Of a stretch of DNA of 49,538 nucleotides, positions 1 to 49,538 are shown one piece after another. The DNA lies in contig JAFZWA010000051.1 in assembly GCA_017617525.1 (NCBI GenBank), forward strand, positions 1 through 49,538, in the 5' to 3' direction. Every line of letters begins with the position of its first letter. The first letter of the stretch is position 1. The position numbers were made by a program, and so were the translations under genes. The notes below the pieces were generated by a model. It searched no databases. It saw nothing but the letters and a program-made list of their open reading frames with translations, and was not told where the DNA came from. The stretch comes from Clostridiales bacterium. Its GTDB lineage: Bacteria > Bacillota > Clostridia > Saccharofermentanales > Saccharofermentanaceae.

Positions 1-87
1 TTCATCAGCATGCACGATCATCGGGAACATGGCTACGAGCATAGCTACGCTCACGATTAGTGATACTATCTTCTTTTTCTTTCCCAT
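1..87 (-). CDS. Start of a secreted protein (signal peptide only, cut by window edge)
   Basis: Reading leftward from an ATG at 87-85, 29 codons stay open to the window edge. The peptide has a Lys-rich n-region (MGKKKK), a hydrophobic core, and ends ...IVHADE, a good signal peptidase I site (V-H-A before D). An AAGGAGGG ribosome binding site lies at 94-101, 6 bases upstream. The mature protein is outside the window, so its function cannot be told. It is divergent from buk. Confidence 0.75.
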   Translation of the reverse strand, partial: MGKKKKIVSLIVSVAMLVAMFPMIVHADE

Positions 88-133
88 TTAAGTCCCTCCT
101 TATAGCATCCCCTTACAAGGTTGCGGGTAATGA

Positions 134-162
134 GTATTAGAGGATTTTGGCGTATACCACAA
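134..162 (-). promoter_or_regulatory. Candidate promoter for the leftward secreted-protein gene
   Basis: On the minus strand TTGTGG (162-157) is followed after 17 bases by TAATAC (139-134), a fair sigma-A -35/-10 pair about 45 bases upstream of the start codon. Confidence 0.5.
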
Positions 163-215
163 TAGCACCATACAACCAACCGCCATTTGGGCGCACTGGT
201 CTATGATGAATCATT

Positions 216-238
216 GACTACCATCCTCCATGGTAGTC
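216..238. repeat. Perfect 9-bp inverted repeat in the divergent gap
   Basis: GACTACCAT (216-224) and ATGGTAGTC (230-238) are exact reverse complements separated by CCTCC. It sits between the divergent secreted-protein gene and buk, with no T-run after it, so an operator or an mRNA hairpin is more likely than a terminator. The rest of the 88-463 gap holds only the two candidate promoters. Confidence 0.55.
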
Positions 239-367
239 CTTGTCGCCATTTTAGCACGGATTGTCAATGAATTTGTTACGGAACTGTTTCCATTCTCGTC
301 CTTTTCCTTGTCAGGTTCGTTTCCGTTTAGGTTCTTTTACGTCTCTTATTTATTTATTCTTATTCAA

Positions 368-396
368 TTGTTTTTCGAAAAACAGCGGTATAGAAT
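368..396 (+). promoter_or_regulatory. Candidate buk promoter
   Basis: TTGTTT (368-373), a 17-base spacer and TAGAAT (391-396) form a plausible sigma-A promoter 67 bases before the buk start. A 12-base palindrome, TTTTTCGAAAAA (371-382), overlaps the -35 end and spacer and could be an operator. Confidence 0.5.
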
Positions 397-463
397 ACAC
401 TTGCGGTTCGTATCTGTCGGGCCTGCAAAGCTAGAAATAATGGATTTCACAGGAGAAATACAC

Positions 464-1585
464 ATGCCGGAAGACAAGAAATACAAACTGTTGATCATCA
501 ACCCGGGCTCTACTTCGACGAAGGTAAGCCTTTTTGAAAACGAAACTTCGCTCTTTGAAAAGAGCCTTTTTCACGACGCAGACGTGCTTCTTTCCTTCCC
601 GCACGTTAACGATCAGATGCCTTTCCGCTACGAAGTCATCCTGAATATGCTTAAAGACGAGGGCGTTCCTCCGGAAGAGATCGACGTTTTCGTCGGCCGT
701 GGCGGTTCTGCCTGCACGCAGCCGGGTGGTATCACGAAGATCGACCAGAAGCTCTATGACGATACGGTCGCTGCTGTCGGCGGCAGTGAGCACCCCGCGA
801 AACTGGGCGTTATGCTCGCCTGGAAGTTCGCTCAGGAGTTCAATAAGCCGGCTTTCACACTGAACCCGACAAACGTTGACGAGTACTGCGATTACGCAAG
901 ACTCACCGGTATCAAGGGCATTTACCGCGTTTCCCACTCCCACGTTCTTAACCAGAAGGCGGTCGCGGATTATCACGCGGAGCATGTCATGAAAAAGAAA
1001 TACGAAGACTGTAATTTTGTTGTCGCTCACATCGATGGCGGCATCACAGTCAGCGCTCACGACCACGGCAAGATGGTTGACGGTAACATGGGCGCCGACG
1101 GCGAAGGCGCTTTTACACCGACAAGAATCGGCTCTGTACCGGTGCTTTCCCTGCTGGATTATATCGAAGAACACTCCGTCGCGGACGTTCGTCTCCGCTG
1201 CTCGAGAGCCGGCGGTTTCGTTGACCTCTTCGGGACGGCAAACGCGGACACGATCCACGATCTGGTCGACAAGGGCGACGCGAAGGCTTCTCTTGTCTGG
1301 AACACAATGCTGTATCAGATCTGCAAGATGATCGGTGAGATGAGCTGCGTTCTCTGCGGCAAGGTCGACGGCATCCTTCTGACGGGCGGACTTCTCCGTT
1401 TCGCTGATGTTAAGGCAACGATCGAAAAGCGCTGTGGCTGGATCGCTCCGATCGCCGACTACCCGGGTGAGATGGAGCAGGAAGCTCTGGCTCTTCCGGC
1501 ACTGAAGGTCATGCAGGGCAAGATCACACCACTCACATATACAGGCAAACCGGTCTGGGACGGATTCCCGGGAATGGATCTCTAA
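464..1585 (+). CDS. buk: Butyrate kinase
   Basis: A 373-residue ASKHA-fold acyl kinase that interconverts butyryl phosphate + ADP and butyrate + ATP in the cytoplasm. The N-terminal phosphate-binding motif INPGSTSTKVSLFE (about residues 12-25), the central AHIDGGITVSAH motif, and the C-terminal adenosine motif DGILLTGGLLRF are all present. Length fits Buk (about 355-375). I start it at 464 because AGGAG (451-455) is spaced 8 bases from that ATG; longer in-frame starts upstream have no such site. It is followed 14 bases later by pta, probably one transcript. The partner is phosphotransacetylase rather than the phosphate butyryltransferase usually found with buk, so branched-chain or other acyl phosphates are possible substrates. 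Confidence 0.9.
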   Translation: MPEDKKYKLLIINPGSTSTKVSLFENETSLFEKSLFHDADVLLSFPHVNDQMPFRYEVILNMLKDEGVPPEEIDVFVGRGGSACTQPGGITKIDQKLYDDTVAAVGGSEHPAKLGVMLAWKFAQEFNKPAFTLNPTNVDEYCDYARLTGIKGIYRVSHSHVLNQKAVADYHAEHVMKKKYEDCNFVVAHIDGGITVSAHDHGKMVDGNMGADGEGAFTPTRIGSVPVLSLLDYIEEHSVADVRLRCSRAGGFVDLFGTANADTIHDLVDKGDAKASLVWNTMLYQICKMIGEMSCVLCGKVDGILLTGGLLRFADVKATIEKRCGWIAPIADYPGEMEQEALALPALKVMQGKITPLTYTGKPVWDGFPGMDL

Positions 1586-1599
1586 GGAGGAATTGACTT

Positions 1600-2592
1600 A
1601 TGAGTTTAATTGAAAAGATCAGAGCTAAAGCACAGGCAAATGTAAAGCGCATCGTTCTTCCGGAAGGTGACGAGCCGCGTACCGTAAAGGCAGCCGAGCT
1701 GATCAAGAGAGACGGTCTCGCTGAGCCGGTACTTCTCGGTGATCCTTCTGCGATCGCGAAAGTTGCTTCCGAGCAGGGCGCGGATATCACGGGAATCGAG
1801 ATCGTTGATCCGTGTAACAGTGTGAAATTCGATGAGTACGCGAATACTTTCTACGAGCTTCGTAAGGCGAAGGGCGTAACTGAGGAAGACGCGAAGAAGA
1901 TCGTCAAAGATCCGATGTACTACGGCATCATGATGGTCAAGCTCGGTGACGCGGACGGACTTGTTTCCGGTGCCGTTCACACCACAGGCGATATGCTTCG
2001 TCCGGCACTTCAGATCATTAAGGCAAAGCCGGGCATGTCGATCGTTTCGAGCAGCTTCCTTATGGAGTGCCCGAACAAGGAACTCGGCGAGGATGGCCTT
2101 CTGGTCTATGCCGACTGCGTAGTCAATCCGTGCCCGAACGCACAGGAACTCGCTCAGATCGCCGTTTCCGCGGCTGAGACAGCGAAGGTCCTCTGCGGTA
2201 TCGAAGAACCGAGAGTCGCTCTTCTTTCCTTCTCTACAAAGGGCAGCGCAAAGCACGATCTCGTTACTAAAGTTCAGGAAGCAACTGCAATGGCGCACGA
2301 ACTCGCACCGGATCTTCTTCTGGACGGTGAGATGCAGTTTGACGCGGCACTCGTTCCTGCTATCGGCGCTTCCAAGGCTCCGAGTTCTCCGGTCGCCGGC
2401 CGAGCGAACGTCCTGATCTTCCCGGATCTTCAGGCTGGCAATATCGGATATAAGATCACACAGCGTATCGGTAACGCGGACTGCTTCGCCGTTCTTCAGG
2501 GTCTGGCAAAGCCGTGTAACGACCTTTCCCGCGGATGCTCCGTTGAGGATATCGTAAATACCGTCGCGATGACTGCCGTTCAGGCTCAGTAA
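1600..2592 (+). CDS. pta: Phosphate acetyltransferase
   Basis: A 330-residue class I phosphotransacetylase, the usual length for Firmicutes Pta. It moves acyl groups between CoA and phosphate (acetyl-CoA + Pi to acetyl phosphate + CoA). Family hallmarks are the N-terminal KRIVLPEGDEPRTVKAA, the SGAVHTTGDMLRPALQIIK segment around residue 125 and the C-terminal NVLIFPDLQAGNIGYK block. AAGGAGGA lies just before the ATG, directly after the buk stop. The next gene starts 1 base after its stop, so buk-pta-yfcE are likely cotranscribed. No ackA is in the window. A Ptb identity is less likely: the sequence features match Pta better. Confidence 0.9.
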   Translation: MSLIEKIRAKAQANVKRIVLPEGDEPRTVKAAELIKRDGLAEPVLLGDPSAIAKVASEQGADITGIEIVDPCNSVKFDEYANTFYELRKAKGVTEEDAKKIVKDPMYYGIMMVKLGDADGLVSGAVHTTGDMLRPALQIIKAKPGMSIVSSSFLMECPNKELGEDGLLVYADCVVNPCPNAQELAQIAVSAAETAKVLCGIEEPRVALLSFSTKGSAKHDLVTKVQEATAMAHELAPDLLLDGEMQFDAALVPAIGASKAPSSPVAGRANVLIFPDLQAGNIGYKITQRIGNADCFAVLQGLAKPCNDLSRGCSVEDIVNTVAMTAVQAQ

Positions 2593-2593
2593 T

Positions 2594-3076
2594 ATGGCCA
2601 AGTACTTCGTCTGTTCGGATATTCACGGCGCCGAATCCAGATTGGAAAGTGCCCTTTCCAAACACAGCGATGTGGATACCGTCGTTGTGTGTGGCGACCT
2701 GGAGATGGAAGTCTATGACGTCGAGGAGATCATCCGAAGATGCACTTCCCGCTCCATCGATATCCGTATGGTCAGAGGTAACTGCGACTCGTGGTTTTCT
2801 TCCTCTTCGCGCATTCCGGATCAGATCACACTGACCTTTAATTCCGTTCATAAAGCACTGGTCATGCACAGTCATCTGTACCGAGCAAGTTCGGAGCTCA
2901 TGGCCTATGCCGCGAAGGAAAATGCCTGCGATACCATCATCTACGGGCACACCCACAGACAGATCGATAAGGAAGTCTACGGCATCCGATTCTTAAATCC
3001 GGGCGCGATGAAAAACGGAAACTACCTGACGATCGAGACAAACGGAAACGGAGATCTGGAAGTCACACTTTACTGA
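2594..3076 (+). CDS. YfcE/MJ0936-type metallophosphoesterase
   Basis: A 160-residue calcineurin-like phosphoesterase. Metal-binding motifs appear in family order: SDIHG (8-12), GDLE (about 35), GNCD (about 62), then MHSH and GHTH near residues 95 and 120. YfcE-type enzymes hydrolyse phosphodiesters or nucleotides with two divalent metals; the natural substrate here is unknown. It begins one base after pta with no strong ribosome binding site of its own, suggesting translational coupling. A strong terminator follows at 3103-3133. Confidence 0.85.
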   Translation: MAKYFVCSDIHGAESRLESALSKHSDVDTVVVCGDLEMEVYDVEEIIRRCTSRSIDIRMVRGNCDSWFSSSSRIPDQITLTFNSVHKALVMHSHLYRASSELMAYAAKENACDTIIYGHTHRQIDKEVYGIRFLNPGAMKNGNYLTIETNGNGDLEVTLY

Positions 3077-3102
3077 AAAATTATCCCATACAAGTGCTTT
3101 TC

Positions 3103-3133
3103 AAGCGGAATCCCAAAAGGGCTTCCGCTTTTA
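3103..3133 (+). terminator. Intrinsic terminator of buk-pta-phosphoesterase
   Basis: AAGCGGAA (3103-3110) pairs with TTCCGCTT (3123-3130), enclosing CCC/GGG around AAAA, and runs into TTTT. A copy of the dispersed word (GTGCTTTT, 3094-3101) abuts the stem. Confidence 0.85.
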
Positions 3134-3180
3134 TATCATGTCGAAAACTTTCGGGATTTTGCCGACATGCTTCCGCTCGG

Positions 3181-3209
3181 TTGAATCGCCCTTTTAAAGA
3201 AAGTATAAT
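3181..3209 (+). promoter_or_regulatory. Promoter of the membrane protein-larBC cluster
   Basis: TTGAAT (3181-3186), 17 bases, TATAAT (3204-3209): a near-consensus sigma-A promoter 68 bases before the first gene of the cluster. Confidence 0.75.
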
Positions 3210-3224
3210 TACGATGTGAAAGTA

Positions 3225-3257
3225 TTCGGGAGATATCTCATTTTTTACCTTCCCGAA
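3225..3257 (+). promoter_or_regulatory. 5' leader hairpin before the lar cluster
   Basis: TTCGGGA (3225-3231) pairs with TCCCGAA (3251-3257). The loop holds a small palindrome (GAGATATCTC, starting at 3230) and a T-run. The hairpin lies in the transcribed leader and ends 5 bases before the AAGGAGG ribosome binding site (3263-3269). It could modulate translation; it does not resemble a riboswitch class I know. Confidence 0.45.
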
Positions 3258-3277
3258 GTTTTAAGGAGGCTAGGTTT

Positions 3278-3700
3278 ATGGCTTGTTTTTTAGTACCTAC
3301 AACTGAAGCGATCATCACAACGATCGCACAGAAAGCTCTTGCAAAGAAAGAAGCGAATATGGAGATCCATCACGAGGGTTCTTCCGAGATCGTAGAAAAG
3401 ACTAGTTTTTCCCGTAAGCTGAAATGGCTCAACAATATGCTCTGGGGCGGTTCCGCTCTTCTGGCGCTCGAGCACGTTTGGCATGGTGAAGTAGTACCGT
3501 GGTTTCCGTTCCTGACAGCGGCTTCGGATTCCTCTTCCCGTTCGGAAATGTTCCACGAGATGGCAACCGTCGGCGTAACGATGGCACTTCTCGTAACAGC
3601 TGTATGGGCAGGCATGGTCATCGTTTCTTCCCGTCTGGAAAAGCGCGCCGGCAAGCTCGCAGAGGTCGTTGTTGAAGAATCCAACGAAGAAAAGAAGTGA
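3278..3700 (+). CDS. Conserved small membrane protein upstream of larBC
   Basis: 140 residues, no named function. The N-terminus (MACFLVPTTEAIITTIAQKAL) is amphipathic, a middle hydrophobic stretch (LWGGSALLALEHVWHGEV) carries two histidines, and a clear membrane span follows at about 96-115 (VGVTMALLVTAVWAGMVIV). The tail is charged. AAGGAGG at 3263-3269 sets the start. It is followed 9 bases later by a second membrane protein and then larB, so a role tied to nickel-pincer cofactor, metal or substrate movement is an inference from position only. Confidence 0.75.
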   Translation: MACFLVPTTEAIITTIAQKALAKKEANMEIHHEGSSEIVEKTSFSRKLKWLNNMLWGGSALLALEHVWHGEVVPWFPFLTAASDSSSRSEMFHEMATVGVTMALLVTAVWAGMVIVSSRLEKRAGKLAEVVVEESNEEKK

Positions 3701-3709
3701 GGTGATCGC

Positions 3710-4027
3710 ATGACTTTGTTACTGACTGTTTTTGCTGCGATCATCTCAACTATCGTATGGTATAAAAATGCTCCGAAGGACGACTGGAAAGTCGGCACAC
3801 TCGCTCTGATCTACTGGGGCGCTTCCCTGATGTGGATGTGCGATGCCATCTTCGAGTACGCTGAGCTGAAGGACGAGTTCTTCCAGCCGGCAACCGCTGA
3901 CATGATCAACGATGCATTCCTCGGACTCACCGTTATTGCTCTGGGTCTGATCATCTGGCTGGTCGTTCTTCTGGCAAAAGATCCGAAGGGTGCTCTTAAG
4001 GCAAAGCTCCTTTCGAAAAAGAACTGA
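3710..4027 (+). CDS. Small membrane protein, partner of the preceding gene
   Basis: 105 residues with three hydrophobic segments (about 2-17, 30-47 and 75-93), and a basic C-terminus. Acidic and Cys/Met residues (MWMCDAIFEYAELKDE) lie between spans 2 and 3. The preceding gene ends with a GAGGTG ribosome binding site for this ATG, and larB starts 3 bases after its stop. The tight packing implies that the pair works together and with larBC. I do not recognise the family. Confidence 0.75.
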   Translation: MTLLLTVFAAIISTIVWYKNAPKDDWKVGTLALIYWGASLMWMCDAIFEYAELKDEFFQPATADMINDAFLGLTVIALGLIIWLVVLLAKDPKGALKAKLLSKKN

Positions 4028-4029
4028 TA

Positions 4030-4785
4030 ATGAACACGAGCATTAAACAAATACTCGAATCACTTGAGCGCGGCGATATCACTTCGGAGGAAGCTCTTCT
4101 GAAGTTGAAGGCCGCGCCTTTTGATGACCTCGGATACGCGAAAGTGGATAATCACAGAAGTATCCGCCAGGGCGTTGCCGAGGTGATCTATGGCGCGGGA
4201 AAAACACCCTCTCAGATCATCGGAATCATAGAGTCCATGATCAAAAACGGGCAGGATCGCATCCTGATCACCCGCCTTTCCGAAGAGTCTGCAAACGAGG
4301 TCAAAGCCGCGCACGACATCACCTACTACAAAGAAGCACGCATCGGCTTTTACGGTGCTTTTCCGGAAGCAGACGGCATAGGTAAGATCGTCGTCGCGAC
4401 CGGCGGCACAAGCGATATTCCCGTCGCGGAAGAAGCCGCGATCACCGCGGAAAGCTACGGTAACGAAGTCGTTCGTCTTTACGACGTCGGTGTTGCCGGA
4501 CTTCATCGTCTTCTTTCGCATAAAGAAGAGATCATGTCCGCAAGCGTCATCATCGCGATCGCCGGTATGGAAGGAGCGCTCGCGAGCGTCATCGGCGGAC
4601 TTGCCGACTGCCCGGTCATCGCCGTTCCGACATCCGTCGGTTATGGTGCTTCTTTCGAAGGATTATCCGCACTGCTCTCGATGCTTAATTCCTGCGCCAG
4701 CGGCGTGTCTGTCGTCAATATCGACAACGGATTCGGCGCCGGTTATCTGGCCAGCATGATCAACCATATGGAGGCGAAAAAATGA
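4030..4785 (+). CDS. larB: LarB, pyridinium-3,5-biscarboxylic acid mononucleotide synthase
   Basis: 251 residues. LarB carboxylates and hydrolyses nicotinic acid adenine dinucleotide, the first step of the nickel-pincer nucleotide used by lactate racemase LarA and relatives. The C-terminal half is a PurE-like (AIR carboxylase) Rossmann domain: VVATGGTSDIPVAEEAA (about 117-134), GMEGALASVIGGLADCPVIA and PTSVGYGASF. The N-terminus (SIKQILESLERGDITSEEAL, then DDLGYAKVDNHRSIRQG) is typical of LarB. The start overlaps nothing but has only a weak ribosome binding site, so coupling to the gene before is likely. It overlaps larC by 4 bases (ATGA). Confidence 0.9.
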   Translation: MNTSIKQILESLERGDITSEEALLKLKAAPFDDLGYAKVDNHRSIRQGVAEVIYGAGKTPSQIIGIIESMIKNGQDRILITRLSEESANEVKAAHDITYYKEARIGFYGAFPEADGIGKIVVATGGTSDIPVAEEAAITAESYGNEVVRLYDVGVAGLHRLLSHKEEIMSASVIIAIAGMEGALASVIGGLADCPVIAVPTSVGYGASFEGLSALLSMLNSCASGVSVVNIDNGFGAGYLASMINHMEAKK

Positions 4786-6179
4786 AGGTTCTGTATATCG
4801 ACTGTTCCATGGGCGCCGCGGGCGACATGCTGAGCGCAGCGCTTTTCGAGCTTCTTCCGAAAGAAGAGCGTGAAGCATTTGTTGAGAAACTGAATTCGCG
4901 CGGGATCCCGGGCGTTAAGTACGTAGCAGAACCTGCCGTCAAATGTGGCATCACCGGCACGCACATGTCGGTACTCGTCAACGGCGAGGAAGAGGGCTGC
5001 GGATGCGATCACCATCACGACCATGAGCACTCACACGACCATGAGCATCACCATGATCATGACCACCATGAACATGAGCATGAGCATAGTCACGAGCACT
5101 CCCATGAGCATGATCATGAGCATCACCACGATCATGAACACGAGCATGAACATTCGCATGAGCATGGTCATTCGCACCATCACAGCAGCATGCACGATAT
5201 CGAGCATATCATCGGCGATCACATGAAGCTTCCGACGTCTGTGGCGCTGGATGTGCTGGCTGTTTATCAGGAGATCGCCGAGGCTGAAAGCCACGTACAC
5301 GGTCAGCCTGTTGATCAGATCCATTTCCATGAAGTCGGCTCGATGGATGCCGTCGCGGATATCACAGCAGTATGCCTTCTCATGAAAAAACTTGCTCCGG
5401 ACGAAGTGATCGTTTCTCCGATCCACGTTGGTTCCGGCACTGTGAAATGCGCACACGGGATCCTTCCGGTTCCCGCTCCGGCAACAGCAAGAATCCTTCA
5501 GGGGATCCCGACTTACAGCGCGGATATCAACGGCGAACTCTGCACACCGACAGGCGCCGCACTTCTTAAGCACTTCGCAACGGGCTTCGGAAAACAGCCC
5601 ATGATGAAGACTTCTGCCATCGGCTACGGCATGGGTAAAAAAGACTTCCCGAGAGCCAACTGCGTTCGTGTCATGATCGGTGAGACGATCGACGAAGAGA
5701 TCCCCGCTCCGGTAACGGAAAGCGCGCCGGCAGCATCTTTTGCATCCAACGGCGAAATCATCGAACTTTCCTGCAACGTCGACGACATGACCGGCGAAGC
5801 GATCGGATTTGCGATGGACCGTCTTTTCGAAGCAGGCGCAAACGAAGTATTTACCGTTCCCTGCGGCATGAAGAAATCCCGTCCGGGCATCCTTCTGCGC
5901 GTGCTCTGTAAGCCCGAAGATAAAGAGAAATTCGTCAAGCTGCTTTTCAAGCATACGACGACGATCGGCGTACGCGAGACACAGATGCAGCGCTATACTC
6001 TGGATCGGAAGATATATGAGGTCGACACGTCTCTGGGCTCTGTCAGAGTGAAGATCTCTTCCGGCTACGGCGTCACAAGAAAGAAAGTCGAGTACGAAGA
6101 TCTCGCGCGCCTCGCAAAAGAAAAGGGAATTCCGCTTTCTGAAGCGGAGGAGATTATCCACAAAGATCTGGACGTCTGA
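4782..6179 (+). CDS. larC: LarC, nickel-pincer nucleotide nickel chelatase
   Basis: 465 residues in a single frame, unlike the frameshifted larC1/larC2 of Lactobacillus plantarum. LarC inserts nickel into the thiolated pyridinium nucleotide in a CTP-dependent reaction. The N-terminal YIDCSMGAAGDML, the QIHFHEVGSMDAVADI block, the ELCTPTGAALLKHF block and the C-terminal NVDDMTGEAIGFAMDRLFEA match the family. Residues about 76-138 form an extreme His/Glu/Asp stretch, mostly HDHEH-type repeats, likely a nickel reservoir. larE (the sulfur transferase) and larA are not in the window. No clear terminator follows; the hairpin repeat array begins 54 bases downstream. Confidence 0.9.
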   Translation: MKVLYIDCSMGAAGDMLSAALFELLPKEEREAFVEKLNSRGIPGVKYVAEPAVKCGITGTHMSVLVNGEEEGCGCDHHHDHEHSHDHEHHHDHDHHEHEHEHSHEHSHEHDHEHHHDHEHEHEHSHEHGHSHHHSSMHDIEHIIGDHMKLPTSVALDVLAVYQEIAEAESHVHGQPVDQIHFHEVGSMDAVADITAVCLLMKKLAPDEVIVSPIHVGSGTVKCAHGILPVPAPATARILQGIPTYSADINGELCTPTGAALLKHFATGFGKQPMMKTSAIGYGMGKKDFPRANCVRVMIGETIDEEIPAPVTESAPAASFASNGEIIELSCNVDDMTGEAIGFAMDRLFEAGANEVFTVPCGMKKSRPGILLRVLCKPEDKEKFVKLLFKHTTTIGVRETQMQRYTLDRKIYEVDTSLGSVRVKISSGYGVTRKKVEYEDLARLAKEKGIPLSEAEEIIHKDLDV

Positions 6180-6233
6180 TATCCAGTTTTTCAACGGCTT
6201 CCGACAAAACCATGGAGTGTTTTCTGCAATAAC

Positions 6234-6530
6234 TGTTCTAGGTTTTGTTCTAAAAACGTGTGAAAAATAGAACGAAACATAGAACAAACAAGAATGTTCT
6301 AGGTTTTGTTCTAAAAATGCGCGAAAAATAGAACGAAACATAGAACAAACAAGAATGTTCTAGGTTTTGTTCTAAAAACGTGTGAAAAATAGAACGAAAC
6401 ATAGAACAAACAAGAATGTTCTAGGTTTTGTTCTAAAAATGCGCGAAAAATAGAACGAAACATAGAACAAGCAGAAAATTCTATGTTTCGTTCTAAAAAT
6501 TCCAAAAAAGTAGAACAGAATGTAGAACAG
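6234..6530. repeat. Tandem 61-bp hairpin repeats (four full units plus one degenerate)
   Basis: Units start at 6234, 6295, 6356 and 6417, exactly 61 bp apart; a diverged fifth runs about 6478-6530. Each unit has a left arm TGTTCTAGGTTTTGTTCTA and a right arm TAGAACGAAACATAGAACA, near-perfect inverted repeats around an A-rich loop. Loops alternate between two types (ACGTGTGA in units 1 and 3, ATGCGCGA in 2 and 4). GTTCTA/TAGAAC occurs four times per unit at steps of 12, 21, 12 and 16 bp. The array fills the convergent gap (6180-6575) between larC and ttdB. Because 61 is not a multiple of 3 and stops occur, coding is unlikely. Function unknown. Confidence 0.95.
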
Positions 6531-6575
6531 TTCCCGTCATAAGATAGCTCGCGGAACTGTGCTCCCGAGCATGAG

Positions 6576-7160
6576 TTAACCCTGTATGAGCTTATCGAAT
6601 CTTTCTTTAAAGATCTTCGTGTTGTTCTCGAAGAGGTTATTTCCCTCTGTGTCGATAGATACGACCAGCGGACCGAATTCCTTTACTTTCATGATCCACA
6701 GAGCCTCCGGCATGCCGAGGTCCATCCACTCTACGCCCTGAAGCTCTTCAACTTCCTGCGCAGCAACTACGGCACATCCGCCCGGATACGCGCAATGGAT
6801 CGCGCCGAACTTCTTGCAGGCTTCTGTCGTCTTTTCGAGCATACCGCCTTTACCGATGATCAGGCGAAGACCTGTCTGCTCGATGAAATCTGCCTCAGCA
6901 GCTTCCATACGACGGCTCGTCGTAGGTCCGATGGAAACCATATACTGCTTGCCATTCTCGTCTGTTCCGACGATCGGACCGGCGTGGATGATCGCGCCGT
7001 CTTTGAATTCAAAATTCTCCGGCATGACCTTTTCCTGTACGACACGGCGGTGGCCGCTGTCACGGCAGGTTGCGAGCATACCTGTGAGGTAAACGGTATC
7101 TCCGATGCGGAGATCCTTGATCTGATCGTATGTGATAGGAGTGGTCAAAACTTTCTTCAT
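6576..7160 (-). CDS. ttdB: L(+)-tartrate dehydratase beta subunit (or class I fumarase C-terminal subunit)
   Basis: 194 residues, the C-terminal swivelling subunit of a heteromeric [4Fe-4S] hydro-lyase. The opening MKKVLTTPITYDQIKDLRIG, the HAGPIV motif, SIGPTTSRRMEA and MPEALWIMKVKEFGPLVVSID match E. coli TtdB very closely by eye. Class I fumarase beta subunits share the fold and many motifs, so fumarate/malate could be the true substrate pair. It follows ttdA by 4 bases in one operon. No convincing terminator is seen; an 8-bp inverted repeat (ACAGTTCC 6527-6534, GGAACTGT 6553-6560) lies just beyond the stop. Confidence 0.8.
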   Translation of the reverse strand: MKKVLTTPITYDQIKDLRIGDTVYLTGMLATCRDSGHRRVVQEKVMPENFEFKDGAIIHAGPIVGTDENGKQYMVSIGPTTSRRMEAAEADFIEQTGLRLIIGKGGMLEKTTEACKKFGAIHCAYPGGCAVVAAQEVEELQGVEWMDLGMPEALWIMKVKEFGPLVVSIDTEGNNLFENNTKIFKERFDKLIQG

Positions 7161-7164
7161 GTTC

Positions 7165-8073
7165 TTACACCTCCTCTTTCTTCAGTGAGTTCTTGTGAGA
7201 GATGATCTCGGAAGTGAGATCCTTGTGGATGATGATCTCGCCTCTTCTTGTGGCCCAGCAGCCTGTGGAAATACCGACACCGAGTGTTGCCGGGTGATGC
7301 GCTGCCGCCTCGATATTTACGGAGAGGACAGTGTGGCTTCCGCCGAATCCCAAAGGAGCGATACCCAGGGAATCCAGGCCCTGCTGAAGTTCATCTTCGA
7401 GCTTGGCAACTTCCGGATACTGGCTTCTCGTGCCGATCGGACGGAGAAGTGCCTTCTTGGAAAGAACCGCGGATGTTGCGGCACAGGTGCCGAGACCGAT
7501 ACCGATGCAGAGCGGCGGGCAGGCATTTGCGCCCCAATCGAGGATCGTCTGATAAACGAACTTCTTGATCCCCTCGACGCCCTCGAGCGGCATCAGGACC
7601 TTGCTTCTGCCCGGAAGCGAGCATCCGCCGCCGGCCATATACATGCGAAGTCGCAGGTCGGAAGATCCCGGAACCAGTTCGTATTCAATATAAGGAGCAC
7701 CGTAGCCGGTGTTGTCGCCGGTATTGTGCTCGCCGAGCGGCTCAACGACATTCGGACGAAGCGGCGTCTGGAGCGTCGCATTTCGAGCGGCCTCAACAAG
7801 GACACTCTCGATCTCCGCCTGGTACGGGAACTCGGTTCCTACCTCGACAAAATACTGAAGAACACCTGTGTCCTGGCACAAAGGACGGTGCAGCTTCTTT
7901 GCGAGGGAAAGGTCCTCGATCATGCAGTCATACATGGTCTTCGCGTTGTCGATCGACTCGGTCTCACGAAGCTCGCGAAGTCTCTTCTCAACATCATCCG
8001 GCAGGTAAATGCCCGTCATTGCAGTGAAATCCTGCACGGTCTTAACAAACTGATTTCTTAATGCTTCTTCCAT
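7165..8073 (-). CDS. ttdA: L(+)-tartrate dehydratase alpha subunit (or class I fumarase N-terminal subunit)
   Basis: 302 residues, close to the 303 of E. coli TtdA. It binds the [4Fe-4S] cluster: candidate cysteines are in CQDTG (about residue 66), GGGCSLPGRSKVLMP (about 150) and STGCWATRRG (near 270). The MYMAGGGC and ISTGCWATRRGEIIIH blocks read more like tartrate dehydratase than fumarase, but the two cannot be separated safely by eye. AAGGAGG lies 3-4 bases before the ATG, and a good promoter overlaps the end of the upstream acyltransferase gene. Confidence 0.8.
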   Translation of the reverse strand: MEEALRNQFVKTVQDFTAMTGIYLPDDVEKRLRELRETESIDNAKTMYDCMIEDLSLAKKLHRPLCQDTGVLQYFVEVGTEFPYQAEIESVLVEAARNATLQTPLRPNVVEPLGEHNTGDNTGYGAPYIEYELVPGSSDLRLRMYMAGGGCSLPGRSKVLMPLEGVEGIKKFVYQTILDWGANACPPLCIGIGLGTCAATSAVLSKKALLRPIGTRSQYPEVAKLEDELQQGLDSLGIAPLGFGGSHTVLSVNIEAAAHHPATLGVGISTGCWATRRGEIIIHKDLTSEIISHKNSLKKEEV

Positions 8074-8117
8074 ACTGCCTCCTTGTGGTTACGTCATATG
8101 CGAAATAAGCAAAGAAA

Positions 8118-8146
8118 AGTATCCCACAAAAAGCGCTTTTATTCAA
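8118..8146 (-). promoter_or_regulatory. ttdAB promoter
   Basis: On the minus strand TTGAAT (8146-8141), a 17-base spacer and GATACT (8123-8118) form a promoter 45 bases before ttdA. The spacer holds the palindrome AAAAGCGCTTTT, a possible operator. The -35 box overlaps the last codons of the acyltransferase gene. Confidence 0.65.
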
Positions 8147-9402
8147 GTTTTCGAGCGTTTCTCCCGCTTCCTCCTGAAAAGCTCTTCCGCGGCGATTCGG
8201 GTCTTGGCGACGACGTCTTTTTTCTTCGGGAAACAGTAGTAGAGGATATCCTTTTTGCCGATACAGATCACATCGCCGATCTCATACCAGAAGTAGTCGG
8301 AATAAAGGCTGTAGTTTTCCTTCGGCGACTGCGTGTAGTGAAGCCGTCCGTCGCATCCGTCGAGCACGAATCCTTCTTCGTCGTGCGTGAGGTGTCCGGA
8401 CCCGACCATGTAGAGCGATTTAAAATCCACGATGATGCCGATATCCACATCCGTGTCGAGCTTGTACGTTCCATCCTCGATCTCTTTTTTCACGCACTCT
8501 CTTTCCCACGCGTACCAGTCCGGAATATGCGAAAAGCACTCGCCCACGAGCTGTCCATACTCATCCAGCTCCCACGTTTTTCCGCACGCGTGACACGTCA
8601 GCGTCGTTCCTTTTCCTTCCATCTTCCCTTCTTCTTTACAGCACGCGCACTTATACAAAATCCGGTGCAATCCGTCCGCGCGGAAAGGCTCGTCGATCTT
8701 GACCTGATTCTCTTTCTGCCAAGTAAAATAGTCGAAGGAAAATGCCTTGTCGAGGATCTCGTCGATCTCCTCGACAGACTTACTCTTCACCTCTTCTTTT
8801 GACAGAAGACACTCGAGCTGTGCGGTGACTTTCACCTTTCGTTTCTGAAGGTTATTGTAGAGCGGATCTCTCGCGAAAGATCCATATGTGGTGATCATGA
8901 GAACAGGAGCGTGAAGCGCCTTGAAAAGCACTCCCATCCTGCGTGGAAGCGGCGTCGCCGTACCGTCGAAAGAGTAGCTCGCTTCGGGGTACATCAGCAC
9001 CGAAGTCTTATTCATTCCGATCGCGTAGCGCATGTCAGTGATGAGCGAAATATCCGACACGAATTTCTGCGTCGGGATGCATCCGAGATTTCGCATCAGA
9101 CCTTCTTTTCCGACGAAGCCGTCCGACGTGCAGATGATGTTGTATCTTTTCGGGAACATGATCTTCGATGCGATCTCCAGATCGAGGAAACTGCTGTGAT
9201 TCATGAGGATCAGGAAAGGTCCTTTTCCCGCCTTATCCATATTCTTTTTCGTGTAGGAAAACTTCACGGAACAAAGGTCCGGGATCGCCGCCGTTCGCAT
9301 GACGAGGCTTAAGACGCGGCTCGGTTTTTTCGGTTTTTTGTGATCCGGGCGCGGCAGCTTCATGACCTGATCAAAGTCCATCTCACACTTTTTGATCTTC
9401 AT
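8143..9402 (-). CDS. PlsC-like acyltransferase with zinc-ribbon C-terminal extension
   Basis: 419 residues from the ATG at 9402, chosen because AGGGGG lies upstream; a longer start at 9462 lacks a site. The acyltransferase HX4D motif is NHSSFLD (H69, D74), followed by a substrate loop YPEASYSFDG near residue 157, as in 1-acylglycerol-3-phosphate acyltransferases that make phosphatidic acid. Family members are usually about 200-250 residues. Here about 170 extra residues carry a four-Cys ribbon (CACC...CHAC) near 275-305 and an all-beta tail. No membrane span is obvious. The extension's role is unknown; cytoplasmic face of the membrane is the likely location. Confidence 0.8.
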   Translation of the reverse strand: MKIKKCEMDFDQVMKLPRPDHKKPKKPSRVLSLVMRTAAIPDLCSVKFSYTKKNMDKAGKGPFLILMNHSSFLDLEIASKIMFPKRYNIICTSDGFVGKEGLMRNLGCIPTQKFVSDISLITDMRYAIGMNKTSVLMYPEASYSFDGTATPLPRRMGVLFKALHAPVLMITTYGSFARDPLYNNLQKRKVKVTAQLECLLSKEEVKSKSVEEIDEILDKAFSFDYFTWQKENQVKIDEPFRADGLHRILYKCACCKEEGKMEGKGTTLTCHACGKTWELDEYGQLVGECFSHIPDWYAWERECVKKEIEDGTYKLDTDVDIGIIVDFKSLYMVGSGHLTHDEEGFVLDGCDGRLHYTQSPKENYSLYSDYFWYEIGDVICIGKKDILYYCFPKKKDVVAKTRIAAEELFRRKREKRSKT

Positions 9403-9521
9403 CCGCCGTTCCCCCTTGACGTCGTGATCTCTCGCTCTCAAAAATATCGAACCTGAATTCATTATATCATGTAAGTTTTTGCGCTCGAATCTGTTAATAT
9501 GTACGAAGGAGGTAGCAAGGG

Positions 9522-10082
9522 ATGGACGACGCAGCTATCGTGCAGCTGTTTTGGGATCGAAGCGAAAAGGCGATCGAAGCCGTAACGAAAAAGTACGGCC
9601 GGTTCTGCCATGCGATCGCAATGAACATCCTCGGCAGCGCGCAGGACGCCGAAGAATGCGTCAACGACACATACCTTGCCACCTGGAATTCCATTCCGCC
9701 GAAGAGACCCTCCATCCTTCCGCCATTTCTCGGCAGGATCACGAGGAACCTCTCGATCAATCTTTACAAGAAGACCCACGCGGAAAAACGCGGCGGCGGA
9801 AACCTTCCACTTGTACTCGACGAATTAGGCGAAGTCATCGCGGGCGAAGAATCCGCTGACAGCGAGCTTTTCCGAAAAGAACTGCTCGAACAGATCAACG
9901 AATTCCTTTCGGAACTTCCTTCCGACAAGCGAAAGATCTTCGTATGCCGCTACTGGTACGCGGACAGCGTCAAAGACATCGCCGAGCGCATGAACATGAC
10001 GGAGAATAACGTCTCCGTCTCGCTGAATCGTATGAGGAATCAGCTTCGTACGAAACTTCTGGAAGGAGGACTGATCTCATGA
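9522..10082 (+). CDS. ECF-type RNA polymerase sigma factor
   Basis: 186 residues. Region 2 (about 15-80) includes AQDAEECVNDTYLATWNSIPP and the -10-binding helix LPPFLGRITRNLSINLYKK; region 4 (about 125-180) is a helix-turn-helix, ELPSDKRKIFVCRYWY...SVKDIAERMNMTENNVSVSL. AAGGAGG is 10-11 bases before the ATG. It overlaps the downstream anti-sigma gene by 4 bases (ATGA), the usual pairing that holds the sigma factor inactive until an envelope signal releases it. Target promoters cannot be read here. Confidence 0.9.
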   Translation: MDDAAIVQLFWDRSEKAIEAVTKKYGRFCHAIAMNILGSAQDAEECVNDTYLATWNSIPPKRPSILPPFLGRITRNLSINLYKKTHAEKRGGGNLPLVLDELGEVIAGEESADSELFRKELLEQINEFLSELPSDKRKIFVCRYWYADSVKDIAERMNMTENNVSVSLNRMRNQLRTKLLEGGLIS

Positions 10083-10942
10083 CCGGAAAAGATCTTTTCG
10101 AGATCATCTCGGATATCGACGACAATTACATCAATGAAGCACACGAAGAAGACTATTCGGCTCTCGATGCTTCCTCTTCAAAAGCACCTGTCTCGGCCGC
10201 TTCCGTGAAGCGCGCGAAACTGATCCGTTTCGTGCTTCCGACAGTAGCCGGTATCGCCGCGATCGCGATCGCTGTTTTCGGACTTTGGAAAGCAGGGATC
10301 ATCGGCGGAAAGAAGGATCTGATCAAACAGCAGTGTGATAGCGCCATCGTCGTCACCGGCGCGATCGATCCGGATCCGACCACGCCTGCCACAACTATGC
10401 CCATGAGTACGGGAGATATTACGACGACAACTGAAGGCATAGAACCACATGCCAGTGCGCAATGCAGTACCATCGCCGACTTCATCGAACCGACCGGAAA
10501 CGAAACGGACACCAACGGAGATCCGATCGTTATCATCGACACGGATGTCAGCTCTCTTGTCAACCTGACAGTTTCGTATCCGCCCGATGTCTCGTTCTAC
10601 GAAGATGGCAGTAGTGACGTTACCGAATTAGATGTAGTTCTCACGAACGTTGGTGATCATCCGCTTTATTACGAGAATGAATTCACTCTCTGCGTCAAAA
10701 ACGAAAATGGAGACGTCGTGCCTGTCGCCGCGTTTGTCAATGAGGGCGAAAACCGCTTGAACTGTTATGTCGGTCCGTCGGAATCCATTTCTATAATCCT
10801 GGATATTCACGATACTTATTCGCTTGATCCGGGAACGTATCTGCTCGTCGTTAACGTGCAGTATTTCGACGGAGAGATCGGCGACATCGATTCCGCAACG
10901 CTTCTCGAAAAATACACTATCGCGGGTGAGTTCAACATCTGA
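10079..10942 (+). CDS. Membrane anti-sigma factor with extracytoplasmic Ig-like domain
   Basis: 287 residues. The N-terminus (FEIISDIDDNYINEAHEEDY) resembles the cytoplasmic segment of Firmicutes ECF anti-sigma factors; there is no zinc HCC motif. One membrane span lies at about 50-72. A Thr/Pro-rich linker leads to a beta-rich domain (about 155-287: LDVVLTNVGDHPLYYENEFTL, LDPGTYLLVVNV) that looks like a diverged version of the Ig-like domain in the next gene. It ends YTIAGEFNI, matching YRIAAEFDL in that neighbour. Role as the sigma inhibitor is inferred from gene order and topology. Confidence 0.75.
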   Translation: MTGKDLFEIISDIDDNYINEAHEEDYSALDASSSKAPVSAASVKRAKLIRFVLPTVAGIAAIAIAVFGLWKAGIIGGKKDLIKQQCDSAIVVTGAIDPDPTTPATTMPMSTGDITTTTEGIEPHASAQCSTIADFIEPTGNETDTNGDPIVIIDTDVSSLVNLTVSYPPDVSFYEDGSSDVTELDVVLTNVGDHPLYYENEFTLCVKNENGDVVPVAAFVNEGENRLNCYVGPSESISIILDIHDTYSLDPGTYLLVVNVQYFDGEIGDIDSATLLEKYTIAGEFNI

Positions 10943-10977
10943 TAGAATGAAGAAAAACGACGAAAGGGGCGCTGCTC

Positions 10978-11487
10978 ATGAATAAGAAAAAGATGCTGAT
11001 CTTTGTGCTCGCGGCGCTTGTTCTCCTCTTCGCGCTTTACGCGGTATATCTCAAATTCTGGAAAAAGCCGTCTTTTTCCACTGTATCGCCTTACGTGATC
11101 ACAGACACAGAAAAGCTGTCACTTGAGGTTTCCGTGGAGTTGCTCTCTGACGACAGAGCCGAGCTCACGATCACAAACAACCACAGCTCCAACACTCTCG
11201 AGATTCCGGCACCTTACAGCCTCGAGTATCTGGATGACGGTGTCTGGTATGACGTCCCGTTTTATGAACACGATGGCATTACACAGATCTTCAGCCACGA
11301 CATCTCCTCGATCAATCCCGGCGGATCGTTCACTCAGGTCGTTTTTCTGGACGGGTACGTGAAACATCCTTCCGGACACTATCGCATCACAAAATCAGTC
11401 ACCATCGTCGGAGAGATCCTAAGTGATCCCGACCAGGGCGACGGGATCAGAACAGATTATCGCATCGCAGCGGAATTCGATCTGTAA
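10978..11487 (+). CDS. Membrane-anchored Ig-like domain protein
   Basis: 169 residues: an N-terminal span (about 6-25) followed by an extracytoplasmic beta-sandwich. Segments such as LTITNNHSSNTLEIPAPYSLEYLDDGVWYDVPF and PSGHYRITKSV fit the bacterial Ig-like family often called Big_14, here split by strand: LTITNN, then LEYLDDGVWYDVPF, then HPSGHYRI. GAAAGGGG lies upstream. It lies 35 bases after the anti-sigma gene and shares its C-terminal signature, so it may be part of the same sensing module. No catalytic motif is seen. Confidence 0.7.
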   Translation: MNKKKMLIFVLAALVLLFALYAVYLKFWKKPSFSTVSPYVITDTEKLSLEVSVELLSDDRAELTITNNHSSNTLEIPAPYSLEYLDDGVWYDVPFYEHDGITQIFSHDISSINPGGSFTQVVFLDGYVKHPSGHYRITKSVTIVGEILSDPDQGDGIRTDYRIAAEFDL

Positions 11488-11520
11488 CGATCACGCGCCG
11501 ACTCTTGCGCCTTAAAACCT

Positions 11521-14451
11521 TTAAACGCGAAACGTCTCCTGCGGACCGAGATACGAGTCTGAAGGCGCTTTTCCCTTCTCGAAAAGCACCAGTTTCGTCA
11601 GCACAAAGTTCGGGCTGATCGCGGAGATCTCGATCGTGTTCTTTCCTTCTTTCAGATCCAGATCGACTTCGGTAACGCGAAGGTTATCGAGTACGCCTTT
11701 TTTCCAGAGTTCCTGTTCATCTCCGATCGCGAATCCGTCGGGGATCATGTTGACCTTTTTCAGTCTTCCGCCGTTACTTCCTACACCGACGAAAAGCTCC
11801 ATCAGACGTGTATTCGGATTGCTCGGATTCGTCATCAGACGAAGCGTGTATTTTCCATCCTTCGGAACGCTCACCTGATACATCAGAGTCGGTGCGTCTC
11901 CTGCCTTTTTAAACGTCACATCCTGCGGGTAGGCCTTCATTGCGGAAAGCCCTCTGTTGTAGTCCGGGATCACTTCGAATCTGCCGACTTTTCCCGGGAT
12001 GTTTTCGGTATAGTTTTCCGCGTCGATCGCGATGAATTCCGGCGCGATTCTCTCAAGAGATTTCATCACATCTGCGCTCTTTTTCAGCGGTACTCTTACC
12101 TCGATAAAAGCATCTGCTCCGAAGCGCACGATGATCTTTACTTCCGTGTTTTTCTTCGGCATTTTCGTTCTGTCGATCTTTACTTTCAAAGTCTTTTTCG
12201 AACGCGGTGATACCGTACCTGATGCAGGTGTGATCGTAAGACAGTTCGAGTCGCACTCGATCGTGTAGGAGATCTTCTTATCGCATCCGGTACTCAGCTC
12301 GATCTTTCCTTCTGTTGCGCAAGGATCGAGGAAAGAAGGAAGGACAAGTGCTTTTCGCGTCCAGAAATAACCTTCCGAGAATTGTTCCGTGCCCGGGATC
12401 GTCACGATCAGGCGGTCCTTGTTTCCGGGCATAAATGTATGCACGACCGGATACTGGCAGCCTTCTTCACACCAGTTCTTAAAGCCGATGTGCTCCGAAA
12501 GGCCCATCCCGTACCACATGCCGCCGTGGATCATGTGAAGCTCGTCCACCAGAGCCTGATCGAATTCCAGGCACGCGTTGATCTTCTCCGCGAGTGCCAT
12601 CGCGTATGTGCTTCCGATCTTCGCGTAAGCGTGATTCTGCGTAGTATAAAGCCACATCTTCTGCACGTTGAGATTCGCCATCAGCGGCAGATAAACGAGC
12701 TCGTAGAAACGGTACGACACGTTTCCGGAAAGCTTGGAGTAAAGACTTTCCGTCGTGCTCATCAGCTTCTCGATCATCGCGAGCATCTCTTCGGTTTCTT
12801 CAAACGCGAACGGCACATATACTTCGTCGTTCATGGCCTCGGTGCGGCGCGCAGACGTGATCCTGGTATATCCGAGCAGAAGATCCTTGACCTGCTTTTT
12901 CTGAGAGGCCGAAAGTGTTGTTCCGAAGTATTTCTCGACGAAAAGCTTCGTGTATTCGTGCGCGGCATTCTTATTGGAAGTGCCCCATTTATCGAAATCG
13001 TAAGCGAGATCGAGGAAGAACGAAAGCGGATATTCGGTGCTGAAAATGTCACCGACATTTACGATCCAGAGCTCTCTGATGCCGCAGTCATACGCGGTCG
13101 TCATCTGCTCCCAGACCTTCGGAAGATGTGAAGTGTTGAACCACTCGTAAGAGATCGGATAGCCGTGATAATCGAAGTGGTAGTACATGCCGTAACCGCC
13201 CTTGTGATCGCGCATTTCCCGGGTCGGCACAGTACGGAGATTTCCGTAGTTATCGTCGCAGAGCATGAGCGTCACGCCCTCAAGTTCCGGATCACCCTGA
13301 AGTCCCGGCGTCTTCTCGTCACCGTAGAAATACGGCTCGACTTCCTTATAGAGCGCGAGCATTCTCGGCACCTCGTCGAGGTCCTTGTTGACGTACTTTT
13401 TGATCAGGCGGTTCTGCGTCTTTAAGACTTTTCTCAGAAGATCAATGTTGTCCTTAAGCGTCGCTTCCTTGCCCATGATGGCCGTGTCCGCCTCGCCGCG
13501 CATGCCGACGGTGATGACGTTTTCAAACTTGCCGCTTCGGATCAAGCCGTCTTCCCAGAACTTCGTGATGCCCTTCTCGTTGCTGAGGAAATTCCAGGCA
13601 TCGCCGTAGATCGATCCCGGTCCGCGCAGATATCTGTACTCCTCGCCCTGACGCAGGCACGGCTCGTGATGGGACATGCCCATGACGACACCAAGCTCGT
13701 CAGCGAGTTCCGCGCTCGCAAGTCCCGGACCGTCGTTCGGGAAGATCGCCGACCACATCGCCGGCCACATGTAGTTGCCCTTGAGGCGCAAAAGCAGCTC
13801 GAAAACATGCTCGTAGCATTTACTGTTAAACCCGCCGAAGCGCTTGTTGCACCAGTTTCCGAATGCCGGCCACTCGTCGTTGATGAAGAATCCGCGGAAC
13901 CTTACCGAAGGCTCCTTGGAGATGAATTCGTATTTTCCGGGGATCGTAAACTCCGTTTTTCTTTCGGGCTTAACGTCCAGCCAGTCGATGAACGGCGATA
14001 CCCCGAGCTTTTCCGACAGCGCGAAGAGTCCGTAGATCGTGCCTCTTTTATCCGATCCCGCGATCAGAAGCGCCGCCTTATTCTTCGGCAAAAGCACTTT
14101 TCCCGGGAGTTTTTCGATGACTTTATGAAGATATACTTCACGCTTCCCGGAGATCACAGAAAGGTCGATCAGACCTGATCTTTCAAGATTTGTAAGAATG
14201 TTACTCGATTTGGCGGACTTCTTTTCAGCTCTGTTTTTGTCCATCAGGACGATGATCGGATACTCGATCTTAGATGATGCCTTTTCGGGAAGCTCGTTTA
14301 TATCGTAGACCTCCGGCGATGCGCCGAAGACTGCTTTCATGTCGCTTTGGATCTTTTCCGCGATCCTATAAATACCGGAAGGCAGCCCTCCGTCGATCAG
14401 GAGCGCTGCCTTTCCGTCTTTAATGATCTTTGTTGATAATTGAAACTGCAT
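11521..14451 (-). CDS. GH115 alpha-glucuronidase-like glycoside hydrolase
   Basis: 976 residues. GH115 enzymes remove (4-O-methyl)glucuronic acid side chains from xylan. Family blocks are RGFFINDEWPAFGNW (about 190), FNSKCYEHVFELLLRLKGNY, the WPAMWSAIFPNDGPG run, MGMSHHEPC and DCGIRELWIVNVGDI. A C-terminal beta-sandwich typical of full-length GH115 follows from about 780. There is no signal peptide, so it should act on imported oligosaccharides inside the cell. A GTG nine bases upstream (14460) is an alternative start; the only nearby ribosome binding site is AAAAGGA, better spaced for the ATG. Convergent with the Ig-like gene; a weak GCGC stem lies in the gap. Confidence 0.9.
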   Translation of the reverse strand: MQFQLSTKIIKDGKAALLIDGGLPSGIYRIAEKIQSDMKAVFGASPEVYDINELPEKASSKIEYPIIVLMDKNRAEKKSAKSSNILTNLERSGLIDLSVISGKREVYLHKVIEKLPGKVLLPKNKAALLIAGSDKRGTIYGLFALSEKLGVSPFIDWLDVKPERKTEFTIPGKYEFISKEPSVRFRGFFINDEWPAFGNWCNKRFGGFNSKCYEHVFELLLRLKGNYMWPAMWSAIFPNDGPGLASAELADELGVVMGMSHHEPCLRQGEEYRYLRGPGSIYGDAWNFLSNEKGITKFWEDGLIRSGKFENVITVGMRGEADTAIMGKEATLKDNIDLLRKVLKTQNRLIKKYVNKDLDEVPRMLALYKEVEPYFYGDEKTPGLQGDPELEGVTLMLCDDNYGNLRTVPTREMRDHKGGYGMYYHFDYHGYPISYEWFNTSHLPKVWEQMTTAYDCGIRELWIVNVGDIFSTEYPLSFFLDLAYDFDKWGTSNKNAAHEYTKLFVEKYFGTTLSASQKKQVKDLLLGYTRITSARRTEAMNDEVYVPFAFEETEEMLAMIEKLMSTTESLYSKLSGNVSYRFYELVYLPLMANLNVQKMWLYTTQNHAYAKIGSTYAMALAEKINACLEFDQALVDELHMIHGGMWYGMGLSEHIGFKNWCEEGCQYPVVHTFMPGNKDRLIVTIPGTEQFSEGYFWTRKALVLPSFLDPCATEGKIELSTGCDKKISYTIECDSNCLTITPASGTVSPRSKKTLKVKIDRTKMPKKNTEVKIIVRFGADAFIEVRVPLKKSADVMKSLERIAPEFIAIDAENYTENIPGKVGRFEVIPDYNRGLSAMKAYPQDVTFKKAGDAPTLMYQVSVPKDGKYTLRLMTNPSNPNTRLMELFVGVGSNGGRLKKVNMIPDGFAIGDEQELWKKGVLDNLRVTEVDLDLKEGKNTIEISAISPNFVLTKLVLFEKGKAPSDSYLGPQETFRV

Positions 14452-14495
14452 GGGAAGCACCGGTCCTTTTCATACTTCCATACAAGTATATCACA

Positions 14496-15752
14496 TTACT
14501 GCCACCTTCTGGAAAGCCCCGGCCCTCTTTCGATCGCCATATTTTGAATGTCCGGCGCGGGGTCGAGTTTGGTCAGTTCATTGTAAAGGAGAGAGATCTT
14601 CTTTCTTACCGAAACCGCGTCCGCCTCATGGCCGAGGATCTGATCCGCTGTCGTGGATGCCTGATCACGATAGACCCGGATCGTGTTTTCGATCTTGTAG
14701 ATCTCGTTGAGCTTCCTCTTCAGATAGATGCAGTAGCCCACAACTCCAAGTCCCGGAAGAACGATCAGCGCGATGAGAAATCCCCAAAGTCCCGACTTGT
14801 TTTCTTTTTTCTTCGTGGTCGCGTCGTCATCCTTACTTGACTTCGAGGACTTCTTCGATGACTTCTTCGTGGAAGTATCATCGTCTGTCACTTCATGCAC
14901 GATCGATCCCCATGCATCCGCGGTAAACCTGTCTACTTCCTGACTCGCGGAATTCAGTTCGATCTGCTGATCGGAAGTAAGTTCGTAATTCTGGTACAAG
15001 TAACCGTACAGCGCGTCATCGTACTTCGGGGGAGCGTAATTGTAGTTATAATCAAGGGTGTTTTTATTCTTTGTCGCCGTCGCTTTTGTCGTCGAGTTGC
15101 CGCTCGTCAGTGAAAGCGCCATGATCCCCACAAGAATGCACCATACGATGTAGATCACGATCGCCGCGACCATCATATCCTTCGGATGTACGGACACTTC
15201 CGTCTTCTTGTCGCCGATATCCACATAAGAGTTCGTCTGCGCGTTTTTAAACTGCTGGATCTTCTTGACCTGAAGCTTCCTCTGGTTTCTGCTTTTCGTG
15301 ATGCTCATGATCACTTCTTTGTACTCTTTACCCGCGGCGACAAGTTCTCTCAGCTTGGAAAAATAGTCTATGCCTTTGCTTTCGGAAGCAACGATCGCCT
15401 TGTCGATCTCCTGATCGATCTTGGAAAAATTCAATGTGCGAAGACGGTTCGGATCACGGAATTCCTGCATGCTCTTGGCATTGGCGGCGATCATGACCTT
15501 ACCGCGAAGCGCGACAAAATTGTGCGGCTCTTTCGCGAGCATGAAATCATAAGCCTCAGCGGCAGATTTGTATTCACCGGCCTTCATCGAACGTTCGGCG
15601 CGCTCGAGTACGTCATCCTCACGGAAGTATTCGTAGTCGTATGTCACGCCGCAGAACGGGCACTCGTAGATCTGCAGCTCGGTATTGATCCGAAGCTGTC
15701 CTGCGCATGTCGGGCATGTATGTTTTTTCATGTTTTGGATGTTGTTGGTCAC
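14496..15752 (-). CDS. Zinc-ribbon, TPR-like membrane protein
   Basis: 418 residues from a GTG start at 15752, chosen because AAGGAGG is 8 bases upstream; an upstream in-frame start has no site. A four-Cys ribbon is at C13, C16, C31 and C34, followed by a short TPR-like helical region (about 45-90), a span at about 193-218, a Lys/Ser/Asp-rich low-complexity stretch, and a second span at about 322-345 before a coiled C-terminus. The middle segment (Y/N-rich) would lie outside the cell if both spans cross. Function unknown. It lies directly upstream of GH115 on the same strand. Confidence 0.75.
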   Translation of the reverse strand: MTNNIQNMKKHTCPTCAGQLRINTELQIYECPFCGVTYDYEYFREDDVLERAERSMKAGEYKSAAEAYDFMLAKEPHNFVALRGKVMIAANAKSMQEFRDPNRLRTLNFSKIDQEIDKAIVASESKGIDYFSKLRELVAAGKEYKEVIMSITKSRNQRKLQVKKIQQFKNAQTNSYVDIGDKKTEVSVHPKDMMVAAIVIYIVWCILVGIMALSLTSGNSTTKATATKNKNTLDYNYNYAPPKYDDALYGYLYQNYELTSDQQIELNSASQEVDRFTADAWGSIVHEVTDDDTSTKKSSKKSSKSSKDDDATTKKKENKSGLWGFLIALIVLPGLGVVGYCIYLKRKLNEIYKIENTIRVYRDQASTTADQILGHEADAVSVRKKISLLYNELTKLDPAPDIQNMAIERGPGLSRRWQ

Positions 15753-15772
15753 GATGACATCCTCCTTATGAC

Positions 15773-15801
15773 AATATACTAATTTCACGGGCTCTTTTCA
15801 A
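15773..15801 (-). promoter_or_regulatory. Promoter of the zinc-ribbon membrane protein gene
   Basis: On the minus strand TTGAAA (15801-15796), 17 bases, TATATT (15778-15773); the -10 box lies only 20 bases from the GTG start and 6 from the ribosome binding site, giving a very short leader. Confidence 0.7.
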
Positions 15802-15915
15802 CAAGAGCGTGCCTTCGGAATTACTGTTTTCTATTTGCGCTTCCGTCTGCAATTAGAGGCTGTACGAGCTTTTTGGAAGCGGTTTCCGCGCGAAAAGCAC
15901 CTGTCGATTTTCGCA

Positions 15916-15924
15916 TGGTATAAT
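15916..15924 (+). promoter_or_regulatory. Extended -10 promoter of the two-component system
   Basis: TGGTATAAT is an extended -10 element 55 bases before the response regulator start. No good -35 is seen; a copy of the dispersed word AAAAGCAC (15893-15900) covers roughly the -35 position. Confidence 0.55.
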
Positions 15925-15978
15925 GAGTTCAGATCAATGGCGCAGAAATTCATGCGCGTGGGGTGACAAGGAGATAGT

Positions 15979-16641
15979 ATGCCGGACATCATCATTTGCG
16001 AAGACAATAAGGAGATCGGGGAACTCCTGAGTGCTTTTCTGAAGAAAGAAAACTATACCGTCGCGATTGCGCCGACAGGTGAACGCGCGCTGGAACTTTT
16101 CGAGAAGTATGGGGCAAAACTCGTCGTTCTGGACATCATGCTTCCGGGCATCGACGGATTCTCCGTGTGCAGCAAGATCCGTGAATCTTCCAATGCCCAC
16201 ATCATCATCGCGAGCGCCAGAGGCGACAAGGAAAGTAAGCTCGAGGGACTGTCTCTCGGCGCGGACGACTATGTCGAAAAGCCCTACGATATCGACATCC
16301 TGCTGGCAAAGATCCGCGGGATCTTTAAGCGCAAATACGCGATCGAGGAAGTCATCGACGGCGACCTGCGGCTGAATACCGTGCAGCGTACCGTCACTCT
16401 CGGCGGAAAACCTCTCACCATGACGGAGAAGGAATTCGCTCTTTTACAGCTTCTGATCGAAAACAAAAACACGACTTTGAAAAAGGAATATATCTTCAAC
16501 AACATCTGGGGATCCGACAGTGATTCGGAGATCCAGACGCTGACCGTGCACATCAAGTGGCTGCGCGAGAAGATCGAAGAGGATCCGAAGAATCCGAAGC
16601 ACATCATCACAGTCTGGGGCACGGGGTACCGCTATGAGTAA
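15979..16641 (+). CDS. OmpR-family response regulator
   Basis: 220 residues. Receiver domain (1-115) with acidic pocket E8/D9, phosphoacceptor D52 (VVLDIMLPGIDGF) and a Lys in EKPYD near 106. The C-terminal winged-helix DNA-binding domain (about 125-220) ends LTVHIKWLREKIEEDPKNP...VWGTGYRYE. CAAGGAGATAG lies just upstream of the start. It overlaps the sensor kinase gene by 8 bases, so the pair is translationally coupled. The likely target is the ABC operon at 19546, where a direct repeat spaced like an OmpR-family site is found. Confidence 0.92.
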   Translation: MPDIIICEDNKEIGELLSAFLKKENYTVAIAPTGERALELFEKYGAKLVVLDIMLPGIDGFSVCSKIRESSNAHIIIASARGDKESKLEGLSLGADDYVEKPYDIDILLAKIRGIFKRKYAIEEVIDGDLRLNTVQRTVTLGGKPLTMTEKEFALLQLLIENKNTTLKKEYIFNNIWGSDSDSEIQTLTVHIKWLREKIEEDPKNPKHIITVWGTGYRYE

Positions 16642-17884
16642 GTACTGGCGGTTCACGGCTTTCATCCTGGCCATATATGTCCTGCTGATCGTCATCTGCA
16701 ACGGCTACATGCTCGGCAGTCTCCGAAACAGAGCGGAAAGACAGTACATGGTCGATATCAACCGCGCCGTGGAAGACATCAAGGGCGGCGCTTCCGTCGA
16801 ATCGGTCTCCGAAAAATACGATTCCATCACCCGAGCGGCGCTTTTCGATCCGAAAGCAGTCATCAATTCCGAATTCGTCGTAAAAGAGATCGACCATGAT
16901 CTTTATATTTTCGAGTACCGTGAAAAAGCAGATATCCGTCCCCTGATCTACATGAATATCGGACTCGGGATCGCGATCATTTCCGCGTCCTGTGTTCTGA
17001 TCTACATCGGCAGAAAGATCCTGCGTCCGTTCCACAAGATGAGCGATTATTCCGTGGAACTCGCGCGCGGAAATCTTTCCGCTCCGGTCAAGGAAGATAA
17101 GAACAAATTCTTCGGTAAATTCCTCTGGGGCATCAACATGCTGCGCGATAATCTGGAGAGCAACAAAGAGCGTGAGCTCGAACTTCAGAAGGACAAGAAG
17201 ACGCTGATCCTGTCGCTTTCACACGATATCAAGACGCCGCTTTCGGCGATCAAGCTTTATTCCAGAGCTCTCGATGAGAATATCTACGAGACGGATGAAG
17301 AGCGTAAAAACGCTATTTCAGGAATCGGCCACAACGCGGAAGAGATCGAGAAATATGTCTCGGATATCGTCGCCGCATCTAAAGAAGATTTCCTTAATCT
17401 CGAAGCCGAGATGAAAGAGTTTTATCTGGCCGAAGTCATGGACCGCATCCGTACTCTTTATGCCGAAAAGTTCAAATCTCTTCGCACGGATTTTACCATC
17501 GGTGAATACTCAAATGTACTTCTCTCCGGCGACCCTGTACGACTTGAAGAAGTGCTTCAGAATCTACTGGAAAACGCGATCAAATACGGTAGTGGACGCT
17601 ACGTCAGGATCGAATTTTCTGATGAGGAAGACTGCCGTCTGATCACGGTAAGAAACAGCGGATGCTCGGTAAAAGAGGAAGAGATCCCGCACCTTTTCGA
17701 GTCCTTTTACAGAGGCAGCAATTCCGAGAACGTCAAAGGTTCCGGCCTCGGTCTTTTTATCGCCCGATCTCTCATGCGCATGATGAACGGAGAGATCTTC
17801 GCTAAGATCGTTCCTTCGGATGAAGGTTCCGACAAAGAAAACGCCGGAGACTTCGCCATCACCGTTGTGGTGAGAAAGGCTTGA
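16634..17884 (+). CDS. Sensor histidine kinase
   Basis: 416 residues. Membrane spans at about 6-26 and 97-121 flank a short (about 70-residue) extracytoplasmic loop. A HAMP segment (RPFHKMSDYSVELARGNLS) follows, then the phosphoacceptor helix LSLSHDIKTPLSAIKLYS (His near 197), the N-box QNLLENAIKYG and the G-boxes VRNSGCSV and GSGLGLFIARSL. Together these give a complete cytoplasmic kinase core. Cognate of the overlapping response regulator. The next gene converges on it and no terminator is clear in the 41-base gap. Confidence 0.92.
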   Translation: MSKYWRFTAFILAIYVLLIVICNGYMLGSLRNRAERQYMVDINRAVEDIKGGASVESVSEKYDSITRAALFDPKAVINSEFVVKEIDHDLYIFEYREKADIRPLIYMNIGLGIAIISASCVLIYIGRKILRPFHKMSDYSVELARGNLSAPVKEDKNKFFGKFLWGINMLRDNLESNKERELELQKDKKTLILSLSHDIKTPLSAIKLYSRALDENIYETDEERKNAISGIGHNAEEIEKYVSDIVAASKEDFLNLEAEMKEFYLAEVMDRIRTLYAEKFKSLRTDFTIGEYSNVLLSGDPVRLEEVLQNLLENAIKYGSGRYVRIEFSDEEDCRLITVRNSGCSVKEEEIPHLFESFYRGSNSENVKGSGLGLFIARSLMRMMNGEIFAKIVPSDEGSDKENAGDFAITVVVRKA

Positions 17885-17925
17885 TCTCCGGCGCCTCTAT
17901 TCAGTTTCCTTTTCCTTTTCAGGTA

Positions 17926-19197
17926 TTATTCTGTTTTCTCTTCAGAAGGTGTATCCGGATCTTCTACTGAAGGTTCCTCTGCCTTCGGTGCTTCCGCCTG
18001 CGGAACTTCAACTTGCGAAGCTACTGCCTGTGCCTGGGCCTGCTCAGCGGCTCTCTGTGCTGCGATACGTGCCTGGATCTGTGCCTGGTTCTCTGCAGCT
18101 CGCGCCTGATTCTCCGCGTTTGCCCTCTGCCTTGCAGCTTCATAAGCTGCCAAACGCTCACGCTGCTGCGCCTCGAGTGCTTTTGTACGGGCCTCGGCTT
18201 TTTCATTCGACTTTTGAATGCCTCTCTTCGTAAAGAAGACGACCAGACCGATGAGAATGAGAAGCAGGAGAATGACCCACCAGCTCGCGACGAAGAACAG
18301 GACGATTCCCTGCAGGAAACCGAGAAGTTTATTCCAGGATCCTTTTGCCGTCCTGGAAAGTCTCGCGCCGAAAGAATTATCTTCTTCCTCCTCTTCTTCC
18401 ACTTTCTCTACGATTTCTTTTTCGGAAACCTTATGGATCGTGATCGTGACATAGGAATAGGCGACATCACTTTCGAGTATGCTCATCTCCGTCTTGATGT
18501 CGGAGATCGTGATCGCGAGGTCACGAAGTTCTCTCTGGATCTGAAGCGCGATGGTCTCATCTTCCGTTTCGTTATACTGCTTAAGGTAGCGGTCATATTC
18601 CGCCTCGTAGATCTCAAGATCGCTCTTCAATGTACCGTAACGGGTGGCTACATTATCGACCGAGCTGTTCTTAGAACGAAGAGTACCGATGCCGGACGCC
18701 GCGCTTACGAAAGACTCGTAGTATTCCGACGGGATACGGATCGTTGCGGTATAGTAGTAATCTTTATCTTCTTCATCAAGAACATATCTGCCGGTGCTGT
18801 CATTTCCGTCCGACTGGTTCTCTCTCTCAACAAATCCGTGATACTCTGCGATCTTCGTCTTCAGCGCAGTTACAGACTCTTCGAAATTCAGCGTATCCAG
18901 AGAAATGGTACAACGGAAAACCAGCATCTCCTTCTTCGCGTCAGCGACCGAATCTACAGTTCCGGTATTCGCTACCGGCACGGCGTCACCATCTTTCGCT
19001 TCATAGGAAAGATCCAGATCATCCGACAACTCACCCGCATTTGCGGCCGTTTCATTTGTGATTTCAGCGGCAACTTCGTTTTTATCGGCACTGCGATTCT
19101 TGACTCTCGAGCCCGAATCGCTTGAGGATTTACATCCGGCTAAAAATGCGGTACCCAGCACACAGGCAATGAGTAGCGATGCAATCTTCTTTTTCAT
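17926..19197 (-). CDS. DUF4349 lipoprotein
   Basis: 423 residues. A lipobox FLAGC places the lipidated Cys at residue 22. After a Ser/Asp linker comes the DUF4349 domain (about 85-280) with the segment ISLDTLNFEESVTALKTKI, a coiled region, and a second span near 295-320 (VASWWVILLLLILIGLVVFF). The tail is a long Gln/Ala/Arg/Glu coiled coil ending in acidic/Pro residues. Topology is thus lipid anchor outside, domain outside, coil inside. DUF4349 proteins often sit by two-component and ABC genes; the biochemical role is not known. Divergent from the ABC operon. Confidence 0.85.
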   Translation of the reverse strand: MKKKIASLLIACVLGTAFLAGCKSSSDSGSRVKNRSADKNEVAAEITNETAANAGELSDDLDLSYEAKDGDAVPVANTGTVDSVADAKKEMLVFRCTISLDTLNFEESVTALKTKIAEYHGFVERENQSDGNDSTGRYVLDEEDKDYYYTATIRIPSEYYESFVSAASGIGTLRSKNSSVDNVATRYGTLKSDLEIYEAEYDRYLKQYNETEDETIALQIQRELRDLAITISDIKTEMSILESDVAYSYVTITIHKVSEKEIVEKVEEEEEEDNSFGARLSRTAKGSWNKLLGFLQGIVLFFVASWWVILLLLILIGLVVFFTKRGIQKSNEKAEARTKALEAQQRERLAAYEAARQRANAENQARAAENQAQIQARIAAQRAAEQAQAQAVASQVEVPQAEAPKAEEPSVEDPDTPSEEKTE

Positions 19198-19394
19198 ATA
19201 CTTCCTCCTGCTTTCAGCGGATTTTTCCTTCCCGCTTTATTTCCGTTTTTCGGAACGGTTTCTGATAATTAGACGAAGCAGATAGTTATTCTGTTGCATC
19301 TTAACGAAATATTACTGATAAATACTAAGGTGAAAGCTTTGTCCTGATCGCGGCATGATGACTGATTCGTCTTAACTGCATTATATCATGGAGG

Positions 19395-19415
19395 ATCATT
19401 TAATGATTGTTTAAT
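19395..19415 (+). promoter_or_regulatory. Candidate response-regulator operator (direct repeat TTTAAT-N5-TTTAAT)
   Basis: TTTAAT occurs at 19399-19404 and 19410-19415, an 11-bp period typical of tandem OmpR/PhoB-family half-sites. The first half-site sits in a perfect 13-bp palindrome ATCATTTAATGAT (19395-19407). The site is 130-150 bases before the ABC permease start in the divergent gap 19198-19545. Confidence 0.5.
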
Positions 19416-19444
19416 AATCTCCGCGGTAAGATGTAGTCACAACA

Positions 19445-19500
19445 TGAGAAACCCGGGTCGGCGGCACCCTCCTAAATTAACCCCGCCGGCCCCGCTCTCA
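19445..19500 (+). promoter_or_regulatory. GC-rich leader hairpin before the ABC operon
   Basis: GGGTCGGCGG (19455-19464) pairs with CCGCCGGCCC (19483-19492) with one G-T pair, and TGAGA/TCTCA (19445-19449, 19496-19500) can extend it. The loop contains CACCCTCCT, complementary to a ribosome binding site. It ends 46 bases before the permease ATG. No T-run follows, so translational control or mRNA protection is more likely than termination. Confidence 0.55.
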
Positions 19501-19545
19501 AAAACAGACACAAAACAAAAACACAGAATTGAAAGGTATGACAAA

Positions 19546-21906
19546 ATGTTTTTCCGCATACTGAAAAAAGAACTGAAAAAAAAGAAGGCCATGAACATCA
19601 TCGTGTTCCTGTTCATCACACTGGCCGCTCTGTTCGTAGGCGCCGGCCTCAACAACGTCATCAGCGTCGCAAACGGCACGGGCTACTACCTCGAGCAGGC
19701 AGGCGTCGGAGACTATGTCATGATCACGATGGGTCCCAATTCCGTCGGAGAACTCGACGAGATGCTTGAAACCGAACCCGCCATCGAATCCTATCGTCTG
19801 GACACCGTTATCTACGGTTCTCAGGACTCGCTGAAAAAGGGCGACGGAAGTAGAATCGAGACCAAGAACGTCATGCTGATGCAGGACTATTCAAAGACCA
19901 CTTTCAACTTCTTCGATACAGATAATAATACGCCAAAAGCACTTGAGCCCGGCCATTGCTATGTCACTGGCAACTTCATGAAAAATAACGACCTGAAAGT
20001 CGGAGACATCCTTGAGATCGGTCAGTGTGATGTCACTGCCCGCCTGATCATTGACGGCAAGGTCAAGGATGCCCTCCTCGGATCTGACTTTATGGGAAAC
20101 ACGCGTATCCTGCTTCACACAGAAGACTACGAGAAGTTCGCCGCAAGCGAAGAGATCCGGGAAAACTATTGTGGTCAGGTCTGCTGCATCGACACCAATG
20201 ACGTCGACGCGGTCAAGGACGCAGCCGCTAAACACAACGCCGCGTTCTCACAGCCGGCTTCCGTCGTGTCTATCTGCTACGTCATGGACATGATCGTTGC
20301 CTTCATCGTCCTGATCCTTTCGGTCTGCCTGATCATCCTTTCCTTCGTTGTCCTGAAGGTCTCTCTTTCCTTCACGATCTCCAGAGAGTACCGCGAGATC
20401 GGCGTTATGAAAGCCATCGGCATCAAGAACAGAAAGATCCGTATTCTTTATCTGACCAAGTATCTGGGAATGGCTATCGTCGGTTCCGTTCTGGGCTTCT
20501 TCCTGAGCATCCCGGTCAACAATCTCCTGATGGCATCCGTTACTGAGAACATGATGCTCGGAAACAGCCTGGGCATCTGGATCAACGCCATCGGTGCATT
20601 CATCGTCGTCATTGTCATCGTATTCCTGGCATGGCTCGCAACAGGAAAAGTCAAGAAGGCCACTCCGGTCGACGCGATCCGCACAGGTCAGAGCGGCGAG
20701 CGCTACAACAAGAAGAGCAAGCTCCACTTAAGCCGTTCGAATAGATCTTCAGCCTCCTTCCTGGCGATCAACGATACGATCAGCAGCCCGAAGAGATATA
20801 TTTCCATCATCATCGCGTTCACACTCTGTATGCTCTTTGTCCTGATGATGGTCAACACCACCAACACCATGCAGAGCGACAGATTGATCGAGACTTTCGC
20901 TCCGAAGAGCGATCTGTACCTTGACAGTGTTTCCGAAGCCATGAAGATCATGGGGCACGATGCGGAATACATGGAAAAGTACTTCGACGAAAAAGACGCG
21001 AAACTTGCTGAGCTTGGTATCCCGGGACACTTCTCCCAGCAGGGACAGTACACCTACCAGGTAGAAGTCAACGGCAAGCTCCATCGTGTGATCTGCGAAT
21101 ACGGCTTCCGCACAGATTTCGACAGTCTCACTTACGAAGAGGGAACGGCTCCGAGAAACAAAAACGAGATCGCGATCTCAACGCACATGATCGATACGCT
21201 CGACGCGCACATCGGCGACACCGTCATCATCAACTTCGGTTCCGAAAAACTCGAGTGCACCATCACCGCCTACTACGAGTCATTCAACCAGATCGGTCAG
21301 GTCATCCGCCTGCATCCGGATGCCCCGGTCGATAACAAGTACTCCTCTTCCAGAATGGCTTTCCAGATCGACTTTGATGATCACCCGAGCGCAAAAGTCA
21401 TCGAAGAAAGAAAGGAGATCATCAAGGAGAACTTCATCAACGATAAGGTCGAGAACGCCGCCGAGTACGTCGCTTCCTGCATCAGCGTAGTACCCACGAT
21501 GCTCGCCGTACAGTATCTCCTTCTGGGCATCACGATCCTCGTTGTCGTCCTGGTCACGATCCTCATGGAGATCTCCTTCATCGCCGACGAGAAGAGCCAG
21601 ATCGCGCTTCTTAAAGCCATCGGCTTTAGAAACAGAAAGATCTACATCTGGCACGTCCTGAGATTTCTGATCGTCGCACTCTTCGCCATGATCCTGGCCG
21701 CGGCGCTTTCGATCCCGATGACCAAGCTCTGCATCAGCCCGATCTTCGGCATGATGGGTACCAGCAAGATCGACTACGCGATCGATCCCTTGCAGATCTT
21801 CCTGATCTACCCGGCAATCATCGTCATCACGACCCTGTTCACCGCCTTCCTGACATCACTCACGAGCCGGTCCATCAAGTCCAGCGACACAGCAAACATC
21901 GAATAA
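19546..21906 (+). CDS. ABC transporter permease (FtsX/MacB-like, two FtsX domains)
   Basis: 786 residues from 19546, where GAAAGG precedes the ATG by 9 bases; an in-frame extension to 19444 has no ribosome binding site and runs through the leader hairpin. An N-terminal span (about 17-37) precedes an extracytoplasmic region. Then come three spans (about 246-405) with a REYREIGVMKAIGIKNRKIRI-type FtsX coupling helix, a second N-terminal-like span near 420, a second extracytoplasmic region and three more spans, with the related helix EKSQIALLKAIGFRNRKIYIW. Such permeases export antimicrobial peptides or lipids or act in sensing. It is paired with the ATPase that follows. Confidence 0.88.
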   Translation: MFFRILKKELKKKKAMNIIVFLFITLAALFVGAGLNNVISVANGTGYYLEQAGVGDYVMITMGPNSVGELDEMLETEPAIESYRLDTVIYGSQDSLKKGDGSRIETKNVMLMQDYSKTTFNFFDTDNNTPKALEPGHCYVTGNFMKNNDLKVGDILEIGQCDVTARLIIDGKVKDALLGSDFMGNTRILLHTEDYEKFAASEEIRENYCGQVCCIDTNDVDAVKDAAAKHNAAFSQPASVVSICYVMDMIVAFIVLILSVCLIILSFVVLKVSLSFTISREYREIGVMKAIGIKNRKIRILYLTKYLGMAIVGSVLGFFLSIPVNNLLMASVTENMMLGNSLGIWINAIGAFIVVIVIVFLAWLATGKVKKATPVDAIRTGQSGERYNKKSKLHLSRSNRSSASFLAINDTISSPKRYISIIIAFTLCMLFVLMMVNTTNTMQSDRLIETFAPKSDLYLDSVSEAMKIMGHDAEYMEKYFDEKDAKLAELGIPGHFSQQGQYTYQVEVNGKLHRVICEYGFRTDFDSLTYEEGTAPRNKNEIAISTHMIDTLDAHIGDTVIINFGSEKLECTITAYYESFNQIGQVIRLHPDAPVDNKYSSSRMAFQIDFDDHPSAKVIEERKEIIKENFINDKVENAAEYVASCISVVPTMLAVQYLLLGITILVVVLVTILMEISFIADEKSQIALLKAIGFRNRKIYIWHVLRFLIVALFAMILAAALSIPMTKLCISPIFGMMGTSKIDYAIDPLQIFLIYPAIIVITTLFTAFLTSLTSRSIKSSDTANIE

Positions 21907-21958
21907 TACTAAAGCAAAAGCACCTGCCAAAGAAGCACATAATACGGAGGAAAACAAA

Positions 21959-22717
21959 ATGAAAAAGTTAATGGAAGTAAAAGATCTCTGCAAGACATAC
22001 GTCATCGAAAAGCGTCAGAACAATGTCCTCAAGAATGTCACCTTCGACGTTGAGGAAGGCGAGATGGTCGGCATCATGGGACCGTCCGGCTCCGGTAAGA
22101 GCACGCTCCTTTATTCGATCTCGGGTATGGACAAGGCCACATCCGGTCAGGTCAAGCTCGATGGAAAAGAGATCACGACTCTTTCGGAAAAAGAACTCTC
22201 CTCCGTCCGTCTGAATGACATGGGATTCATCTTCCAGCAGATGTTCATGATGAAGAATCTCACGATCCTGGATAACATCCTTCTTCCCGCCATCGAGTGC
22301 GACAAGAACGGTGAATCGAGAAAAGACAAGGTCGCCCGCTGCGAAGACCTGATGAGAAAACTCGGCATCATCGAGATCGCCGGTAATGACATCAACGAAG
22401 TATCCGGTGGACAGCTCCAGCGCGCCTGCATCGCGAGAAGCATGGTCAACAACCCGAAGATCCTCTTTGCCGACGAACCGACAGGCGCACTGAACCGTCA
22501 GTCCTCTGCCGAAGTCATCAACGAGATCAAGAAACTCAACGCTGAAGGCACGACTGTTCTCATGGTCACCCACGACGCGAAGGTCGCTTCCAACTGCTCC
22601 CGTGTCCTTTACATCGCAGACGGCAACATCAAGAGCGAGTACAGAATGCCGGAAGGCCTGTCCGAGAGAGACAGAGAGCGCTCCCTCAACAACTGGCTGC
22701 TCGAATTAGGTTGGTAA
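21959..22717 (+). CDS. ABC transporter ATPase (MacB/LolD type)
   Basis: 252 residues. Walker A GPSGSGKST (about 41-49), Q-loop FIFQQ, signature VSGGQLQRACIARS, Walker B ILFADEPTGAL and a switch His in VTHDAKVA are all intact. It powers the permease encoded 52 bases upstream. The ribosome binding site ACGGAGG is 8-9 bases before the ATG. A dispersed-word copy (21916-21923) is in the short gap. The stop is followed after 1 base by the first bulged terminator element. Confidence 0.93.
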   Translation: MKKLMEVKDLCKTYVIEKRQNNVLKNVTFDVEEGEMVGIMGPSGSGKSTLLYSISGMDKATSGQVKLDGKEITTLSEKELSSVRLNDMGFIFQQMFMMKNLTILDNILLPAIECDKNGESRKDKVARCEDLMRKLGIIEIAGNDINEVSGGQLQRACIARSMVNNPKILFADEPTGALNRQSSAEVINEIKKLNAEGTTVLMVTHDAKVASNCSRVLYIADGNIKSEYRMPEGLSERDRERSLNNWLLELGW

Positions 22718-22718
22718 A

Positions 22719-22795
22719 GAAAGAAAAGAAGTTTTCTCGCGCTGGTCCTCCGCGCTTCGCTTGTGCGGAGGCGCGTCGAAAACTTCTTTTCTTTC
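22719..22795 (+). terminator. Bulged terminator element, copy 1
   Basis: A perfect 18-bp inverted repeat, GAAAGAAAAGAAGTTTTC (22719-22736) and its complement (22778-22795), encloses a structured cap: CGCG/CGCG helix (22738-22741, 22772-22775), a one-sided CTGGT bulge (22742-22746), and CCTCCGC/GCGGAGG (22747-22753, 22765-22771) with an 11-base loop. The pyrimidine-rich 3' arm supplies the U-tract. It begins 1 base after the ATPase stop. Copies 2 and 3 at 24944 and 33415 share the cap. Confidence 0.85.
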
Positions 22796-22894
22796 ACGTG
22801 GGCGGAGGCTTCCTCCGGAAGATTCTCTTTCTCGGGATCCGCTCGCCACGGCCGGCGCCGCTATTTGCAGGCGGCTCTGCAATTAAGCATGAAT

Positions 22895-22933
22895 AATCCG
22901 CGGGGTTATATGTATAAACCTCGCGGATTTTTT
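22895..22933 (+). terminator. Second intrinsic terminator after the ABC operon
   Basis: AATCCGCG (22895-22902) pairs with CGCGGATT (22922-22929); GGTTATA/TATAAACC extends the stem inward with a mismatch; TTTTTT follows. The gap 22718-23044 holds the bulged element, this stem and the inverted motif pair at 22964, and no gene. Confidence 0.85.
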
Positions 22934-22963
22934 ATATAATATCTATAGTCGTTGGTTTGGCGC

Positions 22964-22989
22964 GGTGCTTTTCAAGAAGATAAAGCACC
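22964..22989. repeat. Inverted repeat containing the dispersed word
   Basis: GGTGCTTT (22964-22971) and AAAGCACC (22982-22989) are exact reverse complements with a 10-base spacer. The left arm contains a full GTGCTTTT (22965-22972); the right arm has only three A before GCAC. It lies 56 bases before the next gene's start. Confidence 0.6.
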
Positions 22990-23044
22990 CGATAACGACG
23001 AAGAACAGCCCGACATCATGACGGACAGAATGGAGAAATGAAAA

Positions 23045-24298
23045 ATGGCAACACTTTGCAAGAACTGCGGTCATGCTCTGGTATTCGATCCCTCGATCCA
23101 GAAGGTGCGCTGCTATCAGTGCGGAAGCACATTCTTCGCAGAAGAAGTCGAAAGCGAAAGCAAGAAATACGTACAGGATAAAAAAGCTATTTCCATGGCG
23201 CAGGTCTACGGACAGGACGTAGCCGGTGCCGCGAAAGAATATCTCGACTGCTACATCTACACATGCAGCGAGTGCGGCGGCGAGGTCATGATCACCGGAA
23301 CCGAAGTTTCGACGAAGTGCGTTTACTGCGGAAACCCGACAGTTGTATTCAGCCGAATCAGCAAGGAGGAATGCCCGGAGTTCATTATTCCCTTCGCGAT
23401 CACAAAAGAGCAGGCTCTCGCGTGCATCAACAAGGAGATCGGACACGGACTCTTCGTTCCGGACGCGGTCAAGCACTTCACTCCGGAAAGCGTTCACGGT
23501 ATCTACATTCCGTACTGGATCGTTGACGCGGACAGATCCGAAGCCGCGATCATAAGAAAGAAGACATCTAACGGAAAGAACACGACCATCACTTTCCACG
23601 GCCGCGCAGGCAGGATGCATCTGAAGAATCTTCCGGTCGATGCCTGCACGATGCTTTCGGACGAGAGCAGCACGAGACTGGAACCGTATGACTTCTCAAA
23701 GATGGTGCTTTTCGATGAGGATTATCTTCTGGGATTCTATTCCAACTCATCGGATGTGACCTACGGTAATCTCGCTCAGGCCGTTGATAAAAGAGCGTGC
23801 CAGATGTTCGATGAGACGGTCATTAAATCGGTTAACGGTGGCGGAACAAAAACGATCGTCAACTTCAGAGGCAGCACGTCCATCGATCCGGATGTCAAAT
23901 ACGCTTTGCTTCCGGTATGGTTCGTCACCTTTGATTACGAGGGCAAGCACAACACGATCCTCGTAAACGGCCAGACCGGCAAAGTCGTTTGTGGTCTTCC
24001 GATCCGAAAAGCACTGTTCTACACGCTTCTGATCATCACCAGCATCCTGCTCGTGATCCTCTTCTCGTTCATCCTGTATCATCTCACCGACGCGATGATG
24101 GGTTCATATGCGAACAGGAGAGCAAGAAAGACATCAAGCAGCAGCAACAACAGCAGCGGTAAGATAGTCGTCGGACTGATCGTCGGCGGTGTCCTCATGG
24201 CGATCGCCGGTGTGAAAAAGATCAAGAACGTAATCGCGAAGCTGAAACTGACACAGTCTTCGCAGACATTTAACTTTACGAAAAAGAGACAGGAGTAA
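23045..24298 (+). CDS. Double zinc-ribbon protein with two membrane spans
   Basis: 417 residues. Two CXXC-X(n)-CXXC ribbons: C5/C8/C23/C26 and a second pair around residues 75-97 (CSECGG ... CVYCGN). A beta-rich domain (about 110-310) contains the GIYIPYWIVDAD and LLPVWFVTFDYEGK segments, common in TFIIB-type zinc-ribbon proteins of Firmicutes of unknown role. Two spans follow near 320-345 and 378-395, with a Ser/Asn linker. GAATGGAGAAATG lies upstream. It is 5 bases from the next gene and probably cotranscribed with it. No enzyme motif is seen. Confidence 0.8.
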   Translation: MATLCKNCGHALVFDPSIQKVRCYQCGSTFFAEEVESESKKYVQDKKAISMAQVYGQDVAGAAKEYLDCYIYTCSECGGEVMITGTEVSTKCVYCGNPTVVFSRISKEECPEFIIPFAITKEQALACINKEIGHGLFVPDAVKHFTPESVHGIYIPYWIVDADRSEAAIIRKKTSNGKNTTITFHGRAGRMHLKNLPVDACTMLSDESSTRLEPYDFSKMVLFDEDYLLGFYSNSSDVTYGNLAQAVDKRACQMFDETVIKSVNGGGTKTIVNFRGSTSIDPDVKYALLPVWFVTFDYEGKHNTILVNGQTGKVVCGLPIRKALFYTLLIITSILLVILFSFILYHLTDAMMGSYANRRARKTSSSSNNSSGKIVVGLIVGGVLMAIAGVKKIKNVIAKLKLTQSSQTFNFTKKRQE

Positions 24299-24303
24299 TC
24301 AAC

Positions 24304-24873
24304 ATGAATGGCGTAGCATTATTTTTCGGTATCCTGATGGGCGGATCCCTGGGAGTCGGTGTCGCGTTTCTCATCTTCGGTTCTCTTTTAAACCGCTCCA
24401 ATAACCACGGAGACTCCGTTGGAGAGAACAGCAGATACACGGGCGGCATCGCCTACTCGGCTCAGATCGACAAGAAACTGAACAAAGCGGAGAACCAGTC
24501 CGAGTTCCTGAATACCTACTACGTGCCGCTCCAGATGGATCCTGTGTTCAGGACTCCTGCGGCACGTGTGGTAAGAAAGCTCCCGAAACCGCAGGCTCCG
24601 GTCGCACAGCCGGCAGCGAAGGCCTCACCTGTCGCGGTAGCGGCAGCGGCGACGGGATTCCCGTCTTCCACGGCTTTCCCGACAGCCCCGGCATCACAGG
24701 CAGTTCAGGCCACACAGGTCGCAACGGTACAGGCAGCACAGAATTACCAGGCAGCCCCGAGTTATCCGACAGCTCCGATGGGCTATCAGCAGGCTCCTGC
24801 CGCACCAAACTATCAGGCCCCCGCAGCCCCGACGCAGCAGGACTATGAGAACTATCAGCACCTGTCTGATTAA
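24304..24873 (+). CDS. Small membrane protein with Pro/Ala-rich tail
   Basis: 189 residues. One N-terminal span (about 5-29, FFGILMGGSLGVGVAFLIFG), a short polar region (30-90), then a Pro/Ala/Gln/Tyr-rich low-complexity tail to the end (NYQAPAAP-type repeats). ACAGGAG upstream, overlapping the end of the zinc-ribbon gene, sets the start. A role with the neighbour is likely from spacing. The tail is probably disordered. Family not recognised. Confidence 0.75.
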   Translation: MNGVALFFGILMGGSLGVGVAFLIFGSLLNRSNNHGDSVGENSRYTGGIAYSAQIDKKLNKAENQSEFLNTYYVPLQMDPVFRTPAARVVRKLPKPQAPVAQPAAKASPVAVAAAATGFPSSTAFPTAPASQAVQATQVATVQAAQNYQAAPSYPTAPMGYQQAPAAPNYQAPAAPTQQDYENYQHLSD

Positions 24874-24882
24874 ACACTGTTA

Positions 24883-24916
24883 CAGAAGAAAAGATCGTCT
24901 TTTCGACGACCTTCTG
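24883..24916 (+). terminator. Possible hairpin after the Pro/Ala-rich protein gene
   Basis: CAGAAG (24883-24888)/CTTCTG (24911-24916) encloses TCGTC/GACGA around TTTTC. No T-run follows, so it is a weak terminator candidate or a 3' stabilising stem. Confidence 0.35.
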
Positions 24917-24943
24917 AACAGGATGCTGTAGAAAAAGCATAAG

Positions 24944-25017
24944 AAAAGAACTCTTCCGGAAGATGCCTCCGCACAAGCGTTAGCGCGGAGGACCAGCATC
25001 AGAGGAAGAGTTCTTTT
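24944..25017 (-). terminator. Bulged terminator element, copy 2
   Basis: Read on the minus strand, downstream of the DUF937 gene: a 14-bp outer stem (GGAAGAGTTCTTTT 25004-25017 with its complement 24944-24957), then GATG/CATC (25000-24997, 24965-24962), the CTGGT bulge (24996-24992), and CCTCCGC/GCGGAGG (24991-24985, 24972-24966). The core is nearly the same as copy 1, with different outer arms and a different 4-bp helix. Confidence 0.85.
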
Positions 25018-25035
25018 TCTTCGTCTTTTAGATTA

Positions 25036-25617
25036 TTACAGCATCGTGTTCTTCAGAATGTTGAGAAGATCTGTGCCGTCGATTCCTGTCTTGGCGTCCT
25101 TGTCATCGGAGTCCTTCATGAAGTTCTTGAGGAATCCGCCGAGGAAAGAACTGCCTTTCTCTTCTTTGGCCTTCTTCTCGGCTTTTTCTTTCGCGATACT
25201 CTCTTCTGTATCCGGCTTAGCGGCAGCGGAGATGGAAGAAAGGAGAGACGGAGCGATATTGCTCAGGATCGCGTTGGACTGGTCGAAATTGATGCCGGCT
25301 TTTTTCGCGATGGAGGAGATGAAATCATCCTTGTCATCGCCCATGATCTTGCCGATGATCTTATTACCGTCAGCAGCGTCTGCGTTTGCGATCTGGGAAG
25401 TTACGTCACTATTGTCTTCGTGCTGCGCGAGAGCACCCATGAGAGCCTGAGCGCCTTTGGTCGAAGAAGCGTTCTTGGTCATTGATCCGATCAGAGAAGG
25501 AACGGCCGAGAACAGTGCTTTTTCAATAGAATCAGCGGATACGCCGGCCTTTTCCGTCAACGCTTCAAGGGACGGAACGGAGGTCATATTCTTAAGAATC
25601 GATTTAACAAGATCCAT
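25036..25617 (-). CDS. DUF937 (YidB-like) protein
   Basis: 193 residues, cytoplasmic, helical. DUF937 features are the repeated NILSNIAPSLLSSIS / ALFSAVPSLIGSMTKNA segments and the GNKIIGKIMGDD motif. A Lys/Glu/Ala coiled segment (about 140-158) precedes a Gly/Phe-rich end. Family function is unknown. The ATG lies close to a TAGTACATGG context with a weak ribosome binding site (CAGGTG). It ends just before bulged element copy 2 and converges on the Pro/Ala-rich protein gene. Confidence 0.8.
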   Translation of the reverse strand: MDLVKSILKNMTSVPSLEALTEKAGVSADSIEKALFSAVPSLIGSMTKNASSTKGAQALMGALAQHEDNSDVTSQIANADAADGNKIIGKIMGDDKDDFISSIAKKAGINFDQSNAILSNIAPSLLSSISAAAKPDTEESIAKEKAEKKAKEEKGSSFLGGFLKNFMKDSDDKDAKTGIDGTDLLNILKNTML

Positions 25618-25773
25618 GTACTACACCTGCCTTATTTCTAGGATTAATATATCTTGATTTTACCACAGCCATGGAAAAAGGGGAGCATCCTCGTTTCGGA
25701 CACTCCCCCATTCGAAGGTTTATGGGTAAGGTATATTTATGGCGTTGTTATCGTTTCAGCGCGGCCGGGAGCG

Positions 25774-26217
25774 TCAGCCCTCGATCGCTATGGTGTTATT
25801 GCCCGGAAGGTTCAGTTCCTTCTTCGGGATATCGAGCTTCAGGACACCGTCCTCATACTTGGCTTTGACGTCTTCCGTTCTGACGCCGTCACCAACGTAG
25901 AAGCTCCTCTGCATCGCGCCGGCGTATCTTTCCTGACGGATGATCTTGCCGTGCTTGTCTTTCTTCTCGGTATCGAGGCCCTTCGTCGCGCTGATGGTCA
26001 TGTAGCCGTCTTCCAGTTTGACGTTGATCTCGTCCTTCTTAAAGCCCGGAAGATCGACCTCCAGCTCGTAAGTACCATCGGTCTCCTTAACATCAGTCTT
26101 CATGATATGGCTTGCGTTCTTGCCGTACAGACGTCTGTCGACATTCGCCAGTTCCCTCATCGGGAAGCCCATCCAATCATCAAACAAGTTCTCTCCAAAA
26201 ATACCAGACATCAACAT
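25774..26217 (-). CDS. hsp20: Small heat-shock protein, Hsp20/alpha-crystallin family
   Basis: 147 residues. The alpha-crystallin domain (about 37-140) starts IMKTDVKETDGTYELEVDLP, has the GFKKDEINVKLEDGYMTI strand pair and the conserved A-x-Y-x-D-G-V-L-x-L motif (KAKYEDGVLKLDIPK). The C-terminal I-x-I-type tail (NTIAIEG) supports oligomer formation. It is an ATP-independent holdase in the cytoplasm. A consensus-like CIRCE operator and promoter lie upstream, so HrcA repression is expected. Confidence 0.93.
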   Translation of the reverse strand: MLMSGIFGENLFDDWMGFPMRELANVDRRLYGKNASHIMKTDVKETDGTYELEVDLPGFKKDEINVKLEDGYMTISATKGLDTEKKDKHGKIIRQERYAGAMQRSFYVGDGVRTEDVKAKYEDGVLKLDIPKKELNLPGNNTIAIEG

Positions 26218-26305
26218 ACTTCATTCCTCCTTTTTATGTTGTTATCTCGCATCGGGGCGGAGGTCTTATCATCTATTTGGATCTTCGTTCCTTTGTTTCG
26301 CCTAC

Positions 26306-26333
26306 ATTATAGTTCCGAAATTAGCACTGTCAA
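26306..26333 (-). promoter_or_regulatory. hsp20 promoter
   Basis: On the minus strand, TTGACA (26333-26328) and TATAAT (26311-26306), both perfect consensus, are separated by 16 bases. The -35 box is inside the CIRCE element, so HrcA would block polymerase directly. Confidence 0.85.
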
Positions 26334-26347
26334 GGTGAGAGTGCTAA
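26321..26347. promoter_or_regulatory. CIRCE operator (HrcA binding site)
   Basis: TTAGCACTG-N9-GAGTGCTAA matches the CIRCE consensus TTAGCACTC-N9-GAGTGCTAA with one mismatch. It overlaps the hsp20 promoter. Confidence 0.93.
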
Positions 26348-26348
26348 T

Positions 26349-26385
26349 AAAAACTGCACAACTTTCAGATCCGAAAATTGTGCAG
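26349..26385 (-). terminator. Terminator of the MoxR-DUF58-transglutaminase operon
   Basis: On the minus strand CTGCACAA (26385-26378) pairs with TTGTGCAG (26361-26354), followed by TTTTT (26353-26349). It also separates the operon from the hsp20 CIRCE element. Confidence 0.75.
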
Positions 26386-26466
26386 ATTTTATTCATTCAT
26401 TCTTCGCGAAAAGCACTATAATTCGAGGGGGACGTGCTTCTACTCGGGGCGCGTTTTTTGTGCCCG

Positions 26467-28833
26467 TTACTCTTCCGGAGCGGCCTCTGTGGTCTCGGCG
26501 GTCGCGCCCTTTTCCTGAAAGTTTACGCGCAGGATGTAGGAGATCGCTTTTCTCAGTCTGGAAGCGCCCTTCTTCTGCTTCTCCAGGTTGTGTTCTCCGA
26601 AGCGGAGGATGTAGGACAGTTCTTTTTCCGAAATAGTAGCGCGGCTGTACTCGGCCTTATCCACGATCTTCTTGACGGCGCGCGAACCCTTTCCTTCCAG
26701 GATATAAAGATGCATCTTGTAGTACGAGTTATAGACGCTCGCCTTCTCATTGGTCGTCTTGTTTCTCAGGCGCAGCTTCCAGAACAGGACATATCCCAGA
26801 CGCAGAGCGCCGATCACCAGAAGGATACTTAAGATCGCGACAAGGACTCGGATGACACCGGAGTTGGCGGAACCGCTCTCTTCTTCGATCTCCTCAGGAA
26901 CCGGTGTTACCGTGCGCGTAGGCTTCGGTGAAGGTGTCGGCGTGCACTGGAAGTCATAGACCATGTCGCCGTATTCCTTCGCGATCGCGTACGCGTTGAA
27001 ATAGCTCGCGACAACGTTATTACCCGGAGTCGGATCGTCGAGGACCCAGCCGTAATCCGGATCGAAGAACTCAAACCAGGCATGTGCGTTCGTCATGGAG
27101 ACCTGGCTCGGCTTTCCGCCCGGATCCGTGTCCGCGTAGTAGCCGGAAACATAGCGAGTCGGAACATCGATCATGCGAAGGAGAACGGCGGCGGTCGTCG
27201 CGTAATGCACGCAGAAACCGGAGCGGCTCTCGCTGATGAACCATGTAACGAAATCCGCGCCCTCCGGCGGATACGGGGTATCCTTACTGTACGGATGCAG
27301 GTTTCTTACATAATCGACCACTCTCGCGACCTTCTCGGCATTGGTCATCTTGTCCGGATCCTCGAGGAGCTCGAGATACCATTCAGGAAGCTTGCCGCAC
27401 TCGAGAAGACTCTTTCTGGTCTCCTCCGGAACGTAAAGACACGTTTCGTAGACCTCTTTGAGATACGAATCCGTCCAGTCTGCATCGCGCTTTCTCGGGA
27501 CCATGTTATAGGCATAGGAATAGCTGGTCGCGCCGTTACTGTACATGATCTCCTGAAGATTCCATGTTGAGCTTTCGGGAAGATCCATCTCGCTGTATTT
27601 GCTGTCGGAGCCGATATAGAAGTTATCGACATATTCCGGAATAAGCTTCGCGTCGATCGGGCAAAGCGTGTTGATCGTGATCACGAAGTCCGCTTCTTTC
27701 GGCTCGGTCCGGTCTTCGGTAATGAAGTGGGAATCCGGAACCGTTACTTTCGGATCATTGTTTGTGTCATATGTGCTCCAGCTGCCGTTGTCGAGGACCT
27801 CGAGGCTGGCGCAACGCAGGTAGACGATACGTCCCTGCAGGAGAATGATATGGTTGTCGTTTACGTTTCGGGAGACCTCGAAGATCTTAACATCCGGCGG
27901 GTTAAAGAATCCGACCTTCGAAAAGTCTTCGGAGAAACTGGTGGTCGCGAGGCCCTGACCTTCGCCGTTTCCGGCAACGATACTTCCCATGTAGCCTTCG
28001 TACTCATGCTTGACTTCGTCTTCCGGCTCCTCATGTTTATTCTGGAGTTTGACATGCAGTTCATGCAGGAGATTCTGGAGACCGTCGTAATACTTCGTAG
28101 CAAGCTTGTTATAGCTGTATTCGTTTGACGGGAACATACCCGCGACGAGCATACAGAAAGCAATGACCGGGGCAGCCAGAATGAGCATGCGTTTATCTGT
28201 GCTTCCGTCACCGAGGCGCTTGACGAATCCGAAGAGGAGCAGGAGCAGGATGCCCGCGACCGCGAGCTGGCAGGGCCAAGCCGCAGGTGTCAGATAGGTG
28301 ATCCTGGTCGTCGCGAAGAAGAACGGGATATACCATACAAGCGAAAGCAGCACCGACAGGCGCTTTTCGACCATGAGTGTCGTAAAGTAGGCCGGCAGGA
28401 TGTTGATGAGAAGCATCAGGCAGGTGACATCGGTCTGCGCTTCTTTCAGTGCCGCCGCGCCGCGGATCATGGGTCTTAATTCCTGAAAAGCTCTCTGCTG
28501 GAGGATCGAGTACGCGTACTCGGCCGAGGCTCGAATGTAGAAGATATCGAACATCACGATCATGAGAGACGCGAACGCGAAGAAGATCAGGACGATGATC
28601 GACGTCGCTTTGCCTTTTTCGAAATGGCAGTACGCGCAAAGAGCGCTGATCGCGATCAGGATCGGTGTGAATACGACATAGTTGATCGGGAGCATGAACG
28701 TGGAAGCGAGCATGCCCGTAAATCCGAGGCCGAGAAGCGACGCGAGGAAGATCGCGAAAATGACCGTCAGGCGGGTTGCCTCGACCGGTTTTTTCACTGC
28801 GTGGATGACGGTTTCCGGATTCTTATTTCTCAT
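26467..28833 (-). CDS. Transglutaminase-domain membrane protein (TgpA-like)
   Basis: 788 residues. Six hydrophobic spans in the first 220 residues, an extracytoplasmic region, then a transglutaminase-like core: Cys in SRSGFCVHYATTAAVLLRM (near 555), His in TNAHAWFEFF, Asp in WVLDDPTPG. One more span (about 690-710) precedes a cytoplasmic tail with a Lys/Leu-rich helix. With DUF58 and MoxR, this is the widespread MoxR-DUF58-TGc operon thought to modify or assemble envelope proteins. It overlaps the DUF58 gene by 11 bases. Confidence 0.88.
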   Translation of the reverse strand: MRNKNPETVIHAVKKPVEATRLTVIFAIFLASLLGLGFTGMLASTFMLPINYVVFTPILIAISALCAYCHFEKGKATSIIVLIFFAFASLMIVMFDIFYIRASAEYAYSILQQRAFQELRPMIRGAAALKEAQTDVTCLMLLINILPAYFTTLMVEKRLSVLLSLVWYIPFFFATTRITYLTPAAWPCQLAVAGILLLLLFGFVKRLGDGSTDKRMLILAAPVIAFCMLVAGMFPSNEYSYNKLATKYYDGLQNLLHELHVKLQNKHEEPEDEVKHEYEGYMGSIVAGNGEGQGLATTSFSEDFSKVGFFNPPDVKIFEVSRNVNDNHIILLQGRIVYLRCASLEVLDNGSWSTYDTNNDPKVTVPDSHFITEDRTEPKEADFVITINTLCPIDAKLIPEYVDNFYIGSDSKYSEMDLPESSTWNLQEIMYSNGATSYSYAYNMVPRKRDADWTDSYLKEVYETCLYVPEETRKSLLECGKLPEWYLELLEDPDKMTNAEKVARVVDYVRNLHPYSKDTPYPPEGADFVTWFISESRSGFCVHYATTAAVLLRMIDVPTRYVSGYYADTDPGGKPSQVSMTNAHAWFEFFDPDYGWVLDDPTPGNNVVASYFNAYAIAKEYGDMVYDFQCTPTPSPKPTRTVTPVPEEIEEESGSANSGVIRVLVAILSILLVIGALRLGYVLFWKLRLRNKTTNEKASVYNSYYKMHLYILEGKGSRAVKKIVDKAEYSRATISEKELSYILRFGEHNLEKQKKGASRLRKAISYILRVNFQEKGATAETTEAAPEE

Positions 28834-29725
28834 CGTCTACGTCCTCCGGAATCGGCAGGCGAAGGATCGAAACGATCGCCTTCTCGAGATCGTCCTTCGA
28901 CGCGACGTCAAAAGCGACCTCCTTTTTCATAGGCGGCAGAACACGGATCTTGTGCTCGACCTCGTGGTCAAGAAAATACTTCGACGTAAACATGACTTCG
29001 CCGAGCATCCTGTCCATCACTTCTCTGTCACGGGTCATCGGAAGATATACACGCGAACGGCCCCAGGTCGCTTCCTGGGATTCCTTGATCATGAGGGTGT
29101 CCTTCTTCGCGGAGATCTTCCAGTGGATCTGCTTGATCGGATCGCCCGGCATGTACGTACGGATATCGTAGATCTCCGAATTCGGATTGCTCGACTTCTT
29201 CAGGCCCTTCGCCTTAAAACCGTCCATGTTCGAGATCTCGGCCGGAATACACGGGATCGGCATGACGACGATCTCACCGGAAACGTCGACTGTTTTCGGG
29301 ATAAAGACCAGACCGAAAAGATCGTATACACGGACCTTCGCGGTCGTTAAGCGGTAGGTGCCGCAGTGTTTCGTGTCGATGATCACGCTGTCCGTCGTCT
29401 CACTCTGCGAAAAGAGCTTGATGTAGGAAACCGCGCCCGTCATCATTTCCTTGAGCGGTGCTTTTACCGAATAAAGAGCGAACGGGAACATCTCGAGACC
29501 GTAAGAGGTAAAGGAGATCTGCGTCGAGTCGCCTTTGATTACTTTTCGAAAAGCATCTGCCTCGAGCTGGAAAAAGAGTGACGCGGCAAAGCTGACCACC
29601 AGCGCGATCGGTAAGATCGATATCACGATGATCAGGATAAACCAGGACAGCCACATCTTATAAAACAGAAAGAATGTGATCGCGCCCAGCAGAGCCAGAA
29701 TGTAGATCACCCAACTTCGAAGCAT
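28823..29725 (-). CDS. DUF58 domain membrane protein
   Basis: 300 residues. Two N-terminal spans (about 5-25 and 27-50), then a beta-rich extracytoplasmic or cytoplasmic region and the DUF58 signature Y-x-P-G-D-P-I-K-x-I-H-W-K-x-S-A (near 200-218). DUF58 proteins are vWA-like partners of MoxR ATPases. It is 3 bases downstream of moxR and overlaps the transglutaminase gene. Confidence 0.88.
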   Translation of the reverse strand: MLRSWVIYILALLGAITFFLFYKMWLSWFILIIVISILPIALVVSFAASLFFQLEADAFRKVIKGDSTQISFTSYGLEMFPFALYSVKAPLKEMMTGAVSYIKLFSQSETTDSVIIDTKHCGTYRLTTAKVRVYDLFGLVFIPKTVDVSGEIVVMPIPCIPAEISNMDGFKAKGLKKSSNPNSEIYDIRTYMPGDPIKQIHWKISAKKDTLMIKESQEATWGRSRVYLPMTRDREVMDRMLGEVMFTSKYFLDHEVEHKIRVLPPMKKEVAFDVASKDDLEKAIVSILRLPIPEDVDDEK

Positions 29726-29728
29726 AAC

Positions 29729-30661
29729 TTATTCCTTGGGGATCAGTGTGGTCTTGATGATCTCTTTTGCGATGTCTTCTGTCTTGACTTCCTTGAACTC
29801 GGCTTCCGGAGTCAGGAGCATTCTGTGGCAGAGGACTGCCGGGAATACGGCCTGGACATCGTCCGGGATGACATAGTCACGGTCCGTCATGTAGGCGTGT
29901 GCTTTTGCCATAGCGGTAAGAGCCAGCGTACAACGCGGGCTGCCGCCTCTTGCCAGCATCTTGTGATTTCTGGAACGGTCCATCAGGGCCACGATGTATT
30001 TCATGACTCTGTATTTGACGTACATCTTGCTCGTCTCTTCCTGCATCTGAAGGATGTCTTCGATCGAGCAGATCGGCTTGAGCTCGGAAAGCGGGTTTGC
30101 GCCGTTTTGACGGTTCGTCAGCATCTCGATCTCGTTGTCGAGTGACGGGTAACCCATGGAAACGCGGATCGCGAAACGGTCCATCTGGGAGTCCGGAAGG
30201 AGTGTCGTACCGGAAGCGCCGGAAGGGTTCTGTGTCGCGATGACGACGAACGGCTTCGGCAGCGGATATGTCTTATCGTCTACTGTGACCTGACCTTCTT
30301 CCATGGCTTCGAGGAGAGCGGACTGCGTACGGGAAGACGCACGGTTTAACTCATCCGCGAGGAAGAGGTTGTGGAAAACGGCACCCTTCTGATACTTCAT
30401 GGTGCGTGTTTCCGGGTCTAAAAGTGAAAAGCCCGTGATATCGGAAGGCAGGACGTCCGGAGTGAACTGGACACGTCCGTAATCCAGGCCCATCGTCTTG
30501 GCAAAGGAAAGCGCCATCGTCGTTTTACCTACGCCGGGAACGTCCTCCATGAGAACGTGGCCTCCTGCCAGAATGCTCTGAAGGATCAGTCTGATGACTT
30601 CGTCCTTACCGCAAATAACCTTTTTGATCTCATCTACGATCTCTGTCGTTTTTTCGCGCAT
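29729..30661 (-). CDS. MoxR-family AAA+ ATPase
   Basis: 310 residues. Walker A is DVPGVGKTT (about 38-46), Walker B is FLADELNRAS (about 97-106), sensor motif ATQNPSG follows. The C-terminal lid has RGGSPRCTLALTAMAKAHA. MoxR ATPases act as chaperones for metal-centre or complex assembly with vWA/DUF58 partners. AGAGGA lies before the ATG. The Lys/Thr-rich lipoprotein gene is 28 bases upstream on the same strand and may share the transcript. Confidence 0.92.
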   Translation of the reverse strand: MREKTTEIVDEIKKVICGKDEVIRLILQSILAGGHVLMEDVPGVGKTTMALSFAKTMGLDYGRVQFTPDVLPSDITGFSLLDPETRTMKYQKGAVFHNLFLADELNRASSRTQSALLEAMEEGQVTVDDKTYPLPKPFVVIATQNPSGASGTTLLPDSQMDRFAIRVSMGYPSLDNEIEMLTNRQNGANPLSELKPICSIEDILQMQEETSKMYVKYRVMKYIVALMDRSRNHKMLARGGSPRCTLALTAMAKAHAYMTDRDYVIPDDVQAVFPAVLCHRMLLTPEAEFKEVKTEDIAKEIIKTTLIPKE

Positions 30662-30689
30662 ATAGTTGTCCTCTTATCTTCCTTTGTCG

Positions 30690-31469
30690 TTATTTGATCC
30701 GATAACCCAGATCGGCAAGCATAGCATTCATGCTGTCGATGTTGTTGCTGTCCGTATCTGTTACCGCCAGGATCTCCATATCGTCAATGATAATGACTAC
30801 CGTGTACTCATTATCCATTTCGGAATAGCTGACCATGGTATTGTCTGTGATATAGAACTGGTAGTCTTTGTCCTGGAAATCCTTGGTAAAGCCGATGGCC
30901 TGATCATAAGCGGCTTTTGCGTCGCTTGCGTTCATGTACTGGTAATAAATGAACGTGATCTTGTAGGTCGGATCAAACGCCATGAGAAGTGCTTTTGCTT
31001 TGACGTCGGTATCGGTACCCATGCTCATAGCGTCCATAACGGTATATCCTTCCGCTTCTACGCCGGATGTAAATGCATCCGCAGAGATCGCCTTATATCC
31101 GTCCGTATTCGGAGCCGGCATATCGAATGTTCCCTGCGAACCGGATGTCTGTGCCGAGTCGGACGTTCCCGCCGGTGTAGTATCGGAAGAAGCCGTTGTG
31201 CTCTCAGTAGTTGTAGTTGTCGTGATCTCCGTCGTTTCCGAGGTCGTAGTCGTCGCTTCCGTTGTCTCGGAAGGCGCTTCTGTTTCTTCCGTTTCTTCGG
31301 TATCTTTCGTCTTCTTTGTCTTCTTTGTTTTCTTTGTCTCGTCGTCGGTAGCTTCTACCTTCGTCTTCTTCGTTTTCTTCGTAGAAGACTTCTTCGACGA
31401 ACATGCCGCGCCAAATACCGATACAGCTAAAAGCAGCGAAAGGAACACTGCCATTTTTGATCTCTTCAT
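30690..31469 (-). CDS. Lys/Thr-rich lipoprotein
   Basis: 259 residues. Lipobox FGAAC puts the lipidated Cys at 23. A Lys/Thr-rich segment (about 24-60) changes into a Thr/Glu/Ser-rich one (about 55-120), then a folded C-terminal domain (about 125-259) with alternating strands such as YTVVIIIDDMEILAVTD. The linker is like cell-wall spanning regions that are O-glycosylated in some Firmicutes. AAGGAAGG sets the start. Function unknown. It is directly upstream of moxR. Confidence 0.75.
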   Translation of the reverse strand: MKRSKMAVFLSLLLAVSVFGAACSSKKSSTKKTKKTKVEATDDETKKTKKTKKTKDTEETEETEAPSETTEATTTTSETTEITTTTTTESTTASSDTTPAGTSDSAQTSGSQGTFDMPAPNTDGYKAISADAFTSGVEAEGYTVMDAMSMGTDTDVKAKALLMAFDPTYKITFIYYQYMNASDAKAAYDQAIGFTKDFQDKDYQFYITDNTMVSYSEMDNEYTVVIIIDDMEILAVTDTDSNNIDSMNAMLADLGYRIK

Positions 31470-31538
31470 ACCCTTTACCTTCCTTGTCTAGACTCCCTTG
31501 GCTTGTCTGCGCTTATTTTACCATATATCTAACATATA

Positions 31539-31567
31539 TCGACAATAATAGCTTTAGGGTATAAAAT
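31539..31567 (+). promoter_or_regulatory. aspS promoter
   Basis: TCGACA (31539-31544), 17 bases, TAAAAT (31562-31567). The gap 31470-31603 is divergent with the lipoprotein gene and has a direct repeat CATATATC near the -35. Confidence 0.55.
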
Positions 31568-31603
31568 GTTGCGTGAATTGACTTTAGAAACGGGGTATTC
31601 AAC

Positions 31604-33406
31604 ATGATCCAATCAAGGACACATAACTGCGGCGAGCTCCGTCTTCCCGATATCGGAAAGACCGTTACCCTCGTCGGATGGATGGAAAATATGCGTGAGG
31701 TCGGAGCCAATCTCGGTTTCGTAGTATTGCGCGACTTCTACGGAACGACACAGATCGTTCTGGAGACCGAAGACAAGGTAAAAGAACTGAAGGCGATCAA
31801 TAAGGAGTCCACGATCCAGGTCACCGGTGTGGTAAGAGAGAGATCTTCCAAGAACCCGAACCAGGATACAGGAAGCATCGAGGTCGTTCCTTCCGAGATC
31901 AAGGTCCTCGGCCGCTGCCGTTATAACGAGCTGCCGTTTGAGATCAACCACTCTCGTGAGGCGGATGAGAACGCACGTCTCAAGTATCGTTATCTCGACC
32001 TTCGTAATCCGGAAGTCAAGAAGAACATCATCCTCCGCTGCAACGTTGTTGCCGCTCTTCGTAAGGCCATGATGGAGCACGACTTCCTCGAGATCACCAC
32101 ACCTATCCTCACCGCTTCTTCTCCGGAAGGCGCGCGTGACTATCTTGTACCGGCCAGAAAGCACCCGGGCAAGTTCTATGCTCTTCCGCAGGCTCCTCAA
32201 CAGTTCAAGCAGCTCCTGATGACCTCCGGTTTCGACAGATATTTCCAGGTAGCTCCTTGTTTCCGTGATGAGGATGCTCGTGGAGACAGATCTCCGGGAG
32301 AATTCTACCAGCTCGATATGGAAATGGCTTTTGCCACACAGGAAGATGTCTTCTCCGTTATCGAAGACGTACTTCCTCCGATCTTTGCCGAGTACGGCAC
32401 ATATAACCGCGCTTCCGGCGCACCGTTCGCACGTATTCCGTTCCTTGAGGCAATGGAAAAGTACGGTACCGATAAGCCGGACCTTCGTATCGACCTGACT
32501 GTTCAGGACGCGACCGAAGTGCTTAAGGACTGCGGTTTCCCCCCGTTTGCAACTAAAACGGAAGACGGATCGGACACAGACGTCCGCATCAAGGCTGTCG
32601 TCATTTCCGACTTTAAGGAGTCCAGAAAGTTCATCGACAAGAACCTGGGCGATATCGAAGTTCAGTCCGGTAATAAGGCCTGCTGGTTCAGAATGGATGA
32701 AAACGGTGAGATCGTCGGCGGTATCGCGAAGTTCGTTACCCCGATCAAGGACGCTGTCGTTTCCGCTCTCGGCGTAAAGCCGAACGATCTGGTCGTTCTT
32801 TCCTGCGGTAAGCTCCTTGCCGCTCAGAAGACAGCCGGCGTGATCGTAAAGACATTCGGTGCTACGGTCCCGGGCCACATGGATAAAGAACAGTACGCAT
32901 TCTGCTGGATCGTTGACTTCCCGATGTACGAGATCGGCGAGGAATCCGGCGAACTCGAGTTCTGCCACAATCCTTTCTCCATGCCGAGCGGCGGTCTGGA
33001 AACACTTCTTAAGGCAGAGCGCGGCGAGATCGATCCGCTCTCCATCACAGCTGACCAGTACGACCTCGTCGTAAACGGCGTCGAGCTTTCTTCCGGCGCG
33101 GTTCGAAACCACGATCCGGAGATCATGATCAAGGCCTTCGAGATGGTACGTCTCGGTGAAGAAGACGTTAAGGCAAAGTTCCCGGCTATGTACAATGCCT
33201 TCTGCTACGGCGCTCCGCCGCACGCTGGTATCGCTCCTGGTGTTGACCGTATGGTCATGCTCCTTGCAGGTGAAGAATCCATCCGTGAGATCATCCCGTT
33301 CCCGATGAACAAGAACGCGCAGGACATCATGATGGACGCTCCGGGCTATGTCACAGACAAGCAGCTTGACGAGCTTCACATTAAGACGGTTTCGGTAGAA
33401 GAGTAA
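31604..33406 (+). CDS. aspS: Aspartyl-tRNA synthetase
   Basis: 600 residues, the normal bacterial AspRS length. N-terminal OB anticodon-binding domain (about 1-110), class II catalytic domain with motif 2 CFRDEDARGDRSPGEFYQL and motif 3 GAPPHAGIAPGVDRMVML, and a GAD insertion (about 300-410). It charges tRNA-Asp, and in species without AsnRS it may also charge tRNA-Asn; this cannot be judged here. The gene is free of the dispersed word, as are its flanks from 30997 to 36342. Its 3' end is followed 8 bases later by bulged element copy 3. Confidence 0.96.
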   Translation: MIQSRTHNCGELRLPDIGKTVTLVGWMENMREVGANLGFVVLRDFYGTTQIVLETEDKVKELKAINKESTIQVTGVVRERSSKNPNQDTGSIEVVPSEIKVLGRCRYNELPFEINHSREADENARLKYRYLDLRNPEVKKNIILRCNVVAALRKAMMEHDFLEITTPILTASSPEGARDYLVPARKHPGKFYALPQAPQQFKQLLMTSGFDRYFQVAPCFRDEDARGDRSPGEFYQLDMEMAFATQEDVFSVIEDVLPPIFAEYGTYNRASGAPFARIPFLEAMEKYGTDKPDLRIDLTVQDATEVLKDCGFPPFATKTEDGSDTDVRIKAVVISDFKESRKFIDKNLGDIEVQSGNKACWFRMDENGEIVGGIAKFVTPIKDAVVSALGVKPNDLVVLSCGKLLAAQKTAGVIVKTFGATVPGHMDKEQYAFCWIVDFPMYEIGEESGELEFCHNPFSMPSGGLETLLKAERGEIDPLSITADQYDLVVNGVELSSGAVRNHDPEIMIKAFEMVRLGEEDVKAKFPAMYNAFCYGAPPHAGIAPGVDRMVMLLAGEESIREIIPFPMNKNAQDIMMDAPGYVTDKQLDELHIKTVSVEE

Positions 33407-33414
33407 TTACAAAG

Positions 33415-33492
33415 AGAACAGAAAAAGTTTCTTGTGCTGGTCCTCGGGCTTTGCCCTGCAGAGGCACGTCGAAATCTTTTTCTGTTCTTTTT
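33415..33492 (+). terminator. Bulged terminator element, copy 3
   Basis: Outer stem AGAACAGAAAAAG (33415-33427) with CTTTTTCTGTTCT (33476-33488) plus TTTC/GAAA (33428-33431, 33471-33474). Then TGTG/CACG (33433-33436, 3365-68 of the 33400 block, i.e. 33465-33468), the CTGGT bulge (33437-33441), and CCTC/GAGG (33442-33445, 33461-33464) around an inner GGGC/GCCC hairpin. A T-run follows. The cap loop differs from copies 1 and 2, but the bulge and helix plan are kept. Confidence 0.85.
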
Positions 33493-33774
33493 TTGTGCCT
33501 TTTTCCGAAACTCTGAGCGTGTATCTTCTAAGGCATGAGAAAGGATTTATTCTGCGCGTTTATTTGTTTGAAGAGATTACTTCTTCTGCGCGAAACGTTT
33601 CTCGCTGTCTCCGTCCGCCACGATCCCGACTGTTTCGGAGTTATGGATTGAAAATTTTTTCATTTTTAACGTAAAACACTTGCACAAATTCGAAAAAAGA
33701 GTGTTAAGATGGATTTAGAGGTAAAAATTCTCACGTTTCTCGCACTGCAAACATTTGAGTATTAGGAGGGTGTC
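33493..33774 (+). other. Gap between aspS terminator and small membrane protein
   Basis: No gene is supported. It holds a direct repeat TTCTGCGCG (33550-33558 and 33584-33592), a palindrome GAAACGTTTC (33592-33601), and a weak promoter TTGCAC...TTAAGA (about 33682-33711) with an 18-base spacer for the next gene. Confidence 0.4.
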
Positions 33775-34014
33775 ATGAAGAATAGATTGAGAAGTGCTCT
33801 TGCCTGCTTTATATTGTCGTTTTTTGCGTATTTCCGCTATCTGCTGGCTGTTTCCGCCATCCTCTTTATCGGAAGCATCTTTTTCCGTCCGCTTCTTTAC
33901 GCAGGAATACTCGCTCTCGTCTTAGACGCCATCTTCTCTATCGGCATAACCGTGCAGGTCACAATGGTCGGTCCCGAATTCAAACAGGATTTCATCTTCC
34001 AGAAAGACCCTTGA
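33775..34014 (+). CDS. Small hydrophobic membrane protein
   Basis: 79 residues, two hydrophobic stretches (about 8-32 and 35-64) with a short basic turn. AGGAGG lies 7 bases before the ATG, giving good support for translation. No homology recognised and no neighbours that suggest a role: aspS is upstream and the metallopeptidase gene converges on it. Confidence 0.7.
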   Translation: MKNRLRSALACFILSFFAYFRYLLAVSAILFIGSIFFRPLLYAGILALVLDAIFSIGITVQVTMVGPEFKQDFIFQKDP

Positions 34015-34032
34015 CTTTTCAAAAAGAAGCTT

Positions 34033-34084
34033 AAACTGATTTAGATCATGCCGCCTTGGCTGCGTGATCAGTTTTCTGACGCTC
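34033..34084 (+). terminator. Terminator of the small membrane protein gene
   Basis: AAACT (34033-34037) and GATCATGC (34044-34051) pair with GCGTGATC and AGTTT (34072-34079, 34080-34084), leaving a six-base bulge; TTTT ends it. The stem overlaps the last codons and stop of the convergent metallopeptidase gene. Confidence 0.6.
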
Positions 34085-36244
34085 GATCTCCTTTTCCCAA
34101 GTGGTCTTCTCCGGCCAGTTTTCCGAATCAAACGCCTCTCTGATGCACTCGCTTAAGTACTCTGCTTTTTCCAGACACGCGTCACTGATCTCCGTATTCT
34201 CAAGAAGTGCCTTCATGAGGAGGATCCTGTCTCTTCTCGGCATTCTCATCGAATCAAAACATACGACATATTCTTTGAAGCGTCCGTAGTCGCACTCTTC
34301 ATCTTCTTCGTGCTGATATCCGAAATAACGGAATCCGTCCGTGTTCATGGACATCCACTTTTCTTCCGTAAAGGAAGGATTCTCGAAGTTCTCGTAGTAG
34401 TTACGAAGGCGCATTTCCGTCGCGGAAAAGATCGCGTCCAGAAGCTTCGCGTTGATCTGTTCCTCCGGGTCATCACCGTTTGCTTCCAGGATGATGCTGA
34501 AAAGATAGCCATCCTCCTGCGCGGTGCAGCAAAGCTCCGTATATGACTGCGGACGTCTTACCAGATCGATCTCAAAACCCGTGAAATAGCCATAGCAGAA
34601 GTCATCGAAATACCCCGTCGGGAACATGTCGAGGATCGCTTCGACACGGTCGAGTGCTTCGTTCATTGTCTTGACCTTACAGGATCCTAAGTCAGACTGG
34701 TCGATCGAAGCAGGAAGTGTCTCTTCAAGACGGATAAATACGCCGTATTTGTTGCCGATCGCAGCCGCGCGGTCATAAATTTCCTGCATCTCTTTCGACT
34801 TACAGGAATATGCTTCCTGCGAGTGAAGTGCCGTCGTGTCGCGCTTTAAGGATTCCAGACGCTCGTCGAGTTCTTTTCCCGCGGGAAGAGCACCCGGAAT
34901 GGCACTCGGGTACGAATGCACCAGATACTGATACGAAAGCACTTTCTCTTCGTCAAAATCGTAGTCGATGATGATCGCCGTCGCCGCGCTGTGATCGATG
35001 TTTTCCGGGCGCTGCAGGATCGTCGTCAGGTACGGCTTTCCGTCCAGATAGATCACCGAAAAGAAGCTCAGGACCGACGGATTGGAACCCTGATCAAGCT
35101 GAGACAGGATATTCTCCGTGATCTCCCACATATCCGAAGACGTCGCCATGTAATTCAGGAGCGCCTTGTGATCGCATCCGACATAATCGAAGAACTGCGA
35201 ATTGATCTGACGAAGGATATATCCGAACACCTTATCGTCCTGCCAGGAAGGACCCTTGACATGCTCGTAAAGGTCGATCAGAACGTCCTCCAGACGCACA
35301 TAGGAACTCGGCAAGTCGCCTCTTCCGTAGGTGTAGTAATTGAAGGACTTGATGACTTCATAGATCTTCGGATCGTCATAGCCGGCCTCGCGCAGAAGCT
35401 CGACAAACAGCATGTCCGAATCGGAACGGAAGAACAGACTGTCGAGCGTCTCCGAACCGTAGATATGCTCCAGGCCCGTGAGGAAAGCGGTCTGGCAGGG
35501 GTAGGAGATCGGCGTCTTCGAATAGTACTTCGCCTGATAAAGCTCCGCGCCACCTTCGGTAATGAAGCTCGTGGAAACAATGCCCACGATCTCTTCCCAT
35601 TCCTTCGGCGTGAGATCTTCCTCTTTAGCGATCCTCTCGCCCGTATAGTAGAGATTGCAGCGGTTTTCGCCGTCGATAAACGCATCCGTAAAGTGAAGAA
35701 GCTCGTGAAACACCGTGGTGTAGCATTCTTCGTTTTCGAAGATCCCGCCTTGTCCGTTGATCCAGGCTCTGTTATCGAGATCGTAGAATTCACCGCTTGC
35801 CCCTTTGAGCGGCATGTTCTCGATCGTAAGATCGGACAGCTTCCCGAGAAAATAGTCGAGCGTCTCTTCGTTATAGTTATCCGCGACGACAGGGAACAGA
35901 TGCAGCGCGTATGCCCTGTAATCGTTGAGCTTCGGGTTATTCATAACGATGTTCGCGTATCGGATGAAAAGCTCGTGCTCGCCATGGATCTCATCCATGC
36001 TGACGCCGAGCTGTTCGGCTAAGTCCAGCGCCTCTTTTTCGGTCGGCGTCAGAGCGACTGTATTGTTCATTTCAACGACCGGGGCCTCGTCCTCGAGGAC
36101 CACTTCTTCGGTCGTTTCAGTAGTTGTCGCAGTAGTGCTTTCTTCTGTTGTCTTACTTTCCTTCCGGCAACCGCAAAAAGAGAGTGCCGAAACCGTCAAT
36201 GCGCCTGCCATCAGGGCACTTAACGTCTTATGAAATTTCTTCAT
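34046..36244 (-). CDS. Lipoprotein with zinc-metallopeptidase-like HExxH motif
   Basis: 732 residues. A signal peptide ends near SFCGC (lipidated Cys probably 26), followed by a Thr/Glu-rich linker (30-55). The segment VFHELLHFTD puts HExxH at H180-H184; downstream SFITEGGAELYQAKYY offers a third ligand (E230 or E234), the layout of gluzincin-type zinc peptidases. The rest (about 260-732) is helical with no motif I know. Expected outside the membrane. A promoter-embedded inverted repeat (36248-36287) suggests tight control. Substrate unknown; loss of catalysis is possible. Confidence 0.7.
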   Translation of the reverse strand: MKKFHKTLSALMAGALTVSALSFCGCRKESKTTEESTTATTTETTEEVVLEDEAPVVEMNNTVALTPTEKEALDLAEQLGVSMDEIHGEHELFIRYANIVMNNPKLNDYRAYALHLFPVVADNYNEETLDYFLGKLSDLTIENMPLKGASGEFYDLDNRAWINGQGGIFENEECYTTVFHELLHFTDAFIDGENRCNLYYTGERIAKEEDLTPKEWEEIVGIVSTSFITEGGAELYQAKYYSKTPISYPCQTAFLTGLEHIYGSETLDSLFFRSDSDMLFVELLREAGYDDPKIYEVIKSFNYYTYGRGDLPSSYVRLEDVLIDLYEHVKGPSWQDDKVFGYILRQINSQFFDYVGCDHKALLNYMATSSDMWEITENILSQLDQGSNPSVLSFFSVIYLDGKPYLTTILQRPENIDHSAATAIIIDYDFDEEKVLSYQYLVHSYPSAIPGALPAGKELDERLESLKRDTTALHSQEAYSCKSKEMQEIYDRAAAIGNKYGVFIRLEETLPASIDQSDLGSCKVKTMNEALDRVEAILDMFPTGYFDDFCYGYFTGFEIDLVRRPQSYTELCCTAQEDGYLFSIILEANGDDPEEQINAKLLDAIFSATEMRLRNYYENFENPSFTEEKWMSMNTDGFRYFGYQHEEDEECDYGRFKEYVVCFDSMRMPRRDRILLMKALLENTEISDACLEKAEYLSECIREAFDSENWPEKTTWEKEIERQKTDHAAKAA

Positions 36245-36247
36245 GTC

Positions 36248-36287
36248 ATTACCTCGTCTAAATTATGAACCGATTATACGAGGTAAT
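36248..36287 (-). promoter_or_regulatory. Palindromic operator around the metallopeptidase gene promoter
   Basis: ATTACCTCGT (36248-36257) and ACGAGGTAAT (36278-36287) are perfect 10-bp inverted arms 20 bases apart. On the minus strand the -10 box TATAAT (36278-36273) lies at the edge of the upstream arm, and the other arm contains the GAGG ribosome binding site 7 bases before the ATG. Since transcription should start between the arms, a DNA operator is more likely than an RNA stem. The -35 (TTGCCC) is poorly spaced. Confidence 0.55.
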
Positions 36288-36374
36288 CTTTCGGGGCAAG
36301 TGACAGTATAGAAATAATCAGGGAAGCCGTATCTTCCTCGGGAAAAGCACCGCTCAGGCGCCTAAACGCAAGTA

Positions 36375-38687
36375 TTACTCGGTCTCGGGGAGAAACTCCA
36401 GGATCTCATCATCAGGATCTGAACTAACCGTTTTGTCATCTTCGGAAATTACCTTCCCGATCGCTTCCAGAACGATGTCGTATTCCTTCAGGAAAGCATC
36501 CTGGTTCTCCGAAACGAAATCCTTATCGTCATTATTCGCGGCAACCTCAAGTTCCTTCGCAAGCTTCGAAGGAGCCATCGCGCCGATCGTCGCGGAAGTG
36601 CTTTTCAAGGAGTGGATCAGTATCGCGTAATCCTTGAGGTTTCCGTCCTCGAGGAATCCTTTGAGTTTTGTCTTCTTCTCTTCCGCGTCCTTGCTGTATT
36701 CCTTCAGGATCGAAAGGTAGAAGTCCTTATCTCCCGCACAGTTCGCCGTACCCTTTTCGGTGTCGATGCCGCATTCGGTAAGAGCAGCAAATTCCGACGA
36801 TTCAGAAGTCTCAGGCGCAACTGCTGCCGGAGCCTCCGGCGCTTTCTCTTCTTTTGCGACGATCTCGACCTTCTCGGCCGGGATATATTTCTTCAGCATC
36901 TTTTCGAGAGACGTGCTGTCGATCGGCTTGGTCAGATAATCGTCGAATCCTTTGGACAGGTATCTTTCGCGGGCACCGACTACCGCATCGGCCGTCAGGC
37001 AGATCACAGGAGTTTTGATGTTCGGACCTTCCTCATGGCTCTTAATGGCATGAAGCGTTTCTTCACCGTCCATCTCGGGCATTCTCTGGTCCATGAGGAT
37101 GACATCGTACTTATTCTGAAGCGCGAGCTCGAGCGCTTCTTTTCCGCTTCCCGCGGTATCGATATTGACCTTCGTATCTTTCAGGAATTCCGTCGCGACA
37201 ACAAGATTCATCTTCGTATCGTCAACGATCAGGATCTTCGCGTTCGGCGCGCGGAAGCTCTCGTGGTATTCCTTCTTACCGCCGAGTTCCTTTTCAAATT
37301 TCTCCGTGAAGTTTCCGACTGGCTCTTCGGATAAAACCAGCTGCGGAATATTGATGGTGAATGTGGATCCGGAACCATAGGTGCTCTCGACTTTAATGTC
37401 ACCGTGCATCATCTGAAGAAGCATCTTCGTGATCGCAAGACCGAGACCCGTTCCTTCCTTTGTGCTGTTCTTTTCCAGGTCGACTCTTTCGAATTTTCCA
37501 AACAGCTTGGCGATGTTTTCCTCACTGATTCCGATACCCGTATCGCTAACGGAAATAATCAGTTCCATAAGCGGTTTTCCGGAAGCGGTAATGTTTAATC
37601 TTCTTCCCGTGATCTTCAGGGAAACGCTTCCTTTTTCCGTGTACTTGACGGCGTTATTGAGGATGTTCGTAATGACCTGTCTGATACGAACGACATCGCC
37701 GAAAAGGTGATCCGGGATGCGCTCGTCCACATCCGTGACGAACGACAGGTTCTTTTCCTTGGCCTTGAAATAGATCATGTTGCTGACATCGTTGATCACG
37801 GAACTAAGCTGGTATTCGACCTCCACGATCTTCATCTTGCCTTCCTCGATCTTCGTAAAATCGAGGATGTCGTTGATGATGGCCAGAAGGTTGTTACCCG
37901 CGCTGTCGACGTTTCCGGAATAGTGCCTGATCTTCTTAAAGGCTTCCTGGTAATCGGAAGGTTTTGCGTCAGTAAGCTTTTCTGCTTTCGCGGACTCTCG
38001 AAGGATCATCTCGTTCATGCCGAGAACGGCGTTGATCGGGGTTCGGATCTCATGGCTCGTGTTCGCCAGAAAGTCCGTCTTCGCCTCACTTGCGCGTCTT
38101 GCCTCTTCCAGTGCTTTTTCCTGCTTGATCTTCGCTTTGATGGTCTCATACTGCGCGATACCGCACATGACGACATTGACGAGATACATCATCGGGAGAC
38201 GTGAATAATACGCCTCCGGGAACTGGTATCCCGTATCGCGGAGAGGCGTGAAGATATAAACAAGCATGATCAGGAAAAAGACCATGTTGAAGTAAAGTCC
38301 GTAGAACAGGTTGAAGAAGAAGAAAACGACCGGGACCGCGAGGAAGAACAGGAAGATACTCGTACCGCTCGTACCGCCCGTGTAGAGGAAAAAGTAGAAT
38401 GTGCCCCAGTAGACGATGCACTGGATATTGATCGCAAGATGCATCAGCCATCTGCGTCTCTTCTTTCCGAATTTGCATATCGCGAAACAGATGGTGGCAA
38501 TGGCCGTCATGGTGGCGCACATAAACGCGTATCTGGCGACCCGGATATCTCCGCGGATGAGGTTATCCACAGCCAGGTAGATGCAGAACGGAACGACCAT
38601 CGAATACAGGATGATGGAAAGCGTCAGGTTGACCGTGACGTAGCGCTCATCGATATGAAATCTTCTGTTTTTCCTGATTCGTTCCAT
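36375..38687 (-). CDS. Hybrid sensor histidine kinase with receiver and Hpt domains
   Basis: 770 residues. About six membrane spans in residues 15-185, then HisKA with H-box FLANTSHEIRTPINAVLGM (near 207), HATPase_c with VITNILNNAVKYTEKG and GTGLGLAITKML, a receiver domain (about 485-605) with DVILMDQRMPEMDGEE, and a C-terminal Hpt domain (about 655-750) with phosphoacceptor ILIHSLKSTSATIGA. This is a complete phosphorelay in one protein (BarA-like plan), anchored by a multi-span sensor. No response regulator is nearby, so its final target is elsewhere. Three bases downstream of the next entry's gene. Confidence 0.92.
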   Translation of the reverse strand: MERIRKNRRFHIDERYVTVNLTLSIILYSMVVPFCIYLAVDNLIRGDIRVARYAFMCATMTAIATICFAICKFGKKRRRWLMHLAINIQCIVYWGTFYFFLYTGGTSGTSIFLFFLAVPVVFFFFNLFYGLYFNMVFFLIMLVYIFTPLRDTGYQFPEAYYSRLPMMYLVNVVMCGIAQYETIKAKIKQEKALEEARRASEAKTDFLANTSHEIRTPINAVLGMNEMILRESAKAEKLTDAKPSDYQEAFKKIRHYSGNVDSAGNNLLAIINDILDFTKIEEGKMKIVEVEYQLSSVINDVSNMIYFKAKEKNLSFVTDVDERIPDHLFGDVVRIRQVITNILNNAVKYTEKGSVSLKITGRRLNITASGKPLMELIISVSDTGIGISEENIAKLFGKFERVDLEKNSTKEGTGLGLAITKMLLQMMHGDIKVESTYGSGSTFTINIPQLVLSEEPVGNFTEKFEKELGGKKEYHESFRAPNAKILIVDDTKMNLVVATEFLKDTKVNIDTAGSGKEALELALQNKYDVILMDQRMPEMDGEETLHAIKSHEEGPNIKTPVICLTADAVVGARERYLSKGFDDYLTKPIDSTSLEKMLKKYIPAEKVEIVAKEEKAPEAPAAVAPETSESSEFAALTECGIDTEKGTANCAGDKDFYLSILKEYSKDAEEKKTKLKGFLEDGNLKDYAILIHSLKSTSATIGAMAPSKLAKELEVAANNDDKDFVSENQDAFLKEYDIVLEAIGKVISEDDKTVSSDPDDEILEFLPETE

Positions 38688-38690
38688 ACC

Positions 38691-39503
38691 TTACTCGTTT
38701 TCCTTCTTCGCGCGTTTCTGCTCTTCTTTGATGCCTTTCTTGACCTTCGTCTTATAATCCGAAAGGATCTCCTTTTCTTCCTCGTTGATCTTCTTCAGGA
38801 TCTCTCCCTGCGCCAGCTGTATCTCGTAGATCTCGTGCCAGCCGGCATCGATCTCAAGTTCCAGATTGTCGATCGCGGAACAAAGGTCTTGTCCGATGAT
38901 CTCTCTCTTTTTCTCTTCTCGTTCTCTTTCACGCTCCGGCGCCCTGCCTTCGGCCGTAAACACATACACAAACCCGGCAAAAAAGATCAGGCCGAGGATC
39001 AGCATCACCCACCCCGACATAAAGCGGGAAAATACGTAGAACAGAAGTCCGAAGATAAATAGTGCGAACATCGCCGGTTTCCCGGAAAATGTATCGGCAG
39101 AAATTTTCGGTTTCTTGTCGATCTCCGATTTATCGATAAGGTCCTGTGCTTTTCGCTTTTTCCAGCGAAGATCGGTAGATTTCTCGACGATCTCATCCTG
39201 CTTATTAAGGACCACAAGCTCCTTCTCGCAATAGGCCTCCACGTTTTCTTTCAGCTCGCTCTCCGGGAGGAGTTCCTTCAATCTCTGAAGGGCCGGATGC
39301 ACGGCCACGAGCTCGATATACTCCTTGCTTTCCATCTTTTTCGACTTGAAAAGCACTTCTCCCGCACTGCTGCAGTAGAAGCTTCGAAAGAAAGCACGAA
39401 GCACCGTCTGCGGATCGTCGTCGCGTGTAATGGGAACGTTCGTATAAAAGCCCTTTTCCGGCTTGTCGTTACTTGAAAATGAACCAGATTCAATATCGCT
39501 CAT
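38691..39503 (-). CDS. Coiled-coil membrane protein upstream of the hybrid kinase
   Basis: 270 residues. N-terminal half polar with YCEKELVVLNKQDEIVEKSTDLRWKKRKAQ-like helices, two adjacent spans near 141-180, and a long Glu/Lys/Arg-rich coiled coil (about 190-270). Its stop is 3 bases from the kinase start, so the two are probably cotranscribed and may interact. GGGGAT gives a moderate ribosome binding site; repeats of GAAATGGG lie just upstream. Family not recognised. Confidence 0.7.
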   Translation of the reverse strand: MSDIESGSFSSNDKPEKGFYTNVPITRDDDPQTVLRAFFRSFYCSSAGEVLFKSKKMESKEYIELVAVHPALQRLKELLPESELKENVEAYCEKELVVLNKQDEIVEKSTDLRWKKRKAQDLIDKSEIDKKPKISADTFSGKPAMFALFIFGLLFYVFSRFMSGWVMLILGLIFFAGFVYVFTAEGRAPEREREREEKKREIIGQDLCSAIDNLELEIDAGWHEIYEIQLAQGEILKKINEEEKEILSDYKTKVKKGIKEEQKRAKKENE

Positions 39504-39583
39504 AAATCCCCATTTCCCATTTCCTATTACCCATCAGACCATCCTTTTCAATTATACAGCAAAAGCACCGCGATTTAATTATT

Positions 39584-39611
39584 TTGCTATGCAGTTCTCA
39601 TTCGGTATAAT
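39584..39611 (+). promoter_or_regulatory. Promoter of the small zinc-ribbon gene
   Basis: TTGCTA (39584-39589), 16 bases, TATAAT (39606-39611). A dispersed-word copy lies 16 bases upstream (39561-39568). Confidence 0.65.
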
Positions 39612-39652
39612 GAAATTACGATCCGCTTGAACAAAGTAAGGAGGATAAAACT

Positions 39653-39895
39653 ATGAAAAAGTGTCCGGTATGTGGTTTGATGCTGAAAGATGAAGCGCTC
39701 CGCTGCACCATGTGCAACAACGTTTTCGAAGTCAACATGACGCAGGAAGAACTCGATGCTCTGAATGCCGCTGAGCAGAAAGACCCGCTGGAAGATGAGT
39801 TTGAAGCCTTCTTTAAAGATCAGCCGGCCTTAGATCCGAAATCCGCTTTTGCCCCGGTAAAAGACAACAATCTCTGGGAGCCGGAAAAGTACTGA
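39653..39895 (+). CDS. Small zinc-ribbon protein
   Basis: 80 residues. A ribbon of C4, C7, C18 and C21 (CPVCG...CTMC) is followed by an acidic tail (EELDALNAAEQKDPLEDEFEAFF). AAGGAGG is 7-8 bases before the ATG and a good promoter precedes it, so the gene is well supported despite its size. Soluble; function unknown. Confidence 0.8.
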   Translation: MKKCPVCGLMLKDEALRCTMCNNVFEVNMTQEELDALNAAEQKDPLEDEFEAFFKDQPALDPKSAFAPVKDNNLWEPEKY

Positions 39896-39922
39896 TCTTC
39901 GGATCAATGATCCTCAAAGGGA

Positions 39923-41335
39923 TCAGCTTTCAAAACTGAACGAATTAAAGTCCGCCGCTCCATTTCCTTCGTATGTGAAATAGAGCGCATGTTTTCCGCT
40001 GTCGATGGAAAGCTCAGCGGAATAACTTGCCCATTCTTTCGAAGGAGCGATCTTGATACGTGAAACGACAGGACCATTTCTGCCATCCCTTACAACGAAT
40101 TCTCCATCTGCGGTACCTCTGACCTCAACCGAGATCTTCGACGCGGTTTTAAAGTCGAAATAACGGTATCCTGCGGTAGCTCCGTCCACCATGTTGTTGA
40201 TGTACTGATTCGGGTTATCCTCCCTGTCCTCGCCCTCCTGGGTAAATGCAGGGTGGTTGCTGTCCTGCTGCTCGGCAAGGCTCTCGGTCGTACCGTTCTT
40301 GCTAAAGAGGTGGCACGCGATCCTTGCTTCGTAACTGCCCTCATCCTTCAGCGGGCCGCCGTTCAGACCACAGGATGTGATCTCCGCCTGATGGAATGCT
40401 TCGCCGTCGAACCAGATCTCCTCGGCACAAGCCTGACGGGAGAAGAAATGACGGTTGGTCTGACGGTGGTAGAACACATACCATTTTCCATTTACGAAAG
40501 CTACACTTCCGTGCGTGTTTCCGCGATAGTTGAGTGCCTCTGTATTTCCGTTCGCGCCAATGTCCGCATTTGAAACAAGAACACCGCCGTAGTGGTATTC
40601 GCCAAGCGGAGAATCCGCGACTGCCCAGCAGAGCTCATGCATCCAGCAGGACGAATAGATGAAGTAATACTTTCCGTTGATCTTTCTTACGGAACTTGCC
40701 TCGAAGAAAGGATGTGCTTCGTACTCCGTGCCGTCCGCGTCGTTAATGATCGGCAGATTATGGAAAGGACCGTCCTTTACGGTGATCATGTCCTGCTCCA
40801 GTTCCATCTTCAGACTGTCTTTATCGACCGGTGTCTGCTTATATCTCGGACTGTTTCCGGAGAACAGATAGATCCTCTTATCGTCATCGATGAAGATACC
40901 CGGATCGAACTGACGGATCTCATCCGGACGAGAACCCAGAATATCCCCGTTCTTATAGCGGACGAAATCCAGAAATTCATACGGACCGACCGGATTATCC
41001 GCGACCGCGACACCGATCTCCTTAAGAAAATCCAGGCAGTAGTAGAGATAGTATTTTCCGTCATTTCCACGGCAGACATCCGGTGCCCAAAGCGCATGAG
41101 AACCATCCGCGTTTCTCGGGTCCTGCGTCTTTTTGAAGATCACGCCTTCGTAGCGCCAGTCCGAAAGATCGTCCTCCGGCGCCGACCAGCACACATAGTC
41201 ATTCGCGCAGTATACTTCGCCGTTAAAACGGTCGTGGCTTCCGTAAATATACAGGCGTCCGTCAAACACACGCGGCTCGCCGTCCGGGATATATTCGTAG
41301 CTGGGAAGATAAGGGTTAAATACTTGCTTCTTCAT
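39923..41335 (-). CDS. GH43-family glycoside hydrolase
   Basis: 470 residues from 41335, where AAGGAG is 8 bases upstream; an upstream GTG is too close to the site. The five-bladed propeller begins NPYLPSYEYIPDGEPRVF, whose Asp (PDGEP) is the catalytic base. ALWAPDVCRG (blade 2), the Asp in FDPGIFID (pKa modulator) and the EAHPFFEASSVRKINGKYY acid Glu are in order. A C-terminal CBM6-like beta-sandwich (about 330-470) is present. GH43 members cut arabinose or xylose side chains and beta-xylosides. No signal peptide. It is 22-32 bases from the esterase gene upstream. Confidence 0.88.
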   Translation of the reverse strand: MKKQVFNPYLPSYEYIPDGEPRVFDGRLYIYGSHDRFNGEVYCANDYVCWSAPEDDLSDWRYEGVIFKKTQDPRNADGSHALWAPDVCRGNDGKYYLYYCLDFLKEIGVAVADNPVGPYEFLDFVRYKNGDILGSRPDEIRQFDPGIFIDDDKRIYLFSGNSPRYKQTPVDKDSLKMELEQDMITVKDGPFHNLPIINDADGTEYEAHPFFEASSVRKINGKYYFIYSSCWMHELCWAVADSPLGEYHYGGVLVSNADIGANGNTEALNYRGNTHGSVAFVNGKWYVFYHRQTNRHFFSRQACAEEIWFDGEAFHQAEITSCGLNGGPLKDEGSYEARIACHLFSKNGTTESLAEQQDSNHPAFTQEGEDREDNPNQYINNMVDGATAGYRYFDFKTASKISVEVRGTADGEFVVRDGRNGPVVSRIKIAPSKEWASYSAELSIDSGKHALYFTYEGNGAADFNSFSFES

Positions 41336-41366
41336 AGATGTCACTCCTTATGTCTGCGTCAGGAAA

Positions 41367-42116
41367 TCATGCGTTGGTTTCTTCCTTGAAAAAAGCTCTC
41401 AACGCATCCTTCATCTCATCCAGATGCTTCGTGAAGCAGTGGTCGTCTCCGTGGATCGGGACCAGCTTGGCATTCTTGTAGAGCTTCAGTGCTTTTTCCG
41501 CATACTCGAAAGGCACTGTCTCGTCCGCGTCTCCGTGGATGATAAAGACAGGGCCTTCATATCTTTCGATCTCGTCTTCCACATGGATCGTCTGCGCCAC
41601 ACGCACATAATCACCGGAAAGCACCACTCCCCTGTTTTCCAAAGTATTCGGGATATGCTTCGGATCGAAATTCATACCCAGAAGGTTTCCTTCTCTCGCG
41701 CCGTCCGGAATCATCCATGCAGGAGAAAGTGGAACGATCGCTTTAAAAGTGTCGGGGCACATGCCGCCGATCAGCATTGTCAGAAGACCGCCCTGGGAAT
41801 GACCGCACAGATAAAGATCCGTCACGAAATCCAGGGTCTTCGCGTAATTGACTACCGAAAGCGCGTTGGTCACCCACTTATAAAGCGTATGGTCTTTAAA
41901 CTCACCGTCGCTTTTGCCGTGGCCGTACATCTCTGCGCGAAGAACGGCTACGCCTGCATCATTCATGGCCTTTTGCGCCCCGATGATATGATCTTCTTCC
42001 ATATGTCCCGTGATACCGTGGATCAGGATACACAGCGGCCCCTTTTCCATGCCCTCCGGCATGTCCAGTTTTGCGTGAAGACGGATCCCGTCACTATCGA
42101 TATAAAACTCTTTCAT
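41367..42116 (-). CDS. Alpha/beta hydrolase of the cinnamoyl/feruloyl esterase type
   Basis: 249 residues. Oxyanion segment IHGITGHMEED, nucleophile elbow GHSQGG (Ser near 107), acid Asp in HGDADETVP and His in GDDHCF are intact. The insertion between strands and the NFDPKHIPNTL region closely resembles Lactobacillus cinnamoyl esterase LJ0536 by eye. Such enzymes release ferulate from arabinoxylan oligosaccharides. GAGG lies upstream of the ATG. Together with the adjacent GH43 it fits intracellular debranching. Exact ester specificity is not certain. Confidence 0.8.
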   Translation of the reverse strand: MKEFYIDSDGIRLHAKLDMPEGMEKGPLCILIHGITGHMEEDHIIGAQKAMNDAGVAVLRAEMYGHGKSDGEFKDHTLYKWVTNALSVVNYAKTLDFVTDLYLCGHSQGGLLTMLIGGMCPDTFKAIVPLSPAWMIPDGAREGNLLGMNFDPKHIPNTLENRGVVLSGDYVRVAQTIHVEDEIERYEGPVFIIHGDADETVPFEYAEKALKLYKNAKLVPIHGDDHCFTKHLDEMKDALRAFFKEETNA

Positions 42117-42132
42117 TTTTTCAACCTCTTCA

Positions 42133-42336
42133 TCAGAAAATAAAGATCTTTGCTATTCCGATGATGATCATGGTCACACCGCAGGCACCAAGAACACTTC
42201 CGTTCGACTTGGTCTTCGCCAAGGCTCTTGAATCCTGCTGAAGTTCTTTCTTTGTACAAGCCTTCGGATTAATGGACATGAACAGACCCAGTCCGAAAAC
42301 AACAGCGCCTAAAATGATCGGAATAAAATCGTACAT
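42133..42336 (-). CDS. Small two-span membrane protein
   Basis: 67 residues. Spans near 4-23 and 48-66 are joined by a polar loop with KACTKKELQQDSRAL. GGAGG precedes the ATG by a good distance. Family not recognised. It lies in the minus-strand gene train with gaps of 16 and 28 bases on either side. Confidence 0.7.
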   Translation of the reverse strand: MYDFIPIILGAVVFGLGLFMSINPKACTKKELQQDSRALAKTKSNGSVLGACGVTMIIIGIAKIFIF

Positions 42337-42364
42337 ACATAAACCTCCACAGATTTCAGAGTTC

Positions 42365-43156
42365 TTATTTTCTTGCCAGTTCCAGATCCATTATATCCTT
42401 TATCGTGATCGTTCCGCCATGACGATCGATCGCTTCTTCAATTCTACTGAAAAACTCATTTCTGATCTTTTCTTCGATCGCGATGTGATCCGAATATGTT
42501 CCCAGAAGCTGCGTGTATTCTTTTGCCGTGAACACTCTTTCCCGATAGAAAAGATAACACTTGATATCCTTGAAACCGTACTTTTCCGGGATCTCGGAAA
42601 TGCTCTTCGCGTCCTCTTCCGTGAATTGTTTTCTCGAACCGGATTTGATCCCGTAATGCTTGTTGTAGTACTCTTCGTAAAGCGCGTTGATCTCGCTCAC
42701 GAGTTCAGGCATATCCGAACTGATACACGGTCTGTTCGCGAATCTGGCAAAAGCACCGCCCTCTTTCAGGATCGAGTGCACTTTCGGATATCCGATCTCC
42801 TCCGGTACCCAGTGAAAAGCTGTCGCAGAAAAGACGAGATCGTACTTGTCTTTTTCAAGTTCAACGTCTTCAAACTTACCTGTAAGCACGCTGAACGTAT
42901 AGTCCTTAAACTTCTCTTTCAGAAGCTCGGAAAAGTTCTCGCCGTACTCGACTGCCGTGACTTCGCATCCGGTCTTAAGCACTGGAAGTGTCGCCTGACC
43001 ACTGCCGCTTCCGACCTCGACAACACGGCTGTTTTCATCGATCTTTACATAATCGAAGATCGCCTTATAAAGGTCATCCACATAGCCCGGACGCATCTTT
43101 TCATAAAGAGATACTTTGGTATCAAAAGTGGCTCCCAGTTCTTTTCGGTTATCCAT
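42365..43156 (-). CDS. Class I SAM-dependent methyltransferase
   Basis: 263 residues. Motif I is VVEVGSGSGQATLPVL (about 40-55), motif II/post-I includes VTAVEYG, and motif IV is DLVFSATAFHWV (about 108-119). The helical C-terminal domain has NALYEEYYNKHYG. It resembles ubiquinone/menaquinone-type methyltransferases acting on small molecules; the substrate is unknown. GGAGG is 5 bases before the ATG. Confidence 0.85.
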   Translation of the reverse strand: MDNRKELGATFDTKVSLYEKMRPGYVDDLYKAIFDYVKIDENSRVVEVGSGSGQATLPVLKTGCEVTAVEYGENFSELLKEKFKDYTFSVLTGKFEDVELEKDKYDLVFSATAFHWVPEEIGYPKVHSILKEGGAFARFANRPCISSDMPELVSEINALYEEYYNKHYGIKSGSRKQFTEEDAKSISEIPEKYGFKDIKCYLFYRERVFTAKEYTQLLGTYSDHIAIEEKIRNEFFSRIEEAIDRHGGTITIKDIMDLELARK

Positions 43157-43171
43157 GTTTCCTCCGATAAT

Positions 43172-43855
43172 TCAGTCTGCATGCCGCAGATCGTTCAAAG
43201 TTTCTTCCGTCTCGACCGGGATCCAGTGACCTTCCACACAGATCTTCGGACCGAGCTCACGGATCTTATCCGCAAGCTTCATGCTGCGTGCTTTATCTTT
43301 CGGTCCATCCGGGAATTCACTGCATGCCGAATCCCCGAGGAAAAGCACTTTGTCGTCACAGATATAAACAAGTGTCGCGTCATCGGTATGCGGGGAAACG
43401 CTTTCCAGTATCTTCACTGTACACCCGCCGAGATCAAGTGTCATCTCTCCCTCAAAAACCATATCCGAAGGTACGACGATCACTTCCTTGTTTCCCGCAT
43501 ATTCTTCTCGAATACTCTCTGTGATCGAAAGAAATTCCGCGGGTCCGTTTGTCTCGATCTTATTCTTCCATTCGACGAGATATTCATTCGTTCTTTTATT
43601 TGAAAGGCACAGCCCGTGCACCGCGTGCATCGCAAACGTGTGGTCCCAGTGCCAGTGCGTAAGGACCGTAAGATCCGGAAGCGGAAGTCCTTCTTTTTCC
43701 AGAAGCTCGTAGAACTCATTTACATGAAGATCAGAGTGTCCCGCGTCGATCGCAAGGCTCCAGTTCTCGCCCTTTACGTAACCGATATTCGGGCGGTCTC
43801 TTCTTTCTTCATGGGTCATGTACCATATATGTTCAGACAGTTTTTTCAGTTCCAT
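43172..43855 (-). CDS. Metallo-beta-lactamase-fold hydrolase
   Basis: 227 residues from the ATG at 43855 with AGGAGAG upstream. HWHWDHTFAMHAVHG (near 70) is the HxHxDH metal motif, and SPHTDDATLVYICDDKVLFLGDSA supplies the later His and bridging Asp. A final His is in CVEGHWIPV. The family includes hydrolases of thioesters, lactones and similar; no specific substrate can be assigned. 15 bases downstream of its neighbour in the train. Confidence 0.85.
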   Translation of the reverse strand: MELKKLSEHIWYMTHEERRDRPNIGYVKGENWSLAIDAGHSDLHVNEFYELLEKEGLPLPDLTVLTHWHWDHTFAMHAVHGLCLSNKRTNEYLVEWKNKIETNGPAEFLSITESIREEYAGNKEVIVVPSDMVFEGEMTLDLGGCTVKILESVSPHTDDATLVYICDDKVLFLGDSACSEFPDGPKDKARSMKLADKIRELGPKICVEGHWIPVETEETLNDLRHAD

Positions 43856-43878
43856 ATTTTCTCTCCTGCAGCCAAGGT

Positions 43879-44253
43879 TCACACGATCGAGTATCCCTCT
43901 TCTGCCAATACGTTTAATGCTTTTTCAAAGTTCTCTTCTTTCACGAGAATGTAGTCCGTGTTATATGTCGACACGGCGAAGATCCCGATCTTGTGCTCGG
44001 CCAGGATCCCCGAAATCTTGGACAGGATCCCGATCAGCGAGAAGTCAAGAACTCCCGAGATGCGAAATCCTTTCCAGCCGTCATCGCGTTCAATCGTTTC
44101 TTGCGGAGTGTCTTCTGTCTTACATACCAGCGATAATTCTTCGTCCGTTTTTCCGATGAAAAAGAACTCCGATTGCATATCAATATCCGATACATTTTTT
44201 ACTTTGCATACGGTCAGTTTGTAAGGCAGTTTTTTCAATTCCAAGTTGCTCAT
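43879..44253 (-). CDS. ACT-domain (CASTOR-type) protein
   Basis: 124 residues. An N-terminal half with TVCKVKNVSDIDMQSEFFFI and a C-terminal ACT domain (about 68-124: GVLDFSLIGILSKISGILAEHKIGIF). Such proteins bind small molecules, often amino acids, and act as regulators; no catalytic site is visible. GGAG precedes the ATG. Confidence 0.8.
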   Translation of the reverse strand: MSNLELKKLPYKLTVCKVKNVSDIDMQSEFFFIGKTDEELSLVCKTEDTPQETIERDDGWKGFRISGVLDFSLIGILSKISGILAEHKIGIFAVSTYNTDYILVKEENFEKALNVLAEEGYSIV

Positions 44254-44274
44254 ATTTCACTCCGATCCGATCCA

Positions 44275-45147
44275 TCACGCGTGTGAAAGATCCGGGAAAT
44301 AAAGTTTCTCACTTTCGATAGCTTTCAGATCTTCTCCCATGTAGAAAAGTCTGTAGTCATCCGCGCCGTCGTACAGTTCAGAATCACATATCTTCTTATC
44401 TTCATCAAGAGGGGTGAATCCGAGTTTGCAGCACTCGATATCCAAACGCTTAAGAACATCAGTAAGAGCGATCTTTTCCTTGCACAAAACAGACTGCAGA
44501 GTCGCGCAATCTTCCTCCATCTCAAGCACGATAAAACAATCGATATCTTCAGCATAGAAGACATTATCGAACCACATCGTATAGAACATCTGAAGTCCGT
44601 ACTTGTTGATCTGCTCGAAAGAAGAATTCGGCGCGCTTTCACGGACAAGATCCATGTACTGCTGCTTTTTCTCTTCGCCAAAATCGCTGATCGGCTTAAA
44701 TCTCGTATCCGCTTTTTCGCCTTTACAGAACTCGTCTTTCACGAAGTATCTGTACTCATTTATCATCTGAAAACCCATCTTCTGATAGAAGCCCAAAGCA
44801 TCCAGATTTCCGAACAGATAGATGCCGTCGCATTTGCCTTCATACTCTGCGATCACGCTCTTGATGATCTTTCCTGCAAGGCCCTGTTTTCGGTAATTTT
44901 CATCCGTCATGACAGTACCGAACTGGATGTAGTTTTTCACGACACCGTTCTGCATGAACTGCATCCGGTTCGCGGAAACATTGGAGATGATCTTCCCATC
45001 TTCCACGATGGAATAGGGGATGTAATCACCTTCGAAATGTCCCTTCGTGACCCAGGGTTCAAAATCGAATCCGAAGGTCTTTTGTGTTAGATCATTTAGC
45101 ATATGACGGGACGCATCGTCCCGCATGTAATTACTTATTCGTTCCAT
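44275..45147 (-). CDS. GNAT-family acetyltransferase (two-domain)
   Basis: 290 residues. An N-terminal GNAT core contains FGTVMTDENYRKQGLAGKII (acetyl-CoA P-loop RKQGLAG, about 88-94), followed by GIYLFGNLDALGFYQKMGF. A C-terminal domain of about 130 residues (ALTDVLKRLDIECCKLGFTP) is less conserved. AGGAG lies upstream. First of six GNAT genes in this stretch counted from the left. Substrate unknown. Confidence 0.85.
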   Translation of the reverse strand: MERISNYMRDDASRHMLNDLTQKTFGFDFEPWVTKGHFEGDYIPYSIVEDGKIISNVSANRMQFMQNGVVKNYIQFGTVMTDENYRKQGLAGKIIKSVIAEYEGKCDGIYLFGNLDALGFYQKMGFQMINEYRYFVKDEFCKGEKADTRFKPISDFGEEKKQQYMDLVRESAPNSSFEQINKYGLQMFYTMWFDNVFYAEDIDCFIVLEMEEDCATLQSVLCKEKIALTDVLKRLDIECCKLGFTPLDEDKKICDSELYDGADDYRLFYMGEDLKAIESEKLYFPDLSHA

Positions 45148-45182
45148 ATTTTCTCCTATGAACGGAACTAAATCTTGTTCCG

Positions 45183-45596
45183 TTATCTTTTCTTAAATCT
45201 CATTACCACATACTGTTCCGAGAAACCCAAGCTCTTCCAGAACGCAACACCTGCCTCGTTCCACGGCAGAACATCCAGTTCGATCGTGTCTGTTCCCAGA
45301 TACTCAAGCAACGCCTGAAAAGCACTCTTCCCATAGTGTTTTCTACGCTGTTCCCGGTCGATGTAAAACTGCCTCAGATAAAGTGGTTCCGCGGTTCTGT
45401 CGACCAGCGCGTATCCGACGATCTCGTCCTCTTCCTTGAAAAAGTACGTGTCATAATCGCCCTCGAGAAAACCTTTCATCCGCTCCGTAAGCTGTGAAAG
45501 ATCCATCGGGTTGCTGCTTCTTTCATCCTCGATCAGACACTTATTCATGCGTGCCAGAACTGAAACATCTTCAATTGTGCATTTCTCGATTTTCAT
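45183..45596 (-). CDS. GNAT-family acetyltransferase
   Basis: 137 residues from 45596, where the start overlaps the upstream stop by ATGA; a longer start at 45623 would run into that gene. Core motif DREQRRKHYGKSAFQALLEY (acetyl-CoA binding) and C-terminal WNEAGVAFWKSLGF are typical. Translational coupling with the gene upstream is expected. Substrate unknown. Confidence 0.85.
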   Translation of the reverse strand: MKIEKCTIEDVSVLARMNKCLIEDERSSNPMDLSQLTERMKGFLEGDYDTYFFKEEDEIVGYALVDRTAEPLYLRQFYIDREQRRKHYGKSAFQALLEYLGTDTIELDVLPWNEAGVAFWKSLGFSEQYVVMRFKKR

Positions 45597-46138
45597 ACTT
45601 TCTCCGTGACCTTGATCCTGCATTCCTTATCGCCCATTTTCACTGACTTGATCAGCTCAACTTCGACTTCTTTTCCTAAGACATACTCGAACATTCTCTT
45701 CGAATATCCAAGTGTGCAGTAGCACCATGCCTTCGGAAGCGTGTCCTCGACCTGATTTACGAAATCGCAGTAGCACTGCGGATACATCAGATAGTAAGAG
45801 GTGCCGTCAAATTCGAGCCAGTAACCCAGCTCCAGCGCGTTTGTTTTCTCAACAAAATCCTCTGGTGACGTCGAGGCATCGTACGCGTCTTTCACGCTCT
45901 GGATCCACTCGTATTGCGGTCCGCAAGCGCAGTCCATACGGATCGCTTTTATGGTATCGTCATCGAAGTTTTCCTCGAGAATAGCACATGTCTTCTTTGC
46001 CCATGCAAACTTCTCCTTGATATCCGCGGTTGCCTCGAGAGGATTCTCATTAGAAAACTTTTCTCCTGCTTCTTTCTGACTATGTTTTTCCATGCTTTCC
46101 AAAAGACGGATCGCATTCGGTTCATCGTTATTTGCCAT
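45593..46138 (-). CDS. Cys-rich protein of unknown function (DUF6144-like)
   Basis: 181 residues. Seven cysteines include DCACG, QCYC and WCYCTLGY; the C-terminal segment EYVLGKEVEVELIKSVKMG is typical of Firmicutes hydrolase-like families near the L-2-amino-thiazoline-4-carboxylate hydrolase group. I do not assign an activity. GGGGG precedes the ATG. It overlaps the downstream GNAT gene by 4 bases. Confidence 0.75.
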   Translation of the reverse strand: MANNDEPNAIRLLESMEKHSQKEAGEKFSNENPLEATADIKEKFAWAKKTCAILEENFDDDTIKAIRMDCACGPQYEWIQSVKDAYDASTSPEDFVEKTNALELGYWLEFDGTSYYLMYPQCYCDFVNQVEDTLPKAWCYCTLGYSKRMFEYVLGKEVEVELIKSVKMGDKECRIKVTEKV

Positions 46139-46141
46139 TGG

Positions 46142-46222
46142 TTATTCCCCCTTTAATACTTTCAGTGAATCTGCGAACTCCGTAAAATACTTCTTTATCG
46201 GTTCAAACAGATCCTGTTCCAT
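46142..46222 (-). CDS. Candidate 26-residue small ORF
   Basis: ATG at 46222 and TAA at 46144-46142 give 26 codons filling almost the whole gap between a GNAT gene and the Cys-rich gene. It starts MEQDLFEPIK and ends VLKGE. Its own upstream site (AAAGG inside the preceding stop region) is weak, and its last codons hold the GGGGG site of the next gene. It may be a coupling leader peptide or the remnant of a longer gene. Confidence 0.35.
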   Translation of the reverse strand: MEQDLFEPIKKYFTEFADSLKVLKGE

Positions 46223-46224
46223 CT

Positions 46225-46677
46225 CTAGCCTTTACCCGTAATCTCAAAACCGGTCTTCTTATACAGTTCGATCGCCTTCTTATTCCAGTCCGCAACGTGA
46301 AGAATCACGCGCTCTGTATTCATGTGTTCCAGTGCCCACAGAAGGATCTGTCGTCCATATCCCTTTCCCTGAAACTTCCGGTTCACGATCAGATCATCGA
46401 TCTCATCATTCTTCAGCGCCACGCTTCCGATGATTTCGTCATTTTCCAGAAGGAGATACACATTCTCCATCCCCTCTTCAAAGAAAGAATCATCCTGGAT
46501 AAAGTCGTAGGGCTGAATGTCCAGCGCTTCCCTCATCTCATGATAGCTATCATTGTACATGGTCCTGTACTGTTCCTGATACGCAGAAGAATACGGGACC
46601 AACTCAACCGAAGATCTCTCATCAACAGGATGCTTATATTCCATTTCATATGCCAGGACCATAAGACTCACATCCAT
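46225..46677 (-). CDS. GNAT-family acetyltransferase
   Basis: 150 residues. IVNRKFQGKGYGRQILLWAL holds the acetyl-CoA loop (Q/R-G-K-G-Y-G), and LHVADWNKKAIELYKKTGFE is the C-terminal motif B. The ATG at 46677 is immediately after GAAGG; a start at an inner Met (VSLMVLAYEM) is possible. It is 6 bases from the VOC gene. Substrate unknown. Confidence 0.83.
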   Translation of the reverse strand: MDVSLMVLAYEMEYKHPVDERSSVELVPYSSAYQEQYRTMYNDSYHEMREALDIQPYDFIQDDSFFEEGMENVYLLLENDEIIGSVALKNDEIDDLIVNRKFQGKGYGRQILLWALEHMNTERVILHVADWNKKAIELYKKTGFEITGKG

Positions 46678-46683
46678 CCTTCA

Positions 46684-47073
46684 TCAGTTCACGAACCGCA
46701 GCAGATACCCGTCCGGATCCTGTACGAGGAACTCTTTCTGTACGACGACCTCATCGTTACTTCTATAGTTACTGACCTGCATTTCACGGAACGGTTTGAT
46801 CCCCGCATCCAGAACTCTCTTGTAGATAGCGTCCACGTCAGAGACCGTCATCTCAAAGTTGATGCCTCTTCCGAAAGGATACTCAAGTTCTCCGACACTC
46901 CAGTGTCCGTTTTCCTGTTCGAGCATCATCTGGTTACCTTCCAGCGAGACAAAGATGAACTTGTTTTCCGGTCTTTCATACTCGATCGTAAAGCCCAGGA
47001 TATTCAAGTAGAAATCCTTCGTACGCTCGATATCCGTTACCGCTAATTCCGGAATTAAAGAATTGAACTTCAT
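46684..47073 (-). CDS. VOC-superfamily protein (glyoxalase/bleomycin-resistance fold)
   Basis: 129 residues, one full VOC unit of two beta-alpha-beta-beta-beta modules: ELAVTDIERTKDFYLNILGFTIE ... GYLLRFVN. The fold is shared by glyoxalases, fosfomycin and bleomycin resistance proteins and dioxygenases. Candidate metal or ligand positions cannot be settled by eye. AAGGAG lies before the ATG, overlapping the previous stop. Confidence 0.85.
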   Translation of the reverse strand: MKFNSLIPELAVTDIERTKDFYLNILGFTIEYERPENKFIFVSLEGNQMMLEQENGHWSVGELEYPFGRGINFEMTVSDVDAIYKRVLDAGIKPFREMQVSNYRSNDEVVVQKEFLVQDPDGYLLRFVN

Positions 47074-47085
47074 TCGTGCTTCTCC

Positions 47086-47529
47086 TTATTCGACTGTCCA
47101 CTCCGTCCAGTCAATATGATTGTACTTCATGACTTCATCCGCATGCTTCATGCCCAGCTTCTCATAGAAAGGAATGGCCTCCTCATTTGCGATCAGATAC
47201 ACGGCGATATCCTTCTCGCCGCCGGCCAGCTCATGCGCCATTTTCATCATCTTCGTCGCGATCCCCTGGCGCTCATACGCTCTATCTACACCCAGGTCCG
47301 TGATGTAGAGCCAATAGCAATAATCCGTCAACCCGAAAAGCACTCCTACGACGAGCCCTTCTTCGTTTCTCGCCACCAGGCTGATCGTCACCGTGTTCAC
47401 AAGCTTCGGGATCCTTTCGTAGAAACGCTCCTTCGGATACTGTGATCCCAGATCCGTCCTCTTCAGAAACTCGATGTATTCTTCTGCCGAGATGCGTTCC
47501 TCGCAGATTTTTATCTCTTCGTTTTTCAT
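47086..47529 (-). CDS. GNAT-family acetyltransferase
   Basis: 147 residues from 47529 (a GTG at 47538 is an alternative; neither has a strong site). VDRAYERQGIATKMMKMAHEL is motif A and AIPFYEKLGMKHADEVM motif B. Small single-domain GNAT with a Trp/Glu-rich end. Substrate unknown. Confidence 0.83.
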   Translation of the reverse strand: MKNEEIKICEERISAEEYIEFLKRTDLGSQYPKERFYERIPKLVNTVTISLVARNEEGLVVGVLFGLTDYCYWLYITDLGVDRAYERQGIATKMMKMAHELAGGEKDIAVYLIANEEAIPFYEKLGMKHADEVMKYNHIDWTEWTVE

Positions 47530-47541
47530 ACTAACCACACT

Positions 47542-48252
47542 TCATTCTTTTTCCAGATCTATTATCTCAAATAATCTGTCCGTTGAAACAATATTGTACG
47601 TCGACCATCCGCTCTCATCACGCTCGTTTTTCTTGTTGAGCCACGCAGACTTTATTCCGGCGTTATACGCTCCGACCACATCGGTCTCGTAGATATCTCC
47701 GACAAAAACGATGTTCTCTCTGACCTCATTCGGGTTTTCCTGAAGCGCTGTTTCTATCGCTAGTTCGAAGAATTCCCTGCTGGGTTTGATCTTGCCGAAA
47801 TCCGCGCTGGACCAGAGGTGATGGAAGTAGTTCCCGATCCCGAATCTGTTCAGCACTTCCAGAAGTGCTTCCGCGCGAAAACCACTGTTCGACAGTACAT
47901 ACATCGGTATATTCTTCCGGCTGCATGTTTGAAGGAATCTCTCGATCTCCGGATCCAGTTCGAATTCATTACAGCGCATCAGAAAATCCGCTTCTTCCTC
48001 TGCACTCATATCCACTTTTTCTCCGCCGAACTTCTTTGCGAAAAGCGGCAGTTCCACTTTTACGAAAGGATATTCTTCCCCGCTTCTATGCTTCTCAAGC
48101 AGCACCTGAAAAAGATCCTCGCCGTATTTCTTCATGTCCTCAAACGGACATTTATCCTGGTAGTAGTTCTCCCAGAACACATAAAGACCACGGTTAAAAT
48201 CCATGCTCCTTGTGTTCAGAAGCGTCTCAAAATAATCGAATATCAGAACCAT
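47542..48252 (-). CDS. HAD-superfamily hydrolase (haloacid dehalogenase/YjjG-like)
   Basis: 236 residues from 48252, where GGTGG precedes the ATG. Motif I is IFDYFETLLNT: the nucleophile Asp is present but the acid/base Asp at +2 is Phe, as in haloacid dehalogenase-type enzymes. Motif II is VLSNSG, motif III the Lys in KPSREFFELA, motif IV VFVGDIYETDVVGAYNAG. Cap helices lie at about 15-85. Phosphatase or dehalogenase activity on a small molecule is likely, not specified. 14 bases after the upstream GNAT gene. Confidence 0.83.
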   Translation of the reverse strand: MVLIFDYFETLLNTRSMDFNRGLYVFWENYYQDKCPFEDMKKYGEDLFQVLLEKHRSGEEYPFVKVELPLFAKKFGGEKVDMSAEEEADFLMRCNEFELDPEIERFLQTCSRKNIPMYVLSNSGFRAEALLEVLNRFGIGNYFHHLWSSADFGKIKPSREFFELAIETALQENPNEVRENIVFVGDIYETDVVGAYNAGIKSAWLNKKNERDESGWSTYNIVSTDRLFEIIDLEKE

Positions 48253-48266
48253 TACTATACCACCAA

Positions 48267-48980
48267 CTACTTCTCCAGCCAGTACACCGCGTAATCCGTT
48301 TCCGGAACAAATCCGTGTCCGATCGCCATCTTCGATGACATCGGATTCTGCGCGTCCCAATGCACGGTAAATCCTTTATCGTGGCTCTGTCTGAGCATCT
48401 CGAAAACACAGTGATCAGCAAGTCCTTTTCCCCTGTGTTCCTCATCCGTAAAAACATCCAGTTCCACGTGATCTTCTAAAGTCAGAAAACTCGATGACGC
48501 AGATACGACCTGTCCGTCAAACAGTACGACCGCGCCGGCCGCTCTATTAGAAAAGTCCTGATAATCCGCGTATCCTCTTCCGTGATCGAAAGGGTGCTTT
48601 TCAAAGATTTCTTCCGTAAAAGCACTGATGCTGTACCCCTCCGGAAGTGGTTTCAAATTCTTATCAGACGCAGCACAAAGTGGCTTCATCAGTTCTCTTC
48701 GAAGGATGAACTTGATCGGAAGTTTACGGATGTATTCTTCCCATTCCGAACTCATGCACACCAGTCTCGAATTATAGATCAGTTCCGGGTTTTCCGAGAT
48801 GATCTTCTCGTCCGGTTTTCCGCACAGATACGTAAATACCGTCTTATAGATCGCACCACCTGGATACGAAAATACCGACCCGAGTTTTCCTTCTTTACAT
48901 GCTGTAAGGATCAGCGGCTCAACCGAAAGAACACCGCTTCCATCCTTTTTCCAGACCTCATAAATACCCTGTGTTTCCAT
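48267..48980 (-). CDS. GNAT acetyltransferase (PF12746-type)
   Basis: 237 residues from 48980, where AGGAG is 5-6 bases upstream; a longer start overlaps the upstream gene. The N-terminal domain (1-125) is family-specific; the GNAT core has ELDVFTDEEHRGKGLADHCVFEML (R-G-K-G-L-A loop) and VHWDAQNPMSSKMAIGHGF. Members of this family often include a partially conserved substrate domain of unknown target. Two dispersed-word copies (48594, 48618) are within this gene. Confidence 0.82.
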   Translation of the reverse strand: METQGIYEVWKKDGSGVLSVEPLILTACKEGKLGSVFSYPGGAIYKTVFTYLCGKPDEKIISENPELIYNSRLVCMSSEWEEYIRKLPIKFILRRELMKPLCAASDKNLKPLPEGYSISAFTEEIFEKHPFDHGRGYADYQDFSNRAAGAVVLFDGQVVSASSSFLTLEDHVELDVFTDEEHRGKGLADHCVFEMLRQSHDKGFTVHWDAQNPMSSKMAIGHGFVPETDYAVYWLEK

Positions 48981-48988
48981 AACAACTC

Positions 48989-49538
48989 CTATCGGTTCAA
49001 ATTCTCCCACTCGGATTTCAGCAATCTGTATTCCAGACGATCCTTCATTTTTCCGTCGTGCCACTCATAATCTTTGTGCTCGGCTTCTTTGATCAATCCG
49101 TTCTTCTGCATGACACGCTCCGAGCCTTTGTTTTCCGAAAGGCAGCCCGTCATCACGCGATATACATCATCCTTTGTGAATGCATATTCAAGTACGCTTC
49201 TTAACGCTTCGGAAGTGTATCCGTTTCCCCAGTATTTCGGGTAAGTAAAGTAGCCCAGATGCACAATCTTCCCGACCGGCGTTCTGTCCACAACGGTGTA
49301 TCCGATGCTTCCCACCTGCTCATGCGTATCTTTCAGCTCCATGTGAAGGAAGTAGAACTTGCGGTCTTCCTTTGCCATGTCTGCCAGCACGTCCGCCAAC
49401 TCTTCTTTCGCCGCATCGAAGGAATCAAGCTTGATATCCTGCATATAATACATCGTCTGCTCGTCCGTCTTCAGACGGTAGTATGCGTCAATATCATCCG
49501 CAGAATAATCTCTCAATATCAGTCTGTCTGTTTCCAAA
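48989..49538 (-). CDS. RimJ/RimL-type GNAT acetyltransferase (5' end outside the window)
   Basis: At least 182 residues. It opens ETDRLILRDYSADDIDAYY, the common beginning of RimJ/L-type N-acetyltransferases, and has YWGNGYTSEALRSVLEYAF as the acetyl-CoA motif and SERVMQKNGL as motif B. The only in-window start is a TTG at the very edge without a visible site, so the true start is probably just outside the window. It ends 8 bases before the next gene. Confidence 0.85.
   Translation of the reverse strand, partial: LETDRLILRDYSADDIDAYYRLKTDEQTMYYMQDIKLDSFDAAKEELADVLADMAKEDRKFYFLHMELKDTHEQVGSIGYTVVDRTPVGKIVHLGYFTYPKYWGNGYTSEALRSVLEYAFTKDDVYRVMTGCLSENKGSERVMQKNGLIKEAEHKDYEWHDGKMKDRLEYRLLKSEWENLNR

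Follow-up and report, generated by a model that had tools for sequence, protein, structure and literature searches.

The window analysed here, a whole stretch of 49,538 nucleotides (49.5 kb) from a Clostridiales genome, carries 34 copies of the octamer AAAAGCAC, 18 on the plus and 16 on the minus strand, the first starting at position 3094 and the last ending at 48625. The genes buk-pta (230-2592) and aspS (31604-33406) contain none. Count, span and these two word-free loci agree with an earlier note made from the letters of this DNA. The same note had described a ten-base word, S-AAAAGCAC-Y, with seven intergenic copies; the preceding S is found in 29 of the 34 copies, the trailing Y in 32 and both in 27, and a crude ORF caller places six copies, not seven, outside called genes. 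The copies and the longest word-free stretch are as follows.

3094..3101, minus, AAAAGCAC, outside called genes
4355..4362, minus, AAAAGCAC
8532..8539, plus, AAAAGCAC
8924..8931, plus, AAAAGCAC
10180..10187, plus, AAAAGCAC
11582..11589, plus, AAAAGCAC
12348..12355, minus, AAAAGCAC
14090..14097, plus, AAAAGCAC
15893..15900, plus, AAAAGCAC, outside called genes
16031..16038, minus, AAAAGCAC
18177..18184, minus, AAAAGCAC
19935..19942, plus, AAAAGCAC
21916..21923, plus, AAAAGCAC, outside called genes
22965..22972, minus, AAAAGCAC, outside called genes
23705..23712, minus, AAAAGCAC
24007..24014, plus, AAAAGCAC
25515..25522, minus, AAAAGCAC
26409..26416, plus, AAAAGCAC
29458..29465, minus, AAAAGCAC
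29899..29906, minus, AAAAGCAC
30989..30996, minus, AAAAGCAC
30997..36342, no strand, longest AAAAGCAC-free stretch of the window, containing aspS
36343..36350, plus, AAAAGCAC, outside called genes
36598..36605, minus, AAAAGCAC
38111..38118, minus, AAAAGCAC
39146..39153, minus, AAAAGCAC
39349..39356, plus, AAAAGCAC
39561..39568, plus, AAAAGCAC, outside called genes
41489..41496, minus, AAAAGCAC
42749..42756, plus, AAAAGCAC
43341..43348, plus, AAAAGCAC
45318..45325, plus, AAAAGCAC
47336..47343, plus, AAAAGCAC
48594..48601, minus, AAAAGCAC, first half of a close inverted pair
48618..48625, plus, AAAAGCAC, second half of the same inverted pair

The DNA of aspS matches a 6.4-kb locus of another rumen MAG at 86.9% identity, and none of the DNA next to that match in the MAG locus has a counterpart here.

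The reported excess over chance is borne out by 100 dinucleotide-preserving shuffles of the window, which contained the word 1.14 times on average and four times at most; Markov models of orders 2-6, including order 5, with the word masked, predict 2.5 to 4.0 copies. The whole genome (2.47 Mb) contains 1,163 copies (593 + 570) against 101 of the reversed word (48 + 53), and a 372-kb genome sample contains 198, against Markov expectations of 21.1 (order 3) and 36.9 (order 4); the word therefore occurs well beyond the window and is not accounted for by low-order Markov models, and so withstands the two objections that the earlier note had named, with order 5 covered on the window. By the statistic used, AAAAGCAC tops over-representation among all 8-mers in that sample. 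Perfect cores number 220 and singly mismatched 8-mers 712, as raw counts next to published USS and DUS counts based on 9- or 10-letter cores, and their excesses over the Markov model are about 194 and about 209, respectively; the consensus appears softer than that described for USS and DUS. Close copies are not in excess, with 11.2% of 196 gaps shorter than 200 bp and 11.0% expected.

AAAAGCAC sits at the core of a longer, asymmetric motif that spans about 22 bp and has the positions T-8, C-6, Y-5, C-3, K-2, S-1, S0, AAAAGCAC, Y+9, K+10, T+12 and C+13. Little sequence is shared between copies outside about -11 to +13, the extended motif is alike for intergenic, sense and antisense copies, and the flanks are also kept around several near-miss cores. 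A free expectation-maximisation motif search fell into codon periodicity; a fixed-number version took its place, and its refined flanks are biased by the starting motif; the unbiased test is flank scoring, in which a model trained outside the window gave the 34 window copies a mean of +3.3 bits, against -3.9 for 340 same-composition words. In species G003, the fixed-number search drifted to a G/C-run.

The word extends through the genus. Proteins of G030, a genome of the same family, are 77-82% identical to those of named rumen loci, two of them labelled Saccharofermentans, so the family probably lies close to Saccharofermentans; a search of the assembly for 16S gave no match. Each of the other 22 genomes of the genus that were searched either has AAAAGCAC in abundance or carries its flanked form, with 113-536 copies per Mb, and 18 of the 23 genus genomes lie above 200; 36 family and order relatives contain 45-186 copies each, and the maximum among 390 other genomes of the class is about 175 per Mb, as read by eye from the table. 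Three species are also rich in AAATGCAC, a one-base core dialect of AAAAGCAC, with 664 (G010), 594 (G011) and 577 (G017) copies; the remaining 20 genomes of the genus have 53-157. The flanks of G000 recur around AAATGCAC in G010 (p 4e-16 from 43 sites) and G011 (p 7e-11 from 28 sites), and the result for G017 falls short of significance (p 0.05 from 5 sites). Between orthologues of different species, AAAAGCAC is exact in 68 of 243 aligned places and has one mismatch in 33 (the pairs are not independent), and same-composition words at 10,361 places are exact in 2,149 and singly mismatched in 2,760; at 28%, conservation of the word is no higher than that of the comparator GAAAAGCG (40/135). A separate tag word was sought in six groups of sister genera and, in a further scan, around TCGAAAAG and TCGCGAAAA; no clear extended motif emerged in the groups covered. 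Several genera of the family have an excess of TCGAAAAG, TCGCGAAA, present in 14 one-kb bins of G023 where 1.3 are expected, may be another word in genus g2, and the flank test gave a faint signal in two of the six sister groups, both from genus g5, with p below 0.05 (16 and 2 sites).

Two kinds of DNA are poor in the word. The 32,090 bp that surround 11 relaxase genes in five genus species contain no AAAAGCAC, against 14.7 expected without correction for base composition; prophage DNA was sought as a second mobile control, and portal genes gave no matches in the 23 genomes. The type IV pilus operon, read in 17 genus species, contains three AAAAGCAC copies vs 51.9 expected and is devoid of the word in 14 of them. 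Conservation alone is a weakened explanation for this depletion, because the variable genes pilN, pilO and two minor pilins contain a single word in 28.3 kb, whereas genes of 50-60% identity carry 0.21-0.33 words per kb. AAATGCAC shows no clear depletion in the pilus operons of G010 and G017 (3 vs 4.7 expected). The comEC gene of G000 contains two words, so competence genes are not all word-free.

The com and type IV pilus genes that the earlier note suggested looking for are present. A full-length PilB-type ATPase was found in 22 of the 23 genus genomes, ComEC in 21 of 23, ComEA in 21 of the 22 searched and DprA in all 22 searched. The gaps fall in incomplete assemblies: G018 gave no ComEC or ComEA match, G001 no ComEC match, and G011, with 1,256 copies of AAAAGCAC and AAATGCAC together, no full PilB match. 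This machinery is unspecific, as relatives without the word possess it too: ComEC occurs in 12 of 12 family genomes from sister genera, and the pilus operon in both sister-genus genomes read (G030 and G033). Charge and alignment revealed no electropositive pilin among the pilus-operon pilins, whose soluble net charge ranges from -14 to +5 in the genus, and hence no ComP-like receptor. A 647-aa protein adjoins the operon. In the pilus tree, whose deep branches are weakly supported, G010 and G017 stand apart, and the AAATGCAC dialect is incongruent with this tree.

Considering these patterns, we hypothesize that AAAAGCAC is the core of a putative DNA uptake sequence, analogous to DUS and USS, that arose independently within a single genus of Clostridia; from the sequence evidence, we give this reading a probability of about 0.65. 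A cell-surface receptor, probably a pilin or a pilus-tip protein of the type IV pilus, would bind double-stranded DNA bearing the motif, pilus retraction together with ComEA and ComEC would draw a strand inside, and DprA and RecA would recombine it. Tagged DNA would be imported more often than untagged DNA, and tagged alleles would therefore displace untagged ones, so that the tag would slowly build up among the resident genes, a process of uptake drive. Mobile DNA that had only just arrived would carry no tag, and a changed receptor could alter the core and so give rise to a new dialect. Points against the reading are the presence of the machinery in sister genera that lack the word, the absence of an electropositive pilin among the operon pilins, the near absence of AAAAGCAC from the pilus operon, the separate positions of G010 and G017 on the weakly supported pilus tree, the apparently softer consensus, the conservation between orthologues no higher than that of GAAAAGCG, the ordinary spacing of copies and the machinery genes without matches in some incomplete assemblies.

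Several alternatives were weighed against this reading. That the word stems from biased codon or amino-acid use, from a terminator or from copies of a mobile repeat is scarcely credible, even though TCGAAAAG is in excess in several of the family's genera, one frame holds 53 of the 86 sense copies and one pair makes a hairpin (L094 9992/10007). Synonymous-codon shuffles yield 11.2 +- 3.0 sense and 9.6 +- 3.4 antisense copies, compared with 86 and 80 observed; codon use is refuted as a sufficient cause because both strands stand about eightfold above the shuffles, which upholds the earlier argument from reading frames, and copies in genes occupy all six frame classes. Of the 198 sample copies, 166 are inside called genes and 32 outside; this distribution, the short shared segment and the ordinary spacing of copies also speak against this group of explanations. 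A recognition site for a methyltransferase, a restriction enzyme or a BREX-type system, enriched as HIP1 is in cyanobacteria, is very improbable: the motif is non-palindromic, has graded flanks over about 22 bp and tolerates mismatches in the core, and genomes generally avoid restriction sites instead of accumulating them.

Words read on a single strand or bound by resident proteins come closer. Chi words, read by AddAB as recombination hotspots, are short, over-represented, asymmetric and different between genera, which speaks for such a reading, and Chi and KOPS alike are asymmetric octamers with many copies per genome that favour the leading strand. With that strand inferred from GC skew only, the sample from G000 has 88 copies on the G-rich and 127 on the C-rich strand, and 17 genus species pooled have 201 and 316 (p 5e-7), unlike same-composition words in G000, which show no such lean (1558 vs 1448). 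The earlier note had dismissed both signals for their strand balance; the dismissal holds on other grounds, since the word is not balanced and leans mildly to the C-rich strand, opposite to Chi, and this polarity makes KOPS unlikely as well. There is also no coding-strand bias (86 sense vs 80 antisense), and the informative flanks, spanning about 22 bp, are longer than in any Chi known to us, which leaves a Chi-type hotspot improbable. Somewhat less so, if still unlikely, is a site for a chromosomal DNA-binding protein without a role in uptake (nucleoid-organising, segregation or repair), selected at about a thousand places in the genome. A motif of about 22 bp is long enough for a protein binding double-stranded DNA, the density is twofold higher between genes than within them (1.08 vs 0.49 per kb), and a resident role would likewise explain the absence from new mobile DNA. 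However, the strand polarity is too weak for segregation signals, the nearly fivefold range of densities within the genus and the core switch in three species would be odd for a housekeeping protein, and no protein known to us has a site of this kind.

If AAAAGCAC is instead the core of an uptake sequence, its wider meaning can be graded in turn. To our knowledge, sequence-chosen DNA uptake is regarded as peculiar to two Gram-negative families, and none of the literature matches listed, in a scope without preprints and most subscription papers, describes such a sequence for Clostridia. On balance, we favour the view that a DNA-uptake-sequence system has evolved here independently for the third time, and for the first time in a Gram-positive-type lineage, and that it has two or more core dialects within the genus. 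It is doubtful whether, in addition, the pilus operon is kept tag-free, so that competent cells would seldom import foreign or broken uptake genes; this clause is less likely because two AAATGCAC species carry AAATGCAC there near the expected number. A third origin in Clostridia, if true, would show a further phylum to be capable of evolving uptake tags, and would offer a new comparison on the origin of tags, as drive or as selection for self-DNA. With 23 genomes and two dialects, a receptor search by co-variation is feasible, and DNA bearing the 22-bp motif may help to transform recalcitrant gut Clostridia.

Among known words, HIP1 of cyanobacteria is a dispersed, over-represented palindromic octamer. 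The likeness to HIP1 proposed in the earlier note extends to dispersal and over-representation; the comparison is otherwise weaker because AAAAGCAC is not its own reverse complement and has long asymmetric flanks and a core dialect. The likeness to Haemophilus and Neisseria uptake words appears closer, as a likeness of sequence: it takes in genome-wide and genus-wide dispersal, independence from codon use, a dialect, absence from relaxase DNA, and machinery. Inverted pairs acting as terminators are a frequent, non-defining feature of DUS and USS; judged from the gaps below 200 bp, such co-option is not seen for AAAAGCAC. In Neisseriaceae, DUS (GCCGTCTGAA) forms dialects within the family that are few letters apart and track the core-genome tree, according to part of the text of PMC3630211, and its distribution is atypical in integrated conjugative elements, according to part of PMC7371117; the DUS reader, in the portions of the sources available, is the minor type IV pilin ComP. 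The genus studied here differs in having no ComP-like pilin among the operon pilins, a dialect that departs from the pilus tree and no excess of close copies, and resembles Neisseriaceae in that its dialects are few letters apart and its mobile DNA is atypical, with no copies near relaxase genes. The Pasteurellaceae USS (AAGTGCGGT, ACAAGCGGT) falls into two subclades whose core letters differ and whose AT-rich flanking segments are kept with some differences, according to part of PMC1626085. AAAAGCAC is another word in another phylum, apparently softer in consensus, known here from DNA letters, and its informative flanks are chiefly upstream T and C positions; like USS, as far as that partial account goes, it is a short core within a longer, more weakly flanked motif, present in many copies that include coding sequence.

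The 8-mer AAAAGCAC was counted 34 times in the 49,538 bases of the window, 18 of them on the plus strand and 16 on the minus, exactly as the earlier note had stated. One hundred dinucleotide shuffles of the window gave a mean of 1.14 copies and a maximum of 4, and Markov models of order 2 to 6, with the word masked, predicted 2.5 to 4.0. The extended form S-AAAAGCAC-Y described in the same note holds for 27 of the 34 copies and fails for the rest. The whole source genome (2,474,766 bases in 64 contigs) carries 593 forward and 570 reverse copies, versus 48 and 53 for the same letters read backward. In a sample of 371,857 bases, composed of 20 fetched stretches and the window and including 2,956 N, AAAAGCAC tops all 8-mers for over-representation, with 198 copies observed versus 21.1 and 36.9 expected at orders 3 and 4. 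As far as this counting was carried, the word was neither Markov-like in number nor confined to the window, the two outcomes that had been set as refuting it. The same sample (L085-L104 and the window) holds 16 copies of the unrelated ACATAGAACA / TGTTCTATGT versus 0.45 expected, perhaps a regulatory site, and at L094:8003-8068 three copies of AAAAGCAC lie at 29-bp spacing in near-identical units.

Codon bias does not explain the word, as had been proposed. In 307 genes from a crude greedy ORF caller (92% coverage), 86 sense and 80 antisense copies were found, both far above the 11.2 ± 3.0 (largest 20) and 9.6 ± 3.4 (largest 19) obtained in 100 within-gene shuffles of synonymous codons. Every frame class holds the word, 53 of the 86 sense copies lying in one frame, and its density per kb is 1.08 outside called genes and 0.49 inside. 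The strand balance seen earlier stands approximately, with a mild lean to the strand that is not G-rich: 88 copies on the G-rich strand versus 127 opposite in source-genome stretches oriented by GC skew, and 201 versus 316 (p 5e-7) across the 17 species of the genus with fetched loci, a count that includes the dialect word for three species and excludes 20 copies in ambiguous stretches. Same-composition control words in the source genome fall 1,558 on the G-rich strand and 1,448 opposite, and the core variant AAAAGAAC leans the other way from AAAAGCAC (70 and 37). Chi and KOPS lie mostly on the leading strand; an identity with either is disfavoured because AAAAGCAC leans mildly away from that side.

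Two of the 198 sampled copies lie too close to an end, and a flank profile was built on the other 196. Information spans about -11 to +13, and all columns beyond hold less than 0.1 bit. Upstream, the preferred letters are T at -8 (106 of 196), C at -6 (127), T/C at -5 and C at -3 (103), followed by G/T at -2 and C/G at -1 and 0; downstream they are C/T at +9 (172), G/T at +10, T at +12 (89) and C at +13 (93). The leading flank letters are alike in intergenic (32), sense (86) and antisense (80) copies, and weights trained without the window gave its 34 copies a mean of +3.3 bits, versus -3.9 for 340 same-composition words. The variant core AAAAGAAC (109 copies versus 52 expected) keeps these flanks, as do the one-letter changes AAAAGGAC, AAAAGCGC, AAAAGCTC, GAAAGCAC, AAAAGCAA, AAAAGCAT and AAAGGCAC, and AAAATCAC on 13 copies, where keeping means a mean score that clearly exceeds the -3.5 scored by random sites. 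The flanks are not kept in one-letter variants altered at core position 2, and not clearly in those altered at position 3. Graded flanks and tolerated core variants thus point to a site of about two helical turns, probably nearer to the double-stranded DNA site of a protein than to a fixed octamer.

Codon alignments of orthologues from the pilus loci of 11 species of the genus and the comEC loci of four indicate how the word persists. Where one species has AAAAGCAC, the orthologue matches exactly in 68 of 243 cases and with one mismatch in 33, versus 2,149 and 2,760 of 10,361 places for same-composition words; these are ordered pairs and not independent. The comparator GAAAAGCG is exact in 40 of 135, and AAAAGAAC has 52 exact and 21 single-mismatch cases of 218, a deficit of single mismatches like that of AAAAGCAC. 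This deficit suggests upkeep, or gain and loss of the word as a whole, rather than drift.

Fifty-nine genomes were searched (the source, 22 of its genus, 12 of the family and 24 of the order). Copies number 296-1,402 in genus genomes and 45-186 in the others, some order relatives matching the genus in the ratio of word to reversed word at low counts (109 versus 14 in G058, 119 versus 21 in G046). Per Mb, with sizes rounded except for the source genome (470), the 23 genus genomes hold 113-536 copies and 18 exceed 200; among 390 class genomes from outside the genus, the top density judged by eye is about 175 (G154, 297 in 1.7 Mb). By count alone G007, G009, G010, G021 and G022 lie within the class range, and all five carry source-type flanks (p 1e-3 to 8e-14). 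The flank test gives p <0.05 in 18 of 19 genus groups, the source genome being the training set; on one site each, G012 fails and G016 passes. Of six sister groups, two reach this level (16 and 2 sites); both belong to genus g5, whose few copies have slightly motif-like flanks. In g5 (L132-L138, L177-L181) TCGAAAAG is over-represented (63 versus 24.5 in G030), and in sister genus g2 (L187-L190) TCGCGAAA is raised in G023 (14 one-kb bins versus 1.3).

Word discovery in fetched sequence returned the one-base core dialect AAATGCAC in G010 and G011. It numbers 664 in G010, 594 in G011 and 577 in G017, versus 53-157 in the other 20 genus genomes and 20-66 in 14 order relatives, the search covering the genus and these relatives. 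Its flanks resemble those of AAAAGCAC in G010 (43 sites) and G011 (28 sites); in G017 (5 sites) the likeness is not significant. G010 and G017 sit apart on a tree built from four pilus proteins (G011 has no pilus locus to place), a separation that would speak against a simple dialect history; support for the deep branches of that tree is weak. In most genomes of the genus AAAAGAACY outnumbers its reversed control (G019 has 739 copies); G007 is an exception (81 versus 85). G022 (L113-L116, L168, L197-L200) has overlapping dispersed words, jointly about GGGAATACCCAGTAGAA, with ATACCCAGTA in 16 one-kb bins of 180 kb versus 0.2 expected and CCCTTGGCAT in 7 versus 0.1; G009 shows a rise in GGGAATACCC only (5 versus 0.2). 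These words could belong to a family of short repeats or represent a further tag.

A PilB-type ATPase (E below 1e-130) is present in 22 of 23 genus genomes (not found in G011), ComEC in 21 of 23 (not found in G001 and G018), ComEA in 21 of the 22 searched (not found in G018) and DprA in all 22 searched. In the source genome the ATPase genes head a run that we take, from gene order and resemblance, to be pilB-pilT-pilC-pilM-pilN-pilO with four short pilins and an adjoining prepilin peptidase; a family search gave a name to the T2SSE domain only. Across 17 genus species pilT, pilM and pilB are 93-100% identical to those of the source and pilN, pilO and the pilins 38-91%. In most species of the genus, and in the sister G030, the tail of a minor pilin (L157:5705-6211) shows a zinc-ribbon-like C-x2-C/H ... 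C...C pattern. The operon also occurs in one genome each of g5 and g2, both without the word; machinery first and specificity later would fit. Two regions poor in AAAAGCAC are:

L157:5151-14403 and its counterparts in 16 species of the genus: type IV pilus operon, nearly free of AAAAGCAC
Window 30,989-36,343 (30997-36342 between copies): longest AAAAGCAC-free gap of the window, holding aspS

The pilus operons of 11 genus species hold 3 copies in 105,528 bases, and the remainder of the same loci 36 in 114,160. Over all 17 species with the operon, which are related and not independent cases, 3 copies (G021, G003, G019) compare with 51.9 expected from genome densities. Of 449 other 9.3-kb windows in the source genome, 12 lack the word. 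The motor genes are very conserved, and the variable genes of the operon are also word-poor (1 in 28.3 kb). The dialect, with 3 copies versus 4.7 expected in the G010 and G017 operons, is not clearly depleted. In the source sample, genes for an F-type ATP synthase together with a T2SSE ATPase also lie in gaps, as does a comM-dprA-topA-trmFO run, in which comM and trmFO are putative names from domain hits; comEC contains two copies. Incoming alleles of uptake genes could only harm the competence of a competent cell, and tags nearby would therefore be selected against; that this explains the word-poor operon is a guess.

A search for relaxase genes covered 15 genomes of the genus and 8 order relatives. 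It gave 11 hits in the genus, in five species; the loci around them (GC 44-54%) contain no AAAAGCAC in 32,090 bases, versus 14.7 expected from the density of each genome alone. The 16-kb source stretch around its relaxase gene has low GC at its start, and no copy occurs in it before 89,718. The window aspS matches a 6.4-kb locus of a rumen MAG at 95% protein and 86.9% DNA identity, and the rest of that locus has no DNA match to the window; we infer that the gene was probably acquired.

An uptake sequence would be the simplest account of AAAAGCAC, and we put the probability that the word works like one, as a candidate member of the DUS/USS class, at roughly 0.65. The main rival holds that a chromosomal binding site, to which it assigns no purpose, lies behind the word. 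Among the literature matches listed, Neisseriaceae and Pasteurellaceae are the only groups with described uptake sequences (PMC5031613, PMC12040237, PMC13020248, PMC1852404, PMC6370729). Close inverted pairs are frequent in DUS and USS, whereas AAAAGCAC has no excess of them, and its consensus is softer than the published USS consensus. In Neisseria, an atypical distribution of uptake sequences serves to find mobile elements (PMC7371117). Dialects like the pair AAAAGCAC and AAATGCAC are described for Neisseriaceae (PMC3630211), and the cores of two Pasteurellaceae subclades have different letters, with AT-rich flanks retained (PMC1626085).
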